From the NCBI GenBank assembly GCA_017484135.1, contig JAFUTQ010000104.1, positions 1 through 54,486 of the forward strand: 54,486 nt of DNA. Direction: 5' to 3'. A program made the position numbers and the translations under genes. Below are positions 1 through 54,486 of the stretch, in pieces (positions within the stretch are counted from its first letter, which is position 1; the number at the start of each line of letters is the position of its first letter). The notes beneath the pieces are model-generated. The model was not told the origin of the DNA and did no database searches. It saw only the letters and a list, made by a program, of their open reading frames with translations. Source of the stretch: Lachnospiraceae bacterium (GTDB taxonomy: Bacteria > Bacillota > Clostridia > Lachnospirales > Lachnospiraceae).

Positions 1-127
1 AGATAATCTGTCGGAGGGGATTTCTTTCCTCGAATAAAGCGTCGAATCTACATCAGATAATCTGGATGATTCGGCCGTTAGACGGCAAGACGCAACCATC
101 CAAAGTGACGGATGAGTCTCCATCTAA
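1..127. other. Unassigned edge sequence before the truncated binding-protein gene
   Basis: No coding signal is seen. All three forward frames fail to continue the binding protein that follows, and the frame used by that gene has a TAA at 125-127. The 10-mer AGATAATCTG occurs at 1-10 and again at 55-64. The homology of the downstream gene starts abruptly at about 128, so this stretch may be the far side of a rearrangement or an assembly-edge artefact. The sequence alone cannot separate these. Confidence 0.4.
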
Positions 128-883
128 TTTGACGGACAACAGGATATTGCGGTATACGGAGATTTCCCGGCAATCACCTGCAAGTCAAACGGCATTGATA
201 CGGTAATCATTGGAGCAGCAAACCACAAGCAATACTATGGATTTATTGCCAGCGAAGCATCCGGCATCACTTCCCCGGATCAGGTAAAGGGCTCCACGGT
301 TGGTGTATTTCAGGGAACGGTTGCTTCTTATGTATGGGAATCATTTGCTAACGCTTATGATATTGGCTCTGAAACCTCTGTTGTAAATGCTTCACCCACA
401 GATTCTGCGGCGATGCTGCTGTCCGGTGATTTGGATTTGTTCCCTACACCTTATTATAATGTGGTGGCGCTGGAAGAAGCCGGAACCGGTGTGAGAGTTG
501 AACTGTCATCCGCAGTAGAGGATGCTTATACACAGTTTTTTGTAGTAGCAAATAAGAGCTTTATTGAAGAGAACGAGGAAGTGGGTGTGGCGATTCAAAA
601 GGCATATATCAGAGCGTGGGAGAGAGCAAAAGAAAATCCTCAGCTGCTTTACGACGCACTGGCATCATCAAATTATACTGCAGAACAGATGAAGGCTTCC
701 TATGATTTTGATGAGACCTTTGAGTATTTCCATACAAATAACACAAAAGAGGATATTGCAAAGCTTCAGGATACCATAGACTTCCTTTATGACGGAGGCT
801 TTATCACAACAAAAGTTGATGCAAATGAGTTTGTAGACAATTCATATTATGAGAAAGCAGTGGAAGAACTGAAAGCAGAGTAA
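128..883 (+). CDS. ABC transporter substrate-binding protein, 5'-truncated (SsuA/TauA-like)
   Basis: This is the C-terminal two thirds of a periplasmic-type binding protein of the sulfonate/sulfate-ester family. The frame is open from 128, and the first recognisable residues (GQQDIAVYGDFPAI) align with GELDVAIVGDVPVF of the intact paralogue at 14178. The signal peptide, lipobox and about 125 N-terminal residues are absent, with a stop codon just upstream. The first internal ATG is at 413 and would give only 156 residues, too short for a working protein. Both paralogues end alike (FVDNSYYEKA and LVDTSYYEKA). The gene heads a block of sulfatase genes, so it probably bound sulfate esters or sulfonates for import. 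It is either a real 5' deletion or an artefact of the sequence edge. Its ATPase and permease partners are not present to its left. Confidence 0.75.
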   Translation, partial: FDGQQDIAVYGDFPAITCKSNGIDTVIIGAANHKQYYGFIASEASGITSPDQVKGSTVGVFQGTVASYVWESFANAYDIGSETSVVNASPTDSAAMLLSGDLDLFPTPYYNVVALEEAGTGVRVELSSAVEDAYTQFFVVANKSFIEENEEVGVAIQKAYIRAWERAKENPQLLYDALASSNYTAEQMKASYDFDETFEYFHTNNTKEDIAKLQDTIDFLYDGGFITTKVDANEFVDNSYYEKAVEELKAE

Positions 884-908
884 AGTAAAAACTGTTAATC
901 TGATCTGG

Positions 909-935
909 CTGTGCAGAGCTTTTTGCTTTGCACAG
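909..935 (+). promoter_or_regulatory. Intercistronic hairpin after the binding-protein gene
   Basis: CTGTGCAGAGC (909-919) pairs with GCTTTGCACAG (925-935) around a TTTTT loop, with one G-T pair. No U-tract follows, so it is not a classic terminator. It more likely protects the 3' end of the upstream message or attenuates it. A similar hairpin follows the second binding-protein gene at 15305-15333. Confidence 0.5.
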
Positions 936-985
936 TTATGGTATCTGATACGATATGTGTTTCTGACGAAGGAAAGGAAAAGCGC

Positions 986-3256
986 GTGAGTAAACAAAAA
1001 TTTGTTGGAACAATTGGAAAAACATTAAAGGATACAGATTTTCGTTTTGAGGAAATTGAGAGCAAGTCTGAGGGTAAGCCGAATGTGATTTATATTGTGC
1101 TGGATGATGTGGGATTTGCCCAGCTTGGCTGCTATGGTTCTGATATTAAAACCCCAAACATTGATCGATTGGCAAGCGGGGGACTGCGTTATAACAATTT
1201 TCATACCACTGCCATTTGCTCTGCTACAAGGGCAAGTCTTTTGACAGGGGCAAATCATCATTCTGCAGGGATCAGTGCCATCGTGGAGTCAGCAACAGGG
1301 CTTCCAAATGGACAGGAGCTGATTAAACCGGAGTATGCAACAATTGCTGAGGTGCTCAGGGAATACGACTACCATACTATCGCGATTGGTAAATGGCATC
1401 TGACAGATAAGAGATTTCGGACTGCGGCAGGTCCCTTTGATGGCTGGCCGCTGGGAAAGGGTTTTGATAATTATTATGGATTTTTGGATGCGGCGATTGA
1501 TCAGTGGAATCCGGTGCTTACCAGAGATAATTCAAGAGTGACACAGCCTAAGAAGGCTTCTGAGGGATATCATTTGACGGAGGATCTGACAGACAATGCA
1601 ATTCGATATGTCTATCAGCATCACAATGCATATCCCAAGCAGCCTTTTTTTCTCTATTTAGCATATGGCGCAATGCATGCGCCAATGCACGCACCCAAGG
1701 AATACATTGACAGGTATCGGGGGGCGTTTGATCAGGGCTGGGATGTTTTGCGCGAAAAATGGTTTGCAAGACAGAAAAAGCTTGGAGTTATTCCACAGGA
1801 TGCAGAGCTTACAGAGCGAAATGAAGTGGTTCCAGCGTGGGACAGCCTGAGCGAAGATGAGAAAAAAGTACAGGCAAGATTGATGGAAGTTTTTGCCGGA
1901 TTCTTAGAGCATACGGATGCCCAGATTGGACGATTGCTTGACTATCTGGAGGAGGCACACATCTTAGAAAATACCATGATTGTGCTGCTGTCGGATAATG
2001 GTGCCAGTGCTGAGGGTGGTCTGAATGGTCATTATAATCATTATACTTCGGTAGATATCGTAGAGGATTATTCGAGGGAAGCAGCGGATGTATTGAAACA
2101 TTATGAGACGGTAGGTGATGAGTATTCCTCCCCACACTATGGTATTGGCTGGGCAAATCTTGGAAACGTACCGTTCCAGTGGTATAAGACATGGGTACAT
2201 GAGGGAGGCATCAAGGATCCGCTGATTATCTATTATCCGGGACGAATCAAAGATAAGGGAGGGATCAGAAACCAGTTTCACCATGTAACAGACATTTCTC
2301 CTACCGTGCTGGATGTGCTTGGCTTTGAAAAGCCGGCGATTGTGAAAGGCGTTCCACAACAGCCCATGCATGGAATAAGTCTTGCCTATACCTTTGAAGG
2401 ACCTGATATTCCATCCAGAAAGCATGTACAATATTTTGAAATGGTGGGCAATCGTTCGATTTATAAAAATGGATGGAAGGCTGTTACCAATCATGCGTTT
2501 AAGAGCAGTTACGAGGATGATGTATGGGAGCTTTATCATACTGAGAAGGATTATTCCGAGAAGTATAACGTAGCAGCGGAATATCCGGAAAAAGTAAAGG
2601 AATTGGAGGAGACCTGGATTGCAGAGGCAGGGCGTTATGGGGTGTATCCATTAGGGCCGGGCTCTTTGATCGCCTCCAAAGAGGCAACTGCAGAAATTAC
2701 GATTCAGGAGCTTGTTCCGGAAAAAGTGTACACATATGAAAACGTGCGATACCCGTTTGAGATTCCGGAGGGTTTGCTGATAGCCAGAACATCGCACAGA
2801 ATTTTAGCGGATATTGAGCGGCAATCTCCAAAAGAGGAAGGCGTCATTCTGGCAAATGGAGATCGATTTGGAGGTTCTGTGCTGTATGTGAAGGACAACC
2901 ATTTAAAATATGTCTATAATCATTTGCAATCAGAGTATTATGAGATTGTTTCTGATGTTGAGTTGCCGGTTGGCAGGAACAGAGTGGAGGTTGTGTTTAA
3001 AAACCTGAGCTTCTGGGAGGCAGAGGTTTTCTTGAAGCTTAATGGAGCGGTAGTGGGCACAGCAAAGATTACAGAACTGAACAAATTTGCGTCCTTAATG
3101 TGCACTACATTAAAAGCAAATCCTCAGACTGCGATTGCAATAGACTATGAGATTCCGTTTGAATTTACTGGGAAGATTTTACATCTGGAAATCCGGATGG
3201 CTCCTGCTGGTATGACCACGGAGGAAATGCTGGAGGCATTTTTCAGACAAGATTAA
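986..3256 (+). CDS. Arylsulfatase-family sulfatase, Cys-type (paralogue A)
   Basis: This 756-residue hydrolase cleaves sulfate monoesters; its substrate is unknown. The GTG at 986 is chosen as start because GGAAAGG lies 8-14 bases upstream and because the N-terminus (KFVGTIGKTLKDT) then matches the paralogues. A longer frame to 911 would begin inside a hairpin. The expected sulfatase residues are present: D40 and D41, the formylglycine motif C78-S-A-T-R82, K136 and H138 in GKWHL, H231, D337 and N338 in SDNGAS, and K410. The last 150 or so residues form a second domain, rich in predicted beta strands (RFGG, LYVKDNHLKYVYN), as in long mycobacterial and Pseudomonas AtsA-type enzymes. No signal peptide is seen, so it is inferred to be cytoplasmic. 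By eye its closest relative here is paralogue G at 19947. Confidence 0.93.
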   Translation: MSKQKFVGTIGKTLKDTDFRFEEIESKSEGKPNVIYIVLDDVGFAQLGCYGSDIKTPNIDRLASGGLRYNNFHTTAICSATRASLLTGANHHSAGISAIVESATGLPNGQELIKPEYATIAEVLREYDYHTIAIGKWHLTDKRFRTAAGPFDGWPLGKGFDNYYGFLDAAIDQWNPVLTRDNSRVTQPKKASEGYHLTEDLTDNAIRYVYQHHNAYPKQPFFLYLAYGAMHAPMHAPKEYIDRYRGAFDQGWDVLREKWFARQKKLGVIPQDAELTERNEVVPAWDSLSEDEKKVQARLMEVFAGFLEHTDAQIGRLLDYLEEAHILENTMIVLLSDNGASAEGGLNGHYNHYTSVDIVEDYSREAADVLKHYETVGDEYSSPHYGIGWANLGNVPFQWYKTWVHEGGIKDPLIIYYPGRIKDKGGIRNQFHHVTDISPTVLDVLGFEKPAIVKGVPQQPMHGISLAYTFEGPDIPSRKHVQYFEMVGNRSIYKNGWKAVTNHAFKSSYEDDVWELYHTEKDYSEKYNVAAEYPEKVKELEETWIAEAGRYGVYPLGPGSLIASKEATAEITIQELVPEKVYTYENVRYPFEIPEGLLIARTSHRILADIERQSPKEEGVILANGDRFGGSVLYVKDNHLKYVYNHLQSEYYEIVSDVELPVGRNRVEVVFKNLSFWEAEVFLKLNGAVVGTAKITELNKFASLMCTTLKANPQTAIAIDYEIPFEFTGKILHLEIRMAPAGMTTEEMLEAFFRQD

Positions 3257-3287
3257 AAACAGTTCGGATGATAGAAGGGAGAACCCT

Positions 3288-5267
3288 ATGGGATATCGGT
3301 TTAATGGGGAGCGTAAGGAGGCTACAGGCTATACAGCTGCGTGGAATCAAAGTTTTCTTGAAAGAGAGGATTTAAAGCTGTTTACTCCCGGCGCGAAGGA
3401 ATGGGAACAGCTTCATGCCGACTGTTTGCTGGAAATGACAGATGATGTGATTTATGATACGGATGGTTCGGTATTGATTGATTATCGGCAGTTGGATTTT
3501 TTAAAGAATGAAAAGGTGGCAGACACGATAAATCCCAGTCTGAATCAGGTGGCAATTGGAAATTTGACTGCCGGAGTATTCAGTGTTGCAGGCAGGGATG
3601 TGATTCAAGTAAGAGGATTGCATGTCGGAAATGTCAATTTTGTCAGAGGAAAGACCGGTTGGATTATATTGGATACGCTATATCCGGAAACGGTGGCAAA
3701 AGCGGCTGTGATTCTGGCGGAAAAGGCATTGGGGGAAAATATCCGCGATCATGTGTCAGCGTTGCTTTATACGATCAATGCGACAGATGTATATTCCAAT
3801 TTCAGAGGTGGACTGCGTGGAATTTTGACAGAGGAGCAGATAAAAAATGTTCCGACCTACGGTCCGGCGGATTTTGAATTGCAGTTTACCAGAGAGAATG
3901 TCTATACCAATGTGGTAAATATGCGAAGACAGGTGTTCCAATTTGGTGTGGGACTTTGCTGTGATGAAAAAGGCAGCTTTACAGCGGGACTTGGCATAGG
4001 AAATACTACAAGAGGACGTCAGGATATGGAGACGATCAAATACATCGTGGAGCCGGACAAGCCATTTACAATAGATGGTCTGGAATTGGAATGTATATTT
4101 ACCAAAGGGATTGGCGCTCCGCCGGAGATGATCGTCTATTTCAAGGATTATAGAGCACTTTGGGTCAGTGAGGTCTGCTGCAGTATGCTGCATAATGTCT
4201 ATGCCCTGCGTGGTGGTCAGCCGAGAAATGCAAACCTTTGGTCAAAATATATTGAGGATGCGCTGGTACAATTCGGAGAGCGGACAGATGTAGTATTCCA
4301 AAGCAGTAACTGGTCTCATAAAAATACAGAAAGTCATCCGAATGCTGTGAGAGAATATCTGTTGCATACTGCAGCGATGTATAAGTTTATACATGATCGT
4401 ACCCTGGCTTTGGCAGGGCAGGGGTATCGAGCGGAGGAGATTGCGAAAAAATTAACGCTTCCGGAGGCATACCGCCATGAAATGTACACAAGACCATATT
4501 ATGGTTCGGTGCCGATTGCTGTCAGAACGGTTTATAATCAGTGGATTGGGTTTTATGACGGAAATCCTGTGAATATCAATCCGCAGACAAAAACGGAAAG
4601 AGCGGAGCAGTTCGTGGAATATATCGGATCTGAGGAAGCGGTATTTGAGAAGGCGTTTTCGGACTTTGAACGTGGCAGATATCAGCGCGCTTCGGAGGCA
4701 TTGGATTTATTGCTGCAATACAACCCGGACAATGAAAAAGCCAGATATCTTTATGCGGATTGTCTGGAGCAGCTTGGTTATCAGTCGGAGTGCTGTACAT
4801 GGAGAAATTCTTATTTGCGGGGAGCCTATGAGCTTCGCGAAGGAATCCGGATTCCGCTTCCGGAGAAGGATCGGGAGAGCAAGGAAGAATTTTTGAAGCT
4901 CTCCAAACAGATGTCCGCAGATTTTATGCTGGATTATCTGGGGATAGCTTTGGATTATGAAAAGGCAAAGGATGCAGATTTGTCATTCAATCTGGTTATT
5001 GAGGCAGAAGGGAGAGAGCCGGAATTGCATTTTGTGCATATTTATCAGGGTGCGCTGCTGCATACATTGGCGAAAAAGAAACAAAATGTACCCACAATTA
5101 CAGCGAGATCGGGTTCTTTGATGGCGTTTTCGAAGGGATATGACCATGCGCTGGAATATATTACCTCGGACTCAGAGGGAATTGTGAATCAGATTAAGGA
5201 TTTATTTGTTGATCTCAAACAAAATATTCTCTATCCGATACTGGAAAGGAAGGTTGCAAATGAGTAG
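3288..5267 (+). CDS. Alkylsulfatase-fold (SdsA1/BDS1-like) protein with degenerate metal site
   Basis: This 659-residue protein has the three-part layout of metallo-beta-lactamase-fold alkylsulfatases. The N-terminal catalytic fold includes INPSL near residue 85 and VIQVRG. Next come the dimerisation domain (PDNEKARYLYADCLEQLGYQ, then TWRNSYLRGAYELREG) and a C-terminal SCP2-like domain. The canonical THSHxDH motif reads TINATDV at 162-168, so three His become I, A and V while Asp is kept. TEAP reads IGAP at 275-278 and SHHW reads SSNW at 339-342; the Glu at 295 is kept. The usual two-zinc site should therefore not form, suggesting a pseudoenzyme, a binding protein or a new activity. AAGGGAGA precedes the ATG. 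Its end overlaps the next sulfatase start by 8 bases, so the two are translationally coupled. No signal peptide is seen. Confidence 0.88.
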   Translation: MGYRFNGERKEATGYTAAWNQSFLEREDLKLFTPGAKEWEQLHADCLLEMTDDVIYDTDGSVLIDYRQLDFLKNEKVADTINPSLNQVAIGNLTAGVFSVAGRDVIQVRGLHVGNVNFVRGKTGWIILDTLYPETVAKAAVILAEKALGENIRDHVSALLYTINATDVYSNFRGGLRGILTEEQIKNVPTYGPADFELQFTRENVYTNVVNMRRQVFQFGVGLCCDEKGSFTAGLGIGNTTRGRQDMETIKYIVEPDKPFTIDGLELECIFTKGIGAPPEMIVYFKDYRALWVSEVCCSMLHNVYALRGGQPRNANLWSKYIEDALVQFGERTDVVFQSSNWSHKNTESHPNAVREYLLHTAAMYKFIHDRTLALAGQGYRAEEIAKKLTLPEAYRHEMYTRPYYGSVPIAVRTVYNQWIGFYDGNPVNINPQTKTERAEQFVEYIGSEEAVFEKAFSDFERGRYQRASEALDLLLQYNPDNEKARYLYADCLEQLGYQSECCTWRNSYLRGAYELREGIRIPLPEKDRESKEEFLKLSKQMSADFMLDYLGIALDYEKAKDADLSFNLVIEAEGREPELHFVHIYQGALLHTLAKKKQNVPTITARSGSLMAFSKGYDHALEYITSDSEGIVNQIKDLFVDLKQNILYPILERKVANE

Positions 5268-7521
5268 GAGGAAATTTATCGGAACCATCGGAAGAACCGT
5301 AAAGGATACGGTTTATCGATATGAGGAAATCTCTGATACACCGAAAAATGCACCCAATGTCGTATATATTTTGTTAGATGATATGGGGTTTGCAGCACTT
5401 GGCTGCTATGGATCTACCATTCATACTCCCAATATTGATCGTTTGGCAAAGGAAGGACTTCGCTATAACAATTTTCATACGACAGCCGTTTGCTCTGCAA
5501 CGAGAGCCTGCCTGCTGACAGGTGCAAATCACCATAAAGTAGGAATTGCATCTTTGGTAGACTGGAAGTCAGGCTGTGACAATGGAATCGGACATATCGA
5601 CCCAGCATATGGAACCATTGCGGAGATTTTGCGTGAATTTGATTATTCCACCTTTGCAGCGGGAAAATGGCATTTGACGGACCAATATAATCCTGCCGGA
5701 CCATACGATACATGGCCTTTGGGAAAAGGCTTTGAGCGGTATTATGGATTCTTAAATCCGGGATGTGATCAATATCACCCTTATCTGGTACAGGACAATA
5801 CATTTGTTGCCCAGCCAAAGACGGTAAAAGAAGGCTATCACGCTTCGGAAGACATTACAGATCATGCGATCCATTTTATTTATGATCAGAAAAATTCATA
5901 TCCTCAAAAGCCGTTTTTCTTATATCTGGCATACGGGGCAACCCACTCTCCCCACCATGCGCCACAGGAATATATTGACAGATATAAAGGCAGGTTTGAT
6001 GTCGGCTGGGATGTGATTCGGGAGCAGTGGTTTGAAAATCAAAAACGAATCGGAATTATTCCCGAGGAGGCAGAGCTGACAGACCGGGCACCCTATGTGG
6101 ATGCATGGGAAACATTATCAGAGGATCAAAGGAAGGTATTTGTAAAGCATATGGAGGTGTATGCAGGCTTTTTGGAGCACACAGATGCACAGATCGGCAG
6201 ATTGATTTACTATCTGGAAAGCATTGATCAGTTGGACAATACAGTGATCGTATTTTTGTCTGATAATGGCGCCAGTGCCGAAGGTGGAAAGGAGGGGCGC
6301 TTTATCAGTTGCCGCGGCGGGGAAATTACTTCCGTGACAAATGAGGTGGAGCTGGCAATTGATCGTCTGGATGATCTCGGGGGTGAATATTCGCATCCCC
6401 ATTATCCGTCCGGCTGGGCAAATGTATGCAATACTCCATTTCAGTGGTACAAAATCTTTGCACACGAGGGCGGCGTGAAGGATCCGCTGATCATTCGCTA
6501 TCCGGGACTGATCAAGGATCCCGGAAGTGTGAGAACACAGTACCATCATGTCAGTGACCTTACACCCACAATTTTGGACATATTGGGTGTAAAAAAGCCG
6601 CAGCATTTAAAAGGAATCGCACAGAAACCATTTACGGGAACGAGTCTGAAATATACCTTGGAGGACGGACAGGCAGAGGATCGTAAACATGTGCAGTACT
6701 ATGAGGTGCTTGGCAATCGAGGTATCTATAAGGATGGCTGGAAAGCGGTGGTAAATCATACCTTTAGCGACAGCTATGAAGATGATATCTGGGAGCTTTA
6801 CCATGTGGAAACGGATTATTCAGAAAAGTATGATGTGGCAGAGCAGTATCCGGAAAAGCTTCATGAGCTGCAGGAGGAGTTCTTCTTGGAGGCAGGCAGA
6901 AATGATGTATTTCCAATGATGATGGGCTCTCCTCATGCATCCAGAGAAAAATGGTGGAGAGTACGGGGAGAGATTGTAATACCGGAAAAGAAAGTACATT
7001 TAAAGAATCTATTTCTACCCTATCAGCTGACAGGTGATGCGGTAATTCCGGTAGATGGCGTCAGCTATTCCATATCCATGAATGTAATTCAGGATCAAAA
7101 GAGTCAGGGCGTACTGTTTTCAAAGGGAGACCGCTTTGGCGGATTCAGCTTTTTTGTTCAGGATGAAAAATTGCATTTTGCGTATAATGCCAATGGAGTG
7201 AAGCTTTTTGATATTACCTCAGATGAAAAGCTTCCTGACGGAAGGGTAAATGTCAAATATGTATTTGATCGGCGCGGGTTGGATGATGCGGAAGTCACAT
7301 TGTATATTGACAATCGGGAGGCCGGGAAGGGCACAGTGGATCTGTTTTATTATCTCGCCACAGGAGGTATTACAATACGTGCCAATCCATATACAGAGGT
7401 AATTCCAAGCTATGAGGCTCCATTTGAATATACGGGCAAAATTGAAGATGTGATCCTTCATTCCTATGCATCTGGAGAGAAAGCAGCGGATTATTTAGAG
7501 CGGTTATTAAATGAGGAATAA
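5260..7521 (+). CDS. Arylsulfatase-family sulfatase, Cys-type (paralogue B)
   Basis: This is a 753-residue sulfatase. The ATG at 5260 is chosen over the longer frame to 5206 because GGAAAGGAAGG precedes it and the product then begins MSRRKFIGTIGRTV like its neighbours. The ATG lies inside the last codons of the alkylsulfatase-like gene. The formylglycine Cys is C78 in CSATR, followed by ACLL where the other copies have ASLL, giving a second Cys five residues after the first. DDMGF, GKWHLTDQ, GATHSPHH, SDNGASAEGG and GGVKDPL are all intact. It is closest to paralogue C; the two share SVRTQYHHVSDLTPT and GCDN/GCEN-GIGH. There is no signal peptide, so it should act on imported substrate. Confidence 0.93.
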   Translation: MSRRKFIGTIGRTVKDTVYRYEEISDTPKNAPNVVYILLDDMGFAALGCYGSTIHTPNIDRLAKEGLRYNNFHTTAVCSATRACLLTGANHHKVGIASLVDWKSGCDNGIGHIDPAYGTIAEILREFDYSTFAAGKWHLTDQYNPAGPYDTWPLGKGFERYYGFLNPGCDQYHPYLVQDNTFVAQPKTVKEGYHASEDITDHAIHFIYDQKNSYPQKPFFLYLAYGATHSPHHAPQEYIDRYKGRFDVGWDVIREQWFENQKRIGIIPEEAELTDRAPYVDAWETLSEDQRKVFVKHMEVYAGFLEHTDAQIGRLIYYLESIDQLDNTVIVFLSDNGASAEGGKEGRFISCRGGEITSVTNEVELAIDRLDDLGGEYSHPHYPSGWANVCNTPFQWYKIFAHEGGVKDPLIIRYPGLIKDPGSVRTQYHHVSDLTPTILDILGVKKPQHLKGIAQKPFTGTSLKYTLEDGQAEDRKHVQYYEVLGNRGIYKDGWKAVVNHTFSDSYEDDIWELYHVETDYSEKYDVAEQYPEKLHELQEEFFLEAGRNDVFPMMMGSPHASREKWWRVRGEIVIPEKKVHLKNLFLPYQLTGDAVIPVDGVSYSISMNVIQDQKSQGVLFSKGDRFGGFSFFVQDEKLHFAYNANGVKLFDITSDEKLPDGRVNVKYVFDRRGLDDAEVTLYIDNREAGKGTVDLFYYLATGGITIRANPYTEVIPSYEAPFEYTGKIEDVILHSYASGEKAADYLERLLNEE

Positions 7522-7538
7522 CAGTAAGAGGTGATGAA

Positions 7539-9800
7539 ATGAGCGAAAAAAGATTTGTTGGCACAGTAGGAAGAACTGTGCGGGATACGGATTTTCGGTT
7601 TGAGGAAATCAATAACAGACCGGAACATGCGCCCAATGTCATATATATTTTATTGGATGATATGGGGTTTGCGGCACTTGGCTGCTATGGTTCTACCATT
7701 CATACACCAAACATTGACCGTTTGGCAAATGAGGGGCTGCGTTACAACAACTTTCATACGACGGCGGTATGCTCTGCTACAAGAGCCAGCCTGCTTACAG
7801 GAGCAAATCATCATAAGGTCGGCATTGCGTCTTTGGTTGATTGGAAAAGTGGCTGTGAGAATGGGATTGGTCATCTAAACCCGGAATATGGAACTCTGGC
7901 AGAAATTTTGAAGGAATACGATTATTCTACATTTGCTGTTGGAAAATGGCATTTGACGGATGCATACTCTCAGGTTGGACCATATGATACCTGGCCGTTG
8001 GGAAAGGGCTTTGATCGCTATTATGGTTTTTTGAATCCATGCTGCGATCAGTATCATCCATTGCTGGTACAGGATAATTCCTATATACCGCAGCCTAAAT
8101 CGGCAAAGGATGGTTATCATGCGTCGGAGGATTTGACGGATCATGCCATAGATTTTATTTATAATCAGAAAAATTCTTTTCCGGATAAGCCGTTTTTCTT
8201 ATATCTGGCATATGGTGCGACCCATGACCCGCATCATGCACCGCAGGAATACATTGACCGATACAAGGGAAAATTTGATGAAGGCTGGGATGTGCTGCGG
8301 GAACAGTGGTTTGCAAACCAGAAGAAAATCGGGATCATTCCGCAGGATGCGGAGCTTACAGATCGTGCATCCTATGTGGAGGCATGGGATCATTTGCCAA
8401 AGGAGCACCAAAAGGCATTTGCAAGACATATGGAGGTGTATGCGGGATTTTTGGAGCACACGGATGCCCAGATCGGCAGATTGCTTGATTATCTGGAAAG
8501 TATCGATCAGTTAGATAACACGGTCATTGCCTTTTTGTCTGACAACGGTGCCAGCGCAGAAGGTGGCAGAGAAGGGCGTGTAGTTGGTCTCAGAGGTGGA
8601 GAAATAACGTCTGTCACGAATGAAGCAGAGCTTGCAATCGAGCATTTGGATGAAATAGGTGGAGAGTATACATATCCTCATTATCCTACAGGCTGGGCAA
8701 ATCTTTGCAATACACCTTTTCAGTGGTATAAAATCTTTGCACATGAGGGAGGCGTGAAGGATCCGCTGATTATTCGGTATCCCGGTTTGATAAAGGATCC
8801 CGGAAGTGTTCGGACTCAGTATCATCATGTCAGTGATCTGACTCCTACGGTACTGGATATATTGGGCGTGAAGAAACCGTCTACGATCAAGGGCGTACAT
8901 CAACAGCCATTTACGGGCACCAGTCTTAAGTATACGTTGGAGGATGGTTCCGCAGAGGATCGTAAGCATGTACAGTATTATGAGGTACTTGGCAACCGTG
9001 GTATTTATAAAGACGGCTGGAAAGCAGTTGTGAATCATACCTTTAGTGACAGCTACGCGGATGATGTGTGGGAGCTTTATCATGTGGAAAACGATTACTC
9101 GGAGAAGCATGATGTGGCACAGCAGTATCCTGACAAGCTTCAGGAGCTGCAGGAAGAATTTTTTATAGAAGCAGGCAGGAACAATATTTTTCCGATGCAG
9201 CTTGGATCGCCGCATGCTTCAAGAGAACACTGGTGGAAAATATTGGGACCAATTGTATATCCGGAGCGTGAGGTAAATTTCAAAAACATCTTTCAGCCAT
9301 ACCGGCTTGCCGGAGCGTCTGAAATCAAACTGGATGGAGTGAGCTATTATGCATCCTTTGACATTGAACGGACTTCGTCCGATCAGGGTGTTTTATTATC
9401 GGAAGGAAGCAGATTCGGAGGCTTTGTGTTCTATATCAAGGACAATTATTTACATTTTGTATATAATGCAAATCGTGTGAAGTACTTTAAGGTGACCTCC
9501 GGGGTGAAGGTTCCAGAGGGAAAAGTCAATGTAAAATATTTGTTTGACCGTAAAAATTTGGATGATGCCACAGTTACGTTGTATATCAATGGACAAGAGG
9601 CCGGGCAGGTACATATAGATTTCTTTTATATGCTGGCCGAGGGCGGTACCTGGCTTCGGGCAACACCGCATACCGAGGTGTCACCGGATTATGAGGTGCC
9701 TTTTGAATTTGCCGGTACGATTCATGCAGTTACCATTCATTCCTATCAGACAGGGGTAGATGCAAAGGCGTATCTGGAAGCACTGCTGGCTGAGGAGTAA
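7539..9800 (+). CDS. Arylsulfatase-family sulfatase, Cys-type (paralogue C)
   Basis: This 753-residue sulfatase starts at the ATG at 7539 after GAGGTGATGAA, 17 bases beyond paralogue B. The active-site Cys is C78 (CSATRASLLTG), with DDMGF, GKWHLTDA, GATHDPHHAP, SDNGASAEGG and GGVKDPL intact. It is the nearest relative of B across the whole length, including the C-terminal strand-rich domain. The codons of the pair differ at many synonymous sites, so this is not a very recent duplicate. It is the last gene of the first sulfatase block; a hairpin terminator lies 50 bases downstream. The protein is predicted to be cytoplasmic. Confidence 0.93.
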   Translation: MSEKRFVGTVGRTVRDTDFRFEEINNRPEHAPNVIYILLDDMGFAALGCYGSTIHTPNIDRLANEGLRYNNFHTTAVCSATRASLLTGANHHKVGIASLVDWKSGCENGIGHLNPEYGTLAEILKEYDYSTFAVGKWHLTDAYSQVGPYDTWPLGKGFDRYYGFLNPCCDQYHPLLVQDNSYIPQPKSAKDGYHASEDLTDHAIDFIYNQKNSFPDKPFFLYLAYGATHDPHHAPQEYIDRYKGKFDEGWDVLREQWFANQKKIGIIPQDAELTDRASYVEAWDHLPKEHQKAFARHMEVYAGFLEHTDAQIGRLLDYLESIDQLDNTVIAFLSDNGASAEGGREGRVVGLRGGEITSVTNEAELAIEHLDEIGGEYTYPHYPTGWANLCNTPFQWYKIFAHEGGVKDPLIIRYPGLIKDPGSVRTQYHHVSDLTPTVLDILGVKKPSTIKGVHQQPFTGTSLKYTLEDGSAEDRKHVQYYEVLGNRGIYKDGWKAVVNHTFSDSYADDVWELYHVENDYSEKHDVAQQYPDKLQELQEEFFIEAGRNNIFPMQLGSPHASREHWWKILGPIVYPEREVNFKNIFQPYRLAGASEIKLDGVSYYASFDIERTSSDQGVLLSEGSRFGGFVFYIKDNYLHFVYNANRVKYFKVTSGVKVPEGKVNVKYLFDRKNLDDATVTLYINGQEAGQVHIDFFYMLAEGGTWLRATPHTEVSPDYEVPFEFAGTIHAVTIHSYQTGVDAKAYLEALLAEE

Positions 9801-9851
9801 TTGTCGGGTTGAAGTCTGATGGGCAGGCTGATTGGTTGGAATCAGCAAAAG

Positions 9852-9897
9852 AGAGCGCTCAAATGGAAAAAGGCGTTTGAGTGCTCTTGAATTTTCA
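9852..9897 (+). terminator. Intrinsic terminator ending the first sulfatase block
   Basis: AGAGCGCTCAAA (9852-9863) pairs with TTTGAGTGCTCT (9876-9887) with one G-T pair and a 12-base loop. It is followed by a short T-rich tail (TGAATTTT). The tail is weak, so termination may be partial. Confidence 0.6.
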
Positions 9898-10018
9898 AAG
9901 GGTTGCTTAGAAAAAGCTATCATCGAAAAAAATAAAATAAATGAAAGGGGATGAAAATGATAGAATAATACCATAAAAATAAATTTTCTTACCGAAAATA
10001 CATATGATTACGTTTTCA

Positions 10019-10032
10019 GAAAAACGTTTTCA
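10019..10032 (+). promoter_or_regulatory. cre-like operator upstream of the TATAAT box
   Basis: GAAAAACGTTTTCA matches the cre consensus TGWNANCGNTNWCA except for the first two bases. It has a central CG and lies about 36 bases upstream of the -10 box at 10068, a position suited to activation or to competing with polymerase. CcpA or another LacI-family protein is the inferred binder. Confidence 0.4.
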
Positions 10033-10107
10033 AAAGCAGAAAAATGAATTTTTTGATATTTTCATACTATAATTTATCTTTCTGATCTAGGTGAAAAAGA
10101 GGATTAT

Positions 10108-10121
10108 TGATAACGATTTCA
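10108..10121 (+). promoter_or_regulatory. cre-like operator downstream of the TATAAT box
   Basis: TGATAACGATTTCA matches the cre consensus TGWNANCGNTNWCA at every defined base. It lies about 35 bases past the -10 box at 10068, inside the predicted leader, where a bound CcpA or LacI-type repressor would block elongation. A weaker half-match (GACGCTTTCA) follows near 10141-10150. Confidence 0.5.
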
Positions 10122-10246
10122 AAGATTGTATTTTACAAAAGACGCTTTCATGACTATTCTATATGTATTGCAGAAGAGAAAAAGAGCGAAAAAGGAGACT
10201 TATCCGACAAATTATGAAAAAAATGAACATAAAGGATGTGAACGAA

Positions 10247-11059
10247 ATGACAGAATCCAGAGAAATTGAAAAAAATAGTGAAAAGGATTTCATTATCAAT
10301 ATAGAGCATCTGAATAAGAAGTTTATAGTAGATAAGCAGCCGCTGGATGTATTAAAGAACATTAATTTGCAAGTTCGAAAGGGAGAATTTATTACCATAG
10401 TGGGACATAGTGGTTGCGGCAAGAGCACGCTCCTTAAGATTATTTGCGGGTTAGTGGGGTATGAGGATGGTGTCGTTGAACGAAATGGGCATGCGGTAGT
10501 AGGACCGGGGCCGAAATGCGGCATGGTATTTCAAGAGCACCGCCTGCTTCCGTGGTTAAAAATTAAAGACAATGTAGGATTTGGATTGAAAGATTTGTCC
10601 AAGGAAGAGCGGGAGGTCAACGTAAAAAAACATTTGGAGTTGGTTGGTCTGGCGGGCTTTGAAAATAGTTATCCGGCACAATTATCAGGGGGGATGTCGC
10701 AACGAGCTGCGATTGCAAGGGGACTTGCGAACAATCCGACCATACTTTTATTAGATGAGCCCTTTGGTGCACTGGATGCACTGACCCGGATTCAGATGCA
10801 GAAGGAAATACTTAGCATTCAGGAAAAGGAAAATACAACGATGGTCATGGTTACCCATGATATTGACGAGGCAATTTATCTCGGTGACCGGGTAGTAGTC
10901 ATGTCGGCAAGGCCGGGAGAGATAAAGGATATTATTACCACAGATCCCATTGAGTCAAAAAGCAGAGGGAGTGCAACCTTTGCAAGCTATAAAAAAACAA
11001 TTTATAGTTACTTCTTTGAGGATTCACAAGAAGACTATGAAGTGGAGTACAATATTTAA
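10247..11059 (+). CDS. ABC transporter ATP-binding protein (SsuB/TauB/AtsC type)
   Basis: This is the ATPase of an importer for sulfonates or sulfate esters. It has Walker A GHSGCGKST, the signature LSGGMSQRAAIARGL, Walker B ILLLDEPFGALDA and the H-loop VTHDIDEA. Upstream in-frame starts exist at 10163, 10214 and 10223. The ATG at 10247 is preferred because AGGA lies 11 bases before it and the product (270 residues) is nearest the family's usual 255-270. The permease gene follows after 15 bases, and the binding lipoprotein comes one sulfatase gene later at 14178. Linkage to sulfatases rather than to sulfonate monooxygenases favours sulfate esters as cargo, as in the AtsRBC system of Pseudomonas putida. 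Expression is probably controlled by the cre-like sites upstream. Confidence 0.9.
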   Translation: MTESREIEKNSEKDFIINIEHLNKKFIVDKQPLDVLKNINLQVRKGEFITIVGHSGCGKSTLLKIICGLVGYEDGVVERNGHAVVGPGPKCGMVFQEHRLLPWLKIKDNVGFGLKDLSKEEREVNVKKHLELVGLAGFENSYPAQLSGGMSQRAAIARGLANNPTILLLDEPFGALDALTRIQMQKEILSIQEKENTTMVMVTHDIDEAIYLGDRVVVMSARPGEIKDIITTDPIESKSRGSATFASYKKTIYSYFFEDSQEDYEVEYNI

Positions 11060-11074
11060 GGAGGGAATGTGAAG

Positions 11075-11851
11075 ATGAAAAAAAAATCGATTCAAAAAAT
11101 TTTATTAGGGCTCATTCTTCCAATTTTAATTGTAGTTGCGTGGTTTTTGGCAACGAACTATGGAAATATACCCTCCGGAATTTTGCCGACGATTACAAAG
11201 GTTAAAGATTCATTTCAAGAATTGGTTCATACCGGAACGTTGCAGAAAGACTTGCTGGTCAGTTTTGGAAGAGTGGTGAAAGGATTTTTGATGGCCTCAC
11301 TGTTGGGGGGGGTGCTGGGGTCAGTCATGGGAATGTTTGAACCGGTAAGAGATCTATTTGCTCCCATCATTACGGTAGTTCGTCAGATTCCGATTATTGC
11401 ATGGATACCGTTGATTATTCTTTGGTGTGGGATTGGGGAAGTGTCCAAAGTCGTGATCATCGTGATTGCAGCCTTCTTTCAGGTGTTGGTTAATACGGAG
11501 AGTGGTATTTCGGGAACGCCGGGCAAATATGTGGAAGTAGCGCAGCTATACAAATTAAGTCCATGGGAGACTTTTTCAAAGGTATATCTGCCTCATGCAA
11601 TTCCACAGATATTGGTAGGGTTGAAATTAGCATTATCTGTTTCTTGGATGGCGGTGGTGGCATCGGAGATGTTGGCTGCAACCAGTGGAATCGGATATAG
11701 AATGAGCAATGCAAGAAGTATGATGCGTGCAGACATTGTGATTGTGTGTATGATTATTATCGGAATTGTCGGTATCGTAATGGATCGGCTGATTGGATGG
11801 CTTTTTGGACTGCTTACACCATGGCAGAAATATGAGAAGAAGGAGAAATAG
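11075..11851 (+). CDS. ABC transporter permease (SsuC/TauC/AtsB type)
   Basis: This is a 258-residue integral membrane permease. The ATG at 11075 is used because AAGGAGGG sits about 8 bases before it; a GTG at 11069 is too close to that site. There are about six hydrophobic segments, the first being ILLGLILPILIVVAWFLA. The cytoplasmic EAA-type coupling loop reads EVAQLYKLSPWETFSKVYLP, which contacts the ATPase. Later segments include WMAVVASEMLAATSGIGY, conserved in this family. It should form the homodimeric channel with the ATPase at 10247 and receive substrate from the lipoprotein at 14178. The gene stops 3 bases before the next sulfatase start. Confidence 0.9.
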   Translation: MKKKSIQKILLGLILPILIVVAWFLATNYGNIPSGILPTITKVKDSFQELVHTGTLQKDLLVSFGRVVKGFLMASLLGGVLGSVMGMFEPVRDLFAPIITVVRQIPIIAWIPLIILWCGIGEVSKVVIIVIAAFFQVLVNTESGISGTPGKYVEVAQLYKLSPWETFSKVYLPHAIPQILVGLKLALSVSWMAVVASEMLAATSGIGYRMSNARSMMRADIVIVCMIIIGIVGIVMDRLIGWLFGLLTPWQKYEKKEK

Positions 11852-11854
11852 ATT

Positions 11855-14131
11855 ATGAGCAGGAAAGGAAAATTCATTGGAACTATTGGGAGGACAGTGA
11901 AGGATACGGAGTTTCGTTATGAAGAACTTCCTGAAAAAAGAAGAGCAGATGCTCCGAATGTAGTATATATCGTGCTGGATGATCTGGGATTTGCCCAGCT
12001 GGGCTGTTACGGATCCTCCATTGACACACCGAATATAGATCGGTTGGCAAAAGGAGGTCTTCGCTATAATAATTTTCACACAACAGCAATTTGTTCCGCT
12101 ACACGGGCATCCTTGTTAACAGGAGCGAATCATCATTCCGTTGGATGTTGTGCAACTATTGAAATGATGACGGGATGTCCCAACGGAGCGGGTGAGTTAG
12201 ATAAAAGCTATGCCACTCTTGCTGAGATTTTGAAGGAATATGATTATGATACATTCGCCTGTGGAAAATGGCATTTGACAAGCTGGGGAGCGTTGAATCC
12301 TGCCGGACCATATGACAGCTGGCCATTGGGAAGAGGCTTTGACCGGTATTATGGTTTCCTTCATGCCATGATTAATCAGTTCAACCCGATTTTGGTTCAG
12401 GATAATACTTTTGTGGAGCAACCGAAATCAGTAGCGGAAGGATATCATATATCTGAGGATATAACAGACCATGCCATTGATTATATCTGTACACAGAAGA
12501 ATTCGCGTCCGGAAAAACCGTTCTTCCTGTATCTGGCATATGGAGCAATGCATGCCCCACATCATGCTCCAAAAGCGTACATTGACAAATACAAAGGAAG
12601 ATTTGATGAGGGATGGGATGTATTGAGGGACAGATGGTTTGCGAATCAGAAGAAGCTTGGTATTATTCCCCAGGATGCAGAGTTAAATCCAAGAAATCGC
12701 TGCGTTCCGGCATGGGATTCCTTAAGCGATGAACAGAAAAAAGTGAATGCAAGATATATGGAAGCTTATGCAGGTATGTTAGAACATACAGATGTCCAGA
12801 TCGGACGTCTGGTGGATTATCTGGAAAAGATCGGAGAATTGGAAAATACAATGATTGTCTTTTTATCAGATAATGGAGCCAGTCCGGAGGGTGGTCCGGA
12901 AGGACGGTTGAATATGAATAACGCCTGCAATATTATTTCCACCTCCGATGAGACAGAAGAGGCATTGCAAAAGCTTGATCTAATCGGAGGAGAATATACC
13001 TTGAATCATTATCCGGTGGGATGGGCAAATCTTGGCAATACACCGTTTCAGTGGTATAAGACATGGGTACATTCCGGCGGGGTAAAGGATCCTATGATTG
13101 TCTGCTATCCAAAAGAGATCAAGGACAAAGGGGGAATCAGGGAACAGTATCATCATGTGATCGATATCACACCGACTGTGCTGGATGTGATCGGTGTCAG
13201 AAAACCGGATCATATCAAGGGGATTTCGCAAAAACCCATACAGGGAATTAGTTTCCGTTATACGTTTGATCAGGCAGATGCAAAGGAACAAAGAACAGTA
13301 CAATACTATGAAATGCTCGGAAACCGGGGAATTTATAAAGACGGCTGGAAGGCAATTACGAACCATACCTTTCACGATACTTTTGATGAAGATGAGTGGG
13401 AATTGTACCATGTTTCTGAGGACTATTCAGAGCGTCATGATGTAGCTGGTCAGTATCCTGATAAATTAAAGGAGCTGCAGGAGGAATGGTTCATACAGGC
13501 AGGGAGATATAATGTTTTCCCGCAGCATCTGAACTCTCATGTGGGAGGTCCGGAAGCTTTGAAAAAGCTGGTGGGGGGAAGGTTGGCCATTCCGGAGCAG
13601 GTAAAGGAATATCGGCATATCTTCAAACAATATACGATAGGAGAATTTCTCAATACAACCAATAATTCCTATGTCCTTCAGGTAACATTTACAAGAACGG
13701 ATACCGTGCAGGGAGGGGTATTGTTCAGCGAAGGAGATCGATTTGGTGGCTGGAGTTTTTATATCAAGGGTAACCATTTGTACTATACACTTAACAAGGA
13801 TGGCAAAATTCAGCATACATTTCGATTAAATGAGAAGCTTGCAGCAGGGAGGGTTACAGCAGTCTTGCAGGTTCGTGTGAATGAAGATCAGTCAGCTGTT
13901 ATTTCCATCACAGCGGGAGGAAATCAGAAAGAAACGTTGGAGGTGACTGATTACAGAAATACACATGGAAATTCCTATTCAGCAATCGGTGCCAATCCGT
14001 GTGTGTCTGTCTCAACGGAATACAGCAGTCCCTTTGTCTTTGAGGGTGAAATTGAATATGTGAAGCTGCGTACAGCAGCCACGTCCAAATCATCAAAGGA
14101 ACTGTTGGACAAATTTTTTGCGGTTGACTAG
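11855..14131 (+). CDS. Arylsulfatase-family sulfatase, Cys-type (paralogue D)
   Basis: This 758-residue sulfatase is inserted between the permease and binding-protein genes of the importer, the tightest link between import and hydrolysis in the window. Its ATG at 11855 follows AAGGAG, with only 3 bases after the permease stop, so translation is probably coupled. The formylglycine Cys is C80 in CSATR. DDLGF, GKWHLTSW, GAMHAPHH, SDNGASPEGG and GGVKDPM are present. It differs from the others in having PEGG rather than AEGG after the DN pair and DPM rather than DPL after the catalytic Lys. The C-terminal domain (DRFGGWSFYIKGNHLYYTLN) is also more divergent. No signal peptide is seen. Confidence 0.93.
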   Translation: MSRKGKFIGTIGRTVKDTEFRYEELPEKRRADAPNVVYIVLDDLGFAQLGCYGSSIDTPNIDRLAKGGLRYNNFHTTAICSATRASLLTGANHHSVGCCATIEMMTGCPNGAGELDKSYATLAEILKEYDYDTFACGKWHLTSWGALNPAGPYDSWPLGRGFDRYYGFLHAMINQFNPILVQDNTFVEQPKSVAEGYHISEDITDHAIDYICTQKNSRPEKPFFLYLAYGAMHAPHHAPKAYIDKYKGRFDEGWDVLRDRWFANQKKLGIIPQDAELNPRNRCVPAWDSLSDEQKKVNARYMEAYAGMLEHTDVQIGRLVDYLEKIGELENTMIVFLSDNGASPEGGPEGRLNMNNACNIISTSDETEEALQKLDLIGGEYTLNHYPVGWANLGNTPFQWYKTWVHSGGVKDPMIVCYPKEIKDKGGIREQYHHVIDITPTVLDVIGVRKPDHIKGISQKPIQGISFRYTFDQADAKEQRTVQYYEMLGNRGIYKDGWKAITNHTFHDTFDEDEWELYHVSEDYSERHDVAGQYPDKLKELQEEWFIQAGRYNVFPQHLNSHVGGPEALKKLVGGRLAIPEQVKEYRHIFKQYTIGEFLNTTNNSYVLQVTFTRTDTVQGGVLFSEGDRFGGWSFYIKGNHLYYTLNKDGKIQHTFRLNEKLAAGRVTAVLQVRVNEDQSAVISITAGGNQKETLEVTDYRNTHGNSYSAIGANPCVSVSTEYSSPFVFEGEIEYVKLRTAATSKSSKELLDKFFAVD

Positions 14132-14177
14132 TACGCCAAAGCGTATGTCATTATATTATTTTAGGAGGAAAAAGAAA

Positions 14178-15275
14178 ATGAACAGAAAATGGAAAAAAAT
14201 CTTGACAGGAATCGTTGCATCAGCTTTGATGGTGGCAGGTTTAACCGGTTGTGGAGGGAATGACAATAATGTCAGTCAAGAGAATACACCATCGGTGGAA
14301 GAAACGGTATCAGGTGAAAATACGGAGATAACGGATGAAATAAAAGAAGTAGCCGATGAATCGCTGAAGACTCTGAGAATTGGTGTCCCCGGTGCGGATG
14401 GTCAGGGAAATTTTGAGGGAGCCACTCTCGCAGTAAAAAATGGATATTTTGAGGAGGAACTGGCAAAGGTTGGCTATCAACCGGAATATGTTTACTTTAT
14501 GGGAGCCGGTCCTGAAATTAATGAAGCGTTTGCGGCAGGGGAACTGGATGTTGCAATCGTGGGAGATGTACCCGTATTTACCGCAAAAAGTAATGGAATT
14601 GACATAAAAATTATTGGACTTGCCGATGCAAAAGTACAGTATGGAATTTTGGTTGGAAACGGTGCAGACATCAATGAACCGAAGGATATAGAGGGAAAAA
14701 GTATTGTTGTACCAATTGGAACAATAACTCAGTATTACTGGGAAAATTATGCCGAAAAAAATGCTATTGATACAGATCAGGTGGAACTTTTGAATTCGGT
14801 AACTGAAGCGGCATCTCTTTTGCAGACTGGGGATGCGGCAGCATGGGCATCCGCAAAGTATGCATTAGAAGCAATGGAAGAACGGGGACTTGGAACCGTA
14901 TTGGAAACTGGAGCTGATACATCCGATATATATACGACTTATGTTATGGAAGCAACAACCGCAGTCTTAACAGAAGAGCCGGAAATAGGGGTAGCGCTAA
15001 ATAAAGCGTTGATTCGTTCTTATGAAGCTGCCATTGCAGATCCTGATGCATTCTTTTCCGCAATTGCATCAGAAAACATGTCAGAAAACGCATGGAAAAA
15101 AGCATATAGTTTTGACGAAACATTGTCCTTCCTGTCACCCGAAATCAAGGATGAGACGATAGATTATTACAATACATTAAATACTTGGCTGGTAGAAAAT
15201 GGATTAATACAAGAAGCAGTAGATATAGATGAATTGGTAGATACCTCTTACTATGAAAAAGCAATTAGTGAGTAA
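14178..15275 (+). CDS. ABC transporter substrate-binding lipoprotein (SsuA/AtsR type)
   Basis: This is the extracytoplasmic receptor of the importer, 365 residues. The ATG at 14178 follows AGGAGG at 14163-14168; the longer frame to 14118 starts inside the preceding sulfatase. A lipoprotein signal is clear: MNRKWKKILTGIV, a hydrophobic stretch, then the lipobox LTGC with Cys near residue 23, followed by an acidic low-complexity linker. The mature part is an NMT1/SsuA-like two-lobed domain (LRIGVPGADGQG, GELDVAIVGDVPVF, NGIDIKIIG). It is a paralogue of the truncated gene at 128. The ligand cannot be read from sequence; sulfated organic compounds are inferred from context. Confidence 0.9.
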   Translation: MNRKWKKILTGIVASALMVAGLTGCGGNDNNVSQENTPSVEETVSGENTEITDEIKEVADESLKTLRIGVPGADGQGNFEGATLAVKNGYFEEELAKVGYQPEYVYFMGAGPEINEAFAAGELDVAIVGDVPVFTAKSNGIDIKIIGLADAKVQYGILVGNGADINEPKDIEGKSIVVPIGTITQYYWENYAEKNAIDTDQVELLNSVTEAASLLQTGDAAAWASAKYALEAMEERGLGTVLETGADTSDIYTTYVMEATTAVLTEEPEIGVALNKALIRSYEAAIADPDAFFSAIASENMSENAWKKAYSFDETLSFLSPEIKDETIDYYNTLNTWLVENGLIQEAVDIDELVDTSYYEKAISE

Positions 15276-15304
15276 TGTATCATAACATTTTCACCAGAAA
15301 ATCA

Positions 15305-15333
15305 GACAGTCTGGATTACATATCCGGACTGTC
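15305..15333 (+). promoter_or_regulatory. Intercistronic hairpin after the binding-lipoprotein gene
   Basis: GACAGTCTGG (15305-15314) pairs with CCGGACTGTC (15324-15333), with one T-G pair and a 9-base loop. The following sequence, AAGTATTATATT, is not a run of T, so full termination is unlikely. By position it may stabilise the binding-protein message or reduce read-through into the next sulfatases. Confidence 0.5.
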
Positions 15334-15359
15334 AAGTATTATATTGAGGAGGTATCGCA

Positions 15360-17618
15360 ATGAGTAAAAAATTCAATGGCTACGAGGGTTTCACGCTCCA
15401 GTCTTCCAGATTGAGCTTTACAGAAGAACCCAAAAGGGAAAAGACAAATGTAGTATATATTGTGTTGGATGACGTGGGCTTTGCCCAGCTGGGCTGCTAT
15501 GGTTCCAACATTCATACGCCGAATATGGATCGGCTTGCAGCGGAAGGACTGCGCTATAACAACTTTCATACGACGGCAATCTGCTCCGCTACACGGGCAT
15601 CCCTGCTGACAGGCGCAAATCATCATGCAGCAGGGGTAGCGACAGTGGTGGATACTCCAAACGGATTTCCCAATAATCAGGGACATCTGAATCCCTCCTA
15701 TGCCACATTGGCGGAGGTGCTCAAGGAGAATGGCTATGCTACATTTGCAGTGGGAAAGTGGCATTTGGCGCCTTTGGAGGATGTGAGCGATCAGGGGCCA
15801 TATGACAACTGGCCATTGGCAAAGGGGTTTGACCGGTTCTACGGTTTTATGGAGGGATACACCGATCAGTATCATCCAGCATTGATTCAGGACAACTCTG
15901 CGGTCAAACAGCCAAAGGATTCCAAGGACGGGTATCATTTGTCGGAGGATCTGTCTGACCATGCAATCCATTATTTGTTCCAGCATACCAATGCTTATCC
16001 CGAAAAACCGTTTTTTCTTTATTTGGCTTATGGTGCAGGACATTCGCCCCATCAGGTGCCCCAGAAGTATATTGACCATTACAAGGGTGCTTTTGATGAG
16101 GGCTGGGATGTGATTCGTGACACCTGGTTTGAAAATCAGAAGAAGTCAGGGATTATCCCGGCAGACGCAGAGCTCACTGAGCGGAATCAGTATGTCAAGG
16201 CATGGGATAGCCTGAATGCGGACGAGAAGAAACTGTATGCGCGTTACATGGAAACCTTTGCAGGCTTTTTGGAGCACACGGATGAACAGATCGGACGGGT
16301 GCTTGATTATTTAGAGGAAATCGGAGAGCTGGACAATTCCATTGTAGTGCTGCTCTCTGATAACGGTGCCAGTGCCGAAGGTGGAAAAGAAGGTCGTTTC
16401 AGTCAGGAACGCGCTTTGGACATGCTGGAGGAAGGGATTGAGGCCGCCTTTGCACTTTCGCATATCGATGAGATTGGCACCGAGTGGTCGGCACCACATT
16501 ATCCCATCGGCTGGGCAAATGCAGGAAATACACCGTTTCAGTGGTACAAGAGTTTTGTACATTCGGGTGGCGTCAAGGATCCGTTGATCGTGCGGTATCC
16601 GAAGGGAATCAAAAACGCCGGCGGTGTGCGCAGCCAATATCATCATGTGTCAGACATTACACCGACGGTACTGGAGGCCTTGCACATTGAAAAGCCGGAG
16701 CAGGTAAAAGGAGTGAACCAGCTGCCCATGACAGGAACCAGCTTTTTGTATACCTTTTCCGACGCACAGGAAGGGACGAGAAAACCCGTACAGTACTATG
16801 AACAGTGCGGCAACCGGGGCATCTGGCAGGACGGCTGGAAGCTGGTCACAAATCACCTTCTGATCGACCGCTATGAGGATGATACATGGGAGCTTTATCA
16901 CACAGATGTCGATTATTCGGAGGCTCATAATGTGGCGGAGCAGTATCCGGAGAAGGTGGAGGTGCTCAAGGCTCTGTGGTTTGCGGAGGCAGGAAAGAAC
17001 GGCGTTTTTCCGCTGGGAACCGGAAGTCATCTGGCGCGGACAGGAAAACAGAAGCTGCAGGATCTGGAGCAGTACCGCGTGGCATTTGAGGAGGTGACCT
17101 ATCGCTATCATCATGTGATCGAACCCTTCCGCACCGGAAGAAAGCTGTTTTTCAATCAGCGCAATCATGAGATCGATATCCGTCTCACACATCACAGAGA
17201 CTGGGAGGGGACACTTTATGCGGGCGGTCACCGCTATGGCGGGTACACAGCTTTTATTAAGGATAACCGGCTGCATTATACCTATAACAGCGCCATGCAT
17301 GCATATTACCGGGCGGTGACGGAGGAATTGCCGGAAGGGGAGTTTGCGATCCGTATTGTTACCAGACTTACCGGTCCGGCATCCGGAAATGTGACCTTGT
17401 TCGTAAACGGGGCGGAAGCGGCGTCTGTCCAAATCGAAAAATTTTTCTTTGGTCTGGAAATCAATTTCAGCGTAAAGGATGGAAATGTTGCGGCGGTAGA
17501 TCCGGACACGGAGCTTCCGTTTGAATATCCGGGAGTGATTGAGGAAATCGTATTTCACGCTGAAGCATTGGAAATTGATGTGGAAAAGGCGCTTGCAGCT
17601 ATGATGCAGACCGATTAG
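15360..17618 (+). CDS. Arylsulfatase-family sulfatase, Cys-type (paralogue E)
   Basis: This 752-residue sulfatase follows GAGGAGG by 7-8 bases. It is the only copy that lacks the shared N-terminal GTxGRT segment; it begins MSKKFNGYEGFTLQSSRLSF. The formylglycine Cys is C75 in CSATR, and DDVGF, GKWHLAPL, GAGHSPHQVP, SDNGASAEGG and GGVKDPL are intact. The second His of the usual HAPHHAP patch is kept, but the third position is Gln. By eye its G+C content and third-base usage are higher than those of paralogues A-D and G, and match paralogue F. That hints at a different origin or history for the E-F pair. It is predicted to be cytoplasmic. Confidence 0.93.
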   Translation: MSKKFNGYEGFTLQSSRLSFTEEPKREKTNVVYIVLDDVGFAQLGCYGSNIHTPNMDRLAAEGLRYNNFHTTAICSATRASLLTGANHHAAGVATVVDTPNGFPNNQGHLNPSYATLAEVLKENGYATFAVGKWHLAPLEDVSDQGPYDNWPLAKGFDRFYGFMEGYTDQYHPALIQDNSAVKQPKDSKDGYHLSEDLSDHAIHYLFQHTNAYPEKPFFLYLAYGAGHSPHQVPQKYIDHYKGAFDEGWDVIRDTWFENQKKSGIIPADAELTERNQYVKAWDSLNADEKKLYARYMETFAGFLEHTDEQIGRVLDYLEEIGELDNSIVVLLSDNGASAEGGKEGRFSQERALDMLEEGIEAAFALSHIDEIGTEWSAPHYPIGWANAGNTPFQWYKSFVHSGGVKDPLIVRYPKGIKNAGGVRSQYHHVSDITPTVLEALHIEKPEQVKGVNQLPMTGTSFLYTFSDAQEGTRKPVQYYEQCGNRGIWQDGWKLVTNHLLIDRYEDDTWELYHTDVDYSEAHNVAEQYPEKVEVLKALWFAEAGKNGVFPLGTGSHLARTGKQKLQDLEQYRVAFEEVTYRYHHVIEPFRTGRKLFFNQRNHEIDIRLTHHRDWEGTLYAGGHRYGGYTAFIKDNRLHYTYNSAMHAYYRAVTEELPEGEFAIRIVTRLTGPASGNVTLFVNGAEAASVQIEKFFFGLEINFSVKDGNVAAVDPDTELPFEYPGVIEEIVFHAEALEIDVEKALAAMMQTD

Positions 17619-17635
17619 AGGTTGGAGGAAACAAA

Positions 17636-19903
17636 ATGCGAAGAACAGAATTTACCGGTACGGTGGGGCGAACCATGGCAGAGACCAGGTATCAATATCA
17701 TACCGTGGATACAGACCCGAAGGATGCGCCCAATGTAATCTATATTTTGTTGGATGACATGGGCTTTGCCCAGCTGGGCTGCTATGGATCATCCATTGCA
17801 ACGCCAAACATTGACAGACTGGCGAAGGAGGGACTCAGGTACAATAATTTCCATACAACGGCAGTCTGCTCTGCCACAAGAGCCTCCCTGCTGACCGGTG
17901 CAAATCATCATATGGCGGGGATTGCAAGTCTCTGTGAGCTGCGGACCGGTTGTGACAATGGAATCGGACACTTAAAACCGGAGTATGCGACCATAGCAGA
18001 AATCTTAAAGGAGTACGGGTATGCCACGTTCTGCACAGGAAAATGGCACCTGGCTGCAAATCAGGGAGCACCGGGACCGGTGGACGGATGGCCGCTGCAG
18101 AAGGGCTTCGACCGGTATTACGGATTTTTACAGGGAGAAAATGATCAGTATCATCCACATCTGGTGCAGGATAACACGGCGGTGGCACAGCCTAAATCGG
18201 TTGAGGAAGGCTATCACTTTTCCGAGGATATCGTAGATCATGCGATTGATTATCTGTTTGAACACCAGATGAATTTTCCGGAACAGCCATTCTTTTTGTA
18301 TCTTGCGTTTGGGGCAATGCATACTCCGCATCACGCACCGAAGGAATATATCGACCGCTATCGTGGAAAATTTGATGCCGGCTGGGACGAGGTGCGGCAG
18401 CAATGGTTTGAGAATCAGAAACGGATCGGTATCATTCCTCCCGAGGCAGAATTGACAGAAAAAAATGAATATGTGAGAGACTGGGCCGCGCTCAATGAAA
18501 AGGAAAAAGCAGTATATGCCCGTGAGATGGAGGCATTTGCAGGGATGCTGACCCATACGGACGATCAGATCGGGCGGCTGATCGCTTATCTGGAGGAGAG
18601 CGATCAGCTTGATCATACAATGATCGTATTCTTGTCAGACAACGGCGCAAGCGCCGAGGGTGGTATTGATGGAAGATTCAACGCAATGCGGGGGCAGGAT
18701 GTGACAGTCAGAAGTGAGGGAGAGATCGAATATGCCTATGAGCATCTGGATGAGATTGGGACGGAGCTGGCATTTAATCACTACCCCACGGGTTGGGCAA
18801 ATTGCGGCAATACACCGTTTCAATGGTATAAGATCTGGGCGCATGAGGGAGGTATCAAGGATCCTCTGATTATCCGCTATCCCAAAGGGATTGAACAGCT
18901 CGGGGGTGTCCGGTCACAGTATCATCATGTCAGCGATCTGACCCCTACCGTGCTTGAGGTAATCGGTGTGGACAAGCCGGAATATGTAAAGGGTGTGAAA
19001 CAGAAACCGTTTACCGGAGTAAGCATGCAGTATTCCTTCAATGCACCGGAAGCCGGGAGTCAGAAACACATCCAGTACTATGAGGTGCATGGAAACCGGG
19101 GCATTTACAAGGATGGCTGGAAGGCAGTGGTAAATCACACGTTTGTGGAGGATTATGAAAAGGATGAGTGGGAGCTTTACCATGTGGAGGTGGACTACTC
19201 GGAGAAGTACAATGTTGCAGAGAAATATCCGGAGAAATTACGGGAGCTGCAGGCCGATTTTGAGTATGAGGCAGGAAAATATGGTGTTTATCCGATGCTG
19301 CGTTTTGCAATGCATGGAAAGCCGGAGAATCTGTCCCGTATGTACGGCGACCGGATGACGCTGCCGGAGAAGCGGGTAACATTTCACAAGGTGCTGCATG
19401 CATTTGATCTGGTATATGACAGGAATATTCAGTCACAGGCCGTAAATCATACGGTTGTGGCACGGATCGTGCGGGAGACTGCGGAGGATGAGGGCGTGCT
19501 TTACAGCAACGGACAGCGGTTCGGCGGCATCAGCTTTTATGTGAAGGATAACCGTCTGAAGTATGTGTACAATGCAAACAAAGCAGCGTATTACGAGGCA
19601 GTTTCCGAGACAGAGCTGCCGGTTGGCGAAGTGACAGTAGGATACCGGTTTGTGCGGGATCAAGATCACGCCACTGTGACATTGTTTGTGAATGGAAAAG
19701 AGGTCGGACAGACCGTGGTGGAACAGTTCTGCTACATGATTGGATTTACCTCCACAGTGGGAGACAATCGCTACACACCGGTAACGCCGGACTATGAGGT
19801 TCCGTTTGCATTTTCCGGCAGAATCGAGGAGCTGACATTGTATCAGGCTCCCACTACAGTGAGCAGCAGGGAGGAGCTGCTGAAGCTGTTGTCGGTCGAA
19901 TAA
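17636..19903 (+). CDS. Arylsulfatase-family sulfatase, Cys-type (paralogue F)
   Basis: This 755-residue sulfatase lies 17 bases after paralogue E, with TTGGAGGAAA before its ATG. The active-site Cys is C78, with DDMGF, GKWHLAAN, FGAMHTPHH, SDNGASAEGG and GGIKDPL intact. The N-terminus has the shared pattern (FTGTVGRTMAETRYQ). The metal-site flanks and the region after the DN pair (IDGRFNAMRGQ) differ from the other copies, which suggests a different substrate pocket. Codon use is richer in G and C at third positions than in G or A-D. No signal peptide is seen; it is probably co-transcribed with the importer. Confidence 0.93.
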   Translation: MRRTEFTGTVGRTMAETRYQYHTVDTDPKDAPNVIYILLDDMGFAQLGCYGSSIATPNIDRLAKEGLRYNNFHTTAVCSATRASLLTGANHHMAGIASLCELRTGCDNGIGHLKPEYATIAEILKEYGYATFCTGKWHLAANQGAPGPVDGWPLQKGFDRYYGFLQGENDQYHPHLVQDNTAVAQPKSVEEGYHFSEDIVDHAIDYLFEHQMNFPEQPFFLYLAFGAMHTPHHAPKEYIDRYRGKFDAGWDEVRQQWFENQKRIGIIPPEAELTEKNEYVRDWAALNEKEKAVYAREMEAFAGMLTHTDDQIGRLIAYLEESDQLDHTMIVFLSDNGASAEGGIDGRFNAMRGQDVTVRSEGEIEYAYEHLDEIGTELAFNHYPTGWANCGNTPFQWYKIWAHEGGIKDPLIIRYPKGIEQLGGVRSQYHHVSDLTPTVLEVIGVDKPEYVKGVKQKPFTGVSMQYSFNAPEAGSQKHIQYYEVHGNRGIYKDGWKAVVNHTFVEDYEKDEWELYHVEVDYSEKYNVAEKYPEKLRELQADFEYEAGKYGVYPMLRFAMHGKPENLSRMYGDRMTLPEKRVTFHKVLHAFDLVYDRNIQSQAVNHTVVARIVRETAEDEGVLYSNGQRFGGISFYVKDNRLKYVYNANKAAYYEAVSETELPVGEVTVGYRFVRDQDHATVTLFVNGKEVGQTVVEQFCYMIGFTSTVGDNRYTPVTPDYEVPFAFSGRIEELTLYQAPTTVSSREELLKLLSVE

Positions 19904-19946
19904 TAGAGGTAATCAGTGTGATGCCACCTATGCACAGGAGGAAAGT

Positions 19947-22226
19947 ATGGCAGATAAGAAAATATTTACAGGAACAGTGGGGAGATGCATTTCTGAAACA
20001 AACTTTTCATTTGATATAAAAGAAAGTCCTTCAAAGGGCAAACCAAATGTTGTCTATATTGTATTAGATGATACCGGTTTTGCGCAGTTGGGCTGTTATG
20101 GTTCTACCATTAACACCCCAAATATTGATAAGATTGCTTCCCGGGGACTTCGTTATAATAACTTTCATACGACGGCAATCTGCTCTGCAACGAGAGCATC
20201 GCTTCTTACCGGAGCAAATCATCATTCGGTGGGAATCAATACAACGACCGAAGGGAGAACCGGACTCGGCAACGCACAGGGTGGAATTGATCCACAGTAT
20301 GCTACGCTGGCAGAGATTTTACGAGAATATGATTATCGAACAATGGCAGTTGGTAAGTGGCATTTGAGTGCAATGGACGAGCGTACCGCAGCAGGACCAT
20401 ATCATAACTGGCCTCTTGGAAAGGGCTTTGATACTTACTATGGTTTTCTGGCAGCGGATATGGATCAGTGGAATCCGGTTCTCACGAGAGATAATACGAT
20501 GGTGGAACAACCCAAGAAGGCTTCGGAGGGATATCATCTTTCCGAGGATCTTACAGAAAATGCGATTCAATATGTTTATAATCATGAATTGTCATATCCG
20601 GAACAGCCTTTTTTCTTATATCTTGCTTATGGCGCTATGCATACACCGCATCATGCACCAAAGGAGTATATTGATCGTTATCGTGGAAAATTTGATGCAG
20701 GTTGGGATAAAATAAGGGAGGAATGGTTTGAAAATCAGAAAAAGCTGGGCATAGTGAATGATACGGCAGAGTTGACGGAGCGAAACGAACACGTACCGGC
20801 CTGGGATACACTTTCTGATGATCAGAAAAAAGCATATGCGAGATATATGGAGGTGTTTGCAGGATTTTTGGAACATACGGATGCACAGATCGGGAAATTT
20901 ATTGATTTTCTTGACAAAAGAGGAATTTATGATAATACAATCATTGTTTTGATTTCTGATAACGGTGCCAGTGCAGAGGGTGGAAAGGATGGACATTTCA
21001 ATCTTAATACAAGTATGGATGTAACGGACAATTATCCGCGAGATGTTGAATTGGTACTTGAAAATTATGAGACAATTGGAGATGAGTATTCTCAGCCCCA
21101 TTATCCCACTGGCTGGGCAAATGCAGGTAATACACCATTCCAATGGTATAAGCAGTGGACATATGAGGGTGGAGTGAAGGATCCGTTAATAATTAGTTAT
21201 CCGAATTACATCAAAGAAAAGGGAGGAATACGAAGACAGTTTAACCATGTATCGGATATTACTCCCACGGTTCTGGATCTGCTGGGATTTGAAAAACCGG
21301 AGTTTATTCGTGGGGTGCCGCAAAGAACACTGCAAGGAATCAGCTTTAAAAATACGTTGAATGATGAGCGGGCAGAGGGAAAGAAAAAAGTCCAATATTT
21401 CGAAATGCATGGAAACCGTTCTATTTATAAGGATGGATGGAAAGCGGTCGTTAATCACATGTTTCATAAGACTTTTGATGAGGATGAGTGGGAGCTTTAT
21501 CATGTAGATGAGGATTACTCAGAAAAATATAACGTGGCAGATCGCTATCCGGAGAAACTGAAGGAGTTACAGGAAGAATGGTTAATTGAGGCTGCAAAGT
21601 ATGGTGTTTTTCCCATGCCGGATCGTGGATTGCTGGCGACGAGAGATTCCCTGAAGGAGTATTTAAGCATGATTTCTCTTCCGGCAGTACATCTGGAGTA
21701 TAATGATATTATTTATCCGTATGATCTGGTAACTGATCCTGGTATTGGTACAAGAACCGGAACAATTATGGTGGTTTTGAATCGAAGAAATCAAAATGAA
21801 AAAGGGGTGCTTGTCGCAAAGGGAGACCGATTTGGCGGTGTGTCTTTATATGTTAAGGATAATCACATAAACTATGTGTATAATTTGGATTCTGATATTT
21901 ACTGGACAATAGAATCAGATTTTGAGCTACCACTTGGTGAGGTGGACATTCAGGCAGACTTTACAGTTACAGGAAAAGAACAAGCAACGGCAGAATTGTT
22001 TGTTAATGGAAATTCTGTTGGTTTAACGGAAATCAGTAAATTTTTCTATACGACAGGAGCCGGAGCGCCAACCTCACTGAAGGTCAACAAACATATATCG
22101 GTATATGATGAGGCTTATGCAGCACCGTTTACCTATGACGGAGAAATAAAAAAAGTGATTTTTGATTTCCCCGCGACGACTGTTCAGGCAGAGGAAGAAA
22201 TAGCGAAAGATTTAGTACATGATTGA
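19947..22226 (+). CDS. Arylsulfatase-family sulfatase, Cys-type (paralogue G)
   Basis: This 759-residue sulfatase starts after CACAGGAGGAAAGT. The formylglycine Cys is C79; DDTGF, GKWHLSAM, GAMHTPHH, SDNGASAEGG and GGVKDPL are present. It is the sister of paralogue A: both have QWNPVLTRDN, QPKKASEGYHL and GIRRQFNHV/GIRNQFHHV. The A-G lineage is therefore represented once in each transcription block. It is the last sulfatase of the array. A 172-base gap with its own promoter separates it from the maturase gene. Confidence 0.93.
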   Translation: MADKKIFTGTVGRCISETNFSFDIKESPSKGKPNVVYIVLDDTGFAQLGCYGSTINTPNIDKIASRGLRYNNFHTTAICSATRASLLTGANHHSVGINTTTEGRTGLGNAQGGIDPQYATLAEILREYDYRTMAVGKWHLSAMDERTAAGPYHNWPLGKGFDTYYGFLAADMDQWNPVLTRDNTMVEQPKKASEGYHLSEDLTENAIQYVYNHELSYPEQPFFLYLAYGAMHTPHHAPKEYIDRYRGKFDAGWDKIREEWFENQKKLGIVNDTAELTERNEHVPAWDTLSDDQKKAYARYMEVFAGFLEHTDAQIGKFIDFLDKRGIYDNTIIVLISDNGASAEGGKDGHFNLNTSMDVTDNYPRDVELVLENYETIGDEYSQPHYPTGWANAGNTPFQWYKQWTYEGGVKDPLIISYPNYIKEKGGIRRQFNHVSDITPTVLDLLGFEKPEFIRGVPQRTLQGISFKNTLNDERAEGKKKVQYFEMHGNRSIYKDGWKAVVNHMFHKTFDEDEWELYHVDEDYSEKYNVADRYPEKLKELQEEWLIEAAKYGVFPMPDRGLLATRDSLKEYLSMISLPAVHLEYNDIIYPYDLVTDPGIGTRTGTIMVVLNRRNQNEKGVLVAKGDRFGGVSLYVKDNHINYVYNLDSDIYWTIESDFELPLGEVDIQADFTVTGKEQATAELFVNGNSVGLTEISKFFYTTGAGAPTSLKVNKHISVYDEAYAAPFTYDGEIKKVIFDFPATTVQAEEEIAKDLVHD

Positions 22227-22296
22227 TAAGAAATCGCTGTTTGTGGACTCGAGGTCTTCTAGCAAGAGCAGAAAAAGATAATGTTATATGAGAGGG

Positions 22297-22325
22297 TTGA
22301 CCAGCGTTTTGTAACTGTGTAGTAT
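22297..22325 (+). promoter_or_regulatory. Promoter of the sulfatase-maturase gene
   Basis: TTGACC at 22297-22302 and TAGTAT at 22320-22325 are separated by 17 bases, a good sigma-A arrangement 70 bases before the maturase start codon. This allows the maturase to be made independently of the long sulfatase transcript. Confidence 0.55.
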
Positions 22326-22398
22326 AAAAGAGGGGGAGTAGTGCGGAATCAATGGTTCTGTACCGTTGTGATAGAATTAACACAGGAGGAAAACAATT

Positions 22399-23568
22399 AT
22401 GCCCGCAGCGAGTATCCTGATCAAGCCTGCTTCGGCAAACTGCAATATTGACTGCACCTATTGTTTCTATAAGTGTCTCAGCAGTAACCGGGAGCAGTAC
22501 AGTCTCGGCTTTATGAAGGATGATATTCTGGAAAAACTGGTCATCCGGGCATTTGAATATGCCGATTACCATGTGACATTTGCATTTCAGGGAGGCGAAC
22601 CGACTCTTGCCGGTCTGCCTTTCTTTCGTCGTGTTCTGGAGCTGCAGCAAAAGTATAATACAAAAGGAATCGCGGTGGAGAACACCATACAGACCAACGG
22701 TCTTTTGATCGACCGGGAGTGGGCGCAGTTTTTGGCCGAGAATCACATCCTTGCAGGGGTGTCTCTGGATGGTCCGAAGAAGCTGCATGACCGATATCGA
22801 AGGGATGCCAAGGGGGCTCCAACCTTTGATCGTGTGATGCAGACCATTTCGCTGTTTCATGAGTATCGGGTGGATTACAATATTCTGAGTGTGATCACGG
22901 CAGAAACGTGTGAGAAGGCATCCTATCTTTATCACTTTTATCAGCGCAATCAGTTTTCCTATGTGCAGCTGATCCCATGTATGGATGAGCGGGGAAGAAA
23001 TACCGGGATGGACGGCGCGTCAGACTTTCGCGTTACTCCGGAAAAATACGGAAAGTTTCTGTGTGAGTTGTTCGATCTGTGGTATGACGATTTCATGCAG
23101 AGCCAAAATGTAAACACACAAGCCTATGGGCAGCAGCCTATGGATATCCGTATGTTTTCCAATCTTGCCCAGATGGCGGCGGGATATCCGGCAGAGGAAT
23201 GCGGAATGAACGGACACTGCACCTGCTATTTTGTGGTAGAAGGGGACGGAAGCGTTTATCCCTGTGATTTCTATTGTCTGGATGCGTGGAAGCTTGGGAC
23301 GGTGGAGAACTCTTTTGGCGATATGATTCGTTCCGACCGGGCATTGGAATTTATCGAAGAATCCCATCCGGTTGCGGCACGCTGCAGGTCGTGTGCCTAT
23401 TATACCCTGTGCCGGGGCGGATGCCGCAGATGGCGGGAGGGTGCAGATGGCGGCGTATCCCTCAACGCCCTGTGTCCGGCTTATGAAATGTTTTTTGCAC
23501 ATACAGAGAAGAGAATCCAGGAGCTTGGGAAGATTATTTTGCGGCGGTATGGGGCGTATAGGAAGTAG
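22399..23568 (+). CDS. Anaerobic sulfatase-maturating enzyme (anSME), radical SAM/SPASM
   Basis: This 389-residue radical SAM enzyme oxidises the active-site Cys of sulfatases to formylglycine. The N-terminal cluster motif is C15-NID-C19-TY-C22, preceded by LIKPASANC as in the Clostridium perfringens enzyme. The SPASM part binds two more iron-sulfur clusters; cysteines occur in ECGMNGHCTC, YPCDFYC, RCRSCAYYTLCRGGC and LCPAYE. The Asp in YPCDFY, near residue 290, corresponds to the proposed catalytic base. AGGAGGAAAAC precedes the ATG. It is the only maturase seen beside seven CSATR sulfatases, so it is the likely activator of all of them. It acts in the cytoplasm under anaerobic conditions. 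Confidence 0.95.
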   Translation: MPAASILIKPASANCNIDCTYCFYKCLSSNREQYSLGFMKDDILEKLVIRAFEYADYHVTFAFQGGEPTLAGLPFFRRVLELQQKYNTKGIAVENTIQTNGLLIDREWAQFLAENHILAGVSLDGPKKLHDRYRRDAKGAPTFDRVMQTISLFHEYRVDYNILSVITAETCEKASYLYHFYQRNQFSYVQLIPCMDERGRNTGMDGASDFRVTPEKYGKFLCELFDLWYDDFMQSQNVNTQAYGQQPMDIRMFSNLAQMAAGYPAEECGMNGHCTCYFVVEGDGSVYPCDFYCLDAWKLGTVENSFGDMIRSDRALEFIEESHPVAARCRSCAYYTLCRGGCRRWREGADGGVSLNALCPAYEMFFAHTEKRIQELGKIILRRYGAYRK

Positions 23569-23613
23569 GGAGCGCCCGGTCAAAAAAGTTTTATTCCGAC
23601 TTGCATCTGACTG

Positions 23614-23622
23614 TGTTATAAT
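23614..23622 (+). promoter_or_regulatory. Extended -10 promoter
   Basis: TGTTATAAT is a perfect extended -10 element. A weak -35 (TTCCGA, 23594-23599) lies 17 bases before TATAAT. It would drive the AAA-ATPase/PD-(D/E)XK gene at 23700 and lies just after the maturase stop. Confidence 0.5.
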
Positions 23623-23644
23623 CCAAAGTGTCACTATATTTTAG

Positions 23645-23686
23645 GCGCGAAACTTATTTCGGAATGACTTCCGACGACATGGTGAT
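23645..23686 (+). repeat. Diverged copy of the dispersed double-hairpin repeat
   Basis: The core GGAATGACTTCCGACGACATGG matches the copy at 40206-40285 (GGAATGGCTTCCGATGACTTGG) with a few changes, and flanking bases also agree. Most of the second hairpin is missing. It sits in the leader of the next gene, just before its AGGAGG. Confidence 0.5.
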
Positions 23687-23699
23687 AGGAGGATGTCTC

Positions 23700-25397
23700 A
23701 TGCGAAGAGAAATTGCACTGGGCAGCCAGGATTTTGCTTATCTGCGGGAAAATCATTGTTTTTATATTGATAAGACAGCCTTTATCAGGGAGTGGTGGGA
23801 TGGGAAGGATGCCGTGACGCTTATTACCCGCCCGAGGCGTTTTGGCAAGACGATTACCATGAGCATGCTGGATTATTTCTTTTCAAACCGACATGCCGGC
23901 CGCAGCGACTTGTTTGAAGGCTTGGAGGTATGGAGAGAGGAAGAGTTTCGGAAGCTGCAGGGAACTTATCCGGTTCTGTTTCTTTCCTTTGCCGGCATCA
24001 AAGAGGATACCTATGAAGCGACAAGGACAAGGATCAATCAGGTCATCAGTGATGTGTATAGAAAATTTCAATGGGTAAAAAAACAGGATTTTATGACGCC
24101 CAACGATAGAGCGTTTTTGGAAAAGGTCAGGGATGACATGGATGATTCCGTTGCGGCTGTCACACTTCAGAGATTATGCGGATGGCTTTATGAGTATTTT
24201 GGCAAGAGGTGTATCATACTTCTGGATGAGTACGATACACCTATGCAGGAAGCTTATGCAAATGGATATTGGAAAGAATTGACAACGTTTATCCGAAGTC
24301 TGTTTAACAATACCTTCAAAACCAATCCCTCCATGGAGCGGGCAGTCCTGACAGGGATTACCCGCGTCAGCCGGGAGTCCGTTTTTTCGGATCTGAACAA
24401 TCTGCGGGTAGTGACCACGACCACTGAGATCTATGCCACAGCCTTTGGCTTTACCGAGGCGGAGGTTTTTTCGTCCATGGATGAGATGGAGATACCGGAA
24501 GCGGAGAAAGCGGAGGTGAAGAAATGGTATGATGGATTTACGTTCGGAGCTGTGACTGATATTTATAATCCGTGGTCTGTCCTAAATTACTTAAATGAGA
24601 AAAAAATTGATACCTATTGGGCAAATACCAGTGAAAATGGATTAGTAGGACAATTGCTTCGCCGCGGGGACAGCGCAAGAAAAATGCAGTTTGAGGAGTT
24701 GCTGCGGGGAGGTTGTATCGAAGTCCAGCTTGATGAGCAAATCATCTTTGAGCAGTTAGATGAGGATCCGGATGGGATCTGGAGCCTGCTGTTGGCCGGT
24801 GGATATCTGAAATATATCGAAGTAATGGTGGGAGAAGAATCGGAATTACCAATATACCGGCTTAGCTTAACGAACCTTGAAGTAAAGCGTTCGTTTGTGA
24901 AAATGGTAAAAGGATGGTTTAAGAAAACCAGAGAATTTGGAGAATTTGTATCTGCCATGCTGGAAGGTGATGTCAAAAACATGAATCGCTACATGAACCG
25001 GGTGGCCCTCAATACGTTCAGTTATTTTGATACCGGAAAAAAGCCTTCTGAGGATGCGCCGGAACGTTTCTATCATGGCTTTGTGCTTGGACTTTTGGTG
25101 GATCATGCGACCGATTATATCATAACATCCAATCGGGAAAGTGGATTCGGCAGATATGATGTGGTGTTGGAACCGAGGGATAAAGCAAATCCCGCTGTGA
25201 TTATGGAGTTTAAGGTGTATGACATGCTGGATGATGAAACGGAATTGTCTGACACGGCAGATCATGCACTGCTTCAGATTGAAGAAAAAGGATATGCAGC
25301 AGACCTCTTGTATCGCGGAATTCCGGAACAAAGCATTTTTAAGTACGGCATTGCTTTTCAGGGTCAGCAGTGTCTGATCAAGAAGGGAGAAGTGTAA
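23700..25397 (+). CDS. AAA-ATPase-like protein with C-terminal PD-(D/E)XK domain
   Basis: This 565-residue protein belongs to a large family common in Clostridia and Bacteroidetes, whose biological role is not established. The ATG at 23700 follows AGGAGG at good spacing; the frame is open to 23628 but no site supports that start. The N-terminal domain has a Walker A-like RPRRFGKT near residue 50 and a Walker B-like CIILLDEYDTPMQEAY. The C-terminal 80 residues have the nuclease pattern GRYDVVLEP, then IMEFKVYD (Asp, then E-x-K). The gene has its own extended -10 promoter and a diverged repeat in its leader. It has been annotated elsewhere as an AAA family ATPase or DUF1703-type protein. Its link to the sulfatase island is only positional. 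Confidence 0.8.
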   Translation: MRREIALGSQDFAYLRENHCFYIDKTAFIREWWDGKDAVTLITRPRRFGKTITMSMLDYFFSNRHAGRSDLFEGLEVWREEEFRKLQGTYPVLFLSFAGIKEDTYEATRTRINQVISDVYRKFQWVKKQDFMTPNDRAFLEKVRDDMDDSVAAVTLQRLCGWLYEYFGKRCIILLDEYDTPMQEAYANGYWKELTTFIRSLFNNTFKTNPSMERAVLTGITRVSRESVFSDLNNLRVVTTTTEIYATAFGFTEAEVFSSMDEMEIPEAEKAEVKKWYDGFTFGAVTDIYNPWSVLNYLNEKKIDTYWANTSENGLVGQLLRRGDSARKMQFEELLRGGCIEVQLDEQIIFEQLDEDPDGIWSLLLAGGYLKYIEVMVGEESELPIYRLSLTNLEVKRSFVKMVKGWFKKTREFGEFVSAMLEGDVKNMNRYMNRVALNTFSYFDTGKKPSEDAPERFYHGFVLGLLVDHATDYIITSNRESGFGRYDVVLEPRDKANPAVIMEFKVYDMLDDETELSDTADHALLQIEEKGYAADLLYRGIPEQSIFKYGIAFQGQQCLIKKGEV

Positions 25398-25409
25398 ATT
25401 TTCTGACAA

Positions 25410-25436
25410 TTTTAGCACTCAACTATTGACATGGCT
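25410..25436 (+). promoter_or_regulatory. Degenerate CIRCE (HrcA) operator
   Basis: TTAGCACTC at 25410-25418 is a perfect left half. After exactly 9 bases, CATGGCTAA at 25428-25436 matches six of nine positions of the right half GAGTGCTAA. It overlaps the TTGACA box of the clpB promoter, the expected place for HrcA repression of a heat-shock gene. Confidence 0.6.
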
Positions 25437-25453
25437 AACAAAACATGCTATAG
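25424..25453 (+). promoter_or_regulatory. clpB promoter
   Basis: A consensus TTGACA (25424-25429) and TATAGT (25448-25453) are separated by 18 bases. The start codon of clpB lies about 70 bases further on. Confidence 0.65.
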
Positions 25454-25523
25454 TTCTTAACAGAACAAAATTATGTTTGTTTCTTTGATAGATTTGATTG
25501 GTAGAAAAGAGGGGTGATAAATT

Positions 25524-28109
25524 ATGAACATTCAGAAATTTACACAAAAATCAGTAGAAGCGATCAACGATTGCGAGAAGCTGGCCTATGAATATGGAAA
25601 TCAGGAAATTGAACAGGAGCATTTGCTGGTGGCATTGCTGCAGCAGGAGGATGGACTGATCTTAAAACTAATCGAAAAGATGGAGATTCAGAAAGAGCAT
25701 TTTACGGACAATGCGATCCGCCATCTGAAAGCGCGCACCAAGGTGTCCGGCGGGCAGGTGTTTGTGGGGCAGAACTTAAATAAGGTTCTGATTCATGCGG
25801 AGGACGAGGCGAAACAGATGGGGGACGAGTACGTGTCGGTGGAGCATCTGTTTCTGGCCATGCTGCAGTATCCCAACAAGGCCATGCAGGAAATTTTTAA
25901 GGAATATGGCATCACCAGAGATCGCTTTTTGCAGGCGCTTTCCACAGTGAGAGGCAATCAGCGGGTGACCTCGGACAACCCGGAGGCAACCTATGATACG
26001 CTGGAAAAATACGGCTATGACATGGTGGAACGCGCCAGAGCACAGAAATTAGACCCGGTGATCGGGAGAGATGCGGAGATCCGGAATGTGGTTCGCATCC
26101 TGTCCCGGAAGACAAAAAACAATCCGGTGCTGATCGGAGAGCCGGGTGTCGGAAAAACCGCAGTGGTAGAAGGACTGGCACAGCGTATCGTGCGGGGAGA
26201 CGTGCCGGAGGGATTGAAGGATAAGCGCCTGTTCGCATTGGATATGGGTGCACTGGTAGCCGGAGCAAAATACCGCGGGGAATTTGAAGAGCGCTTAAAA
26301 GCAGTGCTGGATGACATCAAACAGTCAGACGGGCAGATCATATTGTTTATTGATGAGCTGCATACGATTGTGGGAGCCGGAAAGAGCGAGGGAGCCATGG
26401 ATGCCGGACAATTGTTAAAGCCGATGCTGGCAAGGGGCGAGCTCCACTGCATCGGTGCCACCACCCTGGATGAATACCGGGAATACATCGAAAAGGACGC
26501 AGCTCTCGAGCGGCGGTTTCAGCCCGTCATGGTGGCAGAGCCCACCGTGGAGGATACCATTTCGATCCTTCGCGGATTAAAGGAGCGCTATGAGGTGTTC
26601 CATGGGGTAAAGATTACGGATGGAGCGTTGGTTTCCGCCGCAGTGCTTTCCAACCGTTATATCTCAGACCGTTTCCTGCCGGACAAGGCCATCGATCTGG
26701 TGGACGAGGCATGTGCCCTGATCAAGACGGAGCTGGATTCCATGCCGACCGAGCTGGATGAGCTGAACCGCCGCGTGATGCAGATGGAAATCGAGGAGAC
26801 CGCCTTAAAGAAGGAGGATGACCGTCTCAGTCAGGAACGGCTTTCCAATCTGCAAAAGGAGCTTGCGGAGCTGCGGAGTGAATTTCAAAGCCGCAAGGCG
26901 CAGTGGGACAATGAGAAAAAGTCCGTGGAAAAGGTACAGAAGCTCCGGGAAGAGCTGGAAAACGTCAAGAAGGAGATCGCAGAGGCGGAGCAAAATTATG
27001 ATCTAAACAAGGCGGCAGAGCTAAAATACGGCAGACTTCCCCAGATCCAGCAGCAGCTGGAGGCAGAGGAATCCACGGTAAAGGGAGAGAATCTGTCGCT
27101 GGTACATGAAAATGTGAGCGAGGAGGAGATCGCAAAGATCATTTCCCGTTGGACGGGAATACCGGTGGCAAAGCTGACCGAGAGCGAGCGCAACAAGACC
27201 CTTCATCTGGACGAGGAGCTTCACAGGCGTGTCATCGGGCAGGACGAGGGCGTGACCAAGGTGACAGAGGCAATCATTCGCTCCAAGGCCGGAATCAAAG
27301 ACCCTTCCAAGCCCATCGGCTCCTTCCTGTTTCTGGGACCCACCGGTGTGGGAAAGACAGAATTGGCGAAGGCATTGGCGGCAAGTCTTTTTGATGATGA
27401 ATCCAACATGGTGCGGCTGGATATGAGTGAGTACATGGAGAAGTATTCCGTTTCCCGCCTGATCGGAGCGCCTCCGGGATATGTGGGCTATGACGAGGGC
27501 GGACAGCTGACGGAGGCAGTGCGCAGAAAGCCCTATTCGGTGATCCTTTTTGACGAGGTAGAGAAAGCGCATCCCGATGTGTTCAATGTGCTGCTGCAGG
27601 TGCTGGATGACGGGCGGATTACGGATTCCCAGGGGCGAACCGTAGATTTTAAGAATACCATCATCATCATGACCTCCAATCTGGGCTCCATGCATTTGCT
27701 AGAGGGAATTGACGAGCAGGGAGAAATCAAACCCGAGGCAGAGGAACTGGTCATGAACGAGCTGCGCGGAAATTTCCGACCGGAATTTTTGAATCGGTTG
27801 GACGAGATCATTCTGTTTAAGCCTTTGACGAGGGACAATATCGGAAATATCATCCGTCTGTTGATGGAGGAGCTGAACCGGCGTCTTGCGGATCGGGAGA
27901 TTTCCGTGGAGCTGACGGATGCTGCGGAAGCATATATCGTGGAGCATGCTTATGATCCGGTATACGGGGCACGTCCGCTCAAGCGTTTTCTTCAAAAGCA
28001 TGTGGAGACATTGTCTGCAAAGCTGATTCTGGCGGATCAGGTGCGGGCGGGGGATAGGATTGTGATTGATGCGAAAGGAGAGGGTTTAACTGCCGACGTC
28101 CTGTCATAA
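25524..28109 (+). CDS. clpB: ATP-dependent disaggregase ClpB (Hsp100)
   Basis: ClpB is an 861-residue hexameric chaperone that threads aggregated proteins through its pore together with DnaK. It has the full family layout: Clp N-domain repeats (residues 1-145), a first AAA+ module with GEPGVGKT and ILFIDELHT, and a coiled-coil middle domain around 400-520. A second AAA+ module carries [10 protein letters not shown] and [10 protein letters not shown], and the C-terminal domain contains [10 protein letters not shown]. The length matches the family. GAGGGGTGATAAATT precedes the ATG. Its promoter overlaps a CIRCE-like operator, so heat-shock control by HrcA is likely. No ClpP-binding IGF/IGL loop was noticed, consistent with ClpB rather than ClpC/A. 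Confidence 0.97.
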
Positions 28110-28147
28110 CCGATTTATGCAAAACATATATTTCTAATAACTGAATC

Positions 28148-28837
28148 GTGGCGGCATATGCGATGTGGAAAAAATGTATGATGTTTTGCATGCTCTGCAT
28201 GACGTTCTGTTGCGGGATCTGTGCGTTTGAAAAATGGAAAAATCAACAGATTGTGGCAACGGATAATGAATATACAGCGGAACAAAAAAAGGTTGCGATT
28301 ACATTCGACGATGGTCCAAGCCCGGAGACAACGGAGAAGCTGTTGGCGGGACTTGCGGAGCGCAATGTAAAGGCAACCTTTTTTGTGATCGGAAAGAAGG
28401 CGGAGGAATGCCCCGAGCTGATCAAAGAGATATATGACGGAGGGCATCTGATCGGCAATCATTCCTACGATCATGTAAATCTGGGAGAATTGCCGGAGGA
28501 GGAGGCCTGCGACCAGATCACGCATACGATTCAGGTGATTTATGAGCTCACAGGGGAATATCCCCAGTATCTGCGGTCGCCCTTTGGGAGCACCAAGACA
28601 AATCTGGAATGTGATGTGGGCATGTTTGAGGTGCTCTGGGATGTGGATCCGAGGGACTGGGAGGTAAAGGATGCAGACACGATCATTGAGCGCGTGGTGT
28701 CAGATGTGGGAGAAAATGATATTATCCTGTTGCATGACGGCTATGATACCAGTGTGATCGCCGCATTTGCCATCATAGACATTCTTCAGGCAAGAGGATA
28801 TGAGTTTGTGACCGTCGATGAATTGATTTTTGAGTAG
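28148..28837 (+). CDS. Polysaccharide deacetylase (NodB homology), membrane-anchored
   Basis: This 229-residue protein probably removes acetyl groups from peptidoglycan or another surface glycan. The NodB motifs are complete: TFDDGPS (motif 1), HSYDH (motif 2, metal-binding His pair), RSPFGS (motif 3), DPRDW (motif 4) and ILLHDG (motif 5). The N-terminus is a short hydrophobic segment that should act as signal anchor. It is unusually rich in Cys (CMMFCMLCMTFCCGIC). The start is uncertain: GTG at 28148 or ATG at 28163, with no good ribosome binding site before either. It is not obviously part of an operon with clpB, 38 bases upstream. Confidence 0.88.
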   Translation: MAAYAMWKKCMMFCMLCMTFCCGICAFEKWKNQQIVATDNEYTAEQKKVAITFDDGPSPETTEKLLAGLAERNVKATFFVIGKKAEECPELIKEIYDGGHLIGNHSYDHVNLGELPEEEACDQITHTIQVIYELTGEYPQYLRSPFGSTKTNLECDVGMFEVLWDVDPRDWEVKDADTIIERVVSDVGENDIILLHDGYDTSVIAAFAIIDILQARGYEFVTVDELIFE

Positions 28838-28844
28838 ATAAGGC

Positions 28845-28873
28845 TTGTCAAAAGAGCGGTTTTCATGTATTGT
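28845..28873 (+). promoter_or_regulatory. Candidate promoter upstream of rarA
   Basis: TTGTCA (28845-28850) and TATTGT (28868-28873) are 17 bases apart in the AT-rich gap between the deacetylase and rarA. The match is moderate and the leader would be about 115 bases. Confidence 0.35.
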
Positions 28874-28995
28874 ATTAAAAGGAAAATGAATTAAGATGAA
28901 TTTAAAAAGTCATTTTTACAGAAATAATCCCATAAAAATAAAAAAAGAATGGGACAAAATGCAGGATTGAACTTGCGATTATTCATGGAGTGGCG

Positions 28996-30357
28996 ATGGA
29001 TCTATTTAGTTATATGCGGGAACAGAATATGGAAAAGGAAGCGCCCCTGGCCTCCCGCTTGCGTCCGGTTACCTTGGATGAGGTGGTCGGACAGGAGCAT
29101 ATCATTGGAAAGGACAAGCTTTTGTATCGGGCAATCCTTGCGGACAAACTGAGCTCCATTATTTTTTACGGTCCGCCGGGAACGGGAAAAACTACTTTGG
29201 CAAAGGTGATCGCCCATACCACTAGTGCCGAGTTTACCCAGATCAATGCCACCTCTGCCGGGAAAAAGGATATGGAAGCGGTGGTGGAACAGGCGAAAAA
29301 CAATCAGGGCATGTATGGCAAAAAGACCATTTTGTTTATTGATGAGATTCACCGTTTTAACAAAGGACAGCAGGATTATCTGCTTCCCTTCGTGGAGGAC
29401 GGAACCGTGATCCTGATCGGGGCAACCACGGAAAATCCCTATTTTGAAGTAAATGGTGCTCTGCTGTCACGCTCCATCATCTTTGAACTCAAGCCTTTGG
29501 ATAAGGAAGACATCAAAACCCTTCTCCTGCGGGCGGTGACTGACCGGGAAAAGGGGATGGGGGCATACGAGGCGCAGATCGATGCGGATGCACTGGAATT
29601 TCTGGCGGATGTTTCTAACGGAGATGCCAGAGCCGCCCTTACCGCTGTGGAGCTGGGGGTTCTGACGACTCCCAGAGGGGAGGATGGCAGGATCCATATT
29701 ACGCTGGATGTGGCGCAGGAGTGCATTCAGAAACGTGTGGTGCGCTATGATAAGACCGGGGACAACCACTATGACACCATCTCCGCATTTATCAAGAGCA
29801 TGCGGGGAACGGATCCCGATGCGGCCGTATATTATCTGGCGCGGATGCTTTACGCGGGAGAGGACATCCGCTTTATCGCAAGGCGGATCATGATCTGCGC
29901 TGCAGAGGATGTGGGTACCGCAGACCCCATGGCATTGGTGGTGGCGACATCCGCGGCTCAGGCAGTGGAGCGCATCGGCATGCCGGAGGCGCAGATCATT
30001 CTGGCAGAGGCGGTAAATTATGTGGCGAGTGCGCCAAAGAGCAATGCATCCTACATGGCGGTCAATCGAGCAATGGATGTCGTCGCCCACACAAAGACCG
30101 CACCGATTCCCACCCATTTGCAGGATTCCCACTATAAATCGTCAGGAAAACTGGGACATGGCGTGGGTTATCAGTATGCGCACGACTATCCGCATCATTA
30201 TGTCAGGCAGCAATATCTGCCGGATGGCCTGCAGGGGGAACGCTTTTACGAGCCCGGTGAAAACGGCCGGGAGAAGGAAATCGGTGCATGGCTGGACTGG
30301 CTGAGAGCGGGAGGCGACGGGGAACCGCCGCATGAAAGCTTGTTTGTTTACCGGTAA
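28996..30357 (+). CDS. rarA: Replication-associated recombination ATPase RarA (MgsA)
   Basis: RarA is a 453-residue AAA+ ATPase of the clamp-loader-like family that works at stalled replication forks. Walker A is YGPPGTGKTTL, Walker B is ILFIDEIHRFNK and sensor 1 is GATTENP. The C-terminal part has the family's tetramerisation signature (AAEDVGTADP, VNYVASAPKSN, YKSSGKLGHGVGYQYAHDYP). The ATG at 28996 is preferred over the GTG at 28990 because GGAG sits just before it. The N-terminal LASRLRPVTLDEVVGQEHI is typical of the family. Confidence 0.94.
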   Translation: MDLFSYMREQNMEKEAPLASRLRPVTLDEVVGQEHIIGKDKLLYRAILADKLSSIIFYGPPGTGKTTLAKVIAHTTSAEFTQINATSAGKKDMEAVVEQAKNNQGMYGKKTILFIDEIHRFNKGQQDYLLPFVEDGTVILIGATTENPYFEVNGALLSRSIIFELKPLDKEDIKTLLLRAVTDREKGMGAYEAQIDADALEFLADVSNGDARAALTAVELGVLTTPRGEDGRIHITLDVAQECIQKRVVRYDKTGDNHYDTISAFIKSMRGTDPDAAVYYLARMLYAGEDIRFIARRIMICAAEDVGTADPMALVVATSAAQAVERIGMPEAQIILAEAVNYVASAPKSNASYMAVNRAMDVVAHTKTAPIPTHLQDSHYKSSGKLGHGVGYQYAHDYPHHYVRQQYLPDGLQGERFYEPGENGREKEIGAWLDWLRAGGDGEPPHESLFVYR

Positions 30358-30397
30358 CCACAATTATAAATATTGAAAAACAGGAGGAAATAGCATC

Positions 30398-31684
30398 ATG
30401 CAGTCTTATGAGGAAATGTCAAAGGAACAGTTGTACGAGCTTCAGGAGGGCTTGGAGAAGGAATACGCAAAATATAAAGGGATGGGACTTTCCCTGAACA
30501 TGGCAAGAGGAAAGCCCTCCGCAGCCCAGCTTGATCTGACCATGCCCATGATGGATACGCTGGACAGCAGCAGTGAACTGGTGGCGACAGACGGAACGGA
30601 CTGCCGGAACTATGGTGGATTGGACGGCGTTCCGGAGGCAAAGGAACTGATTGCCCAGATGGTGGACAGCAAGCCGGAAAATGTCATTGTATACGGAAAT
30701 GCAAGTCTGAATGTCATGTATGACACGGTTTCCCGCTCCTTTACCCACGGCGTGATGGGTCATACCCCGTGGTACAAGCTGGACAAAGTAAAATTTCTCT
30801 GTCCGGTTCCGGGGTATGATAGGCATTTTTCCATCACCGAATTTTTCGGCATTGAGATGGTCAATGTTCCGATGAAGGAGGACGGACCGGACATGGATCT
30901 GGTGGAATCGCTGGTAAGCAGTGATGAGACGATCAAGGGAATCTGGTGCGTGCCAAAGTATTCCAATCCGCAGGGCATCGTGTATTCCGACGAGACGGTG
31001 CGGCGTTTTGCAAATCTGAAGCCGGCAGCCAAGGATTTCCGGATCTATTGGGATAATGCGTATGTGGTACATCATCTGTATGAGGATGACCAGGCAGAGA
31101 TTTTAGATATTCTGGAGGAGTGTGAAAAGGCAGGAAATCCCGACATGGTCTATGAATTCTGCTCCACCTCCAAGATCAGCTTTTCCGGTGCCGGAATTGC
31201 GGGGCTCGTCACCTCAAAGGCAAATATTGAGGATATCAAAAAGCAGATGACCATTCAGACCATCGGCTTTGACAAGATCAACCAGCTGCGCCATGTCCGC
31301 TACTTTAAGGACATCAATGGAATCAAGGCACACATGAAAAAGCATGCTGATCTGATGCGTCCGAAATTCGAGATGGTAGAAAAGATTCTGGAGGAGGAAC
31401 TGGGCGGACTTGGAATTGCAAGCTGGCTCAATCCGAAGGGCGGTTACTTTATCTGTTTTGAGTCTCTGGAGGGCTGTGCAAAAGACATTGTGGCAAGAGC
31501 ACAGGAGGCAGGCGTGACTATGACGCCGGCAGGGGCACCGTTCCCTTACGGAAAAGATCCGAAGGATTCCGTCATCCGTATCGCGCCGACACTTCCCACG
31601 ACAGAGGAGCTGGAGACGGCCACCAGAATCTTTGTGATCTGTGTAAAGCTTGCCAGCATTGAAAAATTTTTGAAAAATGAGTAG
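30398..31684 (+). CDS. PLP-dependent aminotransferase, class I/II (aspartate aminotransferase-like)
   Basis: This 428-residue fold-type I aminotransferase has features of the less common aspartate aminotransferase subgroup that includes mycobacterial Rv3722c. The N-terminus contains LNMARGKPSAAQLDL and DCRNYGGLDGVPEAK, typical of that subgroup. The PLP Lys is in FCSTSKISFSGAG, and the Asp/Tyr pair contacting the pyridine ring is in WDNAYVVHHL. The C-terminal substrate-binding Arg is probably in DSVIRIAPTLP. CAGGAGGAAATAGC precedes the ATG. It is followed by glyA, another PLP enzyme of amino-acid metabolism, after a small ORF. Aspartate and glutamate as substrates are inferred from the family. 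Confidence 0.85.
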   Translation: MQSYEEMSKEQLYELQEGLEKEYAKYKGMGLSLNMARGKPSAAQLDLTMPMMDTLDSSSELVATDGTDCRNYGGLDGVPEAKELIAQMVDSKPENVIVYGNASLNVMYDTVSRSFTHGVMGHTPWYKLDKVKFLCPVPGYDRHFSITEFFGIEMVNVPMKEDGPDMDLVESLVSSDETIKGIWCVPKYSNPQGIVYSDETVRRFANLKPAAKDFRIYWDNAYVVHHLYEDDQAEILDILEECEKAGNPDMVYEFCSTSKISFSGAGIAGLVTSKANIEDIKKQMTIQTIGFDKINQLRHVRYFKDINGIKAHMKKHADLMRPKFEMVEKILEEELGGLGIASWLNPKGGYFICFESLEGCAKDIVARAQEAGVTMTPAGAPFPYGKDPKDSVIRIAPTLPTTEELETATRIFVICVKLASIEKFLKNE

Positions 31685-31807
31685 ATATCTACCGAAGGAT
31701 ACTCTATAATGAGAGAGAATGCTAGGCTGTTGACGTTATCAAGTGACGTGAAACCCGTGTCCCAAGGATAGCATCCGGTTTATTATCAATAGAGGGAGAG
31801 GACTTAT
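31685..31807 (+). promoter_or_regulatory. Leader of the small ORF/glyA unit
   Basis: A TATAAT box lies at 31705-31710 without a convincing -35. The predicted transcript then contains ATGCTA (31719-31724) able to pair with TAGCAT (31769-31774), enclosing a 44-base segment with ACGT...ACGT and CGTGAAACCCGTG. It resembles a structured leader, but I do not recognise it as any known riboswitch class. The hallmark of the ZTP class, often found before glyA, is absent. Confidence 0.35.
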
Positions 31808-31954
31808 ATGGGAATGACGAACCGACAGTTTGAAGGTTTTATCAGAGCGCTCCTATCGATTGCAAAACAGGCGTTAAAAGTAAATCCCGACAATGAGTCA
31901 ATACAGGATCTTATAGAAGTCTTGCAGGCAACTTTAGAGGATGGGACAGAATAG
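31808..31954 (+). CDS. Small protein of unknown function, 48 residues
   Basis: This short ORF has a strong ribosome binding site (GAGGGAGAGG) before the ATG. It encodes MGMTNRQFEGFIRALLSIAK followed by a predicted amphipathic helix with alternating Leu/Ile (IQDLIEVLQATLED). No Cys, signal peptide or membrane segment is present. It ends 45 bases before glyA and is likely co-transcribed with it. The well-placed site and helical pattern make it credible despite its size. I do not recognise the family. Confidence 0.55.
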   Translation: MGMTNRQFEGFIRALLSIAKQALKVNPDNESIQDLIEVLQATLEDGTE

Positions 31955-31999
31955 GGAGACGGCAAGCATAATATTATCAAACGCACAAGGAGATCAACT

Positions 32000-33238
32000 A
32001 TGTACACGTTAGAAGATATTCAGAAGGTCGATTCTGAGATTGCATCCGCTATGACGGCGGAGTTTGACAGGCAGAACAGCCACATTGAGCTGATCGCATC
32101 GGAAAACTGGGTAAGCCCGGCGGTCATGTCCGCAATGGGCAGCGTTCTGACCAACAAATACGCAGAGGGCTATCCGGGAAAGAGATACTATGGCGGCTGC
32201 GACTGTGTCGATGTCGTGGAGACGCTTGCCATCGAGCGGGCAAAGGAGCTGTTTGGCTGTGATTATGCCAACGTGCAGCCGCATTCGGGGGCACAGGCCA
32301 ACATGGCTGTTCAGCTGGCAGTGCTGCAGCCGGGAGATACCGTGATGGGCATGAACTTAGACCACGGCGGACACCTGACCCATGGAAGTCCGGCAAACTT
32401 TTCCGGGAAATACTTCAACATTGTTCCCTATGGGGTCAATGATGAGGGCTTTATCGATTATGACAAGGTGGAGGAGATTGCAAAGGAGAGCAAGCCCAAA
32501 ATGATCATCGCAGGCGCGTCCGCATATGCCAGAACCATAGATTTCAAGCGGTTCCGGGAGATCGCAGATCAGGTAGGCGCGGTTCTGATGGTGGATATGG
32601 CGCACATCGCCGGACTGGTGGCAGCGGGACTTCATCCAAGTCCGATTCCCTATGCGGATGTTGTGACCACCACCACCCACAAGACGCTGCGGGGACCGAG
32701 AGGCGGTATGATCCTCTGCAATCAGGAGGCAGCGGACAAGTTCAACTTCAACAAGGCAGTGTTCCCGGGGATTCAGGGAGGCCCGCTGATGCATGTGATC
32801 GCTGCAAAGGCGGTATGCTTCAAGGAGGCGCTGCAGCCGGAGTTCAAGGTATACCAGCAGGGAATCGTGGACAATGCACAGGCCTTGTGTAAGGGACTTT
32901 TGAGCAGGGAGATCCGAATCGTATCCGGCGGAACGGACAACCATCTGATGCTGGTGGATCTGACCAACTATGACCTGACCGGAAAAGTGGTGGAGAAGCT
33001 TTTGGATTCGGTCAACATCACCTGCAACAAGAACACGATTCCGAACGATCCGAAGTCTCCGTTCGTGACCAGCGGAATCCGGCTTGGTACGGCGGCGGTT
33101 ACCTCCCGCGGCATGAACACAGAGGATATGGATCAGATTGCGGAAGCCATCGCGGCAATGATCCGGGAAGGCGAAGCTGCATCGGAGAAGGCAAAAGCCA
33201 TTGTGGCTGCATTGACGGAGAAGTATCCGTTAAAATAG
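32000..33238 (+). CDS. glyA: Serine hydroxymethyltransferase
   Basis: GlyA is a 412-residue PLP enzyme that interconverts serine and glycine while loading one carbon onto tetrahydrofolate. Characteristic stretches are [57 protein letters not shown], the PLP Lys in [13 protein letters not shown], and [30 protein letters not shown] precedes the ATG. Length and motifs are normal. It supplies one-carbon units used by purN, thyA and folA-linked steps encoded further along this window. Confidence 0.97.
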
Positions 33239-33263
33239 TATTTAGTGGACATTAAAAAAAAAT

Positions 33264-33300
33264 CGGCATAGTCGGGAATTGCGGCTATGCCGTTCGTTCT
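33264..33300 (+). terminator. Terminator after glyA
   Basis: CGGCATAG (33264-33271) pairs perfectly with CTATGCCG (33285-33292) around a 13-base loop, followed by TTCGTTCT on the plus strand. A run of A precedes the stem, so it can also terminate minus-strand transcripts. Confidence 0.65.
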
Positions 33301-33319
33301 GTTTGTAAAGGTTGGAAAG

Positions 33320-33943
33320 ATGGCAGAAAATGATACACAAAAACGCATGCTCTATGACAAAGACATCCGGGAGCCGCTGTTTGACTTTCTGGAAGAGCGA
33401 TATGGGAAGGTACGGATCCTGGAGGAAAAATGTACCGGCAAAGCGAGAGCGGATGTGGTTATGATCACCCCGGATACGCTTTATGGGATAGAAATCAAGA
33501 GCGACGCGGACACCTATGCAAGGCTTGATAAACAGGTCAAAAATTACAATTGGTACTATGACAAAAATATGATCGTCGCCGGAACCTCCCACGCGGCGCA
33601 CATCAAGGAACATGTGCCCGAATGGTGGGGCATTTTCACCGTGGAACTGGATGAGAATGGCGAGGTTGACTTCTATGTTTTACGGGAGCCCGGGGAGAAT
33701 CCGAAGGTAAAAGAGGAGCGGAAGATTACGATTCTCTGGCGGACGGAGCTGAATCATTTATTGGAAAAAAATAAGCTTCCGAAGTACCGTGACAAGAGCA
33801 AGAAGTTTGTGCAGGACAAGCTGATGGAGAAGGTCCCGGGGGAAATTCTGTGGCCGCAGGCATATGAGGAGCTCTTTGAGCGGGATTACAATACGATTGG
33901 TCAGGAGATCGAGGAGTTTCGGAGAAAACGGAGTCTGGCATAG
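33320..33943 (+). CDS. sce7726-like protein with PD-(D/E)XK core
   Basis: This 207-residue protein resembles the sce7726 family, which has no settled function. The start at 33320 has AAGG upstream and gives MAENDTQKRML; the frame is open to 33287, inside the glyA terminator. The core looks like a nuclease fold: DIREPLFDFLEERYG, then GKARADVVMITPDTLYGIEIKSD (Asp, then E-I-K), then a Gln in KQVKNYNWYYD and a VPEWWGIF patch. Such proteins occur near phage and defence genes. It ends 3 bases from the stop of a convergent XRE regulator, so the two form a compact opposing pair. Confidence 0.7.
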   Translation: MAENDTQKRMLYDKDIREPLFDFLEERYGKVRILEEKCTGKARADVVMITPDTLYGIEIKSDADTYARLDKQVKNYNWYYDKNMIVAGTSHAAHIKEHVPEWWGIFTVELDENGEVDFYVLREPGENPKVKEERKITILWRTELNHLLEKNKLPKYRDKSKKFVQDKLMEKVPGEILWPQAYEELFERDYNTIGQEIEEFRRKRSLA

Positions 33944-33946
33944 CTG

Positions 33947-34273
33947 TCAGGCTTTTCTTGCGTGTCCTTTCGCAAGCTCGTCCACGATAACAGCTATGCT
34001 TTGAAGCTGTCTGCAATTAAGTTTTTTCAGGTTTATCAGGATGTCCCGGAATTCTTCCGGGACTTTTACATCTGTATCAAAAAATTCTAAGGGCGTAATG
34101 CCTAAATATTCACAAATAAAAAAAAAGGATGACATAGAAGGCAACGCCTTGCCTGTCTCAATATTATTGATATATCCGGGATTCTGTCCGATCGAAAGAC
34201 TCATGTCGCGGGCAGATACCCCCTTTTGGCTGCGCAGCTGTGATAATCGTGTCGGGAACATTTCTTCATACAT
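33947..34273 (-). CDS. XRE-family helix-turn-helix regulator
   Basis: This 108-residue DNA-binding protein has an HTH_XRE domain at residues 6-62: RLSQLRSQKGVSARDMSLSI, then NPGYINNIETGKALPSMSSF and YLGITPLEFF. The C-terminal part (ILINLKKLNCRQLQSIAVIV) is a helical segment likely used for dimerisation. The ATG at 34273 is preferred because AAAGGTGGTGA precedes it; a GTG at 34285 is also in frame. It is transcribed away from the BspA-like gene, and the 220-base gap between them contains three CGATAAAA direct repeats that could be its operator. Control of the surface-protein gene is an inference. Confidence 0.85.
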   Translation of the reverse strand: MYEEMFPTRLSQLRSQKGVSARDMSLSIGQNPGYINNIETGKALPSMSSFFFICEYLGITPLEFFDTDVKVPEEFRDILINLKKLNCRQLQSIAVIVDELAKGHARKA

Positions 34274-34338
34274 ATGATTCACCACCTTTGATCGTTACGA
34301 TTCACTTTGTAAGCAGTAGTTATTTATCATATTGTATC

Positions 34339-34439
34339 CGATAAAAATAGAATTATAATTGACTGAATCCGTAGATTGTGCTATGATAACGGAATGAAAG
34401 CGATAAAATGGTTTAGATAAGTGAAATAAAACGATAAAA
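34339..34439 (+). promoter_or_regulatory. Promoter with three CGATAAAA direct repeats
   Basis: TTGACT (34359-34364) and TATGAT (34382-34387), 17 bases apart, make a good sigma-A promoter for the BspA-like gene. CGATAAAA occurs at 34339-34346, 34401-34408 and 34432-34439, flanking the promoter on both sides. The repeats look like binding sites of a regulator, possibly the adjacent XRE protein. Confidence 0.5.
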
Positions 34440-34495
34440 GTAAAGATTACACCAAATCCTGAAAAAATAATCGGGAAAAGGAAAGGAGAAATGAT

Positions 34496-36088
34496 ATGAA
34501 AAGAAAACGTGGAGGAATGAGGATGAAACGGGGAATCGGAAAGAGGATTTCAAAAAGCGCCATGTCGCTGGTCTTGGTTTGCATCATGCTGTTTGGCGTG
34601 GTGGATGTGACGGCGTATGCGGCGGAGGTCGTTGACTCGGGTAATTGCGGAGCGTATGGAGATAACGTAATCTGGGAACTGGATTCAGACGGCAAGCTGA
34701 CAATCAGCGGGACGGGGGAGATGTATATTGAAGGTTACCCCAGCCCGTGGTATGAGAAACGTCAGGCTATCGTAAGTGTTGAGATTGGTAATGGTGTGAC
34801 ATACATTGATAACGGTGCATTTCATGGGTGTAGCAGTTTAACCAGCATAAGTATACCGGATAGTGTGACAAAAATTGGCAGTGCTGCATTTGATGGCTGT
34901 AGCAGTTTAACCAGCATAAGTATACCGGATAGTGTGACAGAAATTGGCAGCGCTGCATTCCAAGGGTGTAGTAGTTTAACTAGCATAAGTATACCCTCTG
35001 GTGTAACAGTAATTGAAGACGGAACATTTATTAGATGTAGCAGTTTGACCGAGATAATGATACCATCTGGTGTGACAGGGATTGGATGGATGGCTTTTGA
35101 GGGCTGTAGCAGTTTGACCCACATTAGTATACCGTCTGGTGTGACAGAAATTAGCAGCGGTGCATTTTATGATTGTAGCAGTTTGACCAGTATAGATGTG
35201 GCAGAAAACAATGCAAGCTACAAATCTGTTGATGGGATATTGTTCAATAAAAATGGTACGGAATTGATCGCTTATCCAGCGGGGAAAACTTCAACTTCAT
35301 ATGCGATACCGTCTGGTGTAACAAGGATTAGCGAATATGCATTTTCTTACTGTAGCAATCTAACCAGTATCAGCATACCATCCGGTGTGACAGAGATTGG
35401 CAGCGAAGCATTTATTGAATGTGATAGTTTGACCAATATCGGGATACCGTCCAGTGTGACAGAGATTGGCGACGCTGCGTTTTCTGTCTGTATAAGTTTG
35501 ACCAATATCGAGATACCATCCAGTGTGACAGAGATTGGCAGCGAAGCATTTATTGAATGTGATAGTTTGACCAGCATCATCATACCGCCTAGTGTGACAA
35601 AGATTGGCGCACATGCTTGTGGGTATGGGTATGATATGCCGTATAGCCAAGGAGAAGGTGTTGAGTATGAGAGTGTTGGGTATAAGAAGTACAAGGGTTT
35701 CACTATAGTCGGCGACCCGGGATCCGCGGCAGAAACCTATGCCAATGAAAATGGATTTACGTTTATCGACATAAAAACATGGAACACGAATGACTCTGAA
35801 AATACGGACGATACCGAACAGTCTGACCCGACATCAAGCAATGCACAGAACATGGCACAGACAACCGACAACACGCAGAACGCTTCTCAGACAACCACCA
35901 ACACCCAGACCACATCAAGCACCAAGCAGATCGGCTGGGTGCAGGAGGGCGATACCTGGCATTACAACGATGCAAACGGCGTGGCACAGACGGGCTGGGT
36001 GAACGACGGGGCACCTGGTACTACACCAGCGGAAGTGGCGCGATGCAGACTGGGTGGATCAATGTCGGCGGAACATGGTACTATATGA
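34496..36088 (+). CDS. BspA-type leucine-rich repeat surface protein, frameshifted near the C-terminus
   Basis: This is a secreted cell-surface protein. The ATG at 34496 follows AAGGAAAGGAG. A positively charged start and a hydrophobic segment (SLVLVCIMLFGVVDV) form a signal peptide with likely cleavage after AYAA. Residues 100-390 carry about ten Treponema/BspA-type leucine-rich repeats of 23 residues (CSSLTSISIPDSVTEIGSAAF). A Gln/Thr/Asn-rich linker follows. From about residue 480 come glucan/choline-binding-like repeats (GWVQEGDTWHYNDANG). A missing G in the run at 36008-36011 shifts the frame, so translation ends with a spurious 20-residue tail at 36088. Four further repeats continue in another frame to 36345. 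The frame-restored product would be about 616 residues. It is probably an adhesin. Confidence 0.85.
   Translation: MKRKRGGMRMKRGIGKRISKSAMSLVLVCIMLFGVVDVTAYAAEVVDSGNCGAYGDNVIWELDSDGKLTISGTGEMYIEGYPSPWYEKRQAIVSVEIGNGVTYIDNGAFHGCSSLTSISIPDSVTKIGSAAFDGCSSLTSISIPDSVTEIGSAAFQGCSSLTSISIPSGVTVIEDGTFIRCSSLTEIMIPSGVTGIGWMAFEGCSSLTHISIPSGVTEISSGAFYDCSSLTSIDVAENNASYKSVDGILFNKNGTELIAYPAGKTSTSYAIPSGVTRISEYAFSYCSNLTSISIPSGVTEIGSEAFIECDSLTNIGIPSSVTEIGDAAFSVCISLTNIEIPSSVTEIGSEAFIECDSLTSIIIPPSVTKIGAHACGYGYDMPYSQGEGVEYESVGYKKYKGFTIVGDPGSAAETYANENGFTFIDIKTWNTNDSENTDDTEQSDPTSSNAQNMAQTTDNTQNASQTTTNTQTTSSTKQIGWVQEGDTWHYNDANGVAQTGWVNDGAPGTTPAEVARCRLGGSMSAEHGTI
34800..35610 (+). repeat. 69-bp coding repeats (leucine-rich repeats)
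   Basis: Tandem units of 69 bases encode the 23-residue repeats, with near-identical neighbours (for example around 34826 and 34895, sharing GTAGCAGTTTAACCAGCATA). A non-repeat island at about 35190-35300 splits the array. The high identity permits copy-number change by recombination. Confidence 0.8.
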
Positions 36089-36345
36089 ATGACGGTGGCG
36101 CGATGCAGACGGGCTGGATCAATGACGGTGGTACCTGGTACTATCTGGAAGAGAGCGGCGCAATGCAGACCGGATGGCTCAGTGACGGCGGTTCCTGGTA
36201 CTATCTTGGCACCGACGGAGCCATGAAAACCGGCTGGTACAGCGTAGGCGGAAAATATTATTACAGCTATGCCTCCGGCAAGCTGGCAGTCAATACCAGG
36301 ATCGGCAGTTACCGCGTGAATGCGAACGGAGAATGGGTTCGGTAG
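36043..36345 (+). pseudogene. Out-of-frame C-terminal cell-wall-binding repeats of the BspA-like gene
   Basis: This frame encodes four more 20-21 residue repeats (AMQTGWINVGGTWYYMNDGG and relatives). It ends with GSYRVNANGEWVR, a normal C-terminus for such proteins. It continues the repeat series of the upstream ORF in a shifted frame; restoring one G at 36008-36011 joins them as GWVNDGGTWYYTSGSG. It has no ribosome binding site of its own and should not be counted as a separate gene. Confidence 0.8.
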
Positions 36346-36355
36346 GATATAATAG

Positions 36356-36401
36356 AAGATGGCAAGTCCTTTTTCAGTCTGAAAAAGGACTTGCCATCTT
36401 T
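36356..36401. terminator. Strong bidirectional terminator
   Basis: AAGATGGCAAGTCC (from 36356) with the following TTTTTC pairs with GAAAAAGGACTTGCCATCTT (to 36400), leaving a very short loop. It lies between the BspA-like gene and the convergent Rpn-like gene and has T-runs on both strands. Confidence 0.85.
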
Positions 36402-36409
36402 CAATGCAT

Positions 36410-37327
36410 CTAAAAAAATTTTTGAACCTGCTCCAACGTCACATCGGCATAATTCGGATTCTGCACAATCCTTGCCAGAATTTCCTCAGGTGTGGTCAAA
36501 AATTCTTTCAAGGAAATAATCCAAGCTTCCAGTCCCTGACTCAGTCCTTCGTTACGTCCCGTGATGAGTCCTTCGCTACGGGCTTCGTTCATCCACTCTT
36601 CACGGTGGCTTTCATATTCGAGTTTGTTCAGCTCCAATTGTCGTTCGATTGTGTAGTCTAATGTCATAGCCTTGGTAACCTCCGTTTTTCGCGCTCTGAA
36701 AAAATCCTCTAAAATATGGTTCTGAATGCAGAAATCAATCGCCTGCTCAATTGCAGTATTCAATGGCATTCCCGTTCGAATCGCATTCCGCACCATATCA
36801 ATAAATATCATATAATTTTTTAATACCGGGCAGTTTTCAAGCAATGCATGATTGTGGCTCATATTGATATTGTAGGTGGTGCATTTTAATTCCAGCTCCG
36901 GCTCGTCAGTCGTATGCATGAATGCGCTTGATAAATACATGATCTCAATATCGGGTCTGGGTTCCATTCCGTTATAGAAAACTACAAAATGCGGCGTTGG
37001 AATCTTTACCAGCGTCCTCCGGTATAAATTCGTGTCCTTGACATAATCCCGGATCAGATCCGAAAAATAAAGCAGATTCCGCAAGGGCATGTTCGGGCAA
37101 TAGCTGGACTGATGTTCATACAAGTTGATGGTAGCGTCGATAATAAACGACGCATCATTTCTGATTGACAGAGAAAAGCTGCTTTCTAATTTTGTTACCT
37201 GTACATCCTCCGGATTGTTGTAATGTGTGTTGTTTAGTGCATTATACACCTCCAGCGCATACTCCGGTGTATCCATCAGCATGCAGAACACATCACTTTT
37301 ATACTCTCGATTTCCTGTTTCTGACAT
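36410..37327 (-). CDS. Rpn/YhgA-like family protein (putative PD-(D/E)XK nuclease)
   Basis: This 305-residue protein resembles the Rpn family of recombination-promoting nucleases or transposase-related proteins. The ATG at 37327 follows AAAGGAGG; the longer frame to 37462 runs through the promoter. The N-terminal part has YKSDVFCMLMDTPEYALEVYNAL, then FIIDATINLYEHQSSYCPNM and LVKIPTPHFVVFYNG, fitting an Asp/Glu-x-(Gln/Lys) style core. The C-terminus has a charged helical stretch and short TGRNEGLSQGLEAW repeats typical of this group. In Clostridia these are often multi-copy. The family assignment is moderate. Confidence 0.65.
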   Translation of the reverse strand: MSETGNREYKSDVFCMLMDTPEYALEVYNALNNTHYNNPEDVQVTKLESSFSLSIRNDASFIIDATINLYEHQSSYCPNMPLRNLLYFSDLIRDYVKDTNLYRRTLVKIPTPHFVVFYNGMEPRPDIEIMYLSSAFMHTTDEPELELKCTTYNINMSHNHALLENCPVLKNYMIFIDMVRNAIRTGMPLNTAIEQAIDFCIQNHILEDFFRARKTEVTKAMTLDYTIERQLELNKLEYESHREEWMNEARSEGLITGRNEGLSQGLEAWIISLKEFLTTPEEILARIVQNPNYADVTLEQVQKFF

Positions 37328-37378
37328 ATAAATCCTCCTTTGAAGCTTCGCAGGAGATTTTCTGTCAGGTACTGACCG

Positions 37379-37406
37379 ATTATAGCGATACATCGTATTC
37401 GAATAC
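37379..37406 (-). promoter_or_regulatory. Minus-strand promoter with a perfect 12-bp palindrome
   Basis: On the minus strand TATAAT lies at 37379-37384, about 50 bases before the Rpn-like start. The perfect palindrome GTATTCGAATAC at 37395-37406 covers the -35 region, where only a weak TTGTAT is found. It is a candidate operator for a dimeric regulator. Confidence 0.4.
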
Positions 37407-37462
37407 AATATCCCACAATCTGTAACTATTATCCGAAAACTCCTGCTTATTCTGTTGAACAA

Positions 37463-37674
37463 TGGGTTGTAAAAGCAAGAATTTTCAAGATGATGATATC
37501 TGATGATTGAAACGAAATTATCATGGAAAGACGTGCAAGCTTCCGGTACACGTTTGGCAAGAAAATTTGCTTTGAAATCAGTATAAGCGATGGCATTGAC
37601 ATTTGCAAGAAGGATTCAATAATTTATAAAAATTTAATAAATATTAAATGGAAATTGCTGCCGCGAAAATAGGT
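37463..37674. other. Gene-free AT-rich stretch
   Basis: No ORF with a credible start and no recognisable RNA are seen here. TTGACA occurs at 37596-37601 but lacks a good -10 at normal spacing. The stretch separates the Rpn-like gene from the repeat copy and pyrC leader. Confidence 0.4.
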
Positions 37675-37742
37675 ATCGGCACGCGCCACCTGCCAAGTCA
37701 TCGGAAGCCATCCGAAAATGAGCTTCGCTCATTGGCTTCCTT
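37675..37742 (-). repeat. Dispersed double-hairpin repeat, copy 1 (reverse)
   Basis: Read on the minus strand it runs GGAAGCC-AATGAGC-GAA-GCTCATT...GGCTTCC, then GGCAGGTGGCGCGTGCCGATAC. The first hairpin is perfect. The second is about 10 bases shorter than in the copies at 40206 and 49296. Confidence 0.8.
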
Positions 37743-37846
37743 CTGTAGATCACCCGTGGAATTGGGACGAAATCTTATAATGATAGAAAGCGTGTGTCAA
37801 AAAGTATAAATATTAAGAAGTGCTGGATTTTAGTTTGAGGATAGAA

Positions 37847-37896
37847 TATAATAAACTGTAAATGAGCAGATTCTGTGTTACGGAGTCGCTTTTTTT
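37847..37896 (+). promoter_or_regulatory. pyr operon promoter and leader attenuator candidate
   Basis: TATAAT at 37847-37852 is a likely -10 box, with a weak -35. GATTCTGT (37869-37876) pairs with ACGGAGTC (37880-37887) around a 3-base loop, with two T-G pairs, followed by GC and seven T (37890-37896). This is an intrinsic terminator 70 bases before pyrC, which would make it an attenuator. No PyrR binding-loop consensus was found, so the signal is unknown. Confidence 0.5.
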
Positions 37897-37966
37897 CAAA
37901 AGCAGGCAAAGGGAAAGAAACTGCAATGCTGATGGAACAAGGAAAACTCAGAAACGGGGGAAAACT

Positions 37967-39253
37967 ATGACAATCCTGATTAAGGGCGGACATGTATTAG
38001 ATCCCGCCGCCGGAACAGATGAAGTCAGAGATCTGCTGATTGAGGACGGCGTGATTGTACAGTGTGCAAAGGATATCAAGAAAGAAGCAGAACAGACAAT
38101 ATCGGCAGAGGGAAAATATGTCATGCCGGGACTTATCGACATGCATGTGCATCTCCGGGATCCCGGATTTACGCAGAAGGCAGACGTTGAGACGGAGTGC
38201 CGGGCGGCGGCAAGGGGCGGTTATACGACCATTCTTGCCATGCCAAACACCAAGCCGGTGGTGGACAACCCGGACGTTGTACATTATGTGCACAACAAGG
38301 CAAAGGCGCTGGGGCTGGTTCATGTACTGCAGGTGGGCGCTGTAACCAAGGGACAGCAGGGGGAGAAGCTTTCCGATATCCGGGGGATGGTAAATGCGGG
38401 CAGTCCGGCCATCAGCGAGGACGGGAAATCAGTGATGGATTCTCTGTTGGCGAGGGAGGCGATGATGGAAGCTACCGAATGCGGCATCCCGCTTCTGGCA
38501 CACTGCGAGGACAAAAATCTGGTAAACGGCGGTGTGGTAAATGCGGATGAGCATGCCATTGCCCAGGGGCTGCCGGGAATCACCAATTCTGTGGAGGACA
38601 TCATCATTGCAAGAAATATTATGCTGGCAAAAGACACCGGGGCAAAACTGCATCTGTGCCATTGCTCCACAAAGAACAGTGTAGACATGGTAAGATTGGC
38701 AAAACAGGAAAACGTACAGGTGACGGCAGAGGTGTGCCCGCATCATTTCACGCTGACCTCAGATGATATGGTGCCCGGAGATACGAATTATAAAATGAAC
38801 CCGCCGCTGCGCAGACCGGAGGATGTGGATGCGCTGAAGCAGGGGCTTTCCGATGGAATCATGGAGGTGATTTCCACGGATCATGCACCTCATTCTTCGG
38901 ATGACAAAAATCACAGTATGCTCAATGCGCCGTTTGGAATCGTGGGGCTGGAGACGGCGGCTTCACTGACCTATACGGAGCTGGTGCTGGGCGGGTATTT
39001 GACACCGATGCAGATGGTGGAGAAGATGAGCTATAATCCGGCAAAGATCTTAAACCTTGATAAGGGGACGCTTGCCGAGGGCAGTGCCGCGGACATCACT
39101 ATTTTTGATCCGGAATACACCGGAGCCATTGACAAAAATAAATTCTGGTCAAAGGCGAAGAACACGCCCTTCCACGGCAGAGAGGTAACCGGAAGAGTTT
39201 TCATGACGCTGGTAGACGGAAACGTGGTTTATGATGTGGCGCAGGATGAATAA
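37967..39253 (+). CDS. pyrC: Dihydroorotase
   Basis: PyrC closes carbamoyl-aspartate to dihydroorotate in pyrimidine synthesis. It has 428 residues, the class I (amidohydrolase) type. Metal-site motifs are DMHVHLRDPG near residue 57, AHCED, HLCHCST and STDHAPHSSDDK. The ATG at 37967 follows GGGGGAAAAC. The same frame is open back to 37862 across the attenuator, but that extension is not family-like. It heads pyrC-pyrF-pyrK-pyrD; pyrB and pyrE are not in the window. Confidence 0.95.
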   Translation: MTILIKGGHVLDPAAGTDEVRDLLIEDGVIVQCAKDIKKEAEQTISAEGKYVMPGLIDMHVHLRDPGFTQKADVETECRAAARGGYTTILAMPNTKPVVDNPDVVHYVHNKAKALGLVHVLQVGAVTKGQQGEKLSDIRGMVNAGSPAISEDGKSVMDSLLAREAMMEATECGIPLLAHCEDKNLVNGGVVNADEHAIAQGLPGITNSVEDIIIARNIMLAKDTGAKLHLCHCSTKNSVDMVRLAKQENVQVTAEVCPHHFTLTSDDMVPGDTNYKMNPPLRRPEDVDALKQGLSDGIMEVISTDHAPHSSDDKNHSMLNAPFGIVGLETAASLTYTELVLGGYLTPMQMVEKMSYNPAKILNLDKGTLAEGSAADITIFDPEYTGAIDKNKFWSKAKNTPFHGREVTGRVFMTLVDGNVVYDVAQDE

Positions 39254-39273
39254 GGAAAGGAATACAGACGGTA

Positions 39274-40203
39274 ATGATCAACAAGCTGACAGAAAAAATC
39301 AAAAAGACCAATGCCCCCATCGTGGTGGGGCTGGATCCCATGCTGGACTATGTACCGGAGCAGATCAAAAAAGCGGCATTTGAGCAGTATGGAGAGACAT
39401 TAGAGGGAGCGGCGGAAGCAATTTGGCAGTTTAACAAAGCCATTGTGGATGCAACCTGTGAGCTGATTCCGGCGGTAAAGCCGCAGATTGCCATGTACGA
39501 GCAGTTCGGAGTGCCGGGGCTGGGCGCTTTTCAAAAGACCGTAGACTACTGTCACAAGAAGGATCTGGTGGTGATTGGCGATGTGAAACGGGGCGATATC
39601 GGCTCTACCTCCTCGGCCTATGCTGTGGGACATCTGGGGAAAGTGACTGTGGGAAGTAAGTCCTGCGCTGCTTTTGATGAGGACTTTGCAACGGTCAATC
39701 CCTATCTGGGAACGGACGGAATCAAACCCTTCGTGGATGTGTGCAGGGAGGAGAAAAAAGGTCTGTTTATTCTGGTAAAGACCAGCAATCCGTCCAGCGG
39801 GGAATTTCAGGATCGATTGATTGACGGTAAGCCTCTTTATGAATATGTGGGCGAGAAGGTGGCAGAGTGGGGCGCAGATCACATGAGCGATTCCTACAGC
39901 TATATCGGAGCCGTGGTTGGAGCCACCTATCCTGAGATCGGGAAGGTTTTGCGTAAAGTCATGCCAAAGAGCTATATTTTAGTGCCGGGCTATGGTGCGC
40001 AGGGAGGAAAAGGCGCGGATCTGGTGCATTATTTCAACGAAGACGGACTGGGCGCAATCGTAAATTCCTCCCGGGGAATCATCGCAGCCTACAAGCAGGA
40101 AAAGTACGCCCGGTTCGGGGCAGAGCATTTTGCGGAGGCATCCAGAGCGGCGGTCGAAGACATGATTGCGGATATCAACGGAGCCCTGCAGGCAGTAAAG
40201 TAG
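39274..40203 (+). CDS. pyrF: Orotidine 5'-phosphate decarboxylase (type 2)
   Basis: PyrF performs the last step to UMP. At 309 residues it is the longer type 2 form. The catalytic motif reads VIGDVKRGDIGSTSSAYA, with the Asp/Lys/Lys-type charge network, and VGLDPMLDYVP is at the N-terminus. The phosphate-binding end is VPGYGAQGGKG. It starts 20 bases after pyrC, with a weak, distant AAGGAAAGG. A repeat element starts within 3 bases of its stop codon. Confidence 0.95.
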   Translation: MINKLTEKIKKTNAPIVVGLDPMLDYVPEQIKKAAFEQYGETLEGAAEAIWQFNKAIVDATCELIPAVKPQIAMYEQFGVPGLGAFQKTVDYCHKKDLVVIGDVKRGDIGSTSSAYAVGHLGKVTVGSKSCAAFDEDFATVNPYLGTDGIKPFVDVCREEKKGLFILVKTSNPSSGEFQDRLIDGKPLYEYVGEKVAEWGADHMSDSYSYIGAVVGATYPEIGKVLRKVMPKSYILVPGYGAQGGKGADLVHYFNEDGLGAIVNSSRGIIAAYKQEKYARFGAEHFAEASRAAVEDMIADINGALQAVK

Positions 40204-40205
40204 GA

Positions 40206-40285
40206 GGAAGCCTAATGAGCGAAGCCCATTTTGGAATGGCTTCCGATGACTTGGCAGGTGATGCGAAGCGGCGCGTGCCGCTTCC
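40206..40285 (+). repeat. Dispersed double-hairpin repeat, copy 2
   Basis: GGAAGCC (40206-40212) pairs with GGCTTCC about 20 bases on, enclosing the smaller AATGAGC/GCCCATT stem, which has one A-C mismatch. A second hairpin from GGCAGGTG to GCGTGCC follows. The copy lies directly behind the pyrF stop codon and 18 bases before pyrK; AGGAGGA flanks it on both sides. Confidence 0.8.
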
Positions 40286-40303
40286 TTAATCAGGAGGACA
40301 GGT

Positions 40304-41071
40304 ATGGATGAAAAGTACAGGGAACAGGCGATTATTATCCGGCAGGAGGAAATCGCAGATGACATATACAGCATCTGGCTGCACACAGACCGGATCGCTT
40401 CTGCTGCAAAGGCGGGACAGTTTATCAATCTTTACTGCAATGACGGCAGCCGGATTCTGCCCAGACCGATCAGCATCTGTGAGATTGACCGGGAGGATCA
40501 GGCGATTCGTCTGGTTTACCGTGCGGCAGGAAAGGGAACGATCGAATTTTCTTCGATGCATACGGGAGGAATTCTGCGTGTAATCGGACCTTTGGGAAAC
40601 GGATTCCCCCAAAAAGCAAAAAAGGCGCTCATCATCGGCGGGGGAATCGGGATTCCGCCCATGCTTCAGCTGGCAAAGGAGCTGGACTGCGAGAAGCAGA
40701 TCGTGCTGGGATTTCGCGAGGAAGCATTTCTCCTGGAAGAATTTGAAGCACTGGGAAAGATCCATGTGGCGACGGAAGAAGGCGACTTTGGTGTCCGGGG
40801 AAATGTGCTGGATGCCATTCGTGCAAACCGACTGGAGGCGGAAATCATTTACGCTTGCGGACCTGCGCCTATGCTTCGGGCATTGAAGGAATATGCCGCA
40901 GAGCAAAAAATTGAATGCTGGATTTCCATGGAGGAGCGGATGGCCTGCGGGATCGGTGCATGTCTGGCCTGTGTGTGCAAATCCACTCATAAGGATACCC
41001 ATTCCAATGTCAATAACAAACGGGTCTGTGCAGAGGGACCGGTATTTCGGGCTGAGGAGGTGGAGTTCTGA
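40304..41071 (+). CDS. pyrK: Dihydroorotate dehydrogenase electron-transfer subunit
   Basis: PyrK is a 255-residue flavo-iron-sulfur subunit that passes electrons from PyrD to NAD+. The FAD-binding region has RPISICEIDRE; the NAD site region has IIGGGIGIPPML and YACGPAPMLRAL. The [2Fe-2S] ligands are in ACGIGACLACVC and the final Cys in RVCAEGPVF. CAGGAGGACAGGT precedes the ATG. Its stop overlaps the start of pyrD (ATGA), so the partners are translationally coupled. Confidence 0.95.
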   Translation: MDEKYREQAIIIRQEEIADDIYSIWLHTDRIASAAKAGQFINLYCNDGSRILPRPISICEIDREDQAIRLVYRAAGKGTIEFSSMHTGGILRVIGPLGNGFPQKAKKALIIGGGIGIPPMLQLAKELDCEKQIVLGFREEAFLLEEFEALGKIHVATEEGDFGVRGNVLDAIRANRLEAEIIYACGPAPMLRALKEYAAEQKIECWISMEERMACGIGACLACVCKSTHKDTHSNVNNKRVCAEGPVFRAEEVEF

Positions 41072-41976
41072 TGAATACAAAGGTACAGCTTGCAGGAGTA
41101 GAGTTGAAAAATCCCATCATGACAGCCTCCGGAACCTTCGGCTCCGGGATGGAGTATAGTCAGTTTGTGGATCTGAATCGGTTGGGAGCGGTGGTTACCA
41201 AGGGTGTTTCCAATGTCCCGTGGGAGGGAAATCCCACACCCCGTGTAGCGGAGGTGTACGGAGGGATGCTGAATGCCATCGGACTTCAGAATCCGGGAAT
41301 CGATGTCTTTGTGCAGCGGGATATTCCCTTTCTGACACACTATGACACGAGGATTATTGTGAATGTATGTGGAAAATCCGAAGGGGATTACATAGAGGTG
41401 GTGGAAAGACTGGTTGATCAGCCGGTGGATATGCTGGAGATCAATATTTCCTGCCCCAATGTCAAAGAGGGAGGAATTGCGTTCGGACAGAGTGCAAAGG
41501 CAGTGGAACAGATTACCAGAGAGATTAAAAAAACAGCAAAGCAGCCCGTCATCATGAAGCTGAGCCCGAATGTGACGGATATCACAGACATGGCGAGGGC
41601 GGCGGAAGCAGGCGGAGCGGATGCCGTGTCTCTGATCAATACCCTGACCGGGATGAAGATTGACGTGGAACGGCGGAGCTTTGTGCTTGCCAACAAGACG
41701 GGCGGAATGTCCGGACCGGCCGTTCATCCCATTGCCGTGCGCATGGTTTATCAGGTGGCGCAGGCGGTAAAAATTCCCATCATCGGGATGGGCGGTGTTT
41801 CAACAGCAGAGGATGCGCTGGAACTGATCCTTGCGGGGGCGACTGCGGTATCGGTGGGTACAGCCAACTTTACCAATCCCCGTGCAACGGTGGAAATCAT
41901 AGAGGGAATCCGACAATATATGGGAGAACATGGAGTGGAAGATGTTCGGGAGCTGATCGGGGCAGTTCGCGATTGA
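41071..41976 (+). CDS. pyrD: Dihydroorotate dehydrogenase, type 1B catalytic subunit
   Basis: This 301-residue FMN enzyme oxidises dihydroorotate to orotate with PyrK as partner. It has NPIMTASGTFGSG at the FMN end, ISCPNVKEGG with the catalytic Cys of class 1B, VIMKLSPNVTDI, and the phosphate-binding IIGMGGVSTAEDALE and ATAVSVGTAN. The start codon overlaps the pyrK stop. A consensus promoter for the purine genes overlaps its own stop codon. Confidence 0.96.
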   Translation: MNTKVQLAGVELKNPIMTASGTFGSGMEYSQFVDLNRLGAVVTKGVSNVPWEGNPTPRVAEVYGGMLNAIGLQNPGIDVFVQRDIPFLTHYDTRIIVNVCGKSEGDYIEVVERLVDQPVDMLEINISCPNVKEGGIAFGQSAKAVEQITREIKKTAKQPVIMKLSPNVTDITDMARAAEAGGADAVSLINTLTGMKIDVERRSFVLANKTGGMSGPAVHPIAVRMVYQVAQAVKIPIIGMGGVSTAEDALELILAGATAVSVGTANFTNPRATVEIIEGIRQYMGEHGVEDVRELIGAVRD

Positions 41977-42002
41977 CATTTTTTACTAAGTCCATGTAAA
42001 AT
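41973..42002 (+). promoter_or_regulatory. Promoter of the purMND unit
   Basis: TTGACA (41973-41978) and TAAAAT (41997-42002) are 18 bases apart, with TG directly before the -10. The -35 overlaps the pyrD stop codon, which lets the purine genes be controlled apart from the pyr operon. No PurR box or purine riboswitch was recognised in the 57-base leader. Confidence 0.6.
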
Positions 42003-42013
42003 GGGTGTTGTTT

Positions 42014-42034
42014 GCGAAACGGCGCGTGCCGATA
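42014..42034 (+). repeat. Fragment of the dispersed double-hairpin repeat
   Basis: GCGAAACGGCGCGTGCCGAT matches the end of the second hairpin in the full copies (GCGAAGCGGCGCGTGCCG). Only the last 20 or so bases are kept, 25 bases before purM. Confidence 0.55.
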
Positions 42035-42058
42035 CATTATGATTTAGGAGGATACATC

Positions 42059-43084
42059 ATGGATTACAAAAACGCAGGAGTGGATATCGAGGCTGGATAT
42101 CAATCCGTAGAATTGATGAAGGAATATGTGAAGGGAACCATGCGAAAAGAGGTGCTTTCCAATCTGGGCGGGTTTTCAGGGGCATTTTCGATGGAAGCCT
42201 TTCAGCACATGGAAAAGCCGACGCTGGTATCCGGAACGGATGGAGTCGGTACCAAGATCAAGCTTGCGTTTGTTCTGGACAAGCATGATACCATCGGAAT
42301 CGACTGTGTGGCCATGTGTGTCAACGATATCGCCTGTGCAGGCGGTGAGCCGTTATTTTTCCTGGATTATATCGCCTGCGGCAAAAACTATCCCGAGAAG
42401 ATTGCTGCGATTGTAAAGGGCGTGGCAGAAGGCTGTAAACAGTCCGGCTGTGCGCTGATCGGCGGAGAGACGGCGGAACATCCCGACCTCATGCCGGTGG
42501 ATGAGTATGATCTGGCGGGCTTCGCGGTAGGAATCGTGGATGAGAAAGACATTATCACCGGAAAAGAGCTGACGGATGGGGATGTGCTGATCGGAATGGC
42601 ATCCACAGGGGTACACTCCAACGGCTTTTCTTTGGTGCGCAAGATTTTTAAGATGGATGAGAAATCCTTAAATACCCGTTATGATGAGCTGGGCGCAACC
42701 TTGGGAGAGACACTGCTTGCGCCTACCAGAATCTATGTAAAGGCACTCCGTTCCATCAAGGAAGCAGGCGTGCGCGTCAAGGCCTGCAGTCATATTACAG
42801 GCGGCGGCTTCTATGAAAATGTGCCCAGAATGCTGCCGGAGGGAAAACGTGCAGTCATTGAGAAGAACAGCTATCCGGTTCCTCCGATCTTTCCGTTGCT
42901 GGCAAAAGAGGGAGCAGTGGAGGAGCACATGATGTACAACACTTATAATATGGGACTTGGCATGGTGCTGGCGGTGGCACCGGAGGATGTGGACAAAGCG
43001 CTTGCGGCAATCCGGACAGCAGGGGACACCCCGTATGTAGTGGGAAAAGTGGAAAATGGCGAGAAAGGTGTCGTATTATGTTAA
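42059..43084 (+). CDS. purM: Phosphoribosylformylglycinamidine cyclo-ligase
   Basis: PurM makes aminoimidazole ribotide in purine synthesis, using ATP. It has 341 residues. The ATG at 42059 follows TTAGGAGG; the frame is open to 42005, but that start lies in the promoter. Family motifs are YKNAGVDIEAGYQSVELMK, LVSGTDGVGTKIKLAF, DCVAMCVNDIACAGGEPLFF, ALIGGETAEHP and the C-terminal HITGGGFYENVPRMLP. It overlaps purN by 7 bases. Confidence 0.97.
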   Translation: MDYKNAGVDIEAGYQSVELMKEYVKGTMRKEVLSNLGGFSGAFSMEAFQHMEKPTLVSGTDGVGTKIKLAFVLDKHDTIGIDCVAMCVNDIACAGGEPLFFLDYIACGKNYPEKIAAIVKGVAEGCKQSGCALIGGETAEHPDLMPVDEYDLAGFAVGIVDEKDIITGKELTDGDVLIGMASTGVHSNGFSLVRKIFKMDEKSLNTRYDELGATLGETLLAPTRIYVKALRSIKEAGVRVKACSHITGGGFYENVPRMLPEGKRAVIEKNSYPVPPIFPLLAKEGAVEEHMMYNTYNMGLGMVLAVAPEDVDKALAAIRTAGDTPYVVGKVENGEKGVVLC

Positions 43085-43701
43085 AAATTGCAGTATTGGT
43101 ATCGGGCGGCGGGACAAATCTGCAGGCCATCATCGATGCCATCGATGCCGATGTCATTACCAATGCCGAAATAAAAGTTGTCATCAGCAACAATCAAAAT
43201 GCCTACGCGCTGCAGCGGGCTGCGCAGCATGGAATCGAGCAGCTTTGCATTTCACCGAAGGATTACCCGGATCGCGCCGCATTCAATCAGGAATTTCTGA
43301 AGCGGCTGAACAGCTATCAGGTGGATCTGGTGGTACTGGCCGGATTTCTGGTGGTGATTCCGCCGGAGATGATTGCGCAGTATCGAAACCGGATCATCAA
43401 CATTCATCCGTCTCTGATTCCATCTTTTTGCGGAACCGGATATTACGGGCTCAAGGTGCATGAAGGAGTGCTTTCCCGCGGTGTGAAGGTGACAGGTGCG
43501 ACCGTTCATTTTGTGGACGAGGGAACCGATACGGGACCGATCATTTTGCAGAAAGCGGTTGCGGTGGAGCAGGATGATACGCCGGAGCTTTTGCAGCGGC
43601 GTGTGATGGAACAGGCGGAGTGGAAGCTTTTGCCGGAGGCGATCAACCTGATCGCAAATGAAAAGATCACTGTAGTGGATGGAAAAGTGCGGATTCGATA
43701 G
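43078..43701 (+). CDS. purN: Phosphoribosylglycinamide formyltransferase
   Basis: PurN transfers a formyl group from 10-formyl-tetrahydrofolate to GAR. It has 207 residues with the N-terminal VLVSGGGTNLQAIIDAI. The catalytic Asn/His pair is in NIHPSLIPSFCG, and the Asp is in FVDEGTDTGPI. The start codon lies within the last codons of purM, so the two are coupled. Confidence 0.97.
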   Translation: MLKIAVLVSGGGTNLQAIIDAIDADVITNAEIKVVISNNQNAYALQRAAQHGIEQLCISPKDYPDRAAFNQEFLKRLNSYQVDLVVLAGFLVVIPPEMIAQYRNRIINIHPSLIPSFCGTGYYGLKVHEGVLSRGVKVTGATVHFVDEGTDTGPIILQKAVAVEQDDTPELLQRRVMEQAEWKLLPEAINLIANEKITVVDGKVRIR

Positions 43702-43725
43702 TCCGGCTCAATAAGGAGGGTTCAG

Positions 43726-45000
43726 ATGAAGGTACTGGTAGTAGGAAGCGGCGGAAGAGAACATGCAATCGTGACAAGTGTTGCGAAGAGCAGCCGGGTA
43801 GATAAGATTTATTGTGCGCCGGGCAATGCAGGGATTGCAGGTCTGGCGGAATGTGTGCCGATCAACGCCATGGAATTTGATAAGCTGGCGGCATTTGCGA
43901 AGGAAAAAGAGATTGATTTTACCATTGTCGGGATGGATGATCCGCTGGTGGGCGGAATCGTGGATGTGTTTGAGGCAGAGGGCTTAAAGGTATTTGGACC
44001 AAAGAAGAACGCGGCGATTCTGGAGGGCTCCAAGGCATTCTCCAAGGATTTGATGAAAAAATACAAGATTCCGACCGCCGCCTATGAAACCTTTGATGAT
44101 CCGAAAAAAGCGGTTGCCTATTTAGAGACGGCAAAGCTTCCGATCGTGTTAAAGGCGGACGGGCTTGCACTCGGGAAGGGCGTGCTGATCTGCAACACAC
44201 TGGAGGAGGCGAAAGCCGGTGTGAAAGAGATCATGGAGGATAAGAAATTCGGTGCCGCGGGAAATTATATGGTGATTGAGGAGTTTATGACAGGTCGTGA
44301 GGTGTCGGTTTTATCCTTCGTCGACGGCAAAACCATTCAGATCATGTCTTCGGCGCAGGATCACAAGCGGGCTAAGGACGGAGATCAGGGACTGAATACC
44401 GGCGGTATGGGAACCTTCTCGCCCAGCCCCTTTTACACGGCTGAGGTGGATGCATTCTGTAAAAAATATATCTATCAGCCCACTGTGGATGCGATGGCTG
44501 CCGAGGGACGCCCGTTTACCGGAGTCATTTTCTTTGGGCTGATGCTGACGGAGGATGGCCCGAAGGTGCTGGAGTACAATGCCCGTTTCGGGGATCCGGA
44601 GGCGCAGGTCGTGCTCCCCAGAATGAAGAATGATATCATCGATGTCATGGAGGCCTGTGTGGACGGAAAGCTGGATACCATTGATCTGCAGTTTGAAGAG
44701 AACGCAGCGGTGTGTGTGGTGCTTGCGTCCGACGGTTATCCGGTTGCTTATGAGAAGGGCTATGAGATTACCGGGTTAGAGAAATTTGAGAAACAGGATG
44801 GCTATTATTGCTTCCATGCAGGGACGAAGTTTGATGATGCCGGGAAAATCGTAACTAGTGGAGGGCGTGTGCTCGGCGTGACAGCCAAAGGAGCGGACCT
44901 AAAGGAAGCCCGGGCAAACGCATATGCAGCCACAGAGTGGGTAAACTTTGAAAACAAATATATGCGCCATGATATCGGAAAGGCGATTGATGAGGCGTAG
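43726..45000 (+). CDS. purD: Phosphoribosylamine-glycine ligase
   Basis: PurD is a 424-residue ATP-grasp ligase that makes GAR from phosphoribosylamine and glycine. Motifs include KVLVVGSGGREHAI at the N-terminus, VLKADGLALGKGV in the ATP-binding domain, EEFMTGREVSVLSFVDG, HKRAKDGDQGLNTGGMG, and EYNARFGDPEAQVVLPR near the metal site. AAGGAGGGTTCAG precedes the ATG. It ends the purM-purN-purD unit; no clear terminator follows. Confidence 0.97.
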   Translation: MKVLVVGSGGREHAIVTSVAKSSRVDKIYCAPGNAGIAGLAECVPINAMEFDKLAAFAKEKEIDFTIVGMDDPLVGGIVDVFEAEGLKVFGPKKNAAILEGSKAFSKDLMKKYKIPTAAYETFDDPKKAVAYLETAKLPIVLKADGLALGKGVLICNTLEEAKAGVKEIMEDKKFGAAGNYMVIEEFMTGREVSVLSFVDGKTIQIMSSAQDHKRAKDGDQGLNTGGMGTFSPSPFYTAEVDAFCKKYIYQPTVDAMAAEGRPFTGVIFFGLMLTEDGPKVLEYNARFGDPEAQVVLPRMKNDIIDVMEACVDGKLDTIDLQFEENAAVCVVLASDGYPVAYEKGYEITGLEKFEKQDGYYCFHAGTKFDDAGKIVTSGGRVLGVTAKGADLKEARANAYAATEWVNFENKYMRHDIGKAIDEA

Positions 45001-45021
45001 AAAATCAAATTTTTGTTTTAC

Positions 45022-45049
45022 TTGTATAAGAAATAAAATGTGTTAAAAT
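45022..45049 (+). promoter_or_regulatory. Promoter of the 42-residue small ORF
   Basis: TTGTAT (45022-45027) and TAAAAT (45044-45049) are 16 bases apart, about 40 bases before the small ORF at 45087, in an AT-rich stretch after purD. Confidence 0.4.
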
Positions 45050-45086
45050 AAAAAAGATCTTTGAATGGAAACGTGAGGTGATATAT

Positions 45087-45215
45087 ATGGATAATGGCGA
45101 CAGTAACGGTCGAACTACGCGAACCGACATAGAGATAGCGAAAAAATATTTGACGGATGATCCATATATATATACTTTTTTGCGGATGATCTGTGTTTCT
45201 GACAGAACGGTTTAG
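45087..45215 (+). CDS. Small protein of unknown function, 42 residues
   Basis: The ATG at 45087 is preceded by GTGAGGTGATAT, a reasonable ribosome binding site, and by its own promoter-like sequence. The product is hydrophilic at the start (MDNGDSNGRTTRTDIEIAKK) and ends with YIYTFLRMICVSDRTV. There is no signal peptide. I do not recognise a family. It may be a real small gene, because 420 bases here lack any other coding sequence, but the evidence is limited. Confidence 0.4.
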   Translation: MDNGDSNGRTTRTDIEIAKKYLTDDPYIYTFLRMICVSDRTV

Positions 45216-45323
45216 GTTGTGTATTGGCGAAAAGGGTGTTTCGCTGTTTTTCTGTGTGTCTCCATGTCGGAATGACTTTTTAACCCTCAAATCATTCAGA
45301 TATTTTGCAAGGCTACATACTGG
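45216..45323. other. Gene-free spacer before the palindromic repeat
   Basis: Apart from short T-runs, nothing recognisable is seen here. TGTCGGAATGACTT near 45266 vaguely resembles the core of the dispersed double-hairpin repeat. Confidence 0.3.
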
Positions 45324-45370
45324 GCTTCCCCCAAGGGGGAAGCTGTCAGCGCAGCTGACGGATGAGGGGT
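45324..45370 (+). repeat. Palindromic intergenic repeat (two perfect hairpins)
   Basis: GCTTCCCCC-AA-GGGGGAAGC (45324-45343) is followed directly by GTCAGC-GCA-GCTGAC (45345-45359) and GGATGAGGGG. This is a dispersed element familiar from gut Firmicute genomes, where its translation (PPRGKLSAQLTDEG) is often mistaken for coding sequence. It lies 50 bases before mgtE. Confidence 0.75.
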
Positions 45371-45419
45371 TCTAAATACGTCTGAAAATTATATGATTTA
45401 GAAAAGAAGGGAGAAGACG

Positions 45420-46847
45420 ATGAGCACAGAAAACATCACAACGTCCGCCCAGACTGATAGCAATACAAGACCAAATTACGACGAGGAAATCATCAATATT
45501 ATCCGCAGCAATACATCCCCGCGGATTATGCGGGAAAAGCTGGATGCTTACCACGAGAATGATATCGCGGAGGTTTTGTCAAAGCTTACCGTTCAGGAAC
45601 GGAAAAAGCTCTACCGTGTGCTGAGCGTATCCATGCTCTCAGATGTATTCGAATATACCGACGAGGAGGATGCAGTCCGGTATCTGGATGAAATGGATCT
45701 GCACAAGGCAGCCTCCATTTTGTCAGAGCTGGAAGCGGATACAGCGGTTGAAATTTTAAAAGAGCTGGAAACGGAAAAAAAAGAACTGCTGATCGAGCTG
45801 ATGGATGAAAATTCGCGAAAGGATGTCGACCTGATCGCATCCTTCAGCGAGGATGAAATCGGTAGCAGAATGTCCACAAACTACGTCGTGATTACCACAA
45901 ATCTTACGGTCAAACAGGCGATGAATGAGCTGGTGCAGCAGGCGGCGCAGAATGACAACATTTCCACATTGTTTGTTGTCGATGAGATGGGCGCGTTTTA
46001 CGGGGCGATTGATTTGAAGGACTTGATCACCGCGCGGCAAAGCGATAATCTGGAGGAGCGTATTACGACAACCTTCCCATATGTATATGGAAATGAGAGC
46101 ATCGATGACTGTATCGAAATGCTGAAGGATTATTCCGAGGATTCGATTCCGGTCTTAGACAACAACAACCGGATGCTGGGCGTGATTACGGCACAGAGTA
46201 TCATTCAGGTCGTAGATGAAGAGATGGGTGAGGATTATGCGCGTCTGGCAGGTTTGACCGCAGAGGAAGATCTGGCAGAGCCTCTTTTCGAGAGTATGAA
46301 AAAGCGTCTGCCCTGGCTGCTGATTTTGTTGGCCTTGGGCATGCTTGTCTCCACCGTGGTGGGGGCGTTTGAACGGGTCGTATCACAGCTGACCCTGATC
46401 ATGGCATTCCAGTCGCTCATCCTCGATATGGCAGGCAATGTGGGTACCCAGTCGCTGGCTGTGACCATCCGCGTCCTGATGGATGAATCCCTGACGGTCA
46501 AGCAGAAATGCCACTTGGTCATCAAGGAGATGAGGGTCGGACTGTGCAACGGACTTTTGCTGGGAGTGGTTTCCTTTATCCTGATCGGGTTGTATATCTG
46601 TGCGTTCAAGGGAAGAAGCGCCGGCTTTGCCTATGCGGTATCCGCCTGCATCGGCGTATCGCTTGTGCTTGCAATGCTGATCTCCAGCATGACCGGCACA
46701 CTGATTCCGCTGTTTTTTAAGAAAATCAAGGTGGATCCGGCGGTTGCGTCCGGTCCACTGATTACCACGATCAACGATTTAGTCGCTGTGGTAACCTATT
46801 ACGGAATGAGTTGGTTTTTGCTTCTCGAAGTGTTGCACTTCGGCTAA
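45420..46847 (+). CDS. mgtE: Magnesium transporter MgtE
   Basis: MgtE is a 475-residue dimeric Mg2+ channel. The cytoplasmic N-domain (residues 40-145) has helical superhelix repeats rich in Glu/Asp (LSELEADTAVEILKELE). A CBS pair covers about 150-270 (DNISTLFVVDEMGAFYGAID and SIPVLDNNNRMLGVITAQSI). The membrane part has about five segments from residue 295 and contains FQSLILDMAGNVGTQSLAV and the pore-lining PLITTINDLVAVVTYY. AAGAAGGGAGAAGACG precedes the ATG. No M-box riboswitch is recognisable upstream; gating by the N/CBS domains is the known control of the family. Confidence 0.95.
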   Translation: MSTENITTSAQTDSNTRPNYDEEIINIIRSNTSPRIMREKLDAYHENDIAEVLSKLTVQERKKLYRVLSVSMLSDVFEYTDEEDAVRYLDEMDLHKAASILSELEADTAVEILKELETEKKELLIELMDENSRKDVDLIASFSEDEIGSRMSTNYVVITTNLTVKQAMNELVQQAAQNDNISTLFVVDEMGAFYGAIDLKDLITARQSDNLEERITTTFPYVYGNESIDDCIEMLKDYSEDSIPVLDNNNRMLGVITAQSIIQVVDEEMGEDYARLAGLTAEEDLAEPLFESMKKRLPWLLILLALGMLVSTVVGAFERVVSQLTLIMAFQSLILDMAGNVGTQSLAVTIRVLMDESLTVKQKCHLVIKEMRVGLCNGLLLGVVSFILIGLYICAFKGRSAGFAYAVSACIGVSLVLAMLISSMTGTLIPLFFKKIKVDPAVASGPLITTINDLVAVVTYYGMSWFLLLEVLHFG

Positions 46848-46913
46848 TGCGTTTTGCGAAACAAAGGAAGCAGCAGCTGTAAAAAACGAAGGAATCTCAG
46901 GAGGAAATGAGCC

Positions 46914-47762
46914 ATGAGTATGGCAGATCAGATATTTACAGACATGTGTAAAGACATATTGGAAAACGGCGTCAGCACCGAGGGAGAGAAGGTTCGCCCC
47001 CATTGGGAGGACGGCAGCAGCGCCTATACCATCAAAAAATTCGGGGTGGTAAACCGCTACGATCTGTCAAAGGAATTTCCGGCGATCACATTGCGGAAAA
47101 CTGCGATCAAAAGCTGCACCGATGAGATGCTCTGGATCTGGCAGAAAAAGTCAAACAATGTGCATGAGCTGCACAGCCATATCTGGGATGAATGGGCAGA
47201 CGAGACCGGTTCTATCGGAAAAGCATACGGCTATCAGATGGGAATCAAGCATTCATATAAAGAGGGAATGTTTGATCAGGTAGACCGTGTGATCTATGAT
47301 TTGAAAAATAATCCCTTCAGCCGGCGGATCATGACAAATCTATATGTGCATCAGGATCTGTCTGAGATGCATCTGTATCCCTGCGCATACAGTATGACAT
47401 TTAATGTGACGCAGAAAAAGGGCGCGGACAGACTGACGCTGAATGCCATCTTGAATCAACGCTCCCAGGATGTGCTGACTGCCAATAACTGGAACGTGTG
47501 CCAGTATGCGGTGCTGATGCATATGCTGGCGCAGGTGTGTGACATGGAGGTCGGAGAATTGGTCCATGTGATTGCGGATGCGCATATTTATGACCGGCAC
47601 ATTCCCATTATAGAGGAGCTCATCGCTCGTCCCGTTCACGATGCGCCGGACTTTTGGTTAAATCCTGAGGTCAAGGATTTTTATCAGTTTACGAGGAACG
47701 ATGTCCGTCTGGACAATTACGTTACAGGCCCGCAGGTAGAGAATATACCGGTGGCAGTATAG
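46914..47762 (+). CDS. thyA: Thymidylate synthase
   Basis: ThyA methylates dUMP to dTMP with methylene-tetrahydrofolate and leaves dihydrofolate for the next gene product to reduce. It has 282 residues. The catalytic Cys is in LYPCAYSMTF, where most ThyA have PCH. The phosphate-binding Arg/Ser/Asp are in LNQRSQDVL, and dUMP contacts are in NWNVCQYAVLMHMLAQVCD and DAHIYDRHI. AGGAGGAAATGAGCC precedes the ATG; a second ATG two codons later is possible. The PCA in place of PCH and the ADAH in place of GDxH mark a divergent but probably active subgroup. Confidence 0.93.
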   Translation: MSMADQIFTDMCKDILENGVSTEGEKVRPHWEDGSSAYTIKKFGVVNRYDLSKEFPAITLRKTAIKSCTDEMLWIWQKKSNNVHELHSHIWDEWADETGSIGKAYGYQMGIKHSYKEGMFDQVDRVIYDLKNNPFSRRIMTNLYVHQDLSEMHLYPCAYSMTFNVTQKKGADRLTLNAILNQRSQDVLTANNWNVCQYAVLMHMLAQVCDMEVGELVHVIADAHIYDRHIPIIEELIARPVHDAPDFWLNPEVKDFYQFTRNDVRLDNYVTGPQVENIPVAV

Positions 47763-47770
47763 GGCGGTGC

Positions 47771-47805
47771 GACTTGGCAGGTGACGCAAAGCGGCGTGTG
47801 CCGGT
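47771..47805 (+). repeat. Partial dispersed double-hairpin repeat (second hairpin only)
   Basis: GACTTGGCAGGTGACGCAAA followed by GCGGCGTGTGCCGGTT matches the 3' half of the copies at 40206 and 49296. The first hairpin is absent. It lies between the thyA stop and folA. Confidence 0.65.
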
Positions 47806-47832
47806 TACAAATTATTACGAGGAGAAACTACG

Positions 47833-48327
47833 ATGAATTTGATTGCAGCAGTAGATTCCAATTGGGCCATTGGTCATCAGAATAAATTATTGGTAAGAAT
47901 ACCGGAGGATCAGAAATTCTTTCGTCAGACCACTACGGGAAAGGTCGTCGTCATGGGAAGAAAGACGCTGGAGAGCTTTCCAAACAAAAAACCGTTAAAA
48001 AACCGCGTGAATATCGTGTTGACCGGAAATCGGGCTTATCGGGCTGAGGGCACTGTGATCGTCCATGATCTGGATGAGCTCCACGCAGAGCTTGCAAAGT
48101 ATAACAGCGAGGACATATATGTAATCGGCGGAGAGAGCATTTACCGGCAGCTTGTGGATGAATGCGATGTGGCACATATTACGAAGATCGACTATGCATA
48201 TGACGCAGATGCATATTTTCCGAATCTGGATAAGAAGGAAGAATGGGTCATTACAGAGGACAGCGAAGAACAGACCTATTTTGATCTGGAATATTATTTT
48301 TTGAAGTACGAAAGAAAGCGTTCGTGA
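47833..48327 (+). CDS. folA: Dihydrofolate reductase
   Basis: FolA is a 164-residue enzyme that reduces dihydrofolate with NADPH. It has IAAVDSNWAIGHQNKLLVRIPED (active-site Asp/Glu region near residue 27), VVMGRKTLESFP with the NADPH-binding Arg/Lys, NIVLTGN and IYVIGGESIYRQLV. ACGAGGAGAAACTACG precedes the ATG. Pairing with thyA is the classic folate-recycling arrangement. Confidence 0.96.
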   Translation: MNLIAAVDSNWAIGHQNKLLVRIPEDQKFFRQTTTGKVVVMGRKTLESFPNKKPLKNRVNIVLTGNRAYRAEGTVIVHDLDELHAELAKYNSEDIYVIGGESIYRQLVDECDVAHITKIDYAYDADAYFPNLDKKEEWVITEDSEEQTYFDLEYYFLKYERKRS

Positions 48328-48333
48328 TGTGAG

Positions 48334-49293
48334 ATGAGTAATCTGCTATTTAGCCTGAATGTCACATTTCCGATTTTTCTGGTCATGGTGTTGGGATATT
48401 TCCTGAGACGGATCGGAATGTTGGATGAGCGGTTCGTGACGGTGGCAAACAAATTTAATTTTACAATTACACTGCCGTTCATGTTGTTTCGGGACATTTG
48501 CTCCGTGAACATACGGGAAGTATTTGATGTGAGATATGTGCTGTTCTGCGCACTGGCCAGCACCGGTTGTTTTTGGTTGATCTGGGGCAGTACAAAGCTG
48601 TTTTTAAAGGATCGCTCTCTGCGGGGAGCCTTTGTACAGGCCTCCTTTCGAAGCAGTGCAGCGGTGATGGGCATGGCCTTTATCCAGAACATTTACGGTA
48701 CCTCAGCCATGGGGCCGCTGATGATCATAGGGGCGGTGCCCCTCTACAATATCTTTTCTGTTATCGTGCTGACCTTTGAGGCGGAGCCGGAGGAGGGGGC
48801 TGAGACAAAAAGAGATACCGGGAAGATTCGGAAGGCCTGTATGAATATTATAAAAAATCCAATCATACTGGCGATTTTTCTGGGACTGATCGTGGCGCTC
48901 ATTGGAATCGACTTTCCGACCATGATCGATGCCGCCATCGACAATGTGGCAAAGATGGCGACACCCCTTGCGCTGGTGGCGCTGGGGGCGGGCTTTGAGG
49001 GGAAAAAAGCTCTGGCAAAGATGAAACCCACCCTGTGGGCGGCGTTTATCAAACTGGTGGCACAGCCTTTGCTGCTGCTGCCTGTGGCTGCATGGATGGG
49101 ATTTACCGGTGAGAAGATGATCGGAATTTTGATCATGCTGGCGTCCCCCACGACGCCGAGCTGCTATATCATGGCAAAAAGCATGAGAAATGATGGGGTT
49201 CTGACCGCCAGCATTGTGGTGACCACCACTCTTTTGGGCGCATTTACCCTGACCGCATGGATCTTTATCCTGCGCAGTCTGGGGTTGATCTAG
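48334..49293 (+). CDS. AEC-family (auxin efflux carrier-like) transporter
   Basis: This is a 319-residue integral membrane protein with about ten hydrophobic segments, starting with LLFSLNVTFPIFLVMVLGYFL. Family features are the N-terminal NKFNFTITLPFMLFRDIC, the half-way SSAAVMGMAFIQNIYG, and PLALVALGAGFEGKKAL before the last bundle. The conserved ASPTTPSCYIMAKSM also fits. The cargo of bacterial AEC proteins is mostly organic acids such as malate or malonate; it cannot be read here. It starts 6 bases after folA with only a weak site (GTGATGTGAG). Its stop codon abuts a repeat element. Confidence 0.85.
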   Translation: MSNLLFSLNVTFPIFLVMVLGYFLRRIGMLDERFVTVANKFNFTITLPFMLFRDICSVNIREVFDVRYVLFCALASTGCFWLIWGSTKLFLKDRSLRGAFVQASFRSSAAVMGMAFIQNIYGTSAMGPLMIIGAVPLYNIFSVIVLTFEAEPEEGAETKRDTGKIRKACMNIIKNPIILAIFLGLIVALIGIDFPTMIDAAIDNVAKMATPLALVALGAGFEGKKALAKMKPTLWAAFIKLVAQPLLLLPVAAWMGFTGEKMIGILIMLASPTTPSCYIMAKSMRNDGVLTASIVVTTTLLGAFTLTAWIFILRSLGLI

Positions 49294-49295
49294 GA

Positions 49296-49370
49296 GGAAG
49301 CCAATGAGCGAAGCTCATTTTAGGATGGCTTCCAACGACTTGGCAGGTGGCGCGAAGCGACGCGTGCCGG
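49296..49370 (+). repeat. Dispersed double-hairpin repeat, copy 3
   Basis: GGAAGCC-AATGAGC-GAA-GCTCATT-TTAGGAT-GGCTTCC forms a perfect nested hairpin, followed by GGCAGGTGGCGCGAAGCGACGCGTGCC as a second. TAGGAGGAA occurs on both sides (49291-49299 and 49381-49389). The left one contains the stop of the AEC gene and the right one contains the ilvB ribosome binding site. Confidence 0.8.
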
Positions 49371-49391
49371 TTCAGATTATTAGGAGGAAAT

Positions 49392-51110
49392 ATGGATATC
49401 ACAGGAAGAAAGCTGTTTGTTAAGGCATTGCATGAGGAAAAGGTAGATACCGTGTTCGGCTATCCGGGCGGCATGGTGATCGACCTTTTTGATGAATTAT
49501 ATAAAGAGACGGACATCAACGTGGTGCTGCCGAGACATGAGCAGGGTCTGATTCATGCGGCGGAGGGGTATGCCAAGGCCACCGGAAAGGTCGGCGTGTG
49601 TGTCGTGACCAGCGGACCCGGTGCTACCAACCTCATTACAGGTCTGGCAGATGCCCATTATGACAGCATCCCGCTGGTGTGTATTACCGGGCAGGTGCCG
49701 CTTGGACTGATCGGAAATGATGCCTTTCAGGAGGTGGATATCGTCGGCATGACCCGAAGTGTGACCAAATACGGGGTGACCGTGCGGGAGCGCAAGGATC
49801 TGGGCAAGATCTTAAAGATGGCATTTCACATTGCCTCTACCGGAAAGCCGGGGCCTGTGGTAGTGGATATTCCAAAGGATATCCAGACAGAGCCGGGGGA
49901 TTCCGAATATCCGTCGAGTGTGCAGATTCGCGGCTACAAGCCGGTAGAGGGCGTGCATGTAGGACAGCTGAAAAAGGCGTATAAGTTGTTGAAAAATGCC
50001 AGAAAGCCGTTGATCTTATCCGGAGGCGGAGTAAATATTGCCAAGGCTGGAGCCGAGCTGGAGAAGTTTGCGGAAAAAATGCGGATTCCCGTTGTCACGA
50101 CGGTGATGGGCAAAGGCTCTATTTCTACGAGCCATCCGTACTATATCGGAAACAGCGGACTTCACGGACGATATGCGGCCAATATTGCGGTCAGTGAGTG
50201 CGATGTGTTGTTTTCCATCGGAACCCGTTTCAATGACCGTATTACAGGAGATTTGAATGAGTTTGCACCGAAGGCACAGATCGTACACATTGATATCGAG
50301 ACTGCCTCGATTTCCCGAAATGTGGTGGTAGATGTTCCGGTGGTGGCGGACGCGAAAACAGCCCTGGAAAAATTGTTAGAGTGGGCAGAACCACTGGATA
50401 CGGTGGAGTGGATGGCAGAGATTGCCGCCTGGAACAAAGAAAATCCGCTTCAAATGAGGCGGGACAAGGGCTTGTCGCCCCAGATGATTTTTGAGGAGAT
50501 CAATCAGCAGTTTGAGAAACCGATTGTGGTGACGGACGTGGGTCAGCATCAGATGTGGGCTGCCCAGTACATTGATATGGACCGGTCCGATCTCTTTATT
50601 ACCTCGGGAGGTCTGGGAACCATGGGATTCGGATTTCCGGCAGCAGTGGGGGCAAAAATCGGACGTCCCGATCAGACCGTGATCTGTGTCACGGGAGACG
50701 GCGGTTTTCAGATGAATATGCAGGAGATGGCTACCGCGGTATGCCAGAATGCCCCGGTCATTGTGTGCATTTTTAATAATTATTATCTCGGAATGGTGCG
50801 TCAGATGCAGCAGTTATTTTATGGGAAACGGTATTCCGCTACCTGCCTTCGGAAACGCATTACCTGTCCGGAGGGCTGCAAGGGGCCGGGAGAGCAGTGT
50901 CCTCCCTATGAGCCGGACTTTGTAAAGTGGGCGGAAAGCTATGGCGTCAGGGGAATCCGTGTAACGACGGCGGAGGAAATGACGCAGGCCTTTGAGGAGG
51001 CGAAAAAGAATCAGACCAGCACAGTGATCGAGTTCATGATTGCCACAGAAGAAATCGTTCTTCCGATGGTAAAGGGCGGCAATCCCATGAGCAAAATGAT
51101 CTTGAAATAG
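49392..51110 (+). CDS. ilvB: Acetolactate synthase, large (catalytic) subunit
   Basis: IlvB is a 572-residue ThDP/FAD enzyme that condenses pyruvate to acetolactate, or with ketobutyrate, for valine, leucine and isoleucine. The ATG at 49392 follows TAGGAGGAAAT; an open frame to 49347 runs into the repeat. Motifs: VFGYPGGMVIDLFDEL, the ThDP-activating Glu in PRHEQGLIHAAEGYA, SGPGATNLITGLADA, and the ThDP/Mg site GDGGFQMNMQEMATAV ending in NNYYLGMV. A Cys-rich insert (TCLRKRITCPEGCKGPGEQC, about residues 498-517) precedes PDFVKWAESYG. That insert is known in clostridial homologues. ilvN follows directly. Confidence 0.95.
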   Translation: MDITGRKLFVKALHEEKVDTVFGYPGGMVIDLFDELYKETDINVVLPRHEQGLIHAAEGYAKATGKVGVCVVTSGPGATNLITGLADAHYDSIPLVCITGQVPLGLIGNDAFQEVDIVGMTRSVTKYGVTVRERKDLGKILKMAFHIASTGKPGPVVVDIPKDIQTEPGDSEYPSSVQIRGYKPVEGVHVGQLKKAYKLLKNARKPLILSGGGVNIAKAGAELEKFAEKMRIPVVTTVMGKGSISTSHPYYIGNSGLHGRYAANIAVSECDVLFSIGTRFNDRITGDLNEFAPKAQIVHIDIETASISRNVVVDVPVVADAKTALEKLLEWAEPLDTVEWMAEIAAWNKENPLQMRRDKGLSPQMIFEEINQQFEKPIVVTDVGQHQMWAAQYIDMDRSDLFITSGGLGTMGFGFPAAVGAKIGRPDQTVICVTGDGGFQMNMQEMATAVCQNAPVIVCIFNNYYLGMVRQMQQLFYGKRYSATCLRKRITCPEGCKGPGEQCPPYEPDFVKWAESYGVRGIRVTTAEEMTQAFEEAKKNQTSTVIEFMIATEEIVLPMVKGGNPMSKMILK

Positions 51111-51122
51111 GAGGAGAAAGCC

Positions 51123-51620
51123 ATGAAAAACAGATGGATCGCACTCTATGTAGAAAATCAGGTGGGCGTATTGGCAAAGGTGTCCGGGCTTTTCTCTGCC
51201 AAATCGTATAATCTGCAGAGCCTGACGGTGGGAACCACGGAGGATGAGACGGTTTCCCGCATGACGATCTGTGTGACCAGTGATGATGTGACGTTCGAGC
51301 AAATCAAAAAACAGCTCAACACCATGATTGAGGTGATCAAGGTCATTGACCTGACAAATGTACCCATCCATATGAAGGAAATCCTGTTTGCAAAGGTAGG
51401 GCGCTGCACCTTCGAGGAAAAGCAGGAGGTGTTTCAGATCGCAGAGGTGTTCAGGGTACAGGTGGCCGACATCGGCAAGGACAGTGTGCTGCTGGAATGT
51501 AAGCTGACCGAGCGCAGAAATAACGAGCTCATCGCGCTGTTAAAATCAAAATTCAAATCCGTTGAGGTGGTGCGGGGCGGAGCGGTGGCAATTGAATCCA
51601 TCAGTACTTCCTGCCGCTGA
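51123..51620 (+). CDS. ilvN: Acetolactate synthase, small (regulatory) subunit
   Basis: IlvN is the 165-residue regulatory partner of IlvB that gives feedback inhibition by branched-chain amino acids. The N-terminal ACT domain reads ALYVENQVGVLAKVSGLFSA, then RGYNIxSLTVG-like YNLQSLTVGTTEDETVSRMT. The second domain follows from about residue 80 (EILFAKV). AGGAGGAGAAAGCC precedes the ATG. The gene ends 5 bases before a large inverted-repeat structure. Confidence 0.95.
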   Translation: MKNRWIALYVENQVGVLAKVSGLFSAKSYNLQSLTVGTTEDETVSRMTICVTSDDVTFEQIKKQLNTMIEVIKVIDLTNVPIHMKEILFAKVGRCTFEEKQEVFQIAEVFRVQVADIGKDSVLLECKLTERRNNELIALLKSKFKSVEVVRGGAVAIESISTSCR

Positions 51621-51624
51621 GGTT

Positions 51625-51808
51625 ATGATTTGAGAAAAAACGATGCGTTTAGGGGAAAAAGGTTCACATCGTGAAACGATGTGAACCTCTTGCACAAGAA
51701 ATCTCTGGGACAAGCTAGCTTGTCCCAGAGATTTTTGTGCAAGAAGTCAATGCCGGCTCCTCCGGCATGACCTTTTTCCCCTAAACGCATCGTTTTTTCT
51801 CAAATCAT
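51625..51808. terminator. 184-nt compound inverted-repeat structure between convergent genes
   Basis: The arms 51625-51663 and 51770-51808 are perfectly complementary over 39 base pairs. Inside are three more hairpins. GGTTCACATCGT/ACGATGTGAACC lies at 51661-51687 (12 bp, loop GAA). A 26-bp stem with one bulged G (698) lies at 51689-51743. TGCCGG/CCGGCA with flanking pairs lies at 51746-51771. On the plus strand the last hairpin is followed by TTTTT; on the minus strand the first hairpin is followed by TTTTT. It can thus act as two back-to-back intrinsic terminators for ilvN and the convergent gene, but the 39-bp outer arms are far more than termination needs. Confidence 0.85.
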
Positions 51809-51827
51809 CGTGCCGCCTACCATAAAC

Positions 51828-52871
51828 TCAGATCCTCCTCTTCAAAAAAGCGAGAATCTTTTTCACAGGTGCAGGAGTTCCCAAAAGCTCCTGCACCTTT
51901 CGTCTGTTCTTTTCATCAAAGCCCACCAGAATGTTGTGGTTCGCTTCTGCCAGATAGTCTATGATCCCGTCGATATCCGATTTCTGGTTTTTCGGGCATC
52001 GGATATAGAGATGTTTTCCCGCAAAGATACAAAGCGTATAGGAAATACTGAAATGATACCAGAAGAATTTGTGCAGGGTGGAATGCTTATAAATCCAGAC
52101 AATCCGCCGGATGGGGACAAAAGCAATTCCGCTCGCGGAGATTTCAATAAAATAATGCTCCGTAATAAACATGTCCTCCGTGGCAAGCTGGGGCAGCGTG
52201 GCAAGCTCATGCTCTGCCTGTGCCAGCATCCGTTTGGGAGAACCGAAGCGTGCCAGCTGACGGCAGGCGGGCGCCATATGCGGAAACAGAATGTAGACAA
52301 TGTATGAGATCAGGTTGATCAGGGCATAGATTCCGCTTATGCCGTATACCAAAATCAGAAACACACTTGCGCCGTAGCGAATCCCCGGCTCGCTGAGGTA
52401 ATAGTTGGCGGTTTTTCCGTATATTCCTGAGTCCGTCCAATTCAGATCCTTGGCGAGTGCCGACAGAAGCTGGCGGTAGGTGCCGGAATTTGCGTTGACC
52501 TTTGCGCGGATGGTTACATGAGCGATATTGGGAAGCCCCTCCTCGCAGGTGCGGGGAGACAGCAATACAATGTTGCAGATGCCGTCCTCCATTTTATAGT
52601 AATAATAGCCGGTTGTCTGCCCGAGAATCTGCTGGGTATAACCGGTAAATTTCAGATCGGTAAGGGTGGTTTTCACATAGTGTCTGTCCGTCCGGTACAA
52701 TTCCTCAAGGGCGGTTTTCTCGGATACTTCTGCGGGAAAAAGGATGGAGGATATCGGAAAGAGGAACCAGAGAGCGACTAAAATGAGCAGATAGATTGCG
52801 GGCGAAAAAAGCTTTCGTCGGTACATTGATTTCAGACTGTTGGAAATATAGTGCTCAAAGTTGGTATTCAT
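51828..52871 (-). CDS. Membrane protein of unknown function, two TM segments
   Basis: This is a 347-residue protein. The ATG at 52871 follows GAGGGAGCTT; the longer frame to 52943 lacks a site. A first membrane segment lies near residues 26-45 (YLLILVALWFLFPISSILF) and a second near 167-197 (VFLILVYGISGIYALINLIS). Between them is an extracellular domain of about 120 residues. A C-terminal cytoplasmic domain follows (ATEDMFITEHYFIEISASG, VPIRRIVWIYKH), which looks like a small PH-like or YcxB-like beta domain. I do not recognise a named family. It is convergent with ilvN and shares the compound terminator with it. Confidence 0.7.
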   Translation of the reverse strand: MNTNFEHYISNSLKSMYRRKLFSPAIYLLILVALWFLFPISSILFPAEVSEKTALEELYRTDRHYVKTTLTDLKFTGYTQQILGQTTGYYYYKMEDGICNIVLLSPRTCEEGLPNIAHVTIRAKVNANSGTYRQLLSALAKDLNWTDSGIYGKTANYYLSEPGIRYGASVFLILVYGISGIYALINLISYIVYILFPHMAPACRQLARFGSPKRMLAQAEHELATLPQLATEDMFITEHYFIEISASGIAFVPIRRIVWIYKHSTLHKFFWYHFSISYTLCIFAGKHLYIRCPKNQKSDIDGIIDYLAEANHNILVGFDEKNRRKVQELLGTPAPVKKILAFLKRRI

Positions 52872-52950
52872 AAGCTCCCTCTGTTTCTTGAAAAAACTCT
52901 GAATGGTAACTAATAGTATACGGGATTTTTCCGAAACTGGCAAGCCTTGC

Positions 52951-52979
52951 TTGCTTTTCCGGAGTAAAGTTGTTATGAT
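52951..52979 (+). promoter_or_regulatory. Candidate promoter of the methyltransferase gene
   Basis: TTGCTT (52951-52956) and TATGAT (52974-52979) are 17 bases apart in the gap between divergent genes. An alternative TTGTTA at 52970 with TATAAA at 52995 has a longer, less usual spacer. Confidence 0.4.
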
Positions 52980-53017
52980 ATTGTTATTATTGATTATAAA
53001 ATGAGAACAGGGATTTT

Positions 53018-53764
53018 ATGGAAGCATACACAGGCTTTGCACAGGTATATGATGTGTTTATGGATAACGTGCCCTATGAGGCATGGCGTGACAGGCTGCT
53101 GGAAATTCTCCGGCAGGAGAATATTTCAGACGGACTGCTTCTGGAGCTGGGCTGCGGAACCGGGCGAATGACCAGAATGCTGGCTGATGTCGGTTATGAC
53201 ATGATCGGTGTGGATGCCTCGGAAGAGATGCTGATGCTTGCAAGGGAAAATTCCGCAGAGTATCCCGAAATTTTATACCTTTTGCAGGATATGCGGGAAT
53301 TTGAATTGTATGGTACGGTGCGCGGAGTTGTCAGTATCTGCGATTCGATGAATTATATTCTTCGGGAGCAGGAGCTGCTTACAGTATTCCGACTGGTAAA
53401 CAATTACCTGGATCCGCGGGGCGTGTTCCTTTTTGATCTGAATACCCGGTATAAGTATGAAAAAATACTGGCGGACAATACATTCTGCGAAAACCGCAGT
53501 GAGGGCAGCTTCATCTGGGAAAACTATTATGATCCCGAAACCTGTGAAAATGAATATGATCTTACCCTGTTTATCCGCCGGAAGGAAGGGCTTTACCAAA
53601 AATATGAGGAGACTCATGTGCAGCGGGCGTATGAGCCCGACACCATCAAACGGCTGCTGACGGAGGCGGGGCTTTGCTTTGTGTCGGCAACGGACGAGCA
53701 GGGCGGGCCGGTGACAGACACCACAGAGCGGATGTATATCCTTGCAAGAGAATGTCAAAAATAA
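53018..53764 (+). CDS. Class I SAM-dependent methyltransferase
   Basis: This 248-residue methyltransferase has an unknown acceptor. The SAM-binding motif I is LLELGCGTGRMTRML, motif II ends MIGVDASEEMLMLA, and motif IV-like residues are VVSICDSMNYI. The N-terminus has YTGFAQVYDVFMDNVPYEAW, common to a Firmicute group annotated only as methyltransferase. The C-terminal half holds a beta-rich insert (ENYYDPETCENEYDLTLFI). The start lacks a strong site (ACAGGGATTTT). It is followed by hslO after 39 bases. Confidence 0.85.
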   Translation: MEAYTGFAQVYDVFMDNVPYEAWRDRLLEILRQENISDGLLLELGCGTGRMTRMLADVGYDMIGVDASEEMLMLARENSAEYPEILYLLQDMREFELYGTVRGVVSICDSMNYILREQELLTVFRLVNNYLDPRGVFLFDLNTRYKYEKILADNTFCENRSEGSFIWENYYDPETCENEYDLTLFIRRKEGLYQKYEETHVQRAYEPDTIKRLLTEAGLCFVSATDEQGGPVTDTTERMYILARECQK

Positions 53765-53803
53765 AGAAACAAAGAATCATACATAGACGGAGGAAAAATG
53801 CGT

Positions 53804-54486
53804 ATGTCAGATTACATGATCCGGGCAACCGCGGCAAACGGGCAGATTCGTGCCTTTGCCGTGATCGCAAAGGAAATGACGGAGACGGCAAGAGTGAATC
53901 ATGCGTGCAGTCCCATTGTTACCGCAGCCTTGGGAAGGCTTATGTGCGCGGGAGTTATGATGGGAAGCATGATGAAGGGAGAAAAGGATGTTCTGACCCT
54001 TCAGATCCGGGGGACGGGTCCCTTGAAGGGATTGACCGTAACCGCAGATGCAAAGGGAAATGTGAAGGGGTATCCCGAGGTGACGGACGTAGTCCTTCCG
54101 CCGAATGCGTTGGGAAAGCTGGATGTCGGAGGAGCAGTGGGGACAGGCATTCTGTCCGTGGTCAAGGACATGGGCTTAAAGGAGCCCTATATCGGGCAGA
54201 CCGAGCTGCAGACCGGAGAGATTGCAGAGGATCTGACCTATTATTTTGCGGTGTCGGAACAGACTCCTTCCTCGGTGGGACTGGGCGTATTGATGAATAA
54301 AGAAAACACGGTGCGTCAGGCAGGCGGTTTCATCATACAGCTGATGCCGGATATCGAGGACGAGGTGATTGAAGGACTGGAAAAAAAGATCTCGGAGATT
54401 TCCTCGGTGACAGCGATGCTGGAGCATGGCATGACGCCCGAGGACATTCTGGAAGAAATTCTGGGAAAATTTGAGTTGGAGATCAC
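53804..54486 (+). CDS. hslO: 33 kDa chaperonin Hsp33, 3' end beyond the window
   Basis: Hsp33 is a redox-regulated holdase chaperone. The frame MSDYMIRATAANGQIRAFAV is family-like, and the ATG at 53804 matches usual starts; an ATG at 53798 is 4 bases after GGAGG and equally possible. The window holds 227 residues: the N-domain (RVNHACSPIVTAALGRLM, IRGTGPLKGL, GAVGTGILSVVKDMGLKEPY) and the linker start (MLEHGMTPEDILEEIL). The C-terminal zinc-binding CxC/CxxC redox switch, expected in the next 65 or so residues, lies past the edge. Confidence 0.93.
   Translation, partial: MSDYMIRATAANGQIRAFAVIAKEMTETARVNHACSPIVTAALGRLMCAGVMMGSMMKGEKDVLTLQIRGTGPLKGLTVTADAKGNVKGYPEVTDVVLPPNALGKLDVGGAVGTGILSVVKDMGLKEPYIGQTELQTGEIAEDLTYYFAVSEQTPSSVGLGVLMNKENTVRQAGGFIIQLMPDIEDEVIEGLEKKISEISSVTAMLEHGMTPEDILEEILGKFELEI

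Follow-up and report, generated by a model that had tools for sequence, protein, structure and literature searches.

The arylsulfatase AtsA of Pseudomonas aeruginosa belongs to a system in which the enzyme is accompanied by AtsRBC, which we take to be a sulfate ester importer. Gut Bacteroides export sulfatases that are matured by the anaerobic sulfatase maturase anSME. Among the literature matches listed, work on gut desulfation is centered on enzymes from Bacteroides and Parabacteroides (excerpt of PMC9631449). Cys-type sulfatases are typically cytosolic according to the excerpted part of a review (PMC3920027), and CxAxR motifs, with Ala replacing the Pro of the C/S-x-P/A-x-R motif, are already known from 369 of 4058 sulfatases (excerpt of PMC5066984). 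Thus, as far as these excerpts go, the sulfatase array described here belongs to a known kind, as a variant, and the cytosolic location that the first-pass annotation of this DNA had treated as unusual is the typical one. No account of the locus or of zinc-less SdsA proteins was found among the matches listed (titles and starts of abstracts in open-licence PMC).

The window, i.e., the whole stretch of 54,486 nucleotides analyzed, is contig C116 of a draft Lachnospiraceae genome (2.55 Mb, 116 contigs, 83% complete, 2.9% contaminated). The array occupies positions 128–23568 of its plus strand and comprises seven sulfatase genes, an SdsA-like gene, the genes of an importer (ATPase, permease, one intact binding protein, and one fragment), and an anSME gene (Table 1). 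It resembles AtsA/AtsRBC in that cytoplasmic S1 sulfatases of the Cys type lie next to an ABC importer of the SsuA/NMT1 type, the AtsRBC side of this comparison being taken from description. In contrast to the AtsA system with its single enzyme of 536 residues, the array contains seven paralogues of 752–759 residues with an extra C-terminal domain, together with an anSME, no FGE being found, and an SdsA-like protein. Its logic is akin to that of the ats arylsulfatase system, in an anaerobic and enlarged form. The exported mucin and glycan sulfatases of Bacteroides are PF00884 proteins, too, but the array enzymes are without a hydrophobic N-terminus. We read the locus, with a probability of about 0.6, as an anaerobic organosulfate-scavenging system combining ester import, cytoplasmic desulfation, and sulfate assimilation.

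Table 1. Features of the sulfatase array and of the contig start.
Feature	Position	Strand	Details
Dispersed repeat, contig start	1..141		Abuts SBP1; 100% at C3:1-141, 99% at C91:1-139, 92% at C84:2475-2626
SBP1, C-terminal fragment of an NMT1/SsuA-type binding protein	128..883	+	PF09084 E 8e-16; without start or signal peptide
Sulfatase S1, 756 aa, CSATR, GTG start	986..3256	+	PF00884 E 2.9e-61; 66% identical to L061 sulfatase
SdsA-like protein, 659 aa, zinc site lost	3288..5267	+	PF14863 E 1.6e-45, PF14864; SdsA1 E 2.9e-93
Sulfatase S2, 753 aa	5260..7521	+	PF00884 E 3.7e-62; start overlaps end of SdsA-like gene by 8 bases
Sulfatase S3, 753 aa	7539..9800	+	PF00884 E 7.2e-65; 75% identical to S2
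AT-rich gap	9801..10162		GC 30% vs 45% for array; stops in frame read
Importer ATPase	10163..11059	+	PF00005 E 5.6e-33
Importer permease	11069..11851	+	PF00528 E 8.1e-27
Sulfatase S4, 758 aa	11855..14131	+	PF00884 E 2.4e-63
SBP2, intact lipoprotein-type binding protein, 365 aa	14178..15275	+	PF09084 E 4.1e-17; LTGC near N-terminus
Sulfatase S5, 752 aa	15360..17618	+	PF00884 E 9.5e-64
Sulfatase S6, 755 aa	17636..19903	+	PF00884 E 2.6e-67
Sulfatase S7, 759 aa	19947..22226	+	PF00884 E 5.8e-63
anSME, anaerobic sulfatase maturase	22399..23568	+	TIGR03942 368.9 bits, cut-off 349.45

The open frames of all seven sulfatases, the CSATR motif in each of them, and their PF00884 matches (E 2.9e-61 to 2.6e-67) indicate that these frames did not arise by chance, and the seven intact Cys-type sulfatases of nearly equal length reported by the first-pass annotation were confirmed. 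Judged from the sequence, they are formylglycine sulfatases (S1, PF00884) both by the C/S-x-P/A-x-R motif and by their metal and catalytic residues: the ten positions aligned to the active site of AtsA in 1hdh, which we take to be D13, D14, C51, R55, K113, H115, H211, D317, N318, and K375, were invariant in 7/7 array enzymes and in 20/20 of a wider set. In a comparison with the PDB, the closest sequence was 1hdh, P. aeruginosa AtsA (E 5.6e-82); the AtsA-like subfamily, of which the enzymes are candidate members, is presumably S1_4 in SulfAtlas. The structural model of S3 (pLDDT 82.1) likewise had P. aeruginosa arylsulfatase as its top fold matches, and 7all, a mucin sulfatase from a gut symbiont, ranked behind that enzyme as a match to the array sulfatases. 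Modeling predicts the extra C-terminal domain to be beta-rich; solely sub-cut-off matches to Laminin_G_3 were obtained for it, in 3/7 enzymes. A hydrophobic N-terminal segment was absent from all seven sulfatases (best 12-residue Kyte–Doolittle mean 0.5–1.3 vs 2.4 in the lipoprotein SBP2), in agreement with the missing signal peptides noted earlier. Since signal peptides appear to be lacking, import would precede hydrolysis, the order originally proposed.

The other six sulfatases are 51–75% identical to S3. In a tree of 46 sulfatases (L078–L130, duplicates, and matches of <600 residues omitted), S1–S7 formed six lineages, one of which is the younger pair S2/S3, and four lineages had close counterparts in other clostridia: S6 grouped with L051–L053 (100/100), S7 with a gene from L055 (100/98), S5 with L067 and L069 (99/98), and S1 with L061 (100/100). 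S2 and S3 were sisters without a counterpart, and the placement of S4 was weakly supported. Thus, the array gathers several lineages that are present elsewhere in small numbers. The assembly contains 14 PF00884 matches, eight of which are close relatives of the array set, namely the seven themselves and one on contig C61. There, the order of transcription is binding protein, MTA/SAH nucleosidase, MatE, radical SAM, permease, ATPase, sulfatase, MetK, NifH-like, and two nitrogenase-component-1-like genes. The first-pass gene list was otherwise correct but overlooked this eighth sulfatase locus and the fragmentary nature of the first binding protein.

This fragment, SBP1, lacks approximately 119 N-terminal residues (blast vs SBP2) and shares 35.5% identity with the last 245 residues of SBP2. 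The 141-bp repeat that abuts it has further copies within C84 and, at the contig start, in C3 and C91, with differing flanks after the repeat. Insertion of the repeat into SBP1 is the simplest reading of the truncation, an assembly join at SBP1 being a possible alternative. Position 1 of the window is also the first base of the contig, so the array may extend beyond it. The AT-rich gap between S3 and the ATPase gene is a possible start of a second transcription unit with a putative promoter. No Rfam riboswitch matched within 128–23568; riboswitch control of the array was rejected, and this absence was counted, as a matter of sulfur control, against the scavenging function.

The maturase exceeded the TIGR03942 cut-off and carries radical SAM and SPASM domains (PF04055, PF13186); with NF010321 it remained under the cut-off (417.5 of 441 bits). 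It was the only anSME over the TIGR03942 cut-off in the assembly, three weaker matches lying below it, and no FGE was found with a search that was positive in 4/14 control genomes, although at 83% completeness such absences of another anSME or an FGE are not proof. These results agree with the earlier suggestion of one maturase for seven enzymes.

ATPase, permease, and SBP2 matched the expected Pfam families. The sequence nearest to SBP2 among solved structures was 3uif SsuA (E 8.4e-14), and SBP2 scored 107.9 bits with SsuA_fam (cut-off 163.5) vs 54.3 bits with the taurine model. The ATPase stayed under the cut-offs of the NCBIfam models listed (n = 25), with SaoA as the best (242.6 of 360); its score with the nitrate model (229.7 of 291.8) was higher than that with sulfonate SsuB (190.5 of 395), a point against a sulfonate-type importer and against scavenging. 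The permease scored best with SaoP (186.6 of 295), and SsuC gave 145.7 of 347. With every part under the curated sulfonate, taurine, and nitrate cut-offs, the importer is, judging by these scores, related to SsuABC, TauABC, and NrtABC in type only. No specific nitrate or taurine importer, which the first-pass annotation had named as refuting its reading, emerged. With seven enzymes behind it, an entrance of a single permease and a single intact binding protein is narrow, which also speaks against scavenging.

An importer of the window's type (ATPase 77%, permease 66% identical) was found in G171, where its neighbors are two SdsA-type enzymes, both intact, without an S1 sulfatase. It was not found in any of the five other SdsA loci without S1 sulfatases that were fetched; the SdsA proteins of two of these five begin with a lipoprotein-like segment (by eye). 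With the sulfate ester as the common factor, G171 supports, but does not prove, sulfate esters as the substrate class, as had been guessed from the array itself.

A search for the gene set in other genomes, suggested by the first-pass annotation, showed that the same gene families recur in clusters in 20 loci (L051–L069 and L076) from the best 80 of 576 relatives, the remainder being non-clostridial or more distant. The records are labeled as Clostridia-type taxa, L064 just as 'bacterium'. Excluding matches of <120 bits, and with several stretches stopping at contig ends, 16 of the 20 loci had the ATPase, 17 the permease, 18 the binding protein, 10 an SdsA homologue (a fragment in one case), and 12 an anSME, which in two of them was just 36–39% identical. 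Against seven in the array, the number of sulfatases per clostridial cassette ranges from one to four, both frames of L076 representing one split gene. Three observations on these loci argue against scavenging: by their ATPase, nine have the importer type of the window and seven that of C61; the ATPase is absent from the stretch in four (L058, which lies on a 4.2-kb contig; L061; L065; and L076); and in L061 and L065, which hold the nearest relatives of the SdsA-like protein, permease and anSME are absent from the stretch as well.

Relatives of the array sulfatases at E 1e-100 were found in none of seven other genomes of the genus (five at least 90% complete). The flank from clpB (25524) onward had matches in all seven sister genomes at 69–82% DNA identity (pieces >600 bits), so that contamination of the bin was not supported as an explanation. 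Six sister stretches compared upstream of clpB (5.5–10 kb) each have a different gene content, with only weak cross-matches of 23–42%, and the ClpB proteins of these stretches are 89.8–93.5% identical to that of the window. The array thus occupies a variable site, and we infer that it was gained horizontally. Its GC content is 44.8% vs 49.2% in the remaining window. On contig C113, MoeB/ThiF-type, AprA-type, CysD, and CysN genes scored over their cut-offs, and CysK-like, O-acetylhomoserine sulfhydrylase-like, and sulfite reductase-like genes scored under those of the models so named; with these genes, freed sulfate could be assimilated.

The SdsA-like protein is the least expected part of the array. 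It is homologous over nearly its full length to SdsA1, SdsAP, and Pisa1 and matches their fold, including dimerization and C-terminal domains (PF14863, PF14864); in the Foldseek comparison of its model (pLDDT 70.6) with 2cg2, an E-value of 6.8e-38 came with a TM score of only 0.52 and an rmsd of 21.5, and no beta-lactamase-domain match was obtained at E 0.001. R312 of SdsA1, presumably the sulfate-binding arginine, has its equivalent in the protein and its clade. The zinc ligands of SdsAP are H192, H194, D196, H197, E303, E322, and H367 (excerpt of PMC5426288); their SdsA1 equivalents, hand-counted on the alignment at a constant offset of 23, are H169, H171, D173, H174, E280, E299, and H344. 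At these positions, the SdsA-like protein has I, A, D, V, G, E, and S, i.e., five of the seven ligands named in that excerpt are replaced (equivalents of H169, H171, H174, E280, and H344), and those of D173 and E299 are kept. In its relatives from L061 and L065, the ligands are lost at these five positions, too. All three proteins thus lack the binuclear zinc site (H-x-H-x-D-H, E, E, H), which the other 23 homologues in the comparison retain, with D in place of E299 in four cases. In the SdsA tree, calculated with zinc-motif columns included and with matches of <480 residues and duplicates omitted, the three formed a clade (support 100/100). By its residues, the SdsA-like protein probably does not hydrolyze alkyl sulfates.

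The first-pass annotation had called the protein a degenerate alkylsulfatase and had missed its membership in a conserved clade. L061 and L065 were the only other zinc-less members found. Among 397 sampled genomes of the family (E 1e-80, at most three candidates scored per genome), the best outside match reached 608.9 bits vs 1214.6 for the window; in 391 sampled genomes of the class, nothing beyond the window's own protein passed 1e-185, and a first scan of named genomes gave no match. The L065 genome has three other SdsA homologues, apparently L067, L150, and L152, in each of which the site is retained, E299 being replaced by D in L152, and the zinc-less protein was the sole SdsA homologue found in the window's genome.

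What this protein does can be read in three ways. A decaying gene instead of a functional, non-hydrolytic protein would fit the five replaced ligands, the long end branch (0.83 vs a median of 0.26), and the mere three clade members in the sampled family and class genomes and the named genomes. We regard decay as quite improbable, because the frame is intact over its 659 residues, the protein is 46% and 41% identical to the two other full-length members, and all three share the five losses and an insertion of four residues with N and R conserved; furthermore, there are 26 clade-specific columns, with 38 columns invariant across all 26 rows of the alignment, and sulfatase genes adjoin all three zinc-less genes, with a binding-protein gene at the cluster start (a fragment in the window). 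Retention of some other catalysis, via another metal or a new D-x-x-x-N-x-R-G-G loop, is less improbable than decay but still unlikely: in its favor are the retained equivalents of D173, E299, and R312 and the conserved insertion adjoining the old site, but the model has pLDDT values <50 at residues 166–171, so that no site geometry is readable. Somewhat more plausible, if still doubtful, is that the zinc-less clade represents a new functional, non-hydrolytic class of the alkylsulfatase fold that evolved inside clostridial multi-sulfatase loci and binds imported esters to hand them to the sulfatases, to scaffold these, or to regulate them; the retained R312 equivalent would fit such binding.

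For the locus as a whole, we infer the following route. SBP2 would capture small sulfate esters outside the cell, and ATPase and permease would import them. In the cytoplasm, sulfate would be freed by the seven sulfatases, which probably differ in the esters they prefer and would share the single anSME for the activating conversion of Cys to formylglycine; CysD, CysN, the AprA-type reductase, and the sulfite reductase-like protein encoded elsewhere would pass this sulfate to cysteine and homocysteine synthesis. The SdsA-like protein, its zinc site lost, may bind the esters as a carrier, sensor, or scaffold. We favor this organosulfate scavenging because all seven active sites are kept without hydrophobic N-termini, because importer, anSME, and SdsA genes are recurrently linked, and because the importer of G171 lies beside SdsA enzymes and is absent from the five comparable loci. 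Further arguments are the S2/S3 divergence (dN 0.17 vs dS ∼1.6, dS being near saturation), the sulfate-assimilation genes, the single anSME over the cut-off without an FGE, and P. aeruginosa arylsulfatase as the nearest structure.

The main product could instead be the freed alcohol or phenol, with host or dietary sulfate conjugates being deconjugated for detoxification or as a source of carbon or electron acceptors. The divergence among the seven enzymes points to numerous aglycones, and according to the record titles, six of the 20 related loci (L056, L062, L065, L067, L069, and L076) come from ruminant sites and one, L051 ('Lapin'), from rabbit, sites that are rich in plant phenols and conjugates. 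We consider this purpose unlikely, as no aglycone-degrading gene is among the annotated array genes of the window and assimilatory sulfate genes are present. Much less probable still is that the enzymes are hydrolases for phosphonate monoesters or phosphodiesters. Phosphonates or phosphodiesters can also be substrates of formylglycine hydrolases of the same superfamily, and all four array sulfatases run against NCBIfam scored far under every cut-off; both points count against scavenging. The PehA model gave 95–101 bits with these four, but its cut-off is 900, and the arylsulfatase model scored higher (122–133 bits), although itself under its cut-off of 481; in addition, AtsA is the nearest structure, and an SdsA homologue lies nearby in 10 of the 20 loci.

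If organosulfate scavenging is the true function, gut-type bacteria would have a second, testable route to sulfur from host or plant sulfate conjugates, a clostridial one in which import comes first and a single maturase serves seven enzymes. The zinc-less SdsA clade is a natural test of what the alkylsulfatase fold does in the absence of its metals.

The first bases of the window (1-141) are a dispersed repeat, further copies of which were found on other contigs of the same draft assembly (C3:1-141, C91:1-139 and C84:2475-2626). At the other end of the array, the region upstream of clpB (window upstream of 25524) is a variable site, its gene content differing in every one of the six stretches compared from sister genomes.

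Coordinates of features in the window and at two compared loci
Feature	Location	Strand	Remark
GA-cis RNA	window 37668-37747	-	match above gathering score
GA-cis RNA	window 40199-40289	+	match above gathering score
GA-cis RNA	window 49289-49378	+	match above gathering score
AAA-ATPase_like + PDDEXK_9 protein	window 23628-25397		immediately 3' of anSME
second sulfatase locus	L031 (G000 C61:18000-37000), 3641-17242	minus
C61-like importer, radical SAM, nucleosidase genes	L053:3-4632

Four more distant sulfatases, of CSPTR/CSPSR type, are encoded on contig C22 of the family genome G229 (L131 and L132), together with a distant anSME-like gene (38% identical).

The sulfatase on C61 has one NifH-like and two nitrogenase-component-1-like genes among its neighbours; no listed nitrogenase-type model reached its cut-off. 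Genes for MetK, an MTA/SAH nucleosidase, a radical SAM protein and an importer also lie beside it. The clostridial locus L053 has a similar importer, together with similar genes for a radical SAM protein (39%) and a nucleosidase (47%), and a sulfatase cassette lies a few kb away. The C61 locus appears to recall methylthio-alkane reductase loci.
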